Assembly (NCBI GenBank): GCA_963920765.1
Contig: OY987246.1
Span: 10,474,868-10,538,867, forward strand
Length of the DNA stretch: 64,000 nucleotides
From: Ulota crispa
Taxonomy: Eukaryota; Streptophyta; Bryopsida; Orthotrichales; Orthotrichaceae
Direction: 5' to 3'
Shown here piece after piece: positions 1-64,000 of the stretch. The first letter of the stretch is position 1; every line of letters starts with the position of its first letter. Both the position numbers and the translations under genes were made by a program. The notes beneath the pieces are model-generated. The model saw nothing but the letters and a program-made list of their open reading frames with translations, was not told where the DNA came from and searched no databases.

Positions 1-69
1 TTTTACAACACTTACTAGAAGGTCGTGAAAAAACAGCTTTGAGTGTAAAGACGTCCAATAAGAGCTTCT

Positions 70-792
70 TTAACCCCTAAAGGACCAAAGTCCCGAGGGA
101 CTTTCAGGATTTTGGGCATGTATTTATGTCTGAATTACTTTGTGTAATTTTTTGAAATTTTTATGGAAGATGGGGAATTTAAAAATCCGTGTGAGCATCT
201 AATTTTTACCTCATATCAATATTTATTAAAGAAGTTAAAAATAAATTTATGAGAATTATAATTCAGCGGGCAGTCCAAAAACTTTTTTAAAATTTGCATT
301 TTTAAAAAGTAAAAATTCAAGGTTAGTTCTTTAGACTTACGTCTATGTGGGAAGCTTTGAATCATTCAATTCTAATTAATGAGATGAAAGTTATGAGAAG
401 TTTTAGTTTGTGGGTAGGTGTAGAGAATCTCAAAACAATGCCTACATGCAAACTAAAACTTCTCATAACTTTCATCTCATCAATTAGAATTGAATGATTC
501 AAAGCTTCCCACATATACATAAGTCTAAAGAACTAACCTCAAATTTTTATTTTTTAAAAATGCAAATTTTAAAAAAGTTTTTGGGCTGCGTGCCGAACTA
601 AAATTCTCATAAATTCATTTTTAACTTCTTCTATAAATGTCGGAAAGAGGAAAAAATTAGATGCCCACATAGATCTTTGAATTCCCCATCTCCCATAAAA
701 GTTTCAAAAAATCACACAAAGTAGTTTAGTCATAAGTAAGTGCCCAAAATCCCATTTGTCCCCAAAAAGGGGCTTGGTCCTTTAGGGGTTAA
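70..792. mobile_element. TTAA-flanked foldback element (family A type), 723 bp
   Basis: TTAA lies at 70-73 and 789-792. Between them the sequence starts CCCCTAAAGGACCAAAG and ends in the inverse. The whole element is one long imperfect hairpin: the two arms of about 340 bp match from the termini to a turn near 430, where GAGATGAAAGTTATGAGAAG at 383 meets its complement at about 460-480. There is no open reading frame of note. A terminal CCC with TTAA on both sides is the piggyBac-superfamily pattern. This is a non-autonomous derivative. The superfamily assignment is an inference from the ends. Confidence 0.85.
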
Positions 793-1018
793 GCATTCCA
801 TGAAAAAGTTAAACAATATCAAACTGGTGTCCATAGCATGTTCTTTCAGATTACTAGTTCAATCTCTGTTTTGAGGCATGCCTCTGCTGCAACCAACAAA
901 AGGAGTTAGTAAATAGCACAATGTTAAATTTTCTTGCTACATTCTTTCCTACCCCCTGTCATTTGTGTTTACCAACCTAATTTAATTTACTAAAACTTAA
1001 GACGAGTCTAAAGTGGAC

Positions 1019-1040
1019 GGATTAGTTCCTTAGGGGTTAA
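1019..1040. repeat. Orphan right terminus of a TTAA element
   Basis: The sequence CCTTAGGGGTTAA is a right end without a visible left partner. Its partner may lie left of the window, with the 70-792 element nested inside the same host. Confidence 0.4.
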
Positions 1041-1139
1041 TTGCATAGTTACTCTCTCTTTCAAAGAAGAAGGAAAAAAAAGAAAAAGAAAAAATATGAT
1101 AGAAGAACATGTGCTCTTATAGCATTAAAGAGTCTTTAG

Positions 1140-2581
1140 TTAACCCCTAGATGCCCAAGGCACCAGATTGTGATGTTCAAAAAATTTCAAAATTTTTTGA
1201 AACTCTACTGAAGGCACATGTTTTATTGTTTTCAGGTTTTTTTTTTGGAAAAGTTGCACGTTAAAGTTAGCTTCACTGTTCAAATTCAACTTCCTCCATA
1301 ACTTATTCTAGTTGTTTTTGGTGGAAGGTTAACTGCAAGCATACATTTTGTGTCATGAATAATGTTGTGAATATTGTCACAGAGCCTATGAGAAGTTGCC
1401 ACATTGAAAAGACACGCATCAAGTTGAGCAAAAGGAGATTTTCTTTGGGCACTCCCTTTGGCAATAGGGCCCTTTTGCTAAAATTTTGACATTTAACAAA
1501 ATATAAAAGTGCTTTTGGACTAATTACAATTGGAATATCTTTGTTATAGAAATTAGGATTCATTCACCGTTAAATTTTCTTTCATTCAATTTGAATTTTG
1601 GTCAATAGCTAACTGGAAAAAATTTCTTTGAATTAGGTGTTTGCACTTTAACCCCTAAGCGCCCAATCAACCATGTTTTGGTCGCTACCCGTTTTTTTTG
1701 GGCAACCCAAGACAAAAAAAATACTTTTTTCATTTTTTTTTTGTAATAGAAATTCAAGTCTACTTTCCAACTTAACTTGAATAATATCAATCCAAGTTAA
1801 ACTCCACCAAGGAGAATTTTTCAAAGTCAAACACTTCAACATTTGCTAGTGTTGTAAAATTTACTATTTCGGGAAACTAATGATGTTCTCTCCTTTCAAA
1901 AGATTGCATTTTGAAGTTTAGGATAGAATGTTTATTTTTAACCAATCATACCAAATTTTGAAATCTATGAGTAAAATTTGTAATTTTGGTGAATATTAAA
2001 TGGCAAATGCTTATAAATTCATTAAATAAAAATCCAAAACTTTTTTTGAATGTTTGACTATACGGATAGTTACTAAACATCATGATTTTTGTTTTCTCTT
2101 TTGAAGCAAACTTCATCAAAGTTACATAAGTATCATTTTATAATGCATTTATGTTTTGCCCTTACCCCCTTGGGCATTTAGGGGTTAATAGTTGCTTTGC
2201 AAGCTCAGTTGTGAAACTATGGTCATGGATTTGGAAGGGGGGCATTAATTTTGAAGTAACAACAATAAGCGCTAAAGCATCCTAAGTGGCTACTTCCCAA
2301 TTTTGTATCCAAAAGTTGCCAATTTACATTAGAAGTTTTGGACAACTCCAAAGAAAAGCAAAAAATTATATACTCATCATCATTCAATCACAAATATCTT
2401 AAAATCCGCATGGCCATTTTGGATTGTTTTTGGGTAGCGTCATCTAGAAGTCTTGAAGTTCAAGATTCAATAGTTACAATTTTGTTTTGATGTTTATAAA
2501 AATTTCTTACAAGGACAATTCAAAAACTTCAAAACTGCCTTCCAAAAAGAAGAAAAACACCCTTGGACATTTAGGGGCTAA
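1140..2581 (+). mobile_element. TTAA element, family C, interrupted by a family B element
   Basis: The left end is TTAACCCCTAGATGCCC at 1140 and the right end is GGACATTTAGGGGCTAA at 2565-2581, with the last TTAA mutated to CTAA. Removing the B element at 1648-2188 leaves about 900 bp, which matches in inverse orientation the family C copy at 26091-27979 along its length. One shared stretch begins CAAAAGCACTTTTA and another is the CCAAAATGG segment. No coding capacity was seen. The short open frames here are shadows. Confidence 0.82.
1648..2188 (+). mobile_element. TTAA element, family B, 541 bp, nested in family C
   Basis: TTAA at 1648-1651 is followed by CCCCTAAGCGCCCAATCAAC. The right end is TTGGGCATTTAGGGG followed by TTAA at 2185-2188. 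Two other copies are 30540-31093 (same orientation) and 22232-22776 (inverted). All share internal blocks around AAACTAATGATGTTCTCTCC and the stretch ending TTTTGCCCTTACCCCCTTGG. It is non-coding. Confidence 0.87.
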
Positions 2582-2989
2582 AGCACATGTAAGAATCCCA
2601 AAAACAACAAAAGGAGGATTTTATTATATATGCAATTTTTGTAGCGACGCAAAGGAGTTTCTAGTCTCAACATGCAACTAACTATGTACATATCAGGGAC
2701 GTAGGAGCATGTAGTGAGGGATGATGATTGCAGAAGGGAGGAAGAATTATAGAAAGATTTATCAAAAAAGCTGTTCCACTTATCAACCAGATTGATAGTG
2801 CTCTCCAAGCTTTGCAATTTTTCTTTGAGTGCTAGCCAAGACCGCTTTCGTACCAAGACCGTAAGCTTCATATGTTACTTCGCAACCATATTGGGGACAA
2901 TTTTCTCCTACTCCTCCACTACACCATTACTTTACCCTAAGGATTTCATTAGCTTGGTATAAGGTCTTACTCTTTTTTTTGACATAATA

Positions 2990-3129
2990 AGGTAACCGGC
3001 TCTAATGCCGACCATGCTCGTAATCCCGCACAAATCTACACCCTCAGTAGATTTGTGCGGGCTGAAATCTATTGAGGGTGTAGATTTGTGCTGGATTAGA
3101 AGCATGGTCGGCATTAGAGCCGGTTACCT
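2990..3129. mobile_element. 140-bp foldback MITE with AGGTAACC ends and TA flanks
   Basis: A near-perfect hairpin runs from AGGTAACCGGCTCTAATG to its complement. TA dinucleotides flank both sides (2988-2989 and 3130-3131). A longer related element is at 16868-17086, which shares AGGTAACC, the GACCATG-like block and the ACACCCTCAGTAGA-like block. The TA target suggests the Tc1/mariner group, but that is inference. Confidence 0.8.
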
Positions 3130-3507
3130 TAAGCTTTGCTAGCGTTTCTCAGTGCAGAGCCTCCACCTCCCCTTCAGTCCAAAACCAACCAAACCCCATT
3201 GCTCACGTGATAACTTAAATCCTGCTTTCAACTGTGTGCTTCAACCCTGGGGGACTCCAGCATTATAATAAGCATTATAATATGGATTCCTGTTACTGGA
3301 GTTGTAAAATAAAGTAAAGTAAGATTTCTTTCTACTATGCATTTCTATTCATGGAATTGAATGCATGCTGACGTTACATGGAACTGTTGAAGTCTTACTG
3401 GTAAGGTGGTAACAGGCTTAACTGTTCAAACTGGCTCTCATCAAGGGGGCGGTTTGCACTACGCTCCAAGTTCAATTAAATTCCCAAAACTTGATTGGTA
3501 CAAAAAG

Positions 3508-5181
3508 TTAATCCCTGAACGCCCCAGGGGACCAAAATGGTCTTCACAACATTCATGCCTGTTTAACCCCTAAAGGACCAAGCAAAGTTTTCACCAAAAA
3601 ATCTCCAAAACTGTCATTTTTAGAGCATCAACCAAATTTGAAAACAAAAACGTTTTTATGCATATGTGACCATAGGATCTTGTAGAGGAATGGTTTTAGA
3701 AGATGTGGAAAAAAATTCAAAGTTTTTCACCACATGGATTGGAAGATAGAATGGTTTGAATATTCAAAAACATCTTGTGAAAAATTGGGCAGCTACACTT
3801 CAAAAAGTGAAATTCCTAAGGAAAAAAGGACATGTGGGTGGTACTGATTTAAATTCCTTATTCCACTTAAGTAAAGGACATGTCAAAATTGTTTCAAATC
3901 ATTTGGAATTGTATAATACATGAAGAAAAATTAGTAAGTAAAAAGAAGTAGAGAATGATTCAAAACACTAAATTGTTAAGAATTTAATTATGGAAATGAA
4001 AAATGTCAATCCCAATGGTCATAATGTTGTAATAAACAATCTATATCCTTTGGTTTTGTTTTTTTCCAAAATGTTGAAAATTGAGTAAAATAAAGGACTT
4101 CAAAGTTTATTTTAGAGTAGAGAATCCATAACTGCCTACAAACAAAAAAATCCTCATAACTTTCATCTCATTGATCAAAATGGAATGATTCAAAGCTCCC
4201 TCCATTCACATAAGTCTCCTAAACCAATTTATAATTTTAATTTTTGAAAAAAATAATTTTAAAAATCTGCCCAGGCTACCCCACAAATGTTAAAAACAAC
4301 ATATTAGGCCATAACTTTTTACTCATAATTTCAAATGTCATGAAATTTATTGCATATGAAAGATAAACCTCGTTCCCACATTACGTTAAAATTTCAGCCT
4401 AAAATATGAAAAGCTCCAATCACAAGTACCTGCCCAAAATTGCTATGTTGCTAAAAAATCGGATATAGTCCATTAGGGGTTAAGGTATTGGATCTAATTT
4501 TTTGACCTTGCTATAAACTAAAATTACCAAGGTATTCATGTGGTTCTTGCAAGTGGAGTTATGGCAAGCAAGCCATATGTCATACAAGTGCCTCAAGAGC
4601 CTTAGTTGGATGAAGCACCATACGGGGCTTGGTGTCAAGCAATGTTTTACAAGCTACAACTAATCAATACTCATTGCAAGCTTCCTTGCATGTGCTTTGC
4701 GGTTGCAGGAAATTCACTAGTAAGGGTTCAAGCATGTTCTAAACCCTTATCGAGGCAACCCTCACCAATTGTGCCGGTCATTGTTTTCCATGCAATAGCA
4801 AATTGAAGCCCTAAAACTTAGCATACAAAGAAGTGCAATCTTCAATAACTTACAAGTGTGTGCATTCACATCTAATCTTGCTACTCAAAAAAGTTGAGAT
4901 GAATGAGGGGCTTATAAACTTTTGTAAAAATCATTAAGTAGCAATTACCTACCAAAAAGTAAGATTTTGCCATCACATGTTGTTGATCAAATGTTATAGT
5001 CCCCCATCTCTCATGGTCAATTGTTCCCAAAAGGTGCAAGTCATTTTCTAAGTTGGTGTTCCACTATTTTCAATGGTCACTTTTTGTGAATCATTGAATT
5101 GACTAAGATATGATGCATCAATGTTGTAGGTCTCTCAAAGCCCTAATTTTGGTGAAAATGGCATGGGCGCTCTTGGGTTAA
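3508..5181. mobile_element. Putative degenerate TTAA element hosting a family D copy
   Basis: A weak left end, TTAATCCCTGAACGCCCC at 3508, and a weak right end, GGGCGCTCTTGGGTTAA ending at 5181, are inverse of each other in the terminal CGCCC block. Subtracting the D element at 3563-4483 leaves about 750 bp, a plausible element size. No second copy was found, so this pairing is tentative. The 4484-5164 stretch carries no recognisable gene. Confidence 0.4.
3563..4483 (+). mobile_element. TTAA element, family D, 921 bp
   Basis: TTAACCCCTAAAGGACCAAG begins at 3563 and TTAGGGGTTAA ends at 4483. A GATCTTG box at 3676 lies 113 bp from the left end. The block CATAACTTTCATCTCATTG lies at about 4154. 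Relatives are 43293-44801 (inverted) and 53674-55317 (same orientation). It has no coding sequence. Confidence 0.87.
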
Positions 5182-7027
5182 CCATTAGATACTAAGGTAG
5201 GATGCTCATGAATCAACCACCAAAGGGAAAGATGACATCTATAGAAAAATCAAGCCAACCTAGCAATTTGGAAATATTTTTGGTGAGAAGTCAAAGAAGA
5301 AACACTTCCATGGACATTTACACAAAAAAATTCTAAGTTGGCATGAATTAACTACAATTTATCAAAGCAAAAGGTGCATAGACATCTATTCTTGATTATA
5401 GGCTGTAGCATTCATGATTCAAAGGTGGCTGGTAAATGGAGCACATGATTCCAAAAAACAACTACTACAAAAGGAAAATTGCTCAACTAAGTACTTTAAA
5501 GAATGCAAGCACCCATTCCATATTCTAAACTCAAACTATGATTGAAAACATGTTTTTGTTTTTTAGTATGACACATATCTATATTTTTGTGAAAACTCAA
5601 GTGAAAAACAAAATTCAACACGATTATGACCAATAAGCACACCAAGCATTGGCTAATGTCACTCTCTTATGTTCCTAAAACCGTGCATACACAAGTACAA
5701 TGTCTAAATATAGAAAACAAAACTCATGTAAGAAGCTCTGTGCATTGTTTCAGGAGCCTACCCAAGCGGGTCAAAATGAGCAAACGGAATATGAGCAGAC
5801 TACCTTATAATTGTAAGCCAAACTTCCATGTTTGTTCCATAATTGGAAATTTTAAAAAATTTTAAAAAACCATTTTACACCTTCTTTGTTGTTTTAAGTT
5901 TTACTGTGCTAAACCACCATGGACATTTGCCTTAGGTCCAAATTCAAGTTTGCTAATAAAATTAAATATACACATAATATGAAAACGCTTTTTGAAAGTT
6001 CATAACATTCAATAGCAGTCACCCTCATTGCCCTCCCTCCAATTGAAGAGTGTGGAATATTCCACACCCATCAGTAGCTAAGAGGACACTTGGTTGAATT
6101 TGTCAAAAAATTTATGAAAGATAGGCTCAGTTTAATGCACATATATCAATGTGCGGGCCAGCCATGTTAGAATTTATTTATTTATTTATTTCATGATGAA
6201 GTTTGTGGATGATACCTGAAGAGAGGGAAAGGCAGCCTCTCTTCAAGCTCCTGAATGTTATGTTATGGCTGCCAATATAGTGACATTTTTTTCCAAAAAT
6301 TATGTCTACAAAACAAAAAAGTCTAACTTCTAAGCCAACTCTCCATAGATTTATTTTATACCTAAAATATTCAAGCCCTTTTTTTATATTCCCATTTACC
6401 CCTTCAAAATCCAGAATTTAGAGTATACAGTTGAAACGGGACTTGTAAAGTTGTGATGTTGGACATACCTAGAATTGCACTCTAGTCGATAGTTCATGTC
6501 AACTCAATTTGTCTCATATACAACTTGGAGTTTGGGCCCCCCTTGTTATACCTCCCTCGAATCACGTTTTCTTATATGCAAATACTTATTGATGTAGTCA
6601 TGTTTACTACGTTTCTTATAAATTTGTACTAGGATGCATGTTTGAATCTTCATATACGTGGAATATTATAAATCGGTTCAGGTAGGTTAATAAGTTAAAA
6701 AATTCATAGGTGAGCATAATACTTTTTCTTATATTACATTTCAGAAATAGATTGCCTGAAATTTCATTTTACCCTGATTACAGTAATAAGGCAAAAGTTT
6801 TGGTGAAATGAACATCATTGCCATGTTCCAATTATAGACTTAATGCGAAAACAACAAATAAAAAATCTTATAAAAATAAGGTTTTTGATAGTGATGTTTA
6901 TTTGTGATTTATTTATGGCATATACTAGTAGAAACATGGTTCACTAAGAGACTAAGCTTCATGTTTGGTTAAACCAAATGTGGGTCTTAAGACTTTGTCT
7001 ATAATAATTATGTTTCTATTAGTAATA
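5182..7027. other. Gene-free stretch with a perfect 18-bp palindrome and an ATTT run
   Basis: No convincing gene was seen. GTGTGGAATATTCCACAC at 6049-6066 is a perfect palindrome. A short (ATTT) run lies at about 6173-6194. A single AGGTAGGA-type terminus at 5193 resembles the TA-flanked elements found elsewhere but has no partner. Confidence 0.5.
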
Positions 7028-7612
7028 CTCCCTCTGTCCCAATGTAAAGCTCCAAATTAGGCATAGCTCTTGTCCCACTTAAAAGCTCCCTTTTGCTAAT
7101 TTCAATTGCTAGGAAAGTGTTTGTCATGTCCAATGATCTCATGGGGGCAAGCTAAGTAATTAAATAGCATTCCTCTCCAAACAAGCTTGGCCTTGCCCAA
7201 ATGAGGTACCATTGTTGCTACTAATCTTTAAATCATCAATAATGAGGAGCTAGCAACATGTACAAATATGGTACTGTTTGCATGGAATTTGGGTGCCCAA
7301 ACAGCAACATCAAAGTAGGAGATTTTACACACATTTGGTAAATGCCAATATATTGATTCTAGAATGCATGTGTCATTAGTACAAAGACTAAAATAATGAG
7401 GAGCCAGCAGCCTTCACAAACTATGCACAAATATGATACTTTTTGCATGGAATTTGGGTGTCTAAACATCAACATCAAAACTTGAGATTTTGCAAATATT
7501 TGGTAGGTGGTATATTGATTCTAGAATGCATTTGTCACTAGCATAATGACTAAAAATACAATTAATCCCTCATGGAGAAGTTTTTTGGAACTTTATAATG
7601 GGAGAGAGGGAG
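7028..7612. mobile_element. Stowaway-like element with CTCCCTCTGTCCC ends, 585 bp
   Basis: The left end reads CTCCCTCTGTCCCAATGTAA and the right end is inverse (TTATAATGGGAGAGAGGGAG). TA lies on both sides (7026-7027 and 7613-7614). CTCCCTC(C/T)GTCCC with a TA duplication is the classic Stowaway (Tc1/mariner) terminus in plants. The interior holds a duplicated block of about 160 bp: the segment from about 7235 to 7390 recurs from about 7392 to 7560, sharing GCATGGAATTTGGGTG and TTGATTCTAGAATGCAT. It is long for a Stowaway MITE because of that duplication. Confidence 0.83.
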
Positions 7613-7994
7613 TACTAGAATACCCAATCAAACAAGGACACTCATCAAACAAAAAGCATATGATATTGCAAAAAATATATATTCTCATGACGTAATATTT
7701 GTAAGCGGGTATAGGGGATTAGTCTCTTTTTGTTTGAAAATGAAAATCACATTTAAATACTTTTGACCCCTCCAATGACTTCCCATAGGGAACTTCTCTT
7801 GAGCTCATTTTTCCTCTAATGGAAGTTATCCCCATATTATACTTCCTTTCACTCAATATTCAATTTTATCTTGAACATAAATAACTTTTGTTAAAATTCA
7901 CATGTTTTCAATTCATTTTCAACATGCTATTAGATTTCCAAGGTTTTGGGACTCACTACATTTTTCCTAAAAACTTTAAAAGACAAAGCTTTAT

Positions 7995-10015
7995 TTAACC
8001 CTTTAAGGCCAAGGGCGCCCTGGCCCAGGTTGCTCTTGGCAACATCAATACTTAAACTAACTAAATTTAGCAGCATTGCCACCAAAAAATCATGCAACTA
8101 ATTTTTTTTGAAACTTTACAATATTAAAATTGGAAATTTAAACTTTTTAGTGGTGTTTTTGGCCACTTGAGATAAAAGTGAAAATCATATTTGAGATCAC
8201 TAGTTAGCAACTTTTTTTCATGTTTTTTCAATAAATGTTTAGATCTTGTTAAGATCTCCCTGTATAGATGGAATACATACTACTAGATTTATTACTTGGT
8301 TAAATCTTACAAGCTTAGTCCAAATGACCACAAAGATTATAACACATCCATGCCAGGTTGAGGGCGTCATTATTTCCAAAAGTAGAGACAATGTTGTGAG
8401 GTCAAATTTGTGTCTTTTTAGAGCCCAAACGTGAATTTGAGATATTCCAATGTGGTAGGTGACCTTCATACCAAGCACATGAATTTTTTTTCAATTGGAT
8501 ATGAGTTTGGACAAAAATTTCAAGCATTGCAAAGTGAGGGGGTCTTTGTATAGTTTTTATTCACAATTCTTGAGCTTGACTTACTTCGACTCAAGTTTTT
8601 GAATTCATTACTCTTCCAATAACAGTGTACATGGGTTCATTTGATCCAAAATTCCCGTGCCCTTAGACATCATTTAGACGTCACTTACAGCCGTAGCATG
8701 CCCAAAGAACTATTTAACCCCTAAAGGACAAATTGTCCTCTTGGGGGACAAATGGGATTTTGGTCATGTACATACTGTGTACCAAAATTGTCTCAATGTT
8801 TGCTTAGACGCCAAGTTTTTTTCAATTTCTCCACTATGTATAAGTGGCATTTTATCCTCAAATTTTTTGTGTGTGATCTTTGTGCAATCATGATCAAGCA
8901 TACCAAGTTTCAATTACTAAAAATCAAAATCCTATTTTTGGTAAATTGTAGTGTGTCAAAATCAAGAAAGTTGATTAAAAAACATTGGTAATGAATATTT
9001 AAGATTTGATTGCATGGGTATGTTGGAGACATCCATACGCACATCTTTGCTTCAAACAAATATTTCTAAAAAAATCTAAAACTATTTTAATTTTAGGCCA
9101 AATTTAGAAAAATTTATAATTCTTCATGAAATCTATTTTTTGGCAAAATAACTCATATGTTGTGATTAAGTTTGTACCTTTAAACATGACGATATGTTTA
9201 TTTTGCCAAATAATAGATACCATGAAGAATTATAAATTTTTCTAAATTTGACCTAAATTAAAATAGTTTTAGATTTTTTTGGAAATATTTGTTTGAAGCA
9301 AAGATGTGCGTATGGATGTCTCCAACATACCCATGCAATCAAATCTTAAATATTCATTACCAATGTTTTTTAATCAACTTTCTTGATTTTGACACACTAC
9401 AATTTACCAAAAATAGGATTTTGATTTTTAGTAATTGAAACTTGGTATGCTTGATCATGATTGCACAAGGATCACACACAAAAAATTTGAGGATAAAATG
9501 CCACTTATATATAGTGGAGATATTGAGAAAAACTTGGCGTCTAAGCAAACATTGAGACAATTTTGAGATGAAAGTTATGAGAAGTTTTAGTTTGGTGGTA
9601 GGTGTGAAAAATCTGAAAACTATGCCTACACACAAACTAAAACTTCTCATAACTTTTATCTAATCAATTAGAATTGAATGATTCAAAGCTTCCCACATAT
9701 ATGTAAGTCAAAAGAACTCACCTCAAATTTTTAATTTAAAAAAATATAGTTTTTAAAGAAGTTTTTGGGTTGCCCGCCAAACAAACATTCTCATAAATTC
9801 ATTTTTAACTTCCTCAATAAATGTTGGAATGAGGTAAAAATTAAATGCCCACACAAATATTTGAATTCCCCATCTTCTATAAAAGTTTCAACAAATTACA
9901 CAAAATAGTTTAGCCATAAATACATGCCCAAAATCCCATTTATCCCCCGTAGGGACAAGTGGTCCTTTAATGCTAAAATTGACCAAATTTGGCTCCCTCG
10001 GCCCTAAAGAGTTAA
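7995..10015. mobile_element. Degenerate TTAA element hosting a palindromic TTAA element
   Basis: TTAACCCTTTAAGGCCAAGG at 7995 pairs with CCTCGGCCCTAAAGAGTTAA ending at 10015. The ends are inverse over about 20 bp with some mismatches. Removing the nested 8714-9976 element leaves about 760 bp. It is non-coding. No other copy was recognised in the window. Confidence 0.6.
8714..9976. mobile_element. TTAA element containing a palindrome of about 780 bp
   Basis: The left end TTAACCCCTAAAGGACAAAT starts at 8714. The right end at 9959-9976 (GTGGTCCTTTAATGCTAA) is mutated. Positions 8783-9160 and 9190-9565 are near-identical inverted arms: the same 60-residue open frame reads out on the plus strand at 8752-8991 and on the minus strand at 9357-9650, which is a shadow of the palindrome and not a gene. 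Positions 9566-9960 carry a family A right half, itself with a smaller hairpin at 9566-9660. Confidence 0.8.
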
Positions 10016-12414
10016 AGCAGACTAAAATGTTTTGAATTTGAGGAATTATGATTCTGCAATCACTACAAGATTTTAACTCTAGACTAATAATTATAGGAAG
10101 ATATATATAAATGTAACAAAGAGAACTCATGATTGAATTCATCAACACACAAAACGTGTCTAAGAAGTAAAAGCATTTCTTTGGGATGTCTTGAAAAAAA
10201 AGGTCATTCGCATGATACACTACGTGTTAAGCGTGGATAGCAGGGTTTTAATTGTTCTTGCTCTTGTAAAAGGCATTTAAAGTGTGTAGATTAGGGACCA
10301 AACATGTTCGTGAATTATCAAGCGTTTTAAAAGGATTTCTTTTTCCAAAAAAAATTGCTATAACTCAGTCTAAAGTTTGATTTGAAAGGAAAAAAACCTA
10401 ATAATCGTTGCACCTAATACATGTCTAATATGCTTTTTTTTTCCTTGCATTTTTCACATGGGAACAACATGAATCCTTTTGCTATGGAATATGTTGTTTA
10501 CAATTGCTTTTGTGTGACCTAAATTTGAGATAGCTGGAGTATTTTGAAGCAAGGTAGAGAATCTAAATGCCACTATGCTTTTAAGGATTGAAGAGCACTT
10601 TTGCCATAATTTTTGGTTAGGGATACCAATCAAATCATGAGGTGGACATGAGGTGTGTGACTCTAATGTTTCACCCTGGGAGAAACCATACAAATTTGTG
10701 CTTTTGCATTAGAAAACCAAGATCAGAACATCAATTTAGATTTTGGATTTAGAAATCCTTCAGCCTAAAGCATTATGCCAATCGTTTTCTAAATGATGAA
10801 CAAATTGTGCATATTATTCCTTGGTATCCAGACGGTGCACTTTTTATCCATCAATCTTTTGGGTTCTTGTACTGATCAAGTATTACTTGAAAAGAGGGGA
10901 TTTTCAAAATCATCTTGTTCTCGTATTTCACAAATAAAATTTGATGAGAATGCGAGTGCCATCCTCTAAGCTAGTAATAACAACAACAACAACCATATTT
11001 AAGTTTTTAAATTACAGATTCACAGCAACCATGTTTGAATCTAGATTATCCGCATTTACTATTAAAATCACATTTTTGAAAAAATAGTTTGGAATTTATC
11101 AATTTCAAGTTTTCACTCTCAATATGGGATTATGGGTGATAGAAATAGAAATCCTCAATCCGACAAATACAATTATAAATCTCGCGTTTAGTTCAAAATC
11201 TACAGAGCTTTGTTCAAACACCAATGCCGAATTATGTCACCAAGTTGTGGAATTTACTTTACTTGTATTGCATCGCTACCGAGGAACATCATATCATGCA
11301 AGGATAAAAAAACTAGGCAAATTTTGCCAAGTTCACTTACCTCTTTTTGACACCGGCTACCTTAGCAGTCAAAGATTTGGGAGAATAATGAATGAATTTG
11401 TCAAACCCCTCTCAAACAAACAAATAGGTGCACCCATTTAAATACTAATATTGGATTTTTATGAATAAACATGCATACATGGATGGTTCTATCCATTTTT
11501 TCCTTATCCTGCATTCGTGAATGTATGTAGCTTGGCTGCCGAAGAAACAAAAAGAAATTGATATCAAGAATACAATGGAAGCGTTTTAGTACAGTACAAA
11601 GTAGTGTTGAAAACAAGGAATGAATTATTGGAAGCGGGGAGACGTGAGCCATGAGTCAAGATCTTTTTGTCAAAATAATAAATTCACTGAAAACTGCATA
11701 GGACCCTACAACCATGCATTTTAAACTTTCATCTCTTGAATTTTTATTTATTTTTAAAGTTTATACATTGATTTTGAGCTCAAAATCTCCGCTAATAGAA
11801 TCTTTGGCTCACTGCTCATGAGTCACTGTTTTACGCTCACAAAATAGTGTCGTTCACTAGTGGAAATGACAAAAAGAATTGGTTAAGTTGGAAAATCACA
11901 AGAAAAAAAATTGGTTAAATTTTCCAAAATACTAATTATAAAACCAAAACTAATTAGAGTAGAGTTAGGGACAAAAAATGGCAATTCTCACTTGAATCCC
12001 TCCCACACAATCAAATTTTTACCAAATCTAAAACTAATCACATATTTGAAAAGCGTGAAAAGGAGGAGGCAACCCGTTAAAATGCAAAGAGTAGACTATT
12101 CCTAATCCATATCTTTAATTTAAACCAAGTACAATTTTACAGAAATGCGTATGCCATTCTTATCAACTTCCACTAACACCTTTATGGCTCTTAATAGCAT
12201 TTTAGAACTTGAAATTGCCTCAATTCTAGCTAGCCCTCTTGTAAATTGAGAATAGATTGAGAACATATTGATGGTAGACTGGTGATGGACTTGTCATGAT
12301 TTCAAGAGCATTTTAGTGAGGATTGCAACAATTTTCTATCCCCAACTCTACAAACAAGAATAAAATTTTTAGAACATTTGTAAAAAGCATGATGGATACA
12401 AGAAATGACAGATA
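10016..12414. other. Gene-free AT-rich stretch
   Basis: No gene, RNA or element with paired ends was recognised. Short open frames (up to 110 codons at 9888-10220) have no recognisable domain and run into neighbouring element sequence. A short CAA run occurs at about 10980-10998. Confidence 0.5.
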
Positions 12415-12417
12415 TTA

Positions 12418-12759
12418 GAGTATCTCCACCACACATGTAGTTTCTCATCTTAGGGAACTTCGTGATGCATTTCTTGTGTTGATGTGCAATTTTCCCCACA
12501 TGTGCAACTTGGCAATATAGTGTTCAACCTAATAAAAAGCCTTATGAGTTGAAAAAGTAGATAGATTTTCCATCACTGCTTACTCAACCTATTAATTGGT
12601 GAAAAAAAAGGTAATATTTGCTGAAATTGCCATGCTAATAATTGAGAAATGAAAAATTTGTAATGCATGAGGAAATATTTTGATTGGTCCATGCATTAAC
12701 TACTTCCTTTTCATCAAAAAAACCTACCACAGAGTTTAACCGTATGTGTGGAGATGCTC
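12418..12759. mobile_element. PIF/Harbinger (Tourist)-like MITE, 342 bp
   Basis: The ends GAGTATCTCCACCACACATG and the inverse of GAGCATCTCCACACATACGG match in about 16 of 20 positions with one gap. TTA flanks both ends (12415-12417 and 12760-12762). A 3-bp TTA target and GAGCATCTCCA-like termini are typical of plant Tourist/PIF MITEs. It is non-coding. Confidence 0.72.
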
Positions 12760-13200
12760 TTAGCTGGTGAAGCCCCCAAAAACTTCCCAAACGCTGCTGC
12801 AACCGCAACCTTTTCCGAAAATAGGGACATTTTAGTTGGTTTTGATTCAGTGTCGTTTGTGAAAGAAAAATAGAGACAAAAAAGAGGGAGCGGACTTTTA
12901 TCTGGGGTCACTTCTGGGATTATTCGCAATCCTGGGAGTAGATTCGTTACGTAACTGCAGCACATGGTTCGCTGCTCCTCACGGATCGCCCACGAGAGGA
13001 CTACTGCACCATCGAAGAGCATCTCCAGCGGTCCAGGCTATTTCAAAGTTTACCATCTGTTTTTGGCCGGCACTCTAGCCCCTTGCTGTCTAGTCTCTAC
13101 CCATGCTCTTCAAGAACGTAGCCTTGCACTTCAACATACTCCATAAATATTAATCAATTAACCACTTATCAAGGAAAGTAGAGAATAAAGTTCACTAAAC

Positions 13201-14113
13201 TTAACCCTTAAAGGATCATTTGTTCGTTCAATGGACAAATGGGATTTTGGCGAGGTACCTACAGCCTCAATTTTTGTTTTGATTTTTTGAAACTTTTTTT
13301 GAAAATAGAAAAACACATTAGCTTTTGGGGAATTTAATTTATATTCCAATTGATGCAGAGGAGCAAAAGTTATGCCCAAATAAGCACAAATTTGGGGACT
13401 CCGGGCAGCAAAAAAATTCTTATAAAAACTTGAATTTTTTTTTCTTATAGACTATATGTTTGTCTACATCTGAAGCTTTGATTCATTCCATTTGGACTAG
13501 TTATCAAAAAGTTATGGACAATCTTGTTTTTTGGGCAATTCAAGCATCTTTTTGAAAAAATAACTTATAAACTTCATTTTTAAATGCAAGTATAACATTT
13601 TTTCATAAAAAAATGTGTTTAAGAGTGTGAAGTTTGCTTTCTAGAACAATCTCACCATTGGGACTATTGCGTTTCAATTCCATTGCAGGGTTATTTAGCA
13701 ATTTAAGTTTTTGTTCAATCTCATACCTTCTTTTACCTAATGTTTTTTTTAAAGAATGAAAATTTATTATTTTTTGTTGTTTTTTTCCCAAGATAACCAA
13801 CTCAACTTCCCACCATGCAAAAATAGAATTCCAAACTTTGCGGTGCAAAAAAATTTAGCTAAAAAAGTTCAAAGTCATAATCTAGTTAGGCAAGGTGCAA
13901 AAAAAGCTATTTTTTACACTTTAAATGCAAATATCTTCCAGTCTACGCGGTCAAAGTTCTTGAGTTTTGTATGACACACTCCTATAATAGTCTAATACAA
14001 GATCCTATGGTCAAAAATGCAAAAACATTAATTTTCAAACTTTTTTACTCTTTGCCATAGAAGTGGCAGTTTTGAGTGTCTCAAAATAAAAGCCATGGTC
14101 CTTTAGGGGTTAA
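13201..14113 (-). mobile_element. TTAA element, family E, 913 bp, inverted
   Basis: TTAA lies at 13201-13204 and 14110-14113, with CCCTTAAAGG and CCTTTAGGGG inner ends. A CAAGATC box at 13998 lies 109 bp from the right end. It is an inverse relative of 23247-24177 and 33707-34675 (shared blocks: ACACTCAAAACTGCCACTTC, ATCCTATGGTC, and the TTGCAATGGAATTGAA segment). It is non-coding. Confidence 0.85.
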
Positions 14114-14127
14114 TATGAATAGTGTCT

Positions 14128-15056
14128 TTAACCCCTAAAGGCCCAAGCCCTTTTTTCTGTGAAAGTCACTCAAAACTGCCACTTTTGGGGGAATAAGTAG
14201 AAAGTTAGGAAAACATGTTTTTTTGGAAAATCCAACCGTAGGATCTTGCCCTAGACTATGGCGGGTACTTGTGGGAAAAAAATCAGCTCATTCTAAATGT
14301 ATGTGAGTGAGATATTCACATCTGAAGTCAAAAAAAAAGTTTTTTCCCTATTGCCCAAAAAATTGAAGAGCCTTTGACCTCTCCTATATCAAAAAATTTG
14401 TTCTAAGCAAAGTTGAAGTTTATTTTTCCCATGTAGAAGACCAAGTTAGGTAAGTGTGGGAGAATTTTCAAATGAATTGGAGGTGTGAATCACACTTTGT
14501 AAAATCTGGCAATGCCGTAAGGCCATGATATTTGCATATATGTACACTAGAATTGGAGGATTTCTGTAAAATTGAGAAATCTGATTTACTTTGATCCAAA
14601 TGGTGAAAACCAAAGAATTTTAGTCTACTACAACTCAAAAAAAAAAAACTCAAGGACCAAATTTTACAAGGGGCAAAAGGAATGGAGGTTTGGGAATCCC
14701 ATACCTACACAAAAACCAAAACTTCTCACTCATAAATCAAAATTGAATGATTCAAAGCTTCCCACATTTGTAAAAATCCAAAGAATCAATTTCAGATTTT
14801 TAATTTTGAAAAATGAAAATTTTAAAGAAGTTTTTTGGGCTACCCGGACTGCCTACACTCCCTTGTTGTTCATAAATTCATGCATAACTTCTTCAATAAA
14901 TGTCAAAATGAAGAAAAAATTAGATGTGCATGTACATCTTTGAATTCCCCACAATCCTCAAAAGTTTCATAAAACTTATAAAAATTGGTTTAGTCGTAGG
15001 TACATGCCTAAGGTCCATTTGTCCCCCAAGGGGAGACTTGGGCCTTTAGGGGTTAA
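14128..15056 (+). mobile_element. TTAA element, family A, 929 bp, left copy of an inverted pair
   Basis: TTAACCCCTAAAGGCCCAAG starts at 14128 and GGCCTTTAGGGGTTAA ends at 15056. A GATCTTG box lies at 14242, 114 bp from the left end. It is nearly identical to the inverted copy 15811-16770: an identical 46-codon stretch reads from both. A third, more diverged copy is 26929-27890. The 61-residue open frame on the minus strand is repeat sequence, not a supported gene. Only 14 bp separate it from the E element on its left. Confidence 0.88.
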
Positions 15057-15518
15057 GGCGCTTGCTAGACACGGTAGGACAAAGTGTCTTGAGAGGGTTT
15101 TGAGAGGGGCCTTTAAACTATTCATCTACTTTGAGAGTGTTTGAGCCACGAGTGGGGATGCCCTTAGAGCTTCTCTAGCCTTGCACTGGCATTGTCTTAC
15201 ACATGCCAATCATGGATGAGAAATGCTCAGGGCCCCTCAAAATTCTCTCATGGTACTCCATTGAGTCCATTCTAGAGTGTCAAAGCAAGGACCCTTCAAA
15301 ACACTATTCATCCTAACTTTAGTGAGCTTTATCCTGTATTCCCTTTGGTGAATGGTCAAATGACTATTTATGGGGCACGCTTGAAGTGTAGGGGCCATGT
15401 TTGAAGTGCATGACTAGAGAGCAAGAACTTTGAGGGCCCTTCAAAAATAGATGTAATCTCTTGGAGTGTTAAGTTTGAAGTGCAAGGTTGGAGTTGCGCT
15501 ACGGTAGTAGGTATACCC

Positions 15519-15630
15519 ATTCTTGACCATTTACCTAATTCCATCATTATGTGTTCAAGGTGGTCATTTCAGTTCTAAAATGATCACCTTGGATATATGG
15601 TGATGGAATTGGGTAGATAGTCGAGAATAT
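15519..15630. repeat. Hairpin of about 110 bp
   Basis: ATTCTTGACCATTTACCTAA...TTCCATCA pairs with TGATGGAATTGGGTAGATAG further right. An inner stem, AAGGTGGTCATTT with AATGATCACCTT, surrounds a loop of about 10 bases. It is probably a small foldback MITE, although the target duplication is unclear. Confidence 0.6.
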
Positions 15631-15810
15631 GTAAGCTTAGAATGTCTCTTGCAACCCTCCAAATGTAGTGGCTCTACTCAAATCCGGATGAAAAGAAACC
15701 AATTCTAGAGGTGTCAATCTCTACATTTACCTTCCCCCCATCAAATATGGCTTATTTGAAGGGGTCTCTAAACCTTGTGCAAGTTATATTTTCTTGTGGT
15801 CATAGCTCAC

Positions 15811-16655
15811 TTAACCTCTAAAGGCCCAAGTGGCCCCTTGGGGGCCAAGTGGGGTTTTGGGCATGTACTTACAGCTAAACTACTTTGTGTGATTTTCTGA
15901 AACTTTTATTGAAGGTAGGGAATTCAAAGACCTACGCGCGCATCTAATTTTTCCTTCATTTTGACATTTATTGAAGAAGTTATGCATGAATAATTGAAAA
16001 AAAAGGGAGAATTGGGCAGCTCAAAGAAATTGCATTTAAAAAAAATAAAAATCTGAAATTGGTTCCTTAGATTTATATATAAGTGGGAAGCTTTGGATCA
16101 TTCAATTTTGATTTATGAGATGAAAGCTATGAGAAGTTTTGGTTTGCGGGTAGGTATGGGATTCCCAACTTCCATTCCTTTTGCCCCTTGTAAAATTTGG
16201 TGCTTTAATTTTTCAAGCAATTTGTGCATTTGTTTTTTTGTTTCCCAAGTTGTAATAGACTAAAATTCCTTGGTTTTCACCATTTGGATCAAAGTAAATC
16301 AGATTTCTCAATTTTACAGAAATCCTCCAATTCTAGTGTACATATATGCAAATATCATGGCCTTACGGCATTGCCAGATTTTACAAAGTGTGATTCACAC
16401 CTCCAATTCATTTGAAAATTCTCCCACACTTACCTAACTTGGTCTTCTACATGGAAAAAATAAACCTCAACTTTGCGTAGAGCAATTTTTTTGATATAGG
16501 AGCGGTCAAAGGTTTCTGAAATTTTTGAGCAGCAGAGAAAAAACTTTTTTTTTGCACTTCAGATGTCAATATCTCACTCCTCTACATCTAGAATGAGCTT
16601 TTTTTTCCCACAAGTACCTGCCATAGTTTAGGGCAAGATCTTGTGGTTGGATTTC

Positions 16656-16690
<35 letters not shown>

Positions 16691-16770
16691 TACCATTCTA
16701 CTCATTCCCCCAAAAGTGGTAGTCTTCAATGATTTTCATAGAAAAAAGGGCTTGGGCATTTAGGGGTTAA
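15811..16770 (-). mobile_element. TTAA element, family A, 960 bp, right copy of an inverted pair
   Basis: TTAA lies at 15811-15814 and 16767-16770. It is the inverse of 14128-15056 and nearly identical to it, with a 755-bp spacer between the two. A run of about 30 A residues at about 16658-16687 makes it slightly longer. The open frame at 16224-16415 is the counterpart of the one in the left copy and is not a supported gene. Confidence 0.88.
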
Positions 16771-16867
16771 TTGCTTTTGAAAGTTCCTTAACTTGTGATT
16801 GATTGGCACTATACTTAGCAGGTTGCATTGTTGGGGATAGTAGTGGTCATTCCCTCTAAAACAGACA

Positions 16868-17086
16868 AGGTAACCCTCTCCAATCCTAACCGTGTGTCCA
16901 ATCCATTGCAAATGTACACCTTGAGTAGACTTCATGTCTAAAATCTAGGAGAGCCCTAGATAGCTTATTTTCTAAATCACAGAAGATAAGCTATCTAAGA
17001 CTCTCCTAATTTTTAGACCTGAATTCTACTGAAGGTGTACATTTGCTCGGGATTAGACACATGGTCGGGATTGGAGAGAATTGCCT
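16868..17086. mobile_element. AGGTAACC foldback MITE, 219 bp
   Basis: The two arms (AGGTAACCCTCTCCAATCC and its near-inverse ending TTGCCT) pair over about 90 bp. There is an inner hairpin around TAAGCTATCT at about 16985-17000. It is related to 2990-3129. The right flank is TA and the left flank is CA. It is nested in the PIF-like MITE 15640-17137. Confidence 0.75.
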
Positions 17087-17336
17087 TAAAGAGAAATTGA
17101 AGGGACCTTAACATTTGAAGAGTTGCAAGAGATGCTCTTAGTTTCTTGCACTCTCGTTCCTTTCTCTGCAATTCAACTCTCCCAATATCCCTAACGGCAA
17201 GGGTACCTTTACCAATAGCTTCAAGGCTAGTTTTTGCTAGAATCTTATTGCATTTGAAAACGTGTGTCTTGACACTAAAATAATCCGGGTAGAAAAATTG
17301 GATAAAATTTCCAACATCCCTCTCAAAAAAACACTA

Positions 17337-18078
17337 AGGAGAGTGCACCCATACTTGATCATTTAACCCTTTAACATCCAAAGGACAAAAAAAATTTGTC
17401 CCCTCACTACCCAAAACATGCCCTCCAAGATTGGAATAAAGTTTTTTCATCCGGTTATTTTTAGAAGTGGTCATGGAGATGTGCTCCATTAGGTAATGTC
17501 AAAAATAGCCTCATTGAATGCCCCATATTTTTAAAAACTCCAATTTGTGAGAAGATTCACAAACGCAATGTAAGATTCCATGCTTCCCATTTTGCAATTT
17601 TAGTGAGGGTAGTATGTACTTTTTACTTTTGCAACTTTTGGGGATAATATTATATTGTATGGGCACATGCCGCATCATTGTAGAGCAATGTAGAGCAAAT
17701 GTAGTAGAGCAATCACAAGGACTAGCCAAGCGTTCAAGGGTTAAGCAATTCTATAATAGACTACAAAGAGTCAAAGATAACACATATATTTCCTTGTAGG
17801 AAGATAGGAAACATCGGGATTGTAAGTTTTTTGTAGTTTTATTTGCAAGAATAGCTTTATTGTGAATTTTTGGGAGTGAAAAAGTGTTCCAAATCCATGT
17901 CCAATCTCTAGACTCTTACATTTTTTCCTTAATGAAAAAATTACTTCTTGCTTGTTGTGGCACTAGAAGCAAAGGACATGTATCATGACTTTGTTGTGAA
18001 CACAATACTACCACTATTCAAAATTCCCTACTCTACATATTAGGTATGGGACCTGGTTGACAAAGGATACCTCCACCT
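17337..18078. mobile_element. TA-flanked AGG-ended element (family K) carrying a TTAA element
   Basis: The ends AGGAGAGTGCACCCATA and (minus) AGGTGGAGGTATCC are flanked by TA at 17335-17336 and 18079-18080. After removal of the nested element 17363-17744, its sequence aligns with the K copy at 58132-58528, including TTAAGCAATTCT, GTAGGAAGATA and GAATTTTGGGAGT-like blocks. Its length without the insert is about 360 bp against 397 bp there. Confidence 0.75.
17363..17744. mobile_element. Short TTAA element, 382 bp
   Basis: TTAACCCTTTAACATCC at 17363 pairs loosely with GCGTTCAAGGGTTAA ending at 17744. The paralogous K element at 58132-58528 lacks it and has a single TTAA (58158-58161) at the corresponding position. 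This shows that the element is a discrete insertion with a TTAA duplication. It is non-coding. Confidence 0.8.
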
Positions 18079-18264
18079 TAGGTAAGCCACATTTTGGGTG
18101 ATACTTGTTTACATTTGTAGGTTGACATGGATGAATGTGCACACAAGAATGAATGTGCACATGACAAAGAATGATATGTATTTGTGGATGACTCTATCCA
18201 TTTTTTTGTTACCTTCATTCATTCTTGTGTGCAGATAGCTCCACCACTAAAGTATAAAATAACT

Positions 18265-18996
18265 CCTTACATTGAATATTGCATTAAGTTGCCTTACCTT
18301 GGAAAGTTACCTCATGACTCATTGTTTGGTCACTCGGAGGTGCATGCAACTCTCTAAATTCTAACTTTTTACTTGATTTACTACGTGAATGTCGCTAATT
18401 TTTTTGCAGCATCCTTATTGTTGCCATACCCATAAAAATAAAAATGGTTACAGTGATTACTGAAGAAAATCAACGTAGCAGCACAAAATATTTACTAGTG
18501 TAAAATGTGGAGAAATTATTCTGGGGCAACCTAAACGCAATATCAGTGTAGCTGATAACCTTGCCCCACCAGATGCTTCTGATGTCGAGCACCGGCATTA
18601 GGAAGGGAAGATGGGCCATTCGGTTGGGCAACTCCATCTTGCTTTCCAACTTTTCTCCTAGTTTAGGAAGATGCCTTGGTAGAAACTCAAAGGCGAGTAC
18701 ACTAAATATTGCGTTTAGGTTGCCCGAGACTAATATCTTGACATTCTTCATTATATAAACATTTGCGGCTGCTACAGTAACTTTTATAAGAATTATTACA
18801 ATAAATAATTTTTAAGTGCTTGGCAATGACAATGAAGCTACATAAAAACATAGTAGAGGAGTCCAAGTTATAAATCATGTGAAATCCAAGTATCTAAAGA
18901 GTTGCATGCTCCTCCAAGTGACCAAAGGATGAGTCATGAAGTAACTTACCAGGATAAGGCAATATAATTGTGAAAGCAACCTTAATGCAATATCTA
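18265..18996. repeat. Inverted repeat with arms of about 95 bp and an inner foldback
   Basis: Positions 18265-18360 (TATTGCATTAAGTTGCC ... GTGCATGCAACTCT) are inverse to 18893-18996 (AGAGTTGCATGCTCC ... GCAACCTTAATGCAATAT). Inside, 18523-18725 has its own inverted ends, GGGGCAACCTAAACGCAATA and the inverse. The sequence looks like an element of one GCAACCTAA-type family within or beside another. The exact borders are uncertain. Confidence 0.6.
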
Positions 18997-19121
18997 GAAC
19001 ACCATATTCATTAAATTGGGAAAACCAAATTCCCAAGTTGTACCCTAATGGTCGGTCTAAGTTGGTCAACTTAATCCCAAAATGTTACAAAATTCCCAAT
19101 TTAATGAATATGGTGTTCTAG
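18994..19121. mobile_element. Foldback MITE, 128 bp, CTAGAACACCATATTC ends
   Basis: The ends CTAGAACACCATATTCATT and the inverse pair over about 27 bp (to TTGGGAA). A related terminus with ACGCCATATTTG...TTGGGAA occurs at 54697-54962. TA may be the target. Confidence 0.65.
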
Positions 19122-20463
19122 TGTAGTTTGAGACTATTATAAAAGATATTATCTTTAATACTATTTTAGTTTTTGATTTTGAATAAGAAAAATTAATAAA
19201 AAACAGAATTTCCTTTTTTTTACTTTTGTTCGTCTCTTTAATCAAAACTTGGATGTTATAATAAAGCATTTATCATCCTACAATTATTCGGTACATTGTT
19301 TGGAGGTGTTCCTATTACTTATTAAATACTTATTAAATTACCTAGAAAGTAATTGATTGGGAATGCTAGCCTATTCGAAGTGGTTTGTGACACAAATAAA
19401 ATGCCGTACAATAAATTTGTAGAATCCTTAAATTCTGTAAATAGAGGTAAAATAAATTAATAAAAAAATGTACCTAAGCTTGGCAATTTCTCATTGAAAG
19501 TAAAAAGTTGTGAATTTTGAACCTCGTGTCAAGCACTAGAGGTGATCTAAATCCAAAAGATAGAGTGAATAAAATTCACATTTCCATAGTGAAGGACTGA
19601 GGGTGGTAAAAAAAAGTGAATTAGGAGGGGAGGGGGAGCAATTTCACTTTTGGTTGTGAACTCCATTGTCAACAAACGTTTTTGTATTCAAAAACATTTG
19701 TTGACTATAAAACGAAATCAATTAGACTTACGGCCAACTTTCATAGTAGTCCCAAATTGCAAAAGCTAAGATACGATAATTAATTTATGGAGCAATGAAT
19801 GGAAGTGTGCTAGAAAATCACAAATTTTAAAATTTTAAATGATGCTTAAGCGAGTATTCTCCATCAAACACAAGAAGTGTGGAGATTTGAGTTTTCAAAT
19901 ATTGAAAAATGTCGATCATAGTAGTCCAGCAGCAGGGTTGTTTTTTGGCCCACAAGTTTCCGTCATAGGCCAAAACCTTAAATGAAGGGCGTTTTATTTC
20001 TTGAGTTTGTTCCGAAAACCACCAATCTGAAAATCTAATAGTCACATGACCAATTGAGAACATATCACCCATCTAAATCATTAATTGAAAAAGAGCTATC
20101 CTTTACCAGTGTTTGAAGAATAACATGAAGAACTAATACACATTTACTTTTTCTTTATGAATTTTTCCTAAAAATATTCCAAACTTTTGGAGTTGGAGCA
20201 TGACAACAAGGCAAAGCTGAAAAGCAAGGGCGGAGGCCAAGGCGTAGTAAGGTTGAGCAAGGCGTTTTTGAGAAATATGGAAATTTGCAAGTTCAACTCT
20301 AGAGTGACTTATAATTGGTCAAGGTTGTACATGCTTTGGAAAAAGGTGATGATAATATCTTCTTGTACAATTATGTATGAAAATGAGATTTTTGAAGCAA
20401 ATCCAACAAAGAACCACTTGCATTCTAAATTAAAATTGAAAATTTAGATGCATCATTGCATAT
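19122..20463. other. Gene-free stretch with a short hairpin
   Basis: No gene was recognised. GTCAACAAACGTTTTTG and its near complement form a 38-bp hairpin at 19668-19705. The open frames of 60-86 codons here show no recognisable domain. Confidence 0.45.
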
Positions 20464-20593
20464 CACTACAAGGAAATCATGGTCAAATTTACAAAAAGTT
20501 GACAAAGATTATGACCTAATCTAAAGTAGAATATAAATTAGATCACAATCTTTGTTTACTTTTTGTAGATTCGACCATGATTTCCTTATAGTG
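20464..20593. mobile_element. CACTA-type MITE, 130 bp hairpin
   Basis: The ends CACTACAAGGAAATCATGG and the inverse of CACTATAAGGAAATCATGG form an almost complete hairpin. The flanking trinucleotides are TAT and TCT, compatible with a decayed 3-bp duplication. CACTA at both ends is the En/Spm signature. Confidence 0.75.
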
Positions 20594-20880
20594 TCTATTG
20601 TGCAAATATCTCCCTAGATAACATTGATTTGAATGATGTCACAATTATGTAGAGGAACATGATGAATTAAAATATCCATCTTCTTTAGTGATATTTGCGT
20701 ATCTATTGTGCAAATATCTCCATAGATAACAATCATTGGTTGATGAATGGTGTCACAATTGTGTAGAGGAACATGATGAATTAAAATATCCATCTTCTTT
20801 AGTGATATTTGCGTATCACGATGGTGTAAAGGAACATGAAAAAAATAAATAAAACCATCTTTTTTTAGTAATATTTTGTA
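20594..20880. repeat. Tandem duplication of about 110 bp, 2.5 copies
   Basis: A block starting TCTATTGTGCAAATATCTCC at 20594 recurs at 20701 with an 8-10 bp length difference. A partial third copy, with GGAACATGA and CCATCTT, ends near 20875. The repeated minus-strand open frame (DILIHHVPLHNCD) is a consequence of the repeat. Confidence 0.75.
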
Positions 20881-22231
20881 AGACTTTCCATACAATTTGA
20901 CATGACTTGACAATATTTTTTTGCAATCCGTCCTTTCTCAATTATAAATGTCCAAAAACAAAAAAAAACCAAAAACCACTACATACTAGAGAAGTATACG
21001 TCATAGGCCATTTTTTTATCTTTGAGGAACAAGTCCAAAATAACTAGTTGAGAGCTTGTCCAAAATTATCACCGAGTACATCTTTTCTATTTCTTTTCCC
21101 TTTTTCTTTTTAGCTTTTACCTTTTTCTTTTGTCTAGTGGAGTGGGGATGAGTAGTACAAAGACTAGGTGGAAGCTGCTCATTTGTATCCATAGGTTGTG
21201 GTTCAAAATTCCTCAATCGTACCAAATAAACGAATGTTCTTATCATAAAGTGAGTTTTTTCTTCTCAAAGAAGAGGAAGATTTTTGGTAGAAAGAAAAGG
21301 TGATGGAAAATAAATAAAAAGTAACGTAGAAGGACCCCGCTCAAGGATTACATCAGCTGCATTGATATGTGAAACTCTACCCATCAGGTGCACGTCCATT
21401 TAACCCTTAAGCATTGGGTGGGTCACCGTGGCCTGCCTTGACTTTGGCTTTTACAGTATTTTGCAACTAGTCATCAATAATATTACCTCAAAAAATTACA
21501 AAAGACAACAATACATGCTGATTCTATGAAAATTGCAATAAGGGCAGCTTGAGACCTAATCAAGTGATTCTGAACTTGGGGTACCTAAAATTATGAGTGT
21601 GTTTGATAAATATTATTTTTACCTTCCATGGTGCACTACGCATTTATGATCACTTTTGAAAAAAATCAGATCAAAATCAGTTTTTTTTTAAAGCTATAGT
21701 GGCTTTTTTTTGGAGGCAAATTAAAGGACGTTTTTTGTCCGGGCCGTTAAGATTTGCTTGTGAAACCAGACAGCTGACTTTCAGTTGTTGGCACGCAAGC
21801 CCTAAAAAATGGCCACTTGTGAGGACCTTTGGGTAGGATTCTAATTTTGTAGTCTTTTTTCCCAAAAGTGGGTGCATTGTTCACCCGGTGGTCCTTTTTC
21901 TCAAGGGGCGTTCACAATACGTCCCACGTCCCACTTTCTTTTGAGGATGTGATTGGTGAAGACCCAGAAGTTGGGATTTGGGATTTCACACTACGTCTCA
22001 AGTCTCATGTCTTGGTTCATTGCATTTTGTTTACATGGCAACGTTTTTTGGAAGTTTTGATGACAAAGAGGATAGGATTTTACTTAAGATTTGGATTGAC
22101 CATTTTGCTAAATCTCACTTTGAACCCCAAGTCCTACACCTTGGTTTACCGCACATAAGTTAACATGGGCCAAGATGGAAAAGCTCTATTTTTCACCCAC
22201 CATGAAAATCTACAAGTTTAGATATTCACCA
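20881..22231. other. No gene; one orphan TTAACCC terminus at 21400
   Basis: TTAACCCTTAAGCATTGGG at 21400 looks like a left terminus of a TTAA element, but no right partner was found. A G/T-rich patch at 21860-22160 gives open frames of 61-96 codons without recognisable motifs. Confidence 0.4.
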
Positions 22232-22776
22232 TCAACCCCTAAATGCCCAAGGGGTATAGATAAAACATAAATGCGTTATAAAATGATACTTTTGTAAATT
22301 CAATGAAGTTTGCTTCAAAAGAGAAAACAAGAATCATGATGTTTAGTAATTATTCATATGGTCAAACATTCAAAAAAAGTTTTGCAACCCCATTTAATGA
22401 ATTTAGAAGCGTTTATCATTCAATATTCATCAAAATTACAAATTTCACTAATAGAATTTAAAATTTGGTATGATGGGTCAAAATAAACATTCTATTCTAA
22501 AACTCAGAATGCAATGTTTTTGAAGGAGAGAACATCATTAGTTTCCCAAAATAGTAATTTTTATAACACCAACAAATATTGAAGTATTTGTCTTTGAAAA
22601 ATTCTCCTTGGTGGAGTTTAACTTGGATTGACATGATTCAAATTGGGTTGGAAAGTAGACTTGCTTACCTATTTGAAATTACTTTTTGTTTTTTCAAAAA
22701 ATGTTTTTTTCATCTCGGGCAGCTTGCAAAAAAGGGCAGTGACCAAAAAATAATCGATTCGGTGTTTAGGGGTTGA
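22232..22776 (-). mobile_element. TTAA-type element, family B, inverted, 545 bp
   Basis: It is the inverse of 1648-2188. The termini CCCCTAAATGCCCAAGGGG and GTGTTTAGGGG are flanked by TCAA (22232) and TTGA (22773), so both tetranucleotides differ from TTAA by one base. They are inverse, not direct, repeats of each other, which reads as two independent mutations. Confidence 0.83.
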
Positions 22777-23246
22777 GAGATTGAATCAAGAAATTTTGAA
22801 TTCACATTTGGATTTTAGAGACTCTCTTTGATTCTAGAACCATGGAGGAGGATACCATTGGACAACGCCAAAAGGGGGGCAAAGTATGACTTTCAACCTT
22901 GTTTGTAGAAATGCTAAGTTTTTCCACCTTGGTCCTACATTGACATATGTGCAATAAATTGAGCCAAGTCCTACCAATATCTTTGCATAAAATAATCACA
23001 ACCTTCTTTAATACACATTTTTGCCCATAACAACCTCATGAAGTTGAGATCTTGCACTGAGGTGACACTTGCACAATTGGGACATGGGATGTAGTGTGAA
23101 CCGCCCTTAATTTGTTATAAATCAATTGTACAAAGCTTTTGGATTTGAAAGAATACACAATATTAAGGTAATCCTAAAAGTATCCATTTCCAAAGATTTT
23201 CAACCTTTGTTTCATTAAAATATAAAATAAAAGGATAGCGTCTAAT
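22777..23246. repeat. Divergent copy of a repeat also found at 56.8 kb; no gene
   Basis: Positions 22798-22990 (CACATTTGGATTTTAGAG, CTAGAACCATGGAGGAGGA, CCACCTTGGTCCTACA) resemble 56810-56960 in the same order and orientation. No coding sequence was seen. Confidence 0.5.
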
Positions 23247-24177
23247 TTAACCCCTAAAGGACCATGGCCTTTATTTTGTCAAAAGACACTCAAAACTGCC
23301 ACTTCTATGGCAAAGAGTAAAAAAGTTTGAAGATTAGTTTTTTGCATATCTAACCATAGGATCTTGTACTAGACTTGTATAAGAATGTGTTTTTCAAAAC
23401 TTAAAAACTTTGACCGCACAGATTGCAAGATATTTGCGTTTAAAGTGTAAAAAACAAGCTATTTTGCACCTTGCTTGACTACATTATTTGACTTTGAACT
23501 TTTTTAACTTAAATTTTTTGCACCATAGAGTTTTGAGGTTTATTTTTTTATGGTGGGGAACTGAGTTGAGAATCTTTGGGAAAAAGCCAAAACAAAAAAT
23601 CCTTATTTTTCATTTTTAAAACAAACATTAAATAGAATAAGGTTTGAGATTGAACAAAATCTTACATTGTTAATAACCTTGCAATGGAATTGAACCACAA
23701 TAATCCCGATGGTAAGATTGTTCTAGCAAGCAATCTTCACCCTTTCCAATAGTTTTTTTTTGCAAAAATGTTAAATTTGCATTCAAAAATGAAGTTTATA
23801 AGTTATTTTTTTAGAGCAAAACCACACCTACCCGCAAACTAAAACTTCTCATAACTTTCATCTCATCTATAAAAATTGAATGATTCAAAGCTCCCCATGT
23901 CTATATAAGTCTAAAGAACCTATTTCAGATTTTTATTCAAAAAAAATGAAGATTATAAAGAAGTTGTTGGCAACCTGAGGAGCAGCATTTTCCAGACTGT
24001 CATGCATAACTTCTTCAATAAATGTCAAAATGAAGAAAAAGTTACATTCCCATGTAGATCTTTGAATTCCTCACCTTTGATAAAAGTTTCAAAAAATCAC
24101 GCAAAGTAGTTTAGCCATAAGTACATGCCTGAAATCCCATTTGTCCCCCAAAGGGACAATGGTCCTTTAGGGGTTAA
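23247..24177 (+). mobile_element. TTAA element, family E, 931 bp
   Basis: TTAACCCCTAAAGGACCATG starts at 23247 and TGGTCCTTTAGGGGTTAA ends at 24177. A GATCTTG box at 23360 lies 113 bp from the left end. A GATCTTTGAATTCC box at about 24058 lies about 118 bp from the right end. It is related to 13201-14113 (inverted) and 33707-34675. It is non-coding. Confidence 0.87.
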
Positions 24178-25096
24178 AATGCAAAACCAAACCTAAAAAT
24201 TATCACAAAATGAGGTGATGAGTTGGGTTTGGTCCCAAATTTGCAAAGGCCAAATTGGTGAGTTGCCACACTTTTGGAAGGGAGGGGAACATAACCTTGA
24301 CACCCCTTTTCAACACTTACTTATGGGTATTTTGAAGAAAAACAAAACACGTGATGAAAGTTGGTGCCAAACAAGGTTTAAATTGTAGGATAACTGTATT
24401 GTAAAATAATGTCCTTCCAAAGATGATAAGGTTGCCTAACATGTTTGGTTTGCACAAAAGATGTGTGTTTTTTTTAGTGTTTGTTTGTCTAAAATTGTGT
24501 TTTGGAGACCATGCAACACAATTGTAAATTATTGAGTCTACAAGGCAAGCATGTATGTCTCTTGAATGATAAATTGTCAAATTATGGGATTGGTATATAC
24601 TGCATAGTTAAGGCATTTTAGAATATTATGAATTCTTAGTAATGAAAATTTGAAGTTGGCCAATGCCAAAGATGCTATATACTGAGAAAGGGTACAAGTA
24701 AGAAAGTTTGAGTATTACCTCTTGTAGAATGTTTCCTTACCAAACTCTTGGTTCACACAATTTGTATATGGATATTTTCCTTTTTTTTTTCCTTGTTGAG
24801 TACATAAAATATTTACTTTACTTGTGATATTCATTGTCTACTCGTAGCACAACAAAATTTAATTAAAAAGGTCATTACGATAGCAAGGTTGTATAAAAAC
24901 AATCCCAGTGCAATGTCGAATTTTGTTACGCTTATTAGATATTCTAGCATTGCATCAATTATTGAATACATAATTAGTCAAAAATAGCTACATTTGCATT
25001 GGATGAAATGAAACATACAAGCAATTGGATGAAAATCCAAGCTTTACATGTCCAATATAAATCTAATATAACTTAACCAATGTGTGCTTTTATCAC
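24178..25096. other. Gene-free stretch
   Basis: I see no gene, paired termini or tandem repeat here. Confidence 0.4.
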
Positions 25097-25875
25097 TTAA
25101 CCCCTAAAGGACCAAGAGCCCAATATGGCCAAATGGGGTTCTTGGAGGTGTAAAAGTAGACTAAAAAGGCGAGGTATGCTCAAGTTCTGGTCTGCCACTC
25201 AAGTTCAAGTGGAGTTAAAAGTCCAACAAAAGATTTGGATCGGCTTGTTGTTCCTTGAAGCCTCTAAATTTTGCACTCAAACATTTGAAGTTATTATTTT
25301 TAATATTAAAACTATTAGTGGGAGTGTATATAGAGGCATTGTACATTGCATTGTGAATGGAGAAATTTTGGATGGGGTGGATTGGAAGCCCACACTCCCA
25401 TGTATATAGGAGAAGATTGGTGACATGTCACTTTTTTTTTTCTCAATTGAGCAAGGTTTTTGTAGCTCTAAAGTTGTGAGGCATCTAGATTCACTTACTT
25501 TGAATGACCATAAATTTTGGAGTTTTTTCCTGTTTGAGGAGTTTTTTTTTTCCATCAAGTATAGCTAGACACAGTCTCATGGGATTAACCATTAGGTGGT
25601 TTTTTTTTTGGGAAAAAATCACATCAAAGTCCAAAATCCATATTGTGAAGTGCTACCCAAATTAACAAATATGAGATTCTCAACTGCGGGGATTTTGCAG
25701 ATTTACTTGGATTTGAAATTAGACTAGCCTTAAACTTTTGATTTATAGCTGGGTATGGAAAGACTGGTTTAAATTGTGTGATCACTTGTTCAACTTTTTA
25801 AAAATTGAGGGAATGTGCTGAAGGTTCCATATTGAAGGTATGTTAACTTTTCTTAGTAAGACACTTAGGGGTTAA
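25097..25875. mobile_element. TTAA element, 779 bp, single copy in the window
   Basis: TTAACCCCTAAAGGACCAAG at 25097 and ACACTTAGGGGTTAA ending at 25875 form short inverted ends flanked by TTAA. The interior does not match the other families that I can see. A second TTAACCATTAGG motif at 25583 may be part of another, broken end. The 94-codon open frame at 25125-25409 shows no known domain. Confidence 0.65.
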
Positions 25876-26090
25876 GGCCCTCGAATGTATTTTTGAAAAG
25901 GACAAATCTCTCACTCATATTTTGTTGAGATATAATCATTTAATAATGTGCATGTATTGTATGCTCATACAAAGTCAACATTAGCAATTTGTATAGAGAT
26001 TGAATCATCCTTTTTAGTTTTACGATTTACAGTAATGTGTTACAAATTAAGTTTTGCAAGCCTCATTTTAATAGTGCAATTAGTGGCCAT

Positions 26091-27979
26091 TTAACCCGTA
26101 AGGGTGCTTTTGTCGTTTAAATTGGAAGGCAGTTTTGATATTTTGGAAAGCAATTTTGAAGTTTTTGAATTGTCCTTGCAAGATCATTATTAAACATTAA
26201 AGCAAAATTGAAATTGTAGAATTTTGAACCTCAAGATTTTTAAATGGCACTACCCAAAAACAATCCAAAATGGTCATGTGGATTTTAAGATTTTTGTGAT
26301 TGAATGTGAATGAGTATGGATTTTTTTGTTTTTTTAGAGCAGCCCAAAATTTCTTGTGCAAATTGGCAATTGTTGAATAAAAAATTGGGAAACAACCACT
26401 TAGGATGTTTTAGTCTTTACTGTTGATACTTGAAAACTAATGCCCCCCCATCAAATCCATGATCACAGTTTCACAAATGAGCCTATGACGCAACTATAAA
26501 AGCACGACCGCTTAATATAGAGAATTTTACTAGCTTTAATAATTGACCAAAAATATTTATGAATGAAAGAAAATTCATCAATGAATGAATTCCAATTTTT
26601 ACAACAAAGACATTCCAAGTGAAATTAGTCCAAAAGCACTTTTAAATTTTGTTGTATGACAAAATTTTAGTAAAATGGCCCTTACGGTAGGGAGTGCCCA
26701 AGGAGAAAATCTTTACTTTTTTTCTCAACTTGATGTCTATCTTTTCAATGTGGCAACTTGTCATAGGCTCTATGACACTATTCACGATACTATTCATGAC
26801 ATTGTTCATGACGCAAAAGGTATGCTTGCAATTTAGCTTCCACCAAAAACACATGGAGTGAGATATAGAGGAAATGAAAATTGAATGGTGAACCTAACTT
26901 CAGTGTAAAACTTCTCCAAAAAATATTCTTAACCTCTAAAGGCCCAAGCCCTTTTTTCTATAAAAGTCACTCAAAATTGCCACTTTTGAGGGAACTAGTA
27001 GAAAGGTAGAAAAAAAAGTTTTTTTGGAAATCCTACCAGAAGATCTTGTCCCAGACTATGGCAAGTACTTGAGGGAAAAAAATCAGCTCATTCTAGATGT
27101 AGAAGAGTGAGATTTTGACCTCTAAAGTGAAAAGAAAGGTTTTTTTTTTGTGCTGCCAAAATTTTCAAAAGCATTTGACCACTCCTATATCAAAAAATTT
27201 GCTCAATGCAAAGTTGAGGTTTATTATTTCCATGTAGAAGACCAAGTTAGGTAAATGTGGGAGAATTTTCAAACAAATTAGAGGTGTAAATCATACTTTG
27301 TAAAATCTTGCAATGCCCTAAGGCCATGAAATTTGCATACACACAAGGCAAAATTGGAGGATTTATGTAAATTTGAGAAATATAAATTACTTTGATCCAA
27401 ATGGCAAAAATCAAGGAATTTTAGTTTACTACAACTTGGGAAGAAATAGGAGTCAAAAACAAATATGCTAAGAGCTCAAAAAATTAAAGCACCAAATTTT
27501 ACAAGGGACAAAAGGATTGGAGGTTTAGAAGTCCCATACCTACCCGCAAACTAAAACTTCTCATAACTTTCATCTCATAAATCAAAATTGAATGGTTAAA
27601 AGCTTCCCACATATATGTAAGTCTAAAGAACCTATTTCAGATTTTTATTTTAAAATAATGCAAATTTTAAAGAAGTGCCCAGGTTGCCCGTCCTCCCTCA
27701 TTTCTCAGAAATTCATGCATAACTTCTTCAAAAAATATTGGAATGAAGAAAAATTTAGATGCCTAGGCAGATCTTTGAATTCCCCGTCTCACACAAAAAT
27801 TTCAAAAAATCACACAAAGTAGTTTAGTTGTAGATACATGCCTAAAACCCCACTTGGCCCTCGAGGGCCACTTGATCCTTTAGAGGTTAAAGCAATCAAA
27901 GTGTTTTCAACAAGGTTTCAAAGTTTCCTTGAAATTTCTTGAACACCAAAATATGATACCTTGGACATTTAGGGGTTGA
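26091..27979 (-). mobile_element. TTAA-type element, family C, inverted, carrying a family A element
   Basis: The left end TTAACCCGTAAGGGTGC lies at 26091 and the right end TTGGACATTTAGGGGTTGA at 27961-27979. Removing the A element at 26929-27890 gives about 930 bp that aligns in inverse orientation with the C copy 1140-2581 on both sides of the insertion. It is non-coding. Confidence 0.83.
26929..27890 (+). mobile_element. TTAA element, family A, 962 bp, nested in family C
   Basis: TTAACCTCTAAAGGCCCAAG starts at 26929 and GATCCTTTAGAGGTTAA ends at 27890. TTAA is present on both sides, and the C copy at 1140 shows the uninterrupted arrangement. A GATCTTG box lies at 27042 (113 bp from the left end) and GATCTTTG at 27770. 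It is related to 14128-15056. Confidence 0.88.
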
Positions 27980-28203
27980 TCACCCCATCTCTATTCCACC
28001 TCTTTGAAGTCTTAAAACAACAACTCATTTAACTCGTTGTGTTTGATGTATTTTATATTGGGTACTGTATAGAAATAAAGAAGGTTTTTAAAATTTTATT
28101 TGTTCCAGCTTTACAATATGACTTCAGATTGCCATAGATGTGCTTAGATTTGTGTGAACAAGCCTGTAAGTCTTAACCCTTAAAAGGACGGGCCTCCTAC
28201 CAT

Positions 28204-28437
28204 GGATTTTGTATGGAATTACAATCACAATAGGGATTTTGTGTGGAATTACAATCACAATAGGGATTTTGTGTGGAATTACAATCACAATAGGGATTTT
28301 GTGTGGAATTACAATCACAATAGGGATTTTGTGTGGAATTACAATCACAATAGGGATTTTGTGTGGAATTACAATCACAATAGGGATTTTGTGTGGAATT
28401 ACAATCACACTAGGGATTTTTTATGGAATTACAATCA
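28204..28437. repeat. 30-bp minisatellite, eight units
   Basis: Units of 30 bp beginning GGATTTTGTGTGGAATTACA repeat from 28204 to about 28437. The central units are identical, and the first (GTATGG) and last (TTATGG) are variant. Because 30 is a multiple of three and no unit holds a stop in several frames, decapeptide-repeat open frames appear on both strands. They lack support as genes. An orphan TTAACCC terminus lies just upstream at 28173. Confidence 0.9.
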
Positions 28438-30220
28438 CTTTCTAAATTTTATTTTGGCATTATAAGTAACATTAAAATTCAACATTGTAATTTTAGTAAA
28501 AGGAGGTGTGTGCACACTACATGTCAAAAAAAATCATAGATTTTGGTGAAAATCAGAAATTATTGTAATTTTTTGAAATGAATGCTATAGAAATTTAGAT
28601 AAACTATAATATGAATTCAATTAGGCCATGTTTCTTACCATGGATGTCAATCACAACAAAGATCATCACTGTAGAGTTTCTCTTATCATGTTAGCAAAAT
28701 TAGAAAAAGTAACCATCCAATAGTAATAAGTATGCAACTTGTGATAGTAATAAAAATTTCAAAACTAAAAAAAATCAAAAATTTAAGTATAGAAGAAACG
28801 ACATTTGGTAACTTTCTATTGATTATGCTCAAACTCAAAACACATTTTATTAATAACTCACACCAAGTTTTGGCAAAAGGATCCTCAAAACTTAAAATAC
28901 ACTCCATGGTGGTGCATCTTTACCACTCAATTGGCAGGTGGGACCCTTTTGTGAACTATGTGCATGCAAAAGCTATCCTTCTACATGTTCTCAAATGCAT
29001 TATCTATGTCTCAATAGAATATCAAACAAGAAACAATGTAATTCCATTTGGCCACATTCATATTTAGTCATCCAAAAACCACAAAATGGCCTCAACAACG
29101 TTTAAGGGCTAAAGTTGAAAAATAATTATGCTCATGTGTTTAGAGGGATACAATCTACATTTTGAAATCCAAGGGCTTCGTATGTCTCAAGAGAAGAAGT
29201 TTATTGGGAAGTAGAAATTATCAAACACATAAACCCCGACATAAACCAAGTACTAGGACATTTCTTGCATCCATGACGTAGAAATTTCATGACCAAAGTT
29301 CAAACTGTATTGTACATTCCCTTAACAATTACTCTACAAAGATTACTCTTCTCCTTGTATCTATTGAAGACTTTCAATCATGCATTGCTTCATCCACCAG
29401 TGTGAGCCCCTTTTGATTTATTAGGGTTCATGTACTGTACACCAAAGGGGGAAACATGAAACTTATAAAGATCAAGTCTTCAAACTGCCGTTGAGTGTTT
29501 GCACCAACCGGTCTAGTTTTAAGTATAATTTAATTTGGCATATGATATGGCTGTGAGTTATATCTTAAACTTGCGAGGATTATGGTTTGCTCCTATGTTA
29601 TTATAATCTTCAAAATACTTAGATGTTGAAAGGGAATAGAGAGGATATTTAAACCCCATAATGAGTGCGAGGTTTTTTTGCTCCACGCTCATCCCTTGAA
29701 AGTTGTCTTTCGACTTTTGTGTGAATGAGCTCTCAATTGTAGGGGTTGTATATATTGTCACATGAATTATATTTTCAACTCCTTTGGAACCTGCAAGGCT
29801 GTGTTTTATACCTCACATTTTCATCACCCTTGGTGTGAATGTACTTTTAGAGTTTTAGAACTAGATATATTTCTATGGCAAAACCTATTTTTCTCTTCTA
29901 CTTTTTGACAAGAGGAAAACCTAGTTGTTTTCATATTGTCTCAAGAGAATTTTATGTTTATTTTCCTTGTTTCCCTATGATGGAGAGCCATGGCTTGCAC
30001 TTTTCTTCACCTTACACGATACGCAAAACTTTTGGATTTATAGGTGAACTTTGCGCAAGAAGAACATTGTTTCTTCTTGTGGAAATGCCTCAAACAAATT
30101 GTGTTTTGTCTAAGGTTTGAACTGTGGAAATTTGTTGCGTTTTGTAAACAAAAATACATTTTGAGTATAGCACTGGTGGGTCAGTGTACGTAAGACTTAT
30201 CCTATAGTGCTTGCCTTGCT
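28438..30220. other. Gene-free stretch
   Basis: No recognisable gene. The largest open frame (111 codons, 28732-29067) shows no familiar motif. Another TTAACCCC terminus stands at 30221 without a clear partner. It may belong to a host element into which the B copy at 30540 inserted. Confidence 0.4.
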
Positions 30221-30539
30221 TTAACCCCTAAATCACAATTGCGAGTTCCACAGTCACTTGAAAGTTTGGGTAGATTCCTATGAAGTCAGTTTTTGGCAGG
30301 TGTTTTTGAAATTTGGAGACAAGGTGCACATAATGAATGTCTTTGTGTAAAAAAAAATTCCGATCAAATGCTAGAGTATAAAGTTATGTTGTCCAAAAGA
30401 ATTTGAGCACCTCGGGTAGTTTGGGCAGCTTTGGAGAATTCTATGCTAAAAATCTCATCAACTTCTGAAATCGGGCATGTGTGAAACTAATAAAATATGG
30501 TGTACAATTATTTTTTAAAAAAAGCTCACAAATCACAAT

Positions 30540-31093
30540 TTAACCCCTAAACTCTCAATCAACCATTTTTTGGTCACTGCCTTTTTTTACATACTACCTA
30601 AGATGAAAAAAAAAACCTTTTTTTGAAAAAACTAAAAATCATTTCATTTAAAAAAATAAGTTTGCTTTCCCACCCAACTTGAATCATGTCAATTCAAGTT
30701 AAATTCCACCAAGGAGAATTTTCCAAAGACAAACATTTCAATATTTGCTAGTGTTATAAAATTTATTATTTTGGGAAACTAATGATGTTCTCTCCTTCAA
30801 AAATGTTGCATTTTTGAGTTTTAGAATAGAATGTCCATTTTTGACCAATCATACCAAATTTTAAATTCTATCAATAAAATTTGTAATTTTGATGAATATT
30901 AAATAGTAAATACTTTTGAATTCATTATGTATGAGTCTAAAACCTTTTTTGAATGTTTGACTATATGGATAATTACTTAATGCCATGATTCTTATTTTCT
31001 CTTTTGAAACCAACTTCATCATAGTTACAAAAGTATCATTTATAATGCATCTATGTTTTGCCCTTACCCCCTTGGGTGTTTAATAGGGGTTAA
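30540..31093 (+). mobile_element. TTAA element, family B, 554 bp
   Basis: TTAACCCCTAAACTCTCAATC at 30540 and TTGGGTGTTTAATAGGGGTTAA ending at 31093. It is collinear with 1648-2188, including AACTAATGATGTTCTCTCC and the terminal GCCCTTACCCCCTTGG block. Confidence 0.87.
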
Positions 31094-32006
31094 GAGGAGT
31101 AAAACTTTATTAACTATGTCCGGGTGGTTTCAAGAAAAAACAGTTTCTTCTAACTTCAAGCCCTATTATTTTGCATTCCCTAAATTCAAAGTTTTCAATT
31201 TTTTTTCACATATTCCAAATGTTTGCATCTAACTTTCTTTGGTTCATATTTCAAATAAAGACTTCTTCATTGCACAAGATATCATGAAAAAATGACTAGT
31301 GTATTGCCAATTCACTGAACCTCCTTGCATTACAAGGTGATTTAGAATAAGCTAAATTCTATATTTGCTTCTGAATTTTTTTGTGGATGAACCTAATATC
31401 ACATACTTGTGAATGGTCAAAAACCTTATTTTTGGGTAGAGCAAGAATTTTACTTTAGGAGGGCTCGAAGTCTGCTGATGTTGTTTTGCAAGAATGTAAA
31501 AAAGTTGTTTTTCTCATTTCAAACATTATAACCTTACAATCCATGCGGTCAAATAGGTGGAATTTGTTTTCACACATTGCCTTACTTTTACATTGCCTTC
31601 TAAGAATGTTCAAACCGGGGCATGACACATACTCAAATTGTCATATTTTTATAATAACATTTGTTGACCTCTAAATTTTAAGTCAAATTAACTAATAGTG
31701 AACTTGAGTAACTAATTTTCTCTATTAGACGCTTGGAAGTGCATGCACCTCTCCATGTGGTTGGCAAAAGCCGAGTGTCATTTTTGAACACTTTTGGAAT
31801 TCCATAACAAAGAGATGAAGGGATAGCCTTTTCACTGCTTCTGTCCTCCGTCACTGTTTCATTCTTGTCTCTGTGTGTTTTTGTGAGCTTGCAAATTGTA
31901 CTTGGACTTTATCAAGATTGTTTGTGATTTTTCTACCTCAAGTTTTATAGCTAGACACAATACCTAGAGCTTTGTTGGTTGAGCACTACGGGAAAATGTC
32001 ATTTCT
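31094..32006. other. No gene; isolated CACTACGGGAAAATGTC end
   Basis: AT-rich sequence with no gene. CACTACGGGAAAATGTC at 31984 resembles a CACTA terminus and lies just upstream of the Tc1-like pseudogene, but no opposite end was found. Confidence 0.35.
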
Positions 32007-33001
32007 ATGTTGCAGAGAGGATGTAGATTGAGAGAAAATTCTAGGGTTTTGCACATGAATTCAGGTAGTGTTCACAACATTCAACTTGCACATGTTTTGG
32101 ATGCAAAGCTTGGATGTAAAGGTAGACCACTTGTGATGACTAGAGCTATAGAGAGATTGTGTGTATTAGAAGTAACTAGAGGAAAAGTTGGCCGGGTATT
32201 ACAATTGATGCATTTAGACAGTTACAGAAAGACTTTGGAGTTTAAATGAGTGCTAATACAGTAAGGTGTTCTCTTTGTAGACATGGTTTGAATGCACAAA
32301 TGAAGAAGAAGAAACCTCAACTTTCTAGGAAAAATATTAGGGATTGTTTACAATTTGCTAGGATACACCAACATTGGACTATAGATGATTGGAGTCAAGT
32401 TATCTTCTATCATGATGAGTCCAAGATTAACCGTTTTTGTTCAGATGGAATGTCTTGGTGTTGGATTTGTGATTCAAAACAACCATCATTTTGAATTGTT
32501 TCTCAAACAGTGAAACATGGTGGCGGAGGAATCATGATTTGGGGAAGTATGTCCATTCATGAACGGGAGTGGTGTGCAAAGTTGAAGATTTCATAATTAA
32601 ACCAACATCAATACCAAGAGATTTTGGAGCGAAACGTGCATCAAGAAAATTCCAAGTTTCATTTGAACCCTTCTTCTGTTATTTTTCAATATGACAATGC
32701 TTGTGTGCATACTACAAAAATGCTTATGGAGTGGTTTTCTCAATAGTATTTTATTCTCTTGCCTTGGCCAGCTCAATCGCCTGACTTGAATTCAATTGAA
32801 TATTTGTGGGCAATTCTCAAATGGGCATTAAATTGATATGAATGCCCACAAAGCGGAATGGTTTAATTATGGAATCAAGTACATGAAATTTTCTATTCTA
32901 TCCGTGCAAGTGATTGTAGGAGGCTTGTAGAAAGCATGCCACGCCAAATTGCTTCCATGATAGAAGCAAAAGGGAAGGTGTACAAAATAATAATTGAGTG
33001 A
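32007..33001 (+). pseudogene. Decayed Tc1/mariner-type (DD34E) transposase
   Basis: The frame from 32246 to 33001 reads as the catalytic half of a Tc1-family transposase. It holds a linker KKKPQLSRKN, the first Asp in FYHDESKIN (Asp codon 32414-32416), then VKHGGGGIMIWGSM, the second Asp in FQYDNACVH (32693-32695), and the Glu in WPAQSPDLNSIEYLW (32798-32800). Exactly 34 residues lie between the last Asp and the Glu, so it is DD34E. The catalytic residues are present, but in-frame stops lie at 32492, 32594, 32744, 32834 and 32864. A frameshift near 32180-32210 separates it from an upstream frame (32007-32249) holding the GRP-type linker (CKGRPLVMTRAIERL). The N-terminal helix-turn-helix is not clearly recognisable. 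Terminal inverted repeats were not found. DD34E Tc1 elements are better known in animals and fungi than in flowering plants, where DD39D mariners predominate. Confidence 0.88.
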
Positions 33002-33487
33002 TTCACTTCATGAAATTCCAAAAATGTTCAAATGTCAGGTACATTTTGGATTTTTTTTATCACCGTTCTTGAAGCTCTATTTGTGAAATTTCTTTTCATA
33101 CATATGTAAAATATTTCATGTATTTTTTCAATAAAATTGGAATTTATGAGTTTGTGTGTTTATTTTTTTATTTTTATCATTGAATGTTTGATAAGTATGC
33201 TTCTATTTTAACATTTTTGGAAGACATTGTATAATACACTTCTGTATGGTTGAAATTCAAGAAAAAGAGTTTGTGTTTTGAATTTTAACTAAATCATCAA
33301 TAAGTGGCAGTTTTGGCCTTATTTTTCTCTGCAACACTCTTTGAGCTTTAGAAGTTAATAAAAGCAAACTCAAGAAAGTATTTACTTACAGCAATTCTAT
33401 TGAGCCATTACACTGCACTGGTATTTTCAGGATCTAGCATATTGGTTCATAAACCATTTTTAAGAGTTGTACGAACACCAACCTCAA
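33002..33487. other. Gene-free stretch after the Tc1-like pseudogene
   Basis: AT-rich. Some of it may be the 3' part of the Tc1-like element. No terminal repeat could be matched. Confidence 0.35.
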
Positions 33488-33706
33488 CTCATAACTGACC
33501 AAAAGGCCCTTTGCAACCAGTACAATATGGGGTATTTTTTTTGTATTTGGAATGGATCCACACCTCTACTACATTTGAGATCAACAAAAAAGTTGGAGAA
33601 TAAATCAACGCGGTTCTAGTGAGCTACTTGAGATCCCAAATTAAAATTTCCTATTGGTAGCAAATGATAATTATATGTCAACGTATATACTATTCCCTAT
33701 GGTCGT

Positions 33707-34675
33707 TTAACCCCTAAATCCCTGGGGCCTTTATTTTGTCAAAAGACACTCAAAATTGCCATTTCTATTGTAAAGAGTTTTTTTTTTATAATTGGTCTTT
33801 TTGCATATCTAACCATACGATCTTGTACTTGACTAGTATAAGAATGTGGAAAAAAAAAATCAAAAACTTTGACCACTCAGATTGCAAGATATTTGCATTC
33901 AAAGTGTAAAAAATAGAGTTTTTTGCACCTTGCATGACTAGACTATTTGACTTTGAACTTTTTTGACTTAAAATTTTGCACCACAGAGTTTTGAGGTTTA
34001 TTTTTTTAAGGTGGGAAATTGAGTTGAGAATCTTTGGAAAAAAATTAAAACAAAAATTACTTAATTTTCACTCTTAAAAAAAACATTAGGTAAAAGAAGG
34101 TATGAGATTGAACAAAAACTTAAATTGTTAATAACCTTGCAATGGAATTGAAATTCAATAATCCCAATGTTAAGATTGTTCTAGCAAGCAAACTTCACTC
34201 TTTCCAACATTTTTTTTTGAAAAAATGTTAAACTTGCATTCAAAAATGAAGTTTATAGGTTATTTTTTCAAAAAGATGCTTGAACTATCCAAAAAACAAG
34301 ATTGTCCATGTCTTTCTCATAACTAGTCCAAATGGAATGGATCAAAGCTTCATATGTAGACAAAACTATAATCTATGAAGAAAAAAACAAAAATAAAAAA
34401 TATTCAAGTTTTTGTAAATTTTTTTTTCTGCCCAATTTGCATAAATTTTGCTTATCTAGGCATAAATTTTGCTTATCTAGGCATAAATTTTGCTTATCTA
34501 GGCATAAATTTTGCTTTTGGGCATTGATTGGAATAAAAATTATATTCCCCAAAAGCTAATGTATTTTCCTAATTTTAAAAAAGTTTCAAAAAATTAAGAG
34601 AAAAATCAAGACTATAGGTACCTGCCCGAAATCCCATTTGTCCCCAGAGGGGACACTCAAGGATTTAGGGGTTAA
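33707..34675 (+). mobile_element. TTAA element, family E, 969 bp, nested in family G
   Basis: TTAACCCCTAAATCCCTGGGG at 33707 and AAGGATTTAGGGGTTAA ending at 34675. A GATCTTG box lies at 33819, 112 bp inside. It inserted at a TTAA internal to the G right terminus. The empty version (single TTAA at 40363-40366) is seen in the inverted G copy. It carries an expanded 21-bp tandem repeat. Confidence 0.87.
34439..34516. repeat. 21-bp tandem repeat, about 3.7 units
   Basis: The unit begins GCATAAATTTTGCTTATC and repeats at 34439, 34460, 34481 and 34502 (partial). It lies inside the E element. The related E copy at 13201-14113 has a single similar segment (inverted), so the array expanded in this copy. 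Confidence 0.85.
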
Positions 34676-36024
34676 GGGTTAAAGAGGGAGTGTCAAGTTT
34701 TCACATGCTCAATAATTTTAGTTTTGGAGTTTAAGTATATGGATTTTGGTCAACTCAAACATGTACCGTGTTTTAAGTTGAAACCATTTTTTAGTTCAAT
34801 ACAAAAAAATAGTGTCCAAATTGATTAAACCTGTCCAAATTGACAAAAAAATATTTGAATTGACAAAAATTGCCCAAATTGACATGTCCAAATTTACAAA
34901 AAATGACCAAATTAACTGCTTTTCTTATAGTGTAATATCATTTCAAATAAGCAATTCTAAATACATATGAAGGTCCTTTTGGGTAGTATAAAGGATACCT
35001 AGGCTAGGGTGTAGCAAAGGGATGTGGAGTATCTTCATTTGCTATCATATAAAAATTTAATCCCTAAATGGACCAAACAACATTTTTTGGGAACATAGAG
35101 ATTTTTGCTAGGTTAGTAATTATAGAATAAAAAATACTTTTTCACAAAAATATTTAGAGGATGTGTGCCCAAGGAGTAGCTTTCCAATGCAACAATTTTC
35201 AAACCATTTCAATTTGTTAAAAAAAAGTTATGATAAAATATGTAGTTTTGTTTGCTCTAGGGGCAATACATGCACATTTATATACATTGCAATTAAAATT
35301 TTGGGATCTTGCACAAAGGTTGAGGGGTAGAAATGTTTCCTTGTCAAATTTGACCCAACCTCATTCCAAGAAGGCAATGTTTTTGCTTACTACTTTGTAT
35401 TTCATCTTTGTTGGACGTGGCCTTATGTTGATCAAGCATCTCAAAGCCACAATTTATGGTTGATTTCCTTTTTTTTTTAAAATTCCTCTCTAAAACTAGC
35501 TAAAATCTGAAACTCCATGACTCACATTTTGCAATAATTTTTGTACATGGAAGCTAAAAGTAGTTGAAAAAAGGGCTTTGTATGAAATTTTTCTTGAAGC
35601 TAGTTTCCTATTTTAAACTTTTGGTATGTGTTCCCCAATTCAAATTGTTATGAGATTTTTAGGCATATAACCATCGCTAGTACAAAAGTTACTTCCACAA
35701 ATTACAATTAAAAAAAGTGAAGTTAATTGGTGCAAAAGCCTCCTTGAGTTGGAACTGCCCAAAATTTGAATGCCCCTCAAAAAAACTATTTTTCACTTCA
35801 AACAATATAATCTCACAATTTGTGCAACAAATATCTTTCATCTTCTTACTACAGCATACACTAGCAAAAAACTTTGTCCAAAACAACAAAAAATCAATAA
35901 TTTCTTGTTGTTCTGGACACTTGCACACGCTAATTGATGAATTTAACATAATTCTAAAAAGAATTGCCAACATTATATTGTTTTAGACATTGGATAAATC
36001 AACAAAAATTCCAAAATCTTCTAG

Positions 36025-36590
36025 AATCTTTTTTGAAATCTTTTTTGGAATCTATGAGAATCTATGAGAATCTTTTAGAATCTTTGGAAATCATTTTTGG
36101 AATCTTTGAGAATCTTTTGAAATGTTCTTGGAATATTTAAGGGATCTTTGAGAATCTTTTTGGAATCTTTGAGAATCTTTTAGTGATATTTGGGAATCTT
36201 CTTGGGTTCTTTGAGAATATTTGGAATATTTAAGAATCTTCTTGGAATCTTGAAGAATCTTTGGGAATTTTCTTGGATTTTTTGAAAATCTTTTAGGGAT
36301 CTTTAAGAATTGTTGAGAATTTTTAGAATCTCCTTGGATTTTTTGAGAATTTTAAGAATCTTTTTTAAATCTTTTTGGAATTCATTAAAATACCTCAAAA
36401 TCTTTATAAAAATAGAATATTTGATAATATTTTTAGAATCTTTTAAAATTCATTAAAATACTTCAAAATCTACAATCTTTATGGGTTGGTTTGGAATCTT
36501 TTTAGAATCTTTTTGAACTTCATTGAAATATATTAAAATTCTAAATAATAATAGAATTTGTCAAATTCTTTTAGAATCTTTTGGAGTTCT
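36025..36590. repeat. Degenerate GAATCTTT-rich tandem array
   Basis: The motif TTGGAATCTTTGAGAATC and variants recur every 20-25 bp for more than 500 bp. A shorter similar patch lies at about 38695-38775. It sits inside the CACTA-like unit and could be its subterminal or internal repeat. Confidence 0.75.
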
Positions 36591-37682
36591 CATTGTATAT
36601 TGAAATTTTTTTACTTCACTTTTCACAAATTGATATGATTTAAAATCAGTAGACTTTAAAGTCAACTAAAAACATGCAAGTTTTTGAAAACTTGGTTGTT
36701 TCTGTTGTTTTGGGCGCGTTAATTGAATTTACATATTTGTTGAAATCAACAACTTTTTGTGCAGATTAACAGATTTTTGTTCAAATCAACAAAAAAATGA
36801 ACTCAATCAACGTTACCAAAACAACTGAAAAATCCAAGTTTCTACTAGTGATGACCAAAACAACAAAAAATCAACAGTTTCTTGTTGATTTTGGACACTT
36901 TTGGACACAACTCGACTAATTCAACAAAATTTCATAAAAAACATACAACATTTTATTGTATTAGATGCCACATTTTCTTTATGAAAAAATATAAAAAAAT
37001 AATTCTTTGAAAAAATCAAATACATCCTAGAAATATTCAAATTATCAAAAATACCCTTCGCTTTTTGAAAAAAATCAATCATATCCCTAATATCTTGGAA
37101 AAACATTAAAAATGCTCCTCAACTATTTTGAATGATCAAATGTATCCTTGAGTTGTTTGAAAAATATTTTTCACCTTTAGTTTTGTGTAAAAATGCCAAT
37201 TAATATTTATTCTTAGATTATGAAGATACCATAAATGCTTCTAGTTTTTTTGTGCCTTTTTGGGTGCAATTCTATTTTAAACATTGTATTAAAAATAAAA
37301 ATCACTAAGTAGTTCATGCAATAGATTTTGCAATGATAAATCTATATGCAAAAATCCTACAAAGAGTTTGAACAACTTGACTATAAGATTGAGTTTGCAT
37401 TTAACTTGCCTCTATTTTTAGTAATTTTCATTGTCATTCTAGTAATTACAAAAAATTGTAATAAAAAAAGTGAATTATGGGAACTTCCAATATCCTCAAA
37501 AATAACCAAGGGATAGTTTAATTGATATTACATAAAATCAAAGGTAATGTTTATATTTCAAATAATTCGAGAGTATATTTGATATTTCAAAATAAAAGAG
37601 CATTTTTGATATTATCTCAAAACACTAGGGGTAGACTTGATACTTTGACTAAAAATAAGAGTACTTTTCATGTTTTAAATCA

Positions 37683-38611
37683 TTAACCCCTAAAGGACCA
37701 AGCCATTTTTTCAGTGAAAAACACAGAAAACTGCCACTTTTGGAGAAGCAAGTACAATGGTAAGAAAAAAAGCTTTTTCCAAGAATTCAACCATAAGATC
37801 TTACAGTAGACTACAAGAGGTACATGTGGTAAAAAATTCAGCTCAATCTACACAAAAATGAGTGAGATATTTACATCTGAATTGCGGAAATGCGTTTTTT
37901 TTGCTATTGCCCAGAAATTTCAGAAGGCTTTGACCACTCTTAGACCAAAATAATTACTCTACACAAAGTTGAGGTTTATTTTTCCCATGTAGAAGATCAA
38001 GTTAGGTATGTGTAGGAGAATTTTCAAATCAATTGGAACTATATAACACATGGGAAAAAATAGTTAGTAAAAAGAAGTAGAGAAAGAGTGAGAACACTAA
38101 ATTGTTAAGAAATTAATTATAAAAATGGAAAATACAAATCCCAACGGTTGTAATGTTGTGATAAATAATCTACATCCTTTGGTTTTGTTTTTTCTCCAAA
38201 ATAATGAAAATTGAGTAAAATAAAGGACTTCAAAGTTTATTTTAGAGTAGAGAATCTTGAACTGCCCAAAAACAAAAACTCCTCATAACTTTCATCTCAT
38301 CTATTAGAATTGAATGATTCAAAGCTCCCCAAGTCTATATAAGTCTAAAGAACCTATTTTAGGTTTTCATTTGAAAAAAATGAAATTTTTGAAAAACTTT
38401 TTGGCTGCCCCTTGAACACCATTTTTCATAAATTCATGCATAACTTCTTCATCAAATGTTAGAATGAAGAAAAATTTAGATGCCCACACAGATCTTTGAA
38501 TTCCCCACCTTTAACAAAAGTTTCAGAAAATCACAAAAAGTAGATTAGCCATAGGTACATGCCCAAAATCCCATTTGTCCCCCGAGGGGACTTTGGTCCA
38601 TTAGGGGTTAA
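37683..38611 (+). mobile_element. TTAA element, A/D-type mosaic, 929 bp
   Basis: TTAACCCCTAAAGGACCAAG at 37683 and TTTGGTCCATTAGGGGTTAA ending at 38611. A GATCTTA box lies at 37797 (114 bp from the left end) and GATCTTTG at 38491 (about 117 bp from the right end). Its left part resembles family A (GTAGAAGATCAAGTTAGGTA). Its middle part resembles family D (ATTAATTATAAAAATGGAAAAT, ACATCCTTTGGTTTTG). It is non-coding. Confidence 0.86.
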
Positions 38612-39269
38612 GGGATAAATTTCATATTCTAAAAGAATTGAAGAGCGCTTTTTAAAATTTCTCTTTATTTATTAACCAAATCAACAAAAATGTAAAATCT
38701 CCTAAAATATTTTTTGAATCTTTGAAAAATATTTAAAAATCTTCAAAATATTATAGAATCTTGTTTAATTTTTTGGATCCTTTGAAATTTTGATTGTATG
38801 ATTGCAACTTTTTAGTTTCATAACTATTCAAAATTTGATGTTTTTTAAAGCTAGCAAACTATGGAGGCTATGTTAACCTAATAAGAGTTTATGTTTTGAA
38901 AAAAATAAAACTAATTTTTTTAGAAATGAAGCCACCTTCACTTGCAACAATTATTTTGAGATTTATGTATTTCAGTCAAGAGTTATAAACAAAAGTCAAA
39001 GGGGTGAAAATAATAATAATTTTTTAAATTTCTGCACACCTTATTTGATTTTTGCTCATGACTTTTGATTAAAGATTTGAAATCTGAAAAAAATATTGGA
39101 GGTGAAAGTATACTACATTAACCAACTTTTGGTGATTTCAAGTTTTTTGAAAAAAAGTCCTTTGCAAGATTGAAATAGCCTCCAAAGTCTATTGGCTTTG
39201 CAAAGTAATTAAAAATATTCACATGTAGAGTACAAAAATAAATAAATCATATACAAGTGGGCACATATA

Positions 39270-39432
39270 AATGTGAGTGGTCTAGTGGTCATGAGTGGTG
39301 GTGGAAGGGGCTTGTGTGTCAAGCCTAAAGTCTGCGGTTCGACTTCTAGCCTTGGTGCTTCATGCCAATGCCCCTTGCTCCGGCCACAGCCGCACCACCC
39401 AGCCGGGCTTGGTGCTTTAATCTTATTTTTTT
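39270..39432 (+). mobile_element. tRNA-derived SINE
   Basis: A box A-like GGTCTAGTGGTC at 39279-39290 and a box B-like GCGGTTCGACTTC at 39334-39346 are spaced as in a tRNA-derived RNA polymerase III promoter. A GC-rich body follows (TCCGGCCACAGCCGC), ending in a T run at 39426-39432. The GC-rich body contrasts sharply with the surrounding AT-rich sequence. Length is about 160 bp. Confidence 0.75.
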
Positions 39433-40355
39433 GCATATAATTTTTTATTTTAAAACTTGAAACTTTAAAAAAAAATTGTTGATAAAAAACAACACATAAA
39501 TTACAATTGGACACACAAATGAACAACAAAAATTAACAAAAAAACAACATACTCTCACTAGTAGAAAATTGTGTTGAGGTCAACATAAACTACATGATTT
39601 TTTCATGCTTCTAACACAAATTTCTGCATTAGAAGCATTAAAACATCATGTAGTTTATGTTAAGTCAACATAGTTTTTGACAAGATCTTGTCAAAAAGTA
39701 TCCCAATCAACTTGACCAATCAACAGATGAAACCAACACAGTTGAAATTCTGTTGACTTTCTATCAAAATTTCTACTAGTGATAATGTAGTCTACTATAA
39801 GATCTTACAATAGGTTGTACGAAGATTTCATTTCCTTTTCTTTTTTTTCTTTTTTTCTTTCCTTTCTTATCAAAACGACTCATTTGAATGTTTTTTTGGT
39901 GAAACATATTCAAAGGCCTTTAGGGGATAAAACAAAAATAATAATTCAAATGCAACAGTTGGTAATCTGGCATTGTTGTTTGCTTTAGGTAGGCCCCCTT
40001 ACTCCCCTCAGCCCTCACCGCTCTAGCTTGAGGGAGGGAGCTTGAATGTCTTTCTTCCTTAGGGCACTCCAAATCTTCAATTTATCTTGCAGGACAAGTA
40101 GTTCACTGGAATAGATAAGCCGGACAAGATAAGATCTGCAAAATACATTCAAACTAGAAATAAAAATGTTTGTATGGACATATAAATTTCTTTGGAGATG
40201 TTTATTTTGCCAAATTTTATAGAAACTTGTATAGTATGAGATAAGGTGTTTATGTTAAAGAAAGTTTACAACCAATATAATAAAATAACTCTAACTTTGA
40301 AATCCCCAATTCAAACTTTAAACCTTTACACCCAACACCATTTTTAGTTGATATA

Positions 40356-40599
40356 TTAACCCTTAAAAGACTGAGCTACTATAATGTACATAGTATGTAC
40401 ACTGCCGTATAATTGACATTTGCTACCAATAAAAGGTTTTAATTTGGGATCTTGACTACCTCACTAGAAAAACATTGATCTATATTTTAACTTCTTTATT
40501 GATCTCAAATGTAATAAAAGTGTGGATGCATTCCAAATACAAGAAAAATACCCCATATTGTAGTGGTCGCAAATGACTGCTTTGTCCTTTAGGGATTAA
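40356..40599 (-). mobile_element. TTAA element, family G, 244 bp
   Basis: TTAACCCTTAAAAGACTGAG at 40356 and TTTGTCCTTTAGGGATTAA ending near 40599. It is the inverse of 42767-42999 and of the G part of 33488-34682. The TTAA inside its left terminus (40363-40366) is the empty counterpart of the E insertion site at 33707. Confidence 0.8.
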
Positions 40600-40633
40600 G
40601 CTACAAAGTTGAATGTTGTATTAGTGAGGAAAT

Positions 40634-40744
40634 AGGGTTTGAGGGCTTGTTCTTAACGGTTTGAGGGCTTGTTCTTAACGGTTTGAGGGCTTGTTCTTAA
40701 AGGTTTGAGGGCTTGTTCTTAATGGTTTGAGGGCTTGTTCTTGA
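40634..40744. repeat. 22-bp tandem repeat, five units
   Basis: The unit GGTTTGAGGGCTTGTTC plus five bases repeats five times with one-base differences between units. The array lies in otherwise unremarkable sequence. Confidence 0.9.
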
Positions 40745-42766
40745 TTTGAGTGCTTACTTCATTTAAAAGTTTTTTTCTAATTTGTTGTCAAACTCCTCTT
40801 TTGAATCCCTTTAATTCCTTTACTTCTAATTGATATATTTTCTTTTTGGAACTTGTTTGTTGAAATTGCAACTCCAAACAATGGCAAAATGTGCTTCTTG
40901 GATTTTAATGAGGATAATTTCGAAAACTCAGTGAGTAAATGAAAAAAGAAGAAAATATAGATATTAAAGAAGGAGTTTAATTCTTAAGTATGAACAATTG
41001 GGTAACCAATAGTGATTTTGAATATAACTTGCTTGTTCCATAAACTTTAGAAAACCCAACACATAATAGACACCCAAATCACGTACCTTCTAAAATTTGG
41101 ATATGGTCAACTCTTTTACTATGGTAGACATTGGTTTAGTCTTATTTAGAAGTTAGCAACAAAATGACTTGCACAAGAAGCTCCTTTTATATTTTTAGAA
41201 ACTTGCAATGATGCTTTACAACTAGCAACCACTTTGTAAGTTTATAGCCTACATTGAAGATAGTTGGCAACCACCAATACCCTTCTTTGTCACAATGGTT
41301 GCAAGTTGGGTTTCCATTGCATGAGCATTTAAAGGGCACTTATTTGAGTATTATTAAATTATTTGTATTCAATTCTTTGCACTACTATACAAGTTGCATT
41401 AGGATGATTGGTAGATAATAGCATCACTCTTGCCAAATTCTTTATTGCTGAATTAGATGAAGTATATATATGGAGTTTGATAATAACTATGTAAACGAAG
41501 CTTTCAAGGAGCAACTTTATTTCTTGTGGCCTGGTGAAAAAAATAGATTATAATTTACTTGTGCTAATAGAGAAGATTTATCACATTTTATTAAAAAAAA
41601 GTACATAAACATTATTCGACAATGTAGCTATTTATATATGATTCAATGAACTAAAAAATCTTTGTCCAGTTCATAGCCAATCATCTTTTTATTTCTTCTT
41701 GTTGTATGAACTTGCTCAATCCAATTTTTTCTTGACGTGATTGTCAAATCTCACCTCCTATAAATGGTAAAATATCGGGCTTCATAGACTTTCTTTTTGA
41801 TATATGTTGTATTCTAGATTAAAAATGATATGTTTTGCATGTACAGTACACACAAATTTTGGATGACGTGGGAAAATTATTTATCAAAACTAATTTATAA
41901 ATTTATTGTATAGGCATAAAAGACGTGGAATTTTTCTTTGAAAAAGATTATAGTCAAATTTACAATCTGCCATGCAACCAAAATCTTTCTATATGGCATT
42001 ATTTGCAAAGATTTCTTCAAGACTGTGTCTCAAAACTGTAGATTTGAATCCTACCACTTAACTTTAGATTTGAATTTATTAAAGCTTTGACATATATAAG
42101 ATGTAATTTGTCAATTTTTGATTGATTAGCCATGGAGTATTTTTTTAAAGAAAGACACATGACATTTCCATTGAGGCAATACATCTATTTTGATCCTTTA
42201 AAAGGTGGCATATCATTATTTTTGAAGGTTTTCTGAGTTTTAAGACAAATTTGAATTTGATAATTATCTATTGTAATGTACGTTTGTATTTGTTTGTTGG
42301 AAATGAATTGGCATTGTAAAGGCATTCTTTTTTGCCATGTATCATCAAAATTCCATATTTGAGTAGTTTTGAACAGATCAATATCTAAAAAATAAATGTC
42401 TTGCCATAAGGTGAACAATATTTGAAAGTTTTGTCAACCTATAACCCTTATAAATTGCATAGGGAGATTCCTCAGTAGGAAGCTAATCCATGTTTAATCC
42501 CAAACAATGCTATTTTCTGAGCATAAAATGGTGAGCTCATGAGCAATATTCCAAGATTTTGTGAACGGGAACCAATTTTTAGCTCAATATCAATGAAAAA
42601 ACTTAAAGAATAGCAAGTATTTCAAAAGATGAACATTTATAATGCACAATTATAAAGCCCGATGGGCCTATGTTCACATGTATAGGTGAAATTTAATGTT
42701 TTGACAAAAGATTTAGGTTCACAAGTCACTGCTCATGGATCCTCACTCACAATTTTGTATCCCCCG
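40745..42766. other. Gene-free AT-rich stretch
   Basis: No gene or paired element ends were recognised. The 77-codon open frame at 42185-42418 has no familiar motif. Confidence 0.45.
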
Positions 42767-42999
42767 TTAACCCCTAAACATCCAAAAGTGCCCTTGCTGT
42801 CAATACAATACAAGGTGTTTTTCTTGTGTTTGGAATGGGTCCACACATCTATTACATTTGAGATCAACAAAGAAGTTGAAATATAGATCAAGGAGGTTCT
42901 TGTGAGCTATTTGAAATCTCAAATTAAAACTTCTTGTTGTTAACAAATGCCAATTATATAGCAACTTATCACTATCCACATGGGATGCTTAGGGATTGA
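42767..42999 (+). mobile_element. TTAA-type element, family G, 233 bp
   Basis: TTAACCCCTAAACATCC at 42767 and GATGCTTAGGGATTGA ending at 42999. Collinear with 33488-33706. The right tetranucleotide is TTGA. Confidence 0.78.
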
Positions 43000-43310
43000 A
43001 GAGTGTATTTTTGAATCATGCGCATGAAATAGAATTTTTTTTGACTTCCATGGCCAAATCTAGTCCAAATTTGCCTTCATAGTTTAGAGTTTATTAAATA
43101 TGACATAAAATACAAAACTAGAAAATGCTAGTGATCTCCTTGCTCATTGCACTGCTTGTCCATCGTATCAAGTTTTCTATAAGAAGATTCAATAAACATC
43201 TATGTTGATCGATCTGTATAATTATTTAAAATACAAAAATGAAAAATCAAAGAAAATAGAAAATTAAACCATGATAGAAAGACCTCGGCAATTAACCCCT
43301 AAAGTTCTGG

Positions 43311-43481
43311 CGCTAGTAGAAAACTTGGTTTTGTTGTTGTTTTGGTCATGATTAGGATACTTTTTTGTTGATGTTTAACATAAATCAGTTAGTTTTCCAT
43401 TAATTTTTGTTGAACGTCAGTTAAAAAGTATCCTCATCAACGCAACCAAATCAACAAAAAAAAATGAGCTTTCTACTAGTG
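43311..43481. mobile_element. CACTA-type MITE, 171 bp
   Basis: The ends CGCTAGTAGAAAACTTGG and CTTTCTACTAGTG are inverse, with one mutation in the left CACTA. The interior folds (TTGATGTTTAACAT...). It resembles the segment ending at 36850. It is nested close to the end of a D element. Confidence 0.72.
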
Positions 43482-44199
43482 TGAACACCTTATTTTTGGC
43501 AATATAACAATTTTGGGCAGCTCACTACCAATGAGTTTTTCATTTTGTTCCTTTGACATTTTTGCACATTGTGTGCCCAAGGAGTAGCTTTAAGGTCCAA
43601 CAAATTTTATAACTTTTAACTTCATGGTTCAAAAGTTATTGCAAAATATGTTGTTTTCTTTGCTTGGCAGGCAAACATAGAACTTCTTTAAAAATTATAT
43701 TTTAAACTCTCTTTTTTGAAGTTGGTTTTTTAGATTTATATATACATAGGAAGCTTTGAATCATTCCATTTTTATTAGTGAGATGAAATTCATGAGGAGA
43801 TTTATTTGCGGGCAGTTATAGATTCTCTACTCTAAAATAAACTTTGAAGTCCTTTATTTTACTCAATTTTCAATATTTTAGAAAAAACAAAACCAGAGGA
43901 TATAGATTGTTTATTACAACATTATGACCATTGGGATTGACATTTTTCATTTCCATAATTAAATTCTTAACAATTTAGTGTTTTGAATCATTCTCTACTT
44001 CTTTTTACTTACTATTTTTTTCCCATATGTTGTGTAATTCCAAATGATTTGAAAGTTTTCAAGTGCATACCATACTTGCTTTGAAGAACAAACCCAAAAA
44101 ATTCATACAAGTATGACCTTGTGAAGTGCAATTGCCCAGATTTTTGTAGGGACAAGAAATGGCTTTTTGTTAATTCAAACTCAAATATCTAACGATCTA

Positions 44200-44626
44200 A
44201 GGTAGGAGCACCCCTCTTTGTGGGTGTCCCCATCCCTTGGACCTATTGTGTTAATAATTGAAATTATATGTTAAAAAATTGGTTATGGGTACTTAAGTGA
44301 TGGTTATGGGTGACAAAGTGATGATTATGGGCGACAAAGTGATGGTGATGGTTATGGGTGACAAAGTGATGGTTGTAGGTGACATGCATGATAGTTTTGA
44401 GTGCCCCATTGCATTGTTTTTAGCATCTCCTACACATTACTATGGAATTTCAGTGATTTTGGACTTTGGAAAATCTTTGTGAACAAATGCTTGCGATTGG
44501 AACTTTGATATTGATGCCAATATTTTTAGCTTCCTCTTGCTAACTTACAATATTTTTTTCAAAGTTTACTAATTGATTTTCCTACTCCAAAAACCCTTAG
44601 TTTCACGCTTATGGGTGTTGCTACCT
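44200..44626. mobile_element. TA-flanked AGGTAGGAGC element (family H), 427 bp
   Basis: The ends AGGTAGGAGCACCCCTC and (minus) AGGTAGCAACACCCATAAGC are flanked by TA at 44198-44199 and 44627-44628. The D paralogue at 53674 has only one dinucleotide (CA) at this site. A related copy is 45709-46022. It contains an irregular GGTTATGGGTGACAAAGTGA tandem block at about 44290-44385. Confidence 0.8.
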
Positions 44627-44801
44627 TACATGGTGAAAATTTCTGAATTTTTTCTCACATCTTTGGATAATAGTGTACTACAAGATCTTATGGTTGCATG
44701 TATCAAAAAATGTTCCTTTTCTAAAATTTGGTATTTGTACTAGAAATATCAATTTTGGAGCAATTTTGGTGAAGAACTTGGCTTAGGACTTTAGGGGTTA
44801 A

Positions 44802-45708
44802 AATTGAATTTATCTCAAAAAAACAAATAAATAAATAACTGAATAAAATGTGTAAAATAAATAAAAAAATAAAAGAAATTACCAATTCAAATATTTAATT
44901 TAATCAAAAGTATTAAAAACCCTAAAATTTCTAAAATCTAACACATCGATCGTTTAGTTTTTTTGTAAAGGGTGAACTACAAAAGTTGCAAATCTGATTG
45001 TTTGATAATCCACAAATTTCAAAATTTGACATCGGTTCTTAGCGGTAGTAGTCCAAGCAATAGAATTTTTGAGCCGTTTTGAAAACCCCACATACCAATC
45101 AAACAAAACCATTGATATTTAATATGGCTGATTATAAAAATTTAAATTAGGCATGATTGCCATTTCAATTGTTTTTAAATCTTTTCTAGGGCATAGTAGT
45201 AGAGTTATTAGCTACAGTAAGTTAATCGCATACGGAGTATTAGACATATCTCCGTTATGAATTAGGCTATTATTGTAGGTGGGGAGCAGATTCGGCTGCT
45301 CCCTGCCGAATTGATTATTTTTTCAGAAAAAATTAATTTGGCATCATATTTTATTATTAAAATTAAACAAAATTAGGTACTTTCAAAAAAGTTGTTATTA
45401 TTTAAAATTCAATTCAAAAAAAAAGTAGAATTAAGAGTTTTTCTAAGCATCTTCCACTTTCTAAAATTAGCCCTTGGTAAGAAACTTGCAATAAATTGAG
45501 CCCTCTTGAAATCAACCTTGACATTCCATTGTTAGTTAAGCTTAATGATTTTTGTAATATTTGGCATTTCAATTTTTGATTTGTTTGACATTGGGCAATT
45601 TTGGAGAATAATTTATAGAATAATTAGGCAAATTTTGGAGAATCATTTATGCCAAATCTGCTATCAACCTACAGGTGCGTATAATTATTTGGAATTGTAA
45701 TGGTACTA
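44802..45708. other. Gene-free stretch
   Basis: Nothing recognisable apart from AT-rich simple sequence at 44820-44890. Confidence 0.4.
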
Positions 45709-46022
45709 AGGTAGGAACACCCATAAGTGTCGGTGTCCCTATAACTATCACCTCTGAAATCTTGGAAAATCTATGGAAGTGAATAGATGTAATGACAAGA
45801 ATGTACAACATGTGAACATGAAACCTTGGTATTGGTTATGGGTGCAATGGTAGTTTGCTCTTTAAAAATTCACAACTTATTCTCACAGTATCCAAATAAT
45901 ACATTTGAAAGTGCAAACTTAATATTTTTTTGTTCTTAATAGGATCTTATAATTTGCTAGATGTTTATTAATAGTCATCATGTTCAAAATCCTTAGTTTG
46001 ACATTTATGAGTGCTCCTACCT
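45709..46022. mobile_element. TA-flanked AGGTAGGA element (family H), 314 bp
   Basis: AGGTAGGAACACCCATAAGTG at 45709 and the inverse (ATTTATGAGTGCTCCTACCT) ending at 46022, flanked by TA on both sides. It shares terminal and subterminal sequence with 44200-44626. Confidence 0.8.
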
Positions 46023-48834
46023 TAAATCAAGTGATATTGAATAGCAGTATTTAAGCAAGAATAACGTTCACCAATTTGCTATCAAATTAAAATGCTTAAC
46101 TAAAAATTCAATTCATGTTCAACTCTAAAATAAACCAAATCTCAAGTGGAATAATCCTTGTTTCATCCTTAATTCTATATACCAAGTTGTCAGCCACTTT
46201 ATTTCAAAAATTTGGATAAAGACATCGTTGCACTCCCACTCACTATCCCCTGAAAAAGGCCAACCACCCGATTCAATTAACATTCATACAGGGAAGAATT
46301 TCGAAAAAAAAAACCAAACTGAAAAGGGCCAACAACCCATCCCTAATGCTGTTGATATCGAATAAAAATAGTAAATCACTATCGTTGATTGTGATCACTA
46401 GAACATATTTAAATTATTCCATATTCTTTGTAACCCACAATGATGTCACCCAACTACAAGTACAAGGTGGAGTGAACATCATTTTGAAATGCCTGTCTCA
46501 TTTTATGAGCCAAAGGTAAAATGACACATGTGCCCCCTTCAGTTCTTTGGAAAATTTTAACCACCAACAGCTAAATGGCATGTGTACCCATCAATTTTTC
46601 ATGAACGACATTTAAAAGAGGCCGTAAGTGAGACTATCGACTCACTATCCACCCAAAAGACAAGGTATCTCTCATTCATAATATTTACAAGAACTTGTCC
46701 TTTGCATCTCAATTTTGGCATATTGGTTATGAAAATTCTTCTATTAGAATAATAGGTGGTGGTTTTGAAATATTGAATTTGAGTAATGCCCTTTGTTTTA
46801 AAAAAACTGAAAGTAAGTTCACAATGTATATAAGTGTATGGTCACACAAACATGTAATGCCAAAATCAAAGTGGGTCATATTGTTATAGTGCTCATCCAC
46901 AAAGTGCCAACTCTGTTGATAAGGTCCAACATTGTCATTCCTCCCACTAGCACCATACACCAGCTATTTACAAATATGGAAAAATTGCCACTAGAAAAAG
47001 CATTGTTTGTTGCTTCATAATTCCTCACAAAGAAAAGTAGTCCAAATTTTTAAAGAGGAAGATGTTTACAATTGTTGTTCAAAGATAAAAGTGCATTGTT
47101 TTTTGTATCAAAACTATTTTTTAGGTGGTAAGAACAATCAAAATTTATTCACAAGTTGTGACATTAATATACACTTTACATTATGTTCAAAGGGTTTTCA
47201 AGTTCTGTTTTGCCTACTTCATTGAATAGGAGTTTAGAACACATTTCAAAAAGTTTAGGTCATTTGGTATTGTGGAAATGTATGGAGCAACACACATCAT
47301 ATAATTTTGAGCTTCTATATATGATCTTGAATTCTATGACCAACTCATATTATAGTAATTGATATGGTATGGATGTGTATAGTAATTCCTAGAAGTCAAA
47401 TGTTTTTAGAACTTTGGATACATTCATGTAGTATCTTAAATGACTAGTAGGATAATCATGTGCCTATTTGATGCTGTCGAGTTGAGAGGAGCTCGCCTTG
47501 GGAACATGCAAGATGTCTCGTTGTAATTGTGCGTTGCTAACTAAAATTGTCTTTGGTTTTGATCTTCACTCTTTAGATTTTCAATCTTCATGTCTTCAAG
47601 TCTTCTTGTTTTAATAAAAACAATGAGGAAAATCACAAATAACAAGTCTTAGAAAGGCTGTGATCCTTTTTCTAATGCCACAGATGGCTCAAAGATCCAA
47701 ATGCTAAGTGTAATAGCAATTTAGAAAGCTCTTCTAACCTTCTAACATTTTTTCAAATTTCAACATAATCTAAGCTACGGTTCAAAAGTTACGCAGGTGT
47801 AAAGTAGAGGCTCTTCTTCCTCCTTGCAAACTAAACACAACATCTATAAACCTCTATAATTTTTGTTTTACACATCATCCATAAAAATGTGATATCAATT
47901 TTAAAAAATGATACCACTGGCTACAACCCCTAAACATTTCACTTCAAAATAAAACTTTGTCCGAAAGTTCTAGTCAATCAAAGTGTGGGTCTCAATTTTT
48001 TAGAGAGCATCCAAACTTCCAACTCCTATGTACTATAACTTCTTCAATAAGACTCCAAATGGAATGATTAGAGACAATACGGAAAGTTATGATAATAAAA
48101 TATCACTCCTAAAATTTTGAGAAGAAAATTTCATACTATTCAAAAGTTGTAGCTCTTCAAAGTTTTGGCCTTCTCATAAACAAAAGGGCAGCCACCTCTA
48201 ATCCTTCACACCTCCATAACTTTCTCTTCCAAGTTCCAAATCTTGAATTTTAAAACTTTCTAGAGAGCTAAAACTAAGATGAACACTCTCTCAAAATCTT
48301 GTTGCAAAATAATATAAATCATAAGCTATGGCTTGTTAAAATTTCAGCATTTTTTCATAGTTTGGCTTTTTGACTCTAAAATTCAAACACTCATAACTTT
48401 TGCATCACAACTCCAAATCAAACTTGCAAATTAATTTTAGAAAGGTAATTACACAAGGAACAACTCCTCTAAATTTCAATTCAAAATTATATATACACAA
48501 AAAGTTCTTTCACCTCAAAGTTTCAGGATTTCTTCCCTCTTCTCACTAAAACTCAAATACTAACTTTCAACAATTAAAGAATCTCTCCTCCATAATTTTG
48601 ACCCTATTTAGGGTAGGGAAGTGGGCACATCAGCCCATGCCCCTCTCTATCCTAACTCTATTATAAATGCCAAACTTTTTTTCCTTTCACACATTTCCCA
48701 CCTTTCCCATTCACTTCTAAATCTTTAATATTTTTTTTATTCAAACAAAGGCAAAATATATGAGCCTTCCAAAATATCTAGATAAACATATAAAAATGAT
48801 TAAATTACAAAATAAACACCACCGTAAAGTAGCA
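46023..48834. other. Gene-free stretch; modular repeats at 47.75-48.56 kb
   Basis: No gene was recognised. From about 47750 to 48560 loosely repeated modules of 150-200 bp occur, each holding a (C/T)ATAACTT(T/C)T-like start followed by CTCCAAAT. They resemble the interior modules of the TTAA elements. No TTAACCCC ends border them. Confidence 0.4.
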
Positions 48835-49134
48835 ACGTGCTCTTGCGGGCATGTAATAGCGTCAAACGCTTGTCTTCAATCGCCAAGTCATGAACTTGGT
48901 TGGCTGGAGAAGCGGTCATCTCTGGCCGCTTGCCGATTTGGGTTCGAACCTCATCAGATTCGTCGAGCGGTGATGGTGGCCCACGGCTTGGCAGCTAGTG
49001 AAGTAGGAAATTGGTCCAATCAACCCGCTATCTATCTCCTTGAGCTATGCATGTGACAAGATGACGCAGTGCACTGGAATTTATGGCCGTTGCGCTGTTA
49101 CTAAACCGTGGTCTTCACCACGACCACCTTTTTT
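48835..49134 (+). mobile_element. SINE-like, tRNA-related GC-rich unit
   Basis: A strong box B, GGTTCGAACC at 48941-48950, follows a box A-like TGGCTGGAGAAG at 48901. The body ends with a perfect hairpin (CGTGGT-CTTC-ACCACG, 49107-49122) and a T6 run at 49129-49134, like an RNA polymerase III terminator. The 98-codon open frame across it is not supported as a protein. It could also be the 5' end of a non-LTR element. Confidence 0.55.
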
Positions 49135-50535
49135 GCCACAATTGTTGATTTATTGAAATCAACACAAACATAAATAAATAACAAATATCTACATGATGGA
49201 GAGATCTCCATAAGGACAACGCATTTAAATGATTCTTCTAAAATAGATTTGTAACTTTGTGAAGTTTCTAAATAATTACAAACCTTCTTTTACATTTGAA
49301 GATCTAACCAATGATTAGAGCAATATGTCAAGTGACAACCATTACTTTTACCATGGAATCAATTTTTTATTAGTAAATGAAAGATTTTTTATATTTTTTC
49401 AGTGAATATGATTTAGAATGATACACATACATCATACTTGTAACACAAAATAATGAGATGATTAATGATGTTGCCTCTTATTATTAGCAACAAAAAACAA
49501 GAAATGTTTTTGAATTTTTTTCGATAGAAATCAAATAAACTGAAGTTTAATATATGTTCACAACCAAGTCTGTAACAACATTATCAAATTTGATGATATA
49601 CATTACTTGCTGGGCAATATGAAGACTTTTTCCAATACAAAAGAAATTGTCTTCCAACCATTGTTGCAACCCTTTCTACGGTTTTGTTCCTTCTTAATAA
49701 ATATTCTAGTTCATTTGATGCTAATTCTAATATTCACATGTTGCTAATTATAAAAAAAGAGTTAGATTCTTGATGACTTTTCTTATAAGTTCACAAACTA
49801 TATTTCCAATTTTCAAATGCCATTTTATAAGATTATTAAACAAAAACATTTCTTTCTTTGAAGTGGGATACTTGGAAAGAATGAAACAATATTAACTCCC
49901 CTAATGTAATGCAATTAATATAAAATCCCACAAGAGATGACATAAACCAATTGATATAATTTCTTCTAAACTTGACTGTGTTTTGATGGCAATGGCTCAA
50001 GAACTTTGTATTGCAATACTTCTACTTTCAATGTTAGAATACATGATACAACTTTAATTTTCATGCAAGGTCAACCACTTAAGAACTTTTCTTCTTTTTG
50101 GAGTATGTTGCTAGTTAGGTGTCTCTAAATCCTTCTCTTTACAATTGTCTCTATTACACTACTTTTTATTAGTAAAAAATAGAGCTCAAGGTATTTTATT
50201 TGGCCATTTTAATTTATCTACAGTCTGTCAACAACTTTATTATGTTAAAAGCTATTCCTTTAGTATATCAAATCAATAATTGGTCAAATGAACAAAATTA
50301 TTTTTTGTTGGATGTTCTAAAAAGTGCTAAATCTTATTTTCAGACATTCATTATATAATAATATAATTTTGCTAAAGCTTCTATGCACTAACATTACTTG
50401 CAAATTTCAAATAATGAGACATAAATATCAAGTGTGAAGACTCAATCTCCAAGGAGTCGACAATACATTTTGCTACTTGTCATATGAAGTGTAGCTTGAA
50501 TATAAAGAAGGGCACAAAATATTCAAAAATTCTAC
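49135..50535. other. Gene-free AT-rich stretch
   Basis: No gene, RNA gene or element termini were recognised. Confidence 0.45.
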
Positions 50536-51444
50536 TTAACCCCTAAAATTCTTTTGTGTTTAGAGGTCCAAAATTGCTTCAAAATACTAGTCCCCAAAGC
50601 AAGGTCAAAATCTTCATTAAAACTTACTTTTAAACAAATCCAATTGTAGGATCCTTTGGTTGACTTGCACAAGTACATTGTCCCAAAATTTCAGAATGAA
50701 TATCCCTACCAATTGCAAGATCAATGTGTCTAGTCTTCAAAATGTAGGCTTTTTTAGTCCTTCCAGAAGGTGAAGTTTTGATTTTCAAACTTAAGAGAAA
50801 AACATGTATGTTGTTTTTCTTGTGCAATTTTGGCAATATGTTGGAAAACGGGTTGAAAGCATATATAAAAAAATTTAACCAAACTTTTTTTTGGATTCAT
50901 TTTTAAAGAAGTTGTAAAGTGAAAGATATTGATGAATGAAAGATATAACTAATATGCTAATAAGCTTTGGAAGAATTTGAAAATTGTTAATTCCAATGTT
51001 GAGAATGCTCTAATAGACAATTAGTAACTTTCATTTTCATTTTCATTTGAAAATTTTCAAAATTGAGAGTAAAAGATAACTTTATATGTTTTTCTACCCT
51101 CTTCCTACCTTCATTGCTTGCAAAATAAAACTCCTTTTAACTCTTACCTCATTATTTGGAATTGAATGATTCAATTTTTTTTTGAGTAAGTATCAATTTA
51201 TACAATTTGATAAATAAATAAAGAAATAAGAATATATTTTTTGCTGCCTGGTTTGACATTGAAATTGAAAAAACTTTATAACTTTTGCATTACTTATCGG
51301 AATAACACAAAATAAAGTTTCACATGTAGATTATGATGAGTAGCATCCATCCTAAAAATTTCATAAATATTTCCAATGAAAACAATAGAGCTTGCCCGAG
51401 TTCTCATAAAGCCCAAAGTGGGCTCCTTGGTCTTTAGGGGTTAT
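50536..51444 (+). mobile_element. TTAA-type element, 909 bp, diverged
   Basis: TTAACCCCTAAAATTC at 50536 and CCTTGGTCTTTAGGGG at 51425-51440, followed by TTAT. A GATCCTT box at 50650 lies 114 bp inside. The GGAATTGAATGATTCAA block lies at about 51158. It is an old copy of the A/D/E group. Confidence 0.72.
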
Positions 51445-51921
51445 ATAAGTTTTTATTCTAGGAAAATGTTTCCTTTGCAAAAAGTGGAAAAAAAATTAGT
51501 TTTTTTTTACATTGGTATATAAATAATAAAAATCACTACATGCACAAAGGGCCAAAAATGCAAGAAAATGATGTACAAAGTGACTTTTTCAACCCTAAAA
51601 TGCTAACTTTATCAAGATAATAGAAATCGTATGCTCAAAAACCATGTTTGTAAAATATCCTGTCATTATTTCCATTAAAACATCCACATACTCAAATATA
51701 GCCTATCCTAGGATTTGTTTAGTACGGCATTTCTCTCCACAATACATGAAAGGCATTGTTGCACAAGTCACAAGTTCTTCATGTGAGTTTGAATTTTTTT
51801 CTTCCACACATTCATAAAATCCAAAAAAATGTCAATAATTGTGTCATTAGCAAAATTTTGAGCTCTCCAGAAGGCCCTTATGAATGCATGCCTACTACAT
51901 AACAAAAGTAAGAAAAAATAG

Positions 51922-51978
<57 letters not shown>

Positions 51979-52294
51979 CTGGTTTGTACATTGTGTCATA
52001 TGATATGATTGCGTGATAGAGGTCAAATTTGACCTCTAAAATCTTCTCTATATGCACATTGGGCACGGATTCATAAGGGCCCTTTAGAGGACTCAAATTT
52101 CTCCTAATGAATTCACCTCAAGTTCCAATATTGATGCAAACATGGATCTTTTTGATGGCTAGAGAATACCATGTACAAAACATGTCTAATGAACAAAATA
52201 CTCCCAATGATCAAAATACATCCAATGATCAAAATACACCCCATGAATAGAATATGTCCAATGGACAGAATACGTCCATTGGACCACTTAGGGG
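51445..52294. repeat. Gene-free stretch with AT microsatellite and 19-bp degenerate tandem repeat
   Basis: An (AT)n tract of about 50 bp lies at 51925-51976. AATGATCAAAATACATCC-like units repeat about five times at 52188-52278. An orphan right terminus (CCACTTAGGGGTTAA) ends at 52298 and shares its TTAA with the element to the right. Confidence 0.7.
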
Positions 52295-53252
52295 TTAACC
52301 CCTCATTGCCTAAGGTCCAAAGATGCCTAACAAAATCTTTGTTTTTCAAGTATTGTAAGTCTAAATGTCAAATGGGTATGAAAATTTCAACCATATGATC
52401 TTGTAGTGTGCATGTTGCAAATCATGTGGATCAAATTTGGGGTCATTTGACCACATAACTTGGAAGATTATAGTGTTTTGGTGTTGAAAAAAGATGCTGA
52501 AATTTTTCTAAAAACACATTTGGAGGTGAATGTCAATTTCTAAACTTGTCAAATGAAAAATATTTAACATGTAAAGTGATCCAAAATCAATATACAAACA
52601 TATTGGTGACAAAATTTATCATTCAATAGGCTCATTGTGTTTGCAAAATTGTTTTGAAATGTCAAAAAAAACTAAAAATAGTAGCAAAAATTCTTGTCTA
52701 TGAATAAACCTCCTAAAATGTTTCTTATTCATTCATAACTTCTTGGATTGATAACAACAAAAACTTGACTAGTATGTGCAACTTTTCCAACAAATAAAAA
52801 AACTAAAATCAAATGTTGTATGAAGAAGTTATAAGCCACCAAAGTTCATTCTAATGAAAAAAATTGAATTTTGAACTTTGAGTTGCTCCCAAACATTCAA
52901 AACAACTTGGATTGACATGAAAATGTCACCACAAGACTAGATTTTAAGGATGACAAAACCCAACAAATTCTATTGAAAGCAAACATTTCATAAAAAAGAT
53001 ACAAGTCCCCAAATTTGTAGCCATCACAATGTAGTGTGATGTACTCAAATTAAACTTGTGAACTTTGAATGGTTTTCACAAACTCAATATGTCTTACATT
53101 GATCTAAATTTTTTATCTAGACTAGTATGTGCAACTCCTCCAACAAGATTGATCGAATTTTAATTATACATGCAAAATCACAACATTTCAAATTGTATTG
53201 CCAAGGCATTAGAGGATACTTTCTATCCCCTTATTAGGCAATGAAGGGTTAA
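52295..53252. mobile_element. TTAA element, 958 bp
   Basis: TTAACCCCTCATTGCCTAAG at 52295 and TTAGGCAATGAAGGGTTAA ending at 53252 are inverse over about 18 bp. A GATCTTG box lies at 52398 (103 bp inside). The interior is built from repeated TAACTTnTTGGATTGA modules (about 52738, 52905, 53097). It is non-coding. Confidence 0.8.
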
Positions 53253-53485
53253 GAGCCCTACCTTCACATTCCCATGATTACACCCATTGCTTATCAAGAA
53301 ATGGCCTACAAACAAATCCACAATGTTGTCGCCCTTCTTATGTTCACAATTATCCTCTTTCATTTTCCGGTCGAAACGAGGGACGGGCATTGTTGTGGGC
53401 TGGGGTTAAGTGGCACGCCGTTTCGTGAGACAGGGTGGAATATCTCCATTTCTTCACTTGTTAAAAAACGCAAGAAATAAGATAC
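53253..53485. other. Short GC-richer patch, no assignable function
   Basis: Positions 53370-53450 (GTCGAAACGAGGGACGGGC ... GGCACGCCGTTTCGTGAGAC) are GC-richer than the surroundings and carry a short internal complementarity (CGAAACG / CGTTTCG). The origin is not recognised. Confidence 0.35.
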
Positions 53486-54028
53486 TTAACCCTTGAGTTC
53501 TTTGATTACGTTTCACCCAAAACACTTAGAATGAGCCGTTTTGATAGCAAAGGTAAAAATTTAATAAAAAATGATTTTATTTTATGCAATTTACTGTAGG
53601 GTTTAGTAGTGCACTACTTCTGCACTATGCTGGAGTAAAAAGATGAAAGACATTTGCCACATAGATTGTGAGATTATCTCCTAAAGTGTTTTTTGATCAA
53701 TTTTTCACCAAATCTGCTGCAAAATTGTCATTTCTAATACAAGTACCAAATTTTTTAAAACGTCTATTTTTGAACACATGTAATTGTAAGATCTTGTAGT
53801 ACACTAGATTCAAAAGATTTTTAAAAAATTCAGAAATTTGCCGTGCAAGTTGTAAGGTATTTGAGTTGGAATTGACAAAAAGTCATCTTTTGTCCCTGCA
53901 AAAATATGTGCAATTGCACTTCAGAAAATCACATTTAGTGTGATTTTTTTCCAAAATGGTTGTGGTAACTCTTTGGATTAATTTTTCAATGCAAGTTGGA
54001 TACACACCCAAAAAGTTTAGGAGAAATA

Positions 54029-54438
54029 TGAGCCCTCCAAGAACCCCCTACAGAGTCTCTAAAGAGGTCTTAAGATATGTACTTACTACAACAAACAAAT
54101 CACTAATCCCCTATTTCCGCTCACCCTTTGAATTCAAAACAACCATGAAAATTATATTCTTATGTTATCCCAATTGGACAAAAACTATGGATACAAATGT
54201 ACAATAAGACCATAAATTCTACATTACTCTATTTGAATATATAAGTGATATATTTGGATCATGACTAGTGAGTACATTTACGTATTTTATGAGTACAATG
54301 CTCTTTTTATTGTTTTGGGTTGTACATGTAGCTTAGGTCCTTCATACAAGGTAGCAATAAGGGTGCCTTTTTCTTGTACTCAAGCTAGGCAATTAATAGC
54401 TTGGTTTGTCAAACCTTATGGGGCTCTTGGAGGGCTCA
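54029..54438. mobile_element. Element with 19-bp inverted ends nested in family D, 410 bp
   Basis: The ends TGAGCCCTCCAAGAACCCC and the inverse of TGAGCCCTCCAAGAGCCCC are nearly perfect. Other D copies lack the sequence. The target duplication is not evident and the superfamily is unknown. The short open frames here have no known motif. Confidence 0.65.
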
Positions 54439-54696
54439 AATTTTTACTAATGTTACAAATTATTTGGAATTGTACAATGCAAGGGGAAAAAAAAGAAGTA
54501 AAAAGAAGTAGAAAATGATTCAAAACATTAAATTGTATAGAATTTAATTACAAAAATGAAAATTGGAAATTCCAACGAGAATAATGTTGCAATAAACAAT
54601 ACATATCTTTTGGTTGTCTTTTTTTTTCCAAAATATTGAAATTTGAGTTAAATACAAGACTTTGAATTTTGTTTTAGAGGAGAGATTCCTCAACTA

Positions 54697-54962
54697 AACG
54701 CCATATTTGTTAATTTGGGGAACTATGTTTGAATTTGGGACTTTTGCAGGTTTAAGGTGATCACATTAAACCCAACTTTAGGTTTAAGCAACATTTTTTT
54801 GGTACACATGCCCTCACCTGAAAGGAGGAATTTGCAAGGGAAAAAATCTTAGTGGCTCAGACTGAATCTGATACCTTTGAATCTAGTTTAAGGTAACGTT
54901 TTGGGTTTAAGGTGAAGTTCAATTTAGGAACTGCGTTTTCCCAATTTAACAAATATGGCGTT
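54697..54962. mobile_element. Foldback element nested in family D, 266 bp, ACTA flanks
   Basis: The ends AACGCCATATTTGTTAA and the inverse, with ACTA on both sides (54693-54696 and 54963-54966). Absent from D copies at 3563 and in the mosaic at 37683. Related to 18994-19121. The interior has repeated GGTTTAAGGTGA-like blocks. Confidence 0.72.
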
Positions 54963-55507
54963 ACTATCAGCAAACTAAAGGTCTCCATAACTTTCATCTC
55001 ATTAAGAAAAATGGAATGATTCAAAGCATTTCAACATACATATAAATCTAGAAAACCAATTTCAAATTTTTATGCCATAAAATTTTGATAAATTAACACT
55101 GCCCAAGGTGCATGAAATTCAAAGAAAATCACATATCATGCAATGACTTTTGAATTATGTAGTCAAAAGTTATGAAAATTGTTGGGCCTTAAAGCTACTC
55201 CTTGGACATGTCATGTGTGAAAATTTCAAATAAAAAGAGAATGAAACTCCATTTGTAATGAGATGTTCAAAATTGCTATGTTGCCAAAAAAACGCAGTTT
55301 GGTCCTTTAAGGATTATATAGTTTGAAGTGAAAAATAATTTTTTTGGGGGCATTCAAATTTTAGGTAGCTCCAATTTGGGAAGGATTTTGTACTAGTTGA
55401 TTTCCATGTTTTGCTTAAACTCTTTTAAATTTATTTTTTAAATAAAGCCGGCCATATGTGAAATAAATTTCATAGCATTTTGAATTGGAGAACACATACT
55501 ACAAAAG

Positions 55508-55552
<45 letters not shown>

Positions 55553-55971
55553 TACTTCAAGAAAATTCTTATACAAAGCTGTTTCTTCAACAATTTTTGG
55601 TTTCCACATCCAATAATTTTTCCAAAAATGTGAATGATGGAGTTTTGGATTTTAGCTAGCTTTAGATAAAGGGGAAAAAGGGAAATTGGCCAATAAATAT
55701 CTTTGACAAGCTTGATCAACATAAGATTACAGTTGCCAAAGGTGAAGTGAAGGGCAATAAGCAAAAATAATTGTCTTCATGGAATGAGGTTGGGTCCAAA
55801 TATTATAAGGAAGTAGAGTTGTCCCTCAACCTTTGGGCAAGATCCCAAAATTTCAGATTTCATGTAAATAAATGTGCCTGTACTACCCTACAAGCAAGCA
55901 TATTTACATGTTCCAACATAATTATTTTTGTACAAATCAAAATGATTTGAAATTGTTGCATTGGAAGGCTA

Positions 55972-56675
55972 CACAGATAATGGTAATCAGTGTTGGCAAC
56001 ACTGATTACAAACCCCAACATTAAATGTCAACAACCCTCTTAATGTTACCAACACTAAATATCAACCTAACACTATTTGTCAACTATTGCAATTTTTGGG
56101 AGTAAATCTTTTTTACAAGTTTACATTTAGTGTTAGAAAATGGTTCATTTTTATTACAACAAAAAAACATAAATTAAATTCATGAGTGAATATCTAGACA
56201 ACTATTTGGCACAAACTACAAACTTGGGCCGGATTGAGTTTGTCCATTAGATTAAAATCATTGTCACCGTTCATTGATGAAAAATGATAGAAATAATCCA
56301 AAAAATCCAAAAATCCAAAAAAATTCCAAAAAAAAGGGTTAATTTTTTTATTTAGTGTTATAATCTAATGTTCCCAAAGTTCCCAAAGAAGTTCCCAAAG
56401 TTCCCATATGACGTTCCCAAAGTTTCCAATGAAGTTCTTAAAGTTCCTATATGACATTCTCAAAGTTCCCATATGATGTTCCCAATGTTCCCAATGACAT
56501 TCCCAAAGTTCCCACATGACGTTCCCATAGTTCCCATAGTTTGGAGGAGGCAACAAAGCATGATGTGCACAAAAAGAAGGCAACTCTAAATGCAAACTAG
56601 TTGAGATTTAGAGTGAGTGAAGTTAAAGTGTAGGTAACACTATTAGTTCCATAACACTAAATACCATTATTAGTG
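55972..56675. mobile_element. CACTA-type element nested in family J, 704 bp
   Basis: The ends CACAGATAATGGTAATCAGTG and the inverse of CACTAATAATGGTATTTAGTG, flanked by TA (55970-55971 and 56676-56677). The J paralogue reads through with one TA at the site. It contains an irregular 22-bp tandem array built on GTTCCCAAAGTTCCCATATG at 56370-56545. It is non-coding. Confidence 0.78.
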
Positions 56676-56778
56676 TACTCCTTGGGCACACATCATGTAA
56701 AGCTCTTGTGGTAATATGTTTATTATTCTATAAATACTAGATATTGCCAATAAACATTGTTTGGTCCTTTAGGGTTTA

Positions 56779-57790
56779 TCATTAGGAGATTGATTTAGAG
56801 AATTTTGAATCCACGTTTGGATTTAGAGACCTAGATTTAGTCTAGAACTAAGGAGGAGGACAAAATTGACCAACTCCAACATAGGATCAAATTGATACTT
56901 TTATCCTTGTTTGGAAAAAAAGGTGAAATTTTTCCATCTTGGCCCCACAAATTGGCATGTCATCTAAACCCAACTAGAGTGAATTGACCACCTTATTGCC
57001 CCCCTACCTAGATGAATGGAGCCTTGGGACTCTTACTATTACACATCCATGTTTTTGAGCTAGTTTGAAAAGTTCCGCTTTTTATACAAAATTGAGAGAA
57101 AGTAAAAATTGCCCCTATTTTGGAGTTGTTCAATTATATCCCCTCCCAAGATCATTTGACAAAATCAAGATCTTTAAATCCAAATGTGAATTCAAATTCC
57201 TCAAGTTCAATCTCATCATGGTAGATTTCCAAATTTTGAAATGTGAAAGAGAGTAAGTTTTGCACCTTAGCCTAGCAACCTCATAAAGCAATGAACAAAA
57301 CCCCACTCATCTAGGTGGGGGGTAATGAGGAGATCAGTTCAACACAACTATCTAACTCTAGCCATTGTTGCAAAGGGGATGATTTTGGGCCAAGGGTGAA
57401 TTGACCCCCTTATTGCCCCTTGCCTAAATGAATAGGGTTAGGAGCCTAGTCAATTGCTTTATGAGTTTGTGGGGCTAGGGTGAAAAAGCCCTGTTTTTCA
57501 CATTTTGAAAATTTGGAGAATTTAAAAATTTACCATCAAGAGTGATTTTGAAAATTTTGACTTTCACATTTGGATTTAAAATCCTTAATTTAATCTAAAA
57601 TATTGGAGGAGAATATAATTGACATCCACAATAAGGGACAAATTATTGCTCTTACGCTAACATATAAAAATATAAAATTAAGAACCTTTTCCACCCTAAC
57701 TTGAAAACATGGATGTGCACTGGACAGAGTTTTGAGGCTTCATTCATCCAGGCGGGGGGCAATGAGGGCGTAAGTTCACCCCGACCATGA
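56779..57790. repeat. Modular inverted-repeat cluster
   Basis: A CCTTATTGCCCCCC plus ACCTAGATGAAT-type block occurs in alternating orientation near 56990, 57305, 57405 and 57740. Between the blocks, CACATTTGGATTTAAA-like segments appear inverted (about 57170-57245 against 57500-57590). Related sequence lies at 22798-22990. Probably a composite foldback element. Its borders are not defined. Confidence 0.55.
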
Positions 57791-58129
57791 TTTTGGACAT
57801 GGTTGTTTTCCTGACGCTGTACCAATAAGGCTGCTCACAACATTGCCTTGGAGTCCATCACCTGGAGTACAATATTGTACAGAATGGTGGTACCATGTGG
57901 AGCTTGATAAGAAACCTGCAAAGTTGTCACAAGTCTGCTTTGTCACTCTGGGCTGTAAATTCCAGCCTTCGAGCTGGCTGATGGAGTGACGCATTTACTC
58001 TCAAGTTGGGCACTCCCATCGATTCCATAATAACTTGTTTGTGGACTGTAACCAGTTCACACTTCGTCTCTCACATCGGTCAAATTGTGCGGAACCTGTG
58101 AGCATTGCTGTAAATTTTTGCTCGTTAAT
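57791..58129. other. GC-richer patch without assignable gene
   Basis: Base composition rises (for example GGAGTCCATCACCTGGAG, TTCCAGCCTTCGAGCTGG). Minus-strand open frames of 72 and 64 codons run through it, but I recognise no family. It could be a decayed gene fragment or a captured segment. Confidence 0.3.
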
Positions 58130-58131
58130 TA

Positions 58132-58528
58132 AGGTGGAAGCACCCATACCCCATAACTTAAGCAATTCTGCAACAAAACTGCAAAGAGTAGGCAATAATT
58201 TTTCCCGTGTAGGAAGATAAGAAGATTTGGGAATTGCAAATTTTTCATTATTTTATTTGTAAAATTGAAATTATTATGAATTTTGGGAGTCAAAATATGC
58301 TTTGAACCTATTGCCAACTTCTAAATTCATGCAATTCTGATGATAACCAAACTATTTTCTGCTCCTTACTTCCTACTTCACTTTGGGACACATGGCATGA
58401 CTTAATTGGTCCCAACCTTGAAAAGGTTAGAAGAACGCATTCCAAAGCACATATTGTTTTTTTTTTATAGAAATAACGTACCCTATTGATTGAATATGGG
58501 GCATTGTTGGCTATAGGTACTTCCACCT
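58132..58528. mobile_element. TA-flanked AGGTGGAAGC element (family K), 397 bp
   Basis: AGGTGGAAGCACCCATA at 58132 and the inverse AGGTGGAAGTACCTATA from 58528, with TA at 58130-58131 and 58529-58530. It is the uninterrupted counterpart of 17337-18078: the single TTAA at 58158-58161 is where the other copy carries a TTAA element. Confidence 0.8.
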
Positions 58529-59703
58529 TACTTGCTGCCACAATCATGTGCCTAGGTAGCAACTCTCTCATGCACCAAAACATGCCATTAAAAACCTTTA
58601 CCTTGGGTCTGGAAAAATCTAATTAACTTGCATCACAAATTAATCTCTAATAGCTCAAGCCTCCAAAAATATTCAACTAAGGTTGCAAAGCTTAATGCTA
58701 ATTTCCACTAGTGAGTTGAGAAATATCCAAGATTTGTGTGGTTTGGTTTCTCAAAAACAACATTGTGGATAGTGTTTGGTTCCCTCTCATGCGGTTTGGT
58801 GGAGACCTTTAAGCTTTAATTTTGTAAACTAAATGGAACCCATTTTTGTTTTTGCACAAGTGGAGTTGTTCAGTAGGGGCTTTAAAGTTTAAACCTCAGG
58901 GAAAAAAGAAAAAGATAAAATTGAGGCATATTTCTTTGCAAACATATCAATTTTTGCATTTTTTCATGAGAAAATGAGAAAGGTTTGCACACCTGGCAAG
59001 GTGTGCAAAAGTGCAAGTATGGGCTTTTCTATGTGAGAAAACCAAAAGCTTGGACCCTCTTGTGTGCAAAATTGACCAATATATATATATATAAACCACC
59101 ATGATTTCTTTTTTTCTTTGCAAAAAGGATTGGAGGCAATACTAGTTTTAAGTGGAGAATGTACCAAGCTCTGAAACCCTCCATTCACTATATACAGGCG
59201 TGTTGTTTCCTGCAAATGGGAAGGGTGTTGTTGCATTATGGTGTTGTTCATTTTAGACCCCTTGATTGGGAGCAAATTAACACAATCCAACCAAAAATTG
59301 AGCTTACATACGAGAATAACATCCCTTGCCATTCCCATGTCTTACGTCAACATCCACACCCTTATTAGTCAAGTTTACTGTAATGTGCCGCCAAAAATTT
59401 ACATCTACTATTGGCTAGCCCTCAAAATTCATATCCACCCACCATTGCTCACCAAATGTGCCTTTTAAAATATTCAATTGATCAAATCATCAAGTGGAAT
59501 GTAGAATAAAGCTCACTAAATTTAAGATGAATTGTGATTTCAAGAACCATTGTTTGGCACGTTAAGATTGTGTGGCACAAAAATATTTGAGGGGTTGGGA
59601 TTGCTTATCATCCAAGTATGGATAGTGTCAAACCCTTAATGCATAAGGTGTGGATGCTCTTAAACATGTTTTTGTACATGCCACTAGGTCTATTGGAGCA
59701 CAA
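58529..59703. other. Gene-free stretch
   Basis: No gene was recognised. The 124-codon minus-strand open frame (58964-59338) contains a low-complexity IYIYI run from a short (TA) tract at about 59079-59092 and no familiar domain. A lone GGATGCTCTTA, like a PIF right end, lies at 59652. Confidence 0.4.
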
Positions 59704-59711
59704 TAAAATAA

Positions 59712-60117
59712 GGGAATTGCTAAAGCTACACCCAAAATTGCTAATGCCACACCCTTGTGAGCATGTAATTTGAGAGTTTAATGCTGTATTTTTTATTCAA
59801 GTGGTCCATCATTCATTCAAGCATGGCATTACCATCTCTTTGAAAGAAAGAAGAACAGTTTTTTTTGTTAAACTTATATTTCACCATTGCTATTTTTTTG
59901 ATTTACTTTTGCTTTAAGCAAATCAAAAATCCTGTATTTTTAGTTTCAAATTTGAGTACCTCCATTTTTTAATATAAATATAACTTTAGAATGATAGAGG
60001 TGAAACAGTTTTTTTGATTCAAATCAAAAAAATCAACATTAAATTCTCACATTTCATGCTCAAAACACACATTGGAGTGTGGCGTTAACAATTTTGGGTA
60101 TGGCTTTAGCAATTCCC
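59712..60117. mobile_element. MULE- or hAT-like element with 8-bp target duplication, 406 bp
   Basis: The inverted ends start GGGAATTGCTAAAGC and stay similar for about 46 bp (about 40 matches), through CCCAAAATTG and GCCACAC. A perfect 8-bp direct repeat TAAAATAA flanks it (59704-59711 and 60118-60125). Long ends favour a Mutator-like element, while 8 bp is the standard hAT size. It is non-coding. Confidence 0.82.
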
Positions 60118-60125
60118 TAAAATAA

Positions 60126-61262
60126 TATGTTATTGGACATTGGTATGAACTTGGACGGTGACTCAAACCAAGGCATGCTGTTTCAAGTTGATTTTCTCAC
60201 CGTAGTCCACCTCCAGTGAGGTCCTGGCAATCTTTTCTTCAACAGGACGAGGTTGGTGCTGAAGGTCAAGCAATGAAAACAGGAAAATCCCCGCGTTTCT
60301 CAGTACAAACAGTGGTTAAGGGCAACCTTGCTTTACCCATGAAGGGCTTTAGGGGTGGGTGAGCGCTGCTGCTGAGCCATACTCTGCCCATGGTGGTAGG
60401 CAACACCAATATATCGCCCCCAACCACTCTTTTCTTCCCGAAATCTTAAAAAATCAGCACAATCATGTCCGGATATCTTTAATTGACATAGATATCGAAT
60501 TCACCAAATTCTGACCAAATTCTGTCTCAATTCTGACGTCTTACACCTACTGCACAACCTGTGTTCATTTCGTCCTTTAATTGTTGCAAGGAAGTCCACT
60601 TATTTTCGCAACCATTTGCATGGCCAAGTGGTCACTTTGCTGTTGCATGGGCGCATGTGGCTAACATCTGATACTCACAATCAGGTATTCCCATATTATC
60701 AAAACCAATGAGTTATGTTGACTTTACTAAGCAATTTTTGTCTTATCTCCCATTTTTTACTATATTTCGCTGTTAGCTTGTTGTATCTATGTGCCATGGT
60801 TAAGTAATTATGGGAAAGAATTTTTGTCCAATTCACAAACTTCTAATCTGAAAAGAATGGTTGTGACTTAAAACTGGATATCGTGTTCAAATTCAATTGT
60901 TCTTCCATTGCCGTGTGGAGATGTGGATGTACTTTTGGGATTTTCAGAAAGACTCCTCAAAGCAACTCCGTATACTTGCCTTCTAAGATTAGAAGATATC
61001 AACACCAAATTATAAAGCTCCATCAATTTCTCAGCAAAATCTGTTTTTCTTTTTGCCTCGATTTACAACAAAAATTGCTTGATTTCTCATGGTGGTTAGA
61101 AAATTCTTTGGTTTGCATGACAGACGCTCTATTTTCTCCTGCATCACAGCTTGAGCAATAATTGATCTCCTCTAATTTTGATAACCCATAATGCTTTACT
61201 CTGTATAAGTATTGCAATAGACAACCGAAGGGCAATTGTACAGGGTTGCATTTAGGATGCTG
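60126..61262. other. No recognised gene
   Basis: Base composition is mixed. CATGGCCAAGTGGTCACTTT at about 60619 resembles a tRNA box A, but no matching box B follows. Overlapping 92- and 94-codon open frames on opposite strands (60883-61307) are not recognised. Confidence 0.35.
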
Positions 61263-61264
61263 TA

Positions 61265-61479
61265 AGGTAGGAGGCCTGAATTCCGCTTGGGTTCTACTTG
61301 CGTTCATAGTCTAGGAACAAGTGATATGTTCCTTCAAATATTATAGATGAGTAAGGTAGGCTTAACTTGCTAAGCTAAGCCTACCTAACTCATTAATAAC
61401 ACTAATAGATATGTGAAGGAACATGTCATTTAAACTGAGAACGCAATTAGAACCTGAGCAGAATTTGAGCCTCCTACCT
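61265..61479. mobile_element. TA-flanked AGGTAGGAGG foldback MITE, 215 bp
   Basis: The arms of about 75-80 bp (AGGTAGGAGGCCTGAATTC and its near-inverse) fold around a central TAAGCTAAGCC region. TA flanks both ends (61263-61264, 61480-61481). Its terminus resembles families H and K. It lies about 700 bp downstream of the glycosyltransferase stop codon. Confidence 0.78.
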
Positions 61480-61481
61480 TA

Positions 61482-62178
61482 GAGCCCACAAAAAACAAAA
61501 CTTGTAGTGCAAAGCAGTAGCAATCTTTGAGCCCCTCACAGGCTCACACCACCGTAATAAATGAATAAAAACAGTCTTATTCATGGTTGTGCAAGCTTCA
61601 GCGAGTGCCTCAGTAGAGGCCAATTCAAACAGGCTCCACCGAATAAGTTATACCCATTCGCCAAAAATCGCCAACACCACTGCGATTCTATTTATACTTT
61701 TTTTGTGACAATAGTAAAAAGATATATACAAGCCCAAACACTGGATTGAATTGAAAGGGAGACGGTACATGCGAACACCAGATCAAACTGCTCCACGCAA
61801 TTGGTGGTCAGGAAGTAGAATCTCCTGCTCATGTTGAAATATCAGATTCAATTCACAACAGCCGACGTGGCAGAAGAGTTCAGGACAGCATATGAATGAT
61901 GCGCTCCTCCGCATTACCGGTGCGAAACGATCCTCTCTCAACCCTCACGGACGCAAACGTTTAGTTTGCGTCAGACTTCACACTCAACTTTTCAAAATCC
62001 GAGAGCTCAAATGAATTTGCATGGCATTGCATTCAGGCATTGTAATTGATGCCTAGATCTGCAAGGTAGTATCATAGTCGGCGAAGAACACTATGCGGTG
62101 AGGTCAGGTCAGGTCAGCTGAGCTGTGAGCAAGAGGATAAAAACGCCAGCTTGGGGTAGAAACGTTTGGGGAGGGCTG
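61482..62178. other. Downstream flank of the glycosyltransferase gene
   Basis: This holds the 3' flank (and presumably the 3' UTR) of the minus-strand GT47 gene. Base composition is intermediate. A short AGGTC repeat lies at about 62100-62115. No separate gene was seen, and the transcript end cannot be placed. Confidence 0.4.
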
Positions 62179-64000
62179 TTAAAACGCCAGAGACGACCGG
62201 TGCTTGACGCGGTACAAGAGCTGGTCGATGGTGATGTCGAACGCGTCTCGGTAAGGCGAGACGTCGCTACCGGGAGCGCTGTAAATCAAGCCCGGAACCA
62301 CGTTGGTGATGATGTTCTCCCGCATGGCAGCACGCTGAGATACCGAGATCTGGTTCAGCGTCTCCACCACGTTTGCAGTGCCGTTGCGAATGGCGTCCTC
62401 GGAGATGTACACCGACCACGAGGACTCGTTTGCAGGCAAGTGCCAGGGGTACTGCACATACGCCGTGCACGGGTGGAACAGAACCGGAATACAGCCCGCT
62501 ATCAGCGAGTCGAATACCGAACGGCGAGTCGGCGAGTCGCCCACCGGTTGCATGCAGAAATGGGTCGCCATGAACGCCTTGGTAACGTACGCGGGTTGCA
62601 GGCACTTCTCCAGGTCGCACTCCACGAAACGGCAGTCGGTCGAGTTCCGGCACTGGTTCACGAGCGCCGTGCGCACGTTCGCCAGGTCGTTCTTCCGTTC
62701 TTTTCCGACGAATGTGACCAGGCTGGTGCGGTCCTGTGATCTGACGTGGCGGAGCCATGTGTCGATGTCCGCGGCGGACTGCGGATGGAAGTACGTCGGG
62801 TGCGGCACGCCGATGTCGTTCGCCGCCCACGGGTCCCGCTCGATCATCACTTTCGTCGTCTCCTGCAGCTCCGGGAACTCTAGCAGCCGGCTCCCCCACA
62901 TCCCGTCCGTTTGACGCCGAAAATCCCACGAGATTTTCCCCAACACCTGCCACACAACACCCCACTCAAATATGTCACAAATTTTTCTTACGTAAAAAGA
63001 TTATTTGGGTTTACTACACTACCATCACCACTTCTGAAAGTGGTAAAATCAGTATACTTCCCACTTTGCAAATTTTCCAAAGTGGTAATTATACTGATTT
63101 TACCACTTTTGGATGTGGTAATGGTAGTGTATAGTAAACCTAAATAGTCTCCTTGTGTACAGACTAAGGAACGCCGACTCTAAACACCAATTCATAGTAT
63201 ATGGAGAACTGCCAATTTGGCCATCCTAATCAAACTAAGGTACCTTGTGTTGTCGGTATGTGTACTGTTTGAATAGGGTCTAAAGCAAAAGTCTCGGCCT
63301 TTGGGACATGCGTTAACTTTTGTTGGAGGGAAAGTCAAGGCAGGTACTGAAAGAAGAAAACTTGCTCTAGAATGTGTTGCAAATGTACGTTGTAATCACG
63401 GAAAGGAAATGTTAATTTTACTCGAGGATTTGAACTGAATGGGTATTTCTTGGGAACACGAGAGTTGGGGGTTCGGTGGGCCTACCAAGACATGATCCCG
63501 TCCCCCGTTCTTCTGCCATGAAGCGTGCTGCTCGAGCCACCGGCAAAGACGCAACGCGAGCTCATCACGCTTCTCGTTCGTCGCGTTCGGGTGAAAATGC
63601 CATCGAATGACATCCAAACCTGCGTAATAAGGAATGTAAAACAACGACGCCTTCTGGGGATCGTCAGTGCGGCACTTGTACATGAGAATCCTGGCGTGGG
63701 AGACCATCTCCAAAGCGTACTGATGCGTGTTGAACCAACGATGGCCAGGAACGAAGATCTGCGTCCCGTTCTCGACCGCGTTCACGGGCACGCCTCGTCC
63801 CGACTCGACGAAGAATTCGCATAGGCTGAACCAGGGGAACAAGTTGTCGCATCGCGCGGCCAGGTCGGTATTGAACTCGCTCGGCAGGTCATACACGTAA
63901 ATGTACCTCCCTTCACATCTCTCGCTATCGATGTTGTCAAGAGCCACTTTTCGAGTGCGATACGGCAACTGCACTGCCCTCACTTCCTCCCATTTCTTCC
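62179..64000 (-). CDS. GT47 glycosyltransferase, MUR3/exostosin clade (5' end outside window)
   Basis: A Golgi type II membrane glycosyltransferase of the exostosin (GT47) family. The plant clade that includes MUR3 and XLT2 transfers galactose to xyloglucan side chains, and relatives use other sugars, so the exact substrate is uncertain. The reading joins exon 64000-63486 (171 codons from the window edge, open upstream) to exon 62946-62179 (255 codons plus stop). Visible in order: RYIYVYDLPSEFN opening the exostosin domain, then NTHQYALEMV, then ASLFYIPYYAGLDV, then GGRDHVLV joined across the intron to LGKISWDFRR, then VPHPTYFHP, TFVGKER, and the conserved block FCMQPVGDSPTRRSVFDS plus LIAGCIPVLFHP near the C-terminus. 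About 426 residues are present. Family members have about 450-620, so the missing part should be the N-terminal anchor and stem. No frameshift or stop was seen. TFVGKER replaces the FAGAPR usual in flowering plants, which suggests a diverged lineage. The GC-rich exons contrast with the AT-rich flanks. Confidence 0.9.
62947..63485 (-). other. Phase-0 intron of the GT47 gene, 539 bp
   Basis: On the minus strand the donor is TTG|GTAGGC (GT at 63485-63484) and the acceptor GGCAG|GTG (AG at 62948-62947). Joining codons TTG and GTG restores the family motif DHVLV-LGKISWDFRR with the frame intact. The intron is AT-rich and hosts a 150-bp foldback MITE. Confidence 0.85.
63001..63148. mobile_element. 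Foldback MITE inside the GT47 intron
   Basis: The arms of about 70 bp (ATTTGGGTTTACTACACTAC ... AGTGGTAAAATCAGTATA and the inverse) form a near-complete hairpin. The target duplication is unclear. No other copy was seen in the window. Confidence 0.78.

Follow-up and report, generated by a model that had tools for sequence, protein, structure and literature searches.

Abundance of the terminal ends in the window and in the genome

The 64,000-nucleotide stretch of DNA analysed here (the window), which is part of contig C5, contains numerous elements with inverted termini that are bordered by TTAA, raising the question whether these elements belong to the piggyBac superfamily and which transposase could have moved them in a land-plant genome. 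Both strands of the window together contain 11, 23, 44 and 62 TTAACCCCTAAAGG sites with zero, up to one, up to two and up to three mismatches, respectively, whereas a first-order Markov model of the window predicted 0.0, 0.9 and 8.3 ends with up to one, two and three mismatches, and the maximum among 50 shuffles was 17 at the latter threshold. The presence of 44 ends where 0.9 were expected confirmed the claim of a preceding sequence-only reading that discrete elements with inverted termini and TTAA borders are real.

The search was extended to the genome sequence of 274.8 Mb in 157 contigs. A 200-kb sample, composed of 20 stretches of 10 kb each at fixed coordinates along the contigs C1 to C8, contained 61 TTAACCCCTAAAGG-like ends with up to two mismatches versus 1.5 by chance, five of the 20 stretches being devoid of any such end. 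The exact 14-mer end was detected 15,411 times genome-wide (7,719 + 7,692), in comparison with 1 + 0 hits of the reversed control. Scaling of the 20 exact, 61 tolerant and 1.5 chance ends of the sample yielded an estimate, as opposed to a count, of roughly 23,000 to 41,000 elements. In the window, 16 outer elements occupy 16.0 kb (25%). The commonest end is TTAACCCCTAAAGGACCA(A/T). The telomere unit of plants, CCCTAAA, is contained in the terminus CCCCTAAAGG, by coincidence or otherwise.

Markers of the host were also recorded. Among the matches listed, arrays of TTTAGGG are located on contig C1, at its right end. The 19-mer of miR166, a land-plant family, occurs at four places of the genome and not in the control; of two places that were fetched, one exceeded the Rfam threshold of MIR166 (63.8 versus 60 bits) and one yielded no match. 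The 20-mer of miR536, reported in mosses and liverworts, likewise occurs at four places, and the 19-mer of miR396, reported in vascular plants, was not detected in the genome. These microRNA markers indicate that the host is a land plant and probably a bryophyte.

Families and nested arrangement of the elements

The elements of the window had been assigned to several families by the sequence-only reading. Self-alignment of the window recovered families A, B, C, D and E, and family J is supported by a 71% match across 678 columns; the copies of family G are 80-82% alike, but the copy at 33488 lacks a recognisable end. The identity between family copies is mostly 70-86%, indicating that they are not young. 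End pairing yielded 44 paired rows, with L002/L003 and L004/L005 representing the same places twice. Weak pairs of the window (for example 17371-17647, 25097-25875 and 28173-29112) and mispaired rows (for example 27115-27890, 30540-33358 and 53674-54910) were not used in that form, and for single ends such as 25097/25875 and 28173/29112 no partner could be assigned on the basis of family.

Family A includes the elements at 14128-15056 (929 bp, exact at both ends), 15811-16770 (960 bp) and 26929-27890 (962 bp), the last of which interrupts the second copy of family C at 26091-27979. The first C copy (1140-2581) is interrupted by the B element at 1648-2188, for which other C copies provide a gapless empty site; further B elements are located at 22232-22776 (545 bp, with the borders TCAA and TTGA) and 30540-31093. 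Family D comprises the elements at 3563-4483 (921 bp), 43292-44801 (1510 bp) and 53674-55317, the latter being inserted into a J copy. Family E is represented at 13201-14113 (913 bp) and 33707-34675 (969 bp), along with an E-like element at 23247-24177 (931 bp, exact at both ends), and family G at 40356-40599 (244 bp). Additional elements were identified at 70-792 (723 bp, with the exact 14-mer at both ends and self-inverted at 84%), 37683-38611 (929 bp) and 50536-51444 (909 bp, with 87% similarity to L008:1501-2422). A putative outer element of uncertain pairing extends from 7995 to 10015, with the ends TTAACCCTTTAAGG and TTAACTCTTTAGGG, and contains a further end at 8714; its TTAACCCTTTAAGG end resembles those of the transposase elements described below.

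Target site and its duplication

The bordering nucleotides were counted at 84 sites of the window and the 200-kb sample, anchored on CCCCTAAAGG alone with up to one mismatch. The nucleotides T, T, A and A at positions -4 to -1 were present in 73, 72, 67 and 68 of these sites, and the base composition from position -5 outward resembles the background. With a few deviating sites, the elements share the TTAA target of the piggyBac superfamily, and the termini correspond to the CCC/CCY ends of that superfamily. Moreover, the outermost T of the 14-mer is fixed genome-wide, with 15,411 sites carrying T versus 654 with another base.

Since the elements are nested in one another, empty sites can be read in related copies. 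The search was based on 241 candidate pairs, formed by combining every left with every right end and therefore mostly false; rows with gaps at the junction, from the same locus or matching the ends of other elements alone were left out. The B element at 1648-2188 is missing gaplessly from the other C copy of the window, where the site reads TTTA, and from L015, where it reads TTGA. For the element L011:1722-2609, three C copies provide empty sites that each read TTAA, and L009:5904-6627 is missing from window positions 276-479 and from L013, both with TTAA, as well as from further copies with differing letters at the site. Overall, some gapless empty sites display TTTA, TTGA, TCAA, TAAA or TAGA instead of TTAA. 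The D element at 53674-55317 is bordered on both sides by TTAT in direct orientation, while the empty host copies at 35711-35858 of the window and in L015 contain a single TTAT each. As TTAT is not palindromic, four base pairs were duplicated at this one element.

Transposase genes encoded elsewhere in the genome

The sequence-only reading had stated that the window lacks a piggyBac-type transposase and that an autonomous partner must lie, or have lain, elsewhere. A tblastn search with three transposase pieces (E up to 1) indeed gave no match in the window, and the sampled loci contained no transposase of note (a single row in L018, E 0.75). Genome-wide, the catalytic motif MGGVDxxD, searched for as a DNA pattern, was found at 19 places, most of them reading MGGVD[VI][AG]D, versus one in the control, and a second motif, IATKKWW, at 21 places versus none. 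The variant KGGVDxxD gave two places in the genome and two in the control and was dismissed as carrying no signal.

Two stop-free frames match the Pfam domain PF13843 with E values of 1.3e-47 and 2.1e-40. The first frame also matches the solved structure of the piggyBat transposase (9c0f, 3.6e-18), with which the three catalytic Asp motifs align, and the entry 6x67 (6.6e-16), listed as Transposase, which we take to be the T. ni piggyBac transposase. Thirteen database proteins match the transposase, all of them containing PF13843 and being 26-58% identical. A profile search of the genome with PF13843 resulted in at least 120 rows above the cut-off, merging into at least 116 loci (best E 1.3e-73), a lower bound since 116 of 528 candidates were scored; no PF13843 match was obtained in 14 control genomes. 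Stops interrupt the match in 108 of the 116 loci, and in two of the eight stop-free loci a single uninterrupted match spans the greater part of the profile. A C-terminal cysteine-rich domain is present in the relatives P0001 and P0003 to P0006 (alignment A2); the two frames of this genome do not extend over that region.

Ends of the transposase elements and their short derivatives

The flanks of eight transposase loci were read, with both ends obtained for one of them. The transposase at L045 resides in a 5.66-kb element that extends from TTAACCCATTAAGGATC to TTGACCCTTTAAGGACC; a 969-bp CCCCTAAAGG element adjoins it. All eight copies carry TTAA and a CCCTTTAANGACC-like terminus in the 3' flank, located 1.6-2.3 kb 3' of the transposase motif. 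The respective ends are TTAACCCTTTAACGACC in L031, TTAACCCTTTAATGACC in L041, TTAACCCTTTAACAACC in L030 and TTAACCCTTTAGCGACC at the C4:3591922 locus, along with the loose matches (three mismatches over 14-17 bp) TTAACCCTCTAACATCC in L039, TTAACCTGTTAACGATC in L029 and TTAACCCTTTCACAACT in L036. Within 3-kb loci centred on the 19 motif places found first, no convincing end was detected, apart from three loose rows with three mismatches.

The 23-mer TTAACCCTTTAANGACCRTGGTC occurs 68 times genome-wide versus none in the control. With respect to 127 transposase loci (116 PF13843 loci and 11 motif-only loci), the exact 23-mer is located within 4 kb downstream of five, all in the correct orientation (0.13 expected), is missing from this interval at the other 122 and was not found within 6 kb upstream of any. 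Two of the five loci were already among the copies with a 3' end read.

The exact end TTAACCCTTTAAGG was detected 935 times in the genome versus four times in the control, and among the matches listed it delimits short elements, with paired ends separated by about 410, 630 and 912 bp. In L055, a 413-bp element aligns with the initial 234 bp of the L045 element (70% identity, E 3e-21) and with its final 112 bp (72%, E 2e-12); it is plainly an internal-deletion derivative of that transposase element. The 912-bp element in L054 shows a weak match to the L045 element at its end (E 0.006).

The transposase copies that were read bear CCCTTTAA-type and not CCCCTAAA-type ends, so that the most numerous families have a direct partner that is either unfound or extinct. 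The commonest end and the transposase end agree in about 16 of 19 positions when compared by eye with ambiguous bases counted as matches, and no similarity beyond the ends was found between the window families and the transposase elements. A PF13843 transposase with matching ends was accordingly found for the CCCTTTAA-type elements, the CCCCTAAAGG families being connected to it by end likeness alone. The claim of a partner elsewhere is thus borne out by the PF13843 loci and by the TTAA and CCC ends of all eight copies read, although none of the transposase elements seen had exact CCCCTAAAGG ends.

Origin and mobilisation of the elements

The elements are very probably non-autonomous, MITE-like members of the piggyBac superfamily that were moved by a transposase of this type whose gene lies in another part of the genome. 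This assignment, already proposed by the sequence-only reading, is supported by the TTAA border, the 4-bp duplication, the CCC ends and at least 116 PF13843 loci. Among the loci examined, neither an autonomous partner of another superfamily with the same ends nor flanks with a duplication of TA alone were encountered. The elements are short, high-copy and non-coding, as is typical of MITEs; an origin by internal deletion was observed for the CCCTTTAA-type element in L055 alone and not for the CCCCTAAAGG families. A transposase encoded by the genome would bind the CCC ends of the short elements, excise them and insert them at TTAA, duplicating these four bases. The PF13843 transposase, or a sister lineage that is now lost or unseen, may have moved the commonest CCCCTAAAGG families. 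Most of this movement is probably over now, because most transposase copies are broken and the element copies differ by 10-30%.

The superfamilies Kolobok and Sola3 also use TTAA, and the piggyBac likeness of the CCCCTAAAGG families would be coincidental if they belonged to one of these. The target site by itself does not define a superfamily, and no long CCCCTAAAGG element was seen; yet the ends start with CCC and share about 16 of 19 positions with the piggyBac ends of the same genome, and the TTAACCCTTTAAGG ends of some short elements are of an intermediate kind (935 exact occurrences, four in the control). Such an affiliation is therefore unlikely. Even less credible, to the point of being negligible, is a Tc1/mariner-type targeting of TA, in which the ends would include the inner A/T and the flanking T and A would merely be preferred. 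Empty sites with TTAA alone cannot tell the two models apart, as TA is contained in TTAA, but a duplication restricted to TA is contradicted by the fixed outer T (15,411 versus 654) and by the direct TTAT repeat with its TTAT empty copies, and PF13843 transposases with matching ends speak against it as well.

Within the piggyBac explanation, a sub-question is whether the transposase with CCCTTTAA ends moved the CCCCTAAAGG families in trans, with no separate sister transposase. The similarity of the ends within one genome makes this conceivable, and we regard it as a serious but not the favoured option: consistent differences at two or three positions of the ends, together with the roughly 16-fold higher number of the CCCCTAAAGG 14-mer relative to TTAACCCTTTAAGG (15,411 versus 935), tend to suggest that the CCCCTAAAGG families had a separate partner.

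Comparison with known piggyBac systems and implications

The piggyBac transposon is a major genome-engineering tool and has been described mostly in animals and other non-plant eukaryotes. The elements identified here resemble T. ni piggyBac and Myotis piggyBat in the TTAA target, the CCC termini and the DDE_Tnp_1_7 transposase, but differ in that the host is a land plant, that most copies are short and non-autonomous and that those examined by reading are old and, for the most part, broken. The relevant passages of a study on small animal genomes report piggyBac elements with CCC ends and mostly TTAA, rarely TCAA, CTAA or TAAA, as target (PMC10813416). CCC ends and the predominance of TTAA are thus common to both, whereas the TTAT duplication seen once here is absent among the variants cited in those passages.

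The abstract of the same study names insects, fungi and plants as sources of piggyBac, which speaks against an absolute first in plants. Likewise, a repeat table of the fern Ceratopteris, also a land plant, lists PiggyBac with 1,230 entries and 122,417 bp, but at 0.00% of the genome (PMC6890710). The matching text of PMC10905368 concerns the moth piggyBac element as applied in plants, and in that of PMC10619864 'piggybacking' is the sole related word. In the open-access literature searched, partly as top-ranked matches, no report of abundant native piggyBac elements in plants was found. As a tentative scenario that we hold with considerable reservation, piggyBac might have entered a bryophyte lineage, perhaps horizontally, and might now form one of the main DNA-transposon classes of this genome, with some 20,000-40,000 short copies and several percent or more of the sequence, as the first case of piggyBac as a major repeat class in a land plant.

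The existence of a land plant that harbours both native piggyBac transposases and many dependent elements would broaden the host range of the superfamily and raise the question of its arrival route. Plant-native TTAA-specific transposases would become available for study, and a name would be put on repeats that annotation could otherwise label as unknown.

Adjoining elements with one common TTAA or TTAA-like site were observed at four places, namely at positions 52292-52298 of the window, at 6847-6850 of L016 and 5957-5960 of L015, two loci elsewhere in the genome, and at the 3' end of the region of L045, a further such locus with a transposase copy. The elements are arranged as if a newer copy had inserted into the duplicated site of an older element. 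The plant telomere unit CCCTAAA is found within the genome-wide element terminus CCCCTAAAGG, an overlap that may or may not be fortuitous.

The repeat-rich window stretch 35859-37642 is 69-79% similar to the 5' side of locus L043, to sequence that adjoins the transposase copy and is not within it. In three pairs of matches to the piggyBac transposase family PF13843, the two members lie in opposite orientation and agree in frame length and in stops; each pair has the appearance of an inverted duplication of recent date (contigs G000:C7, 18203169 and 18223004; G000:C2, 36765124 and 36779670; G000:C10, 676128 and 785346).

On the minus strand of the window, two frames at 62179-63983 matched Exostosin_GT47 (4.2e-38 and 5.1e-27) and are probably exons of a single glycosyltransferase gene.

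Long self-complementary stretches were detected at window positions 70-792, 2988-3131, 8783-9565 (783 bp, 95%), 56979-57779, 61259-61485 and 62998-63150. RNA transcribed from these stretches would fold into long hairpins, which could be a source of small RNAs.
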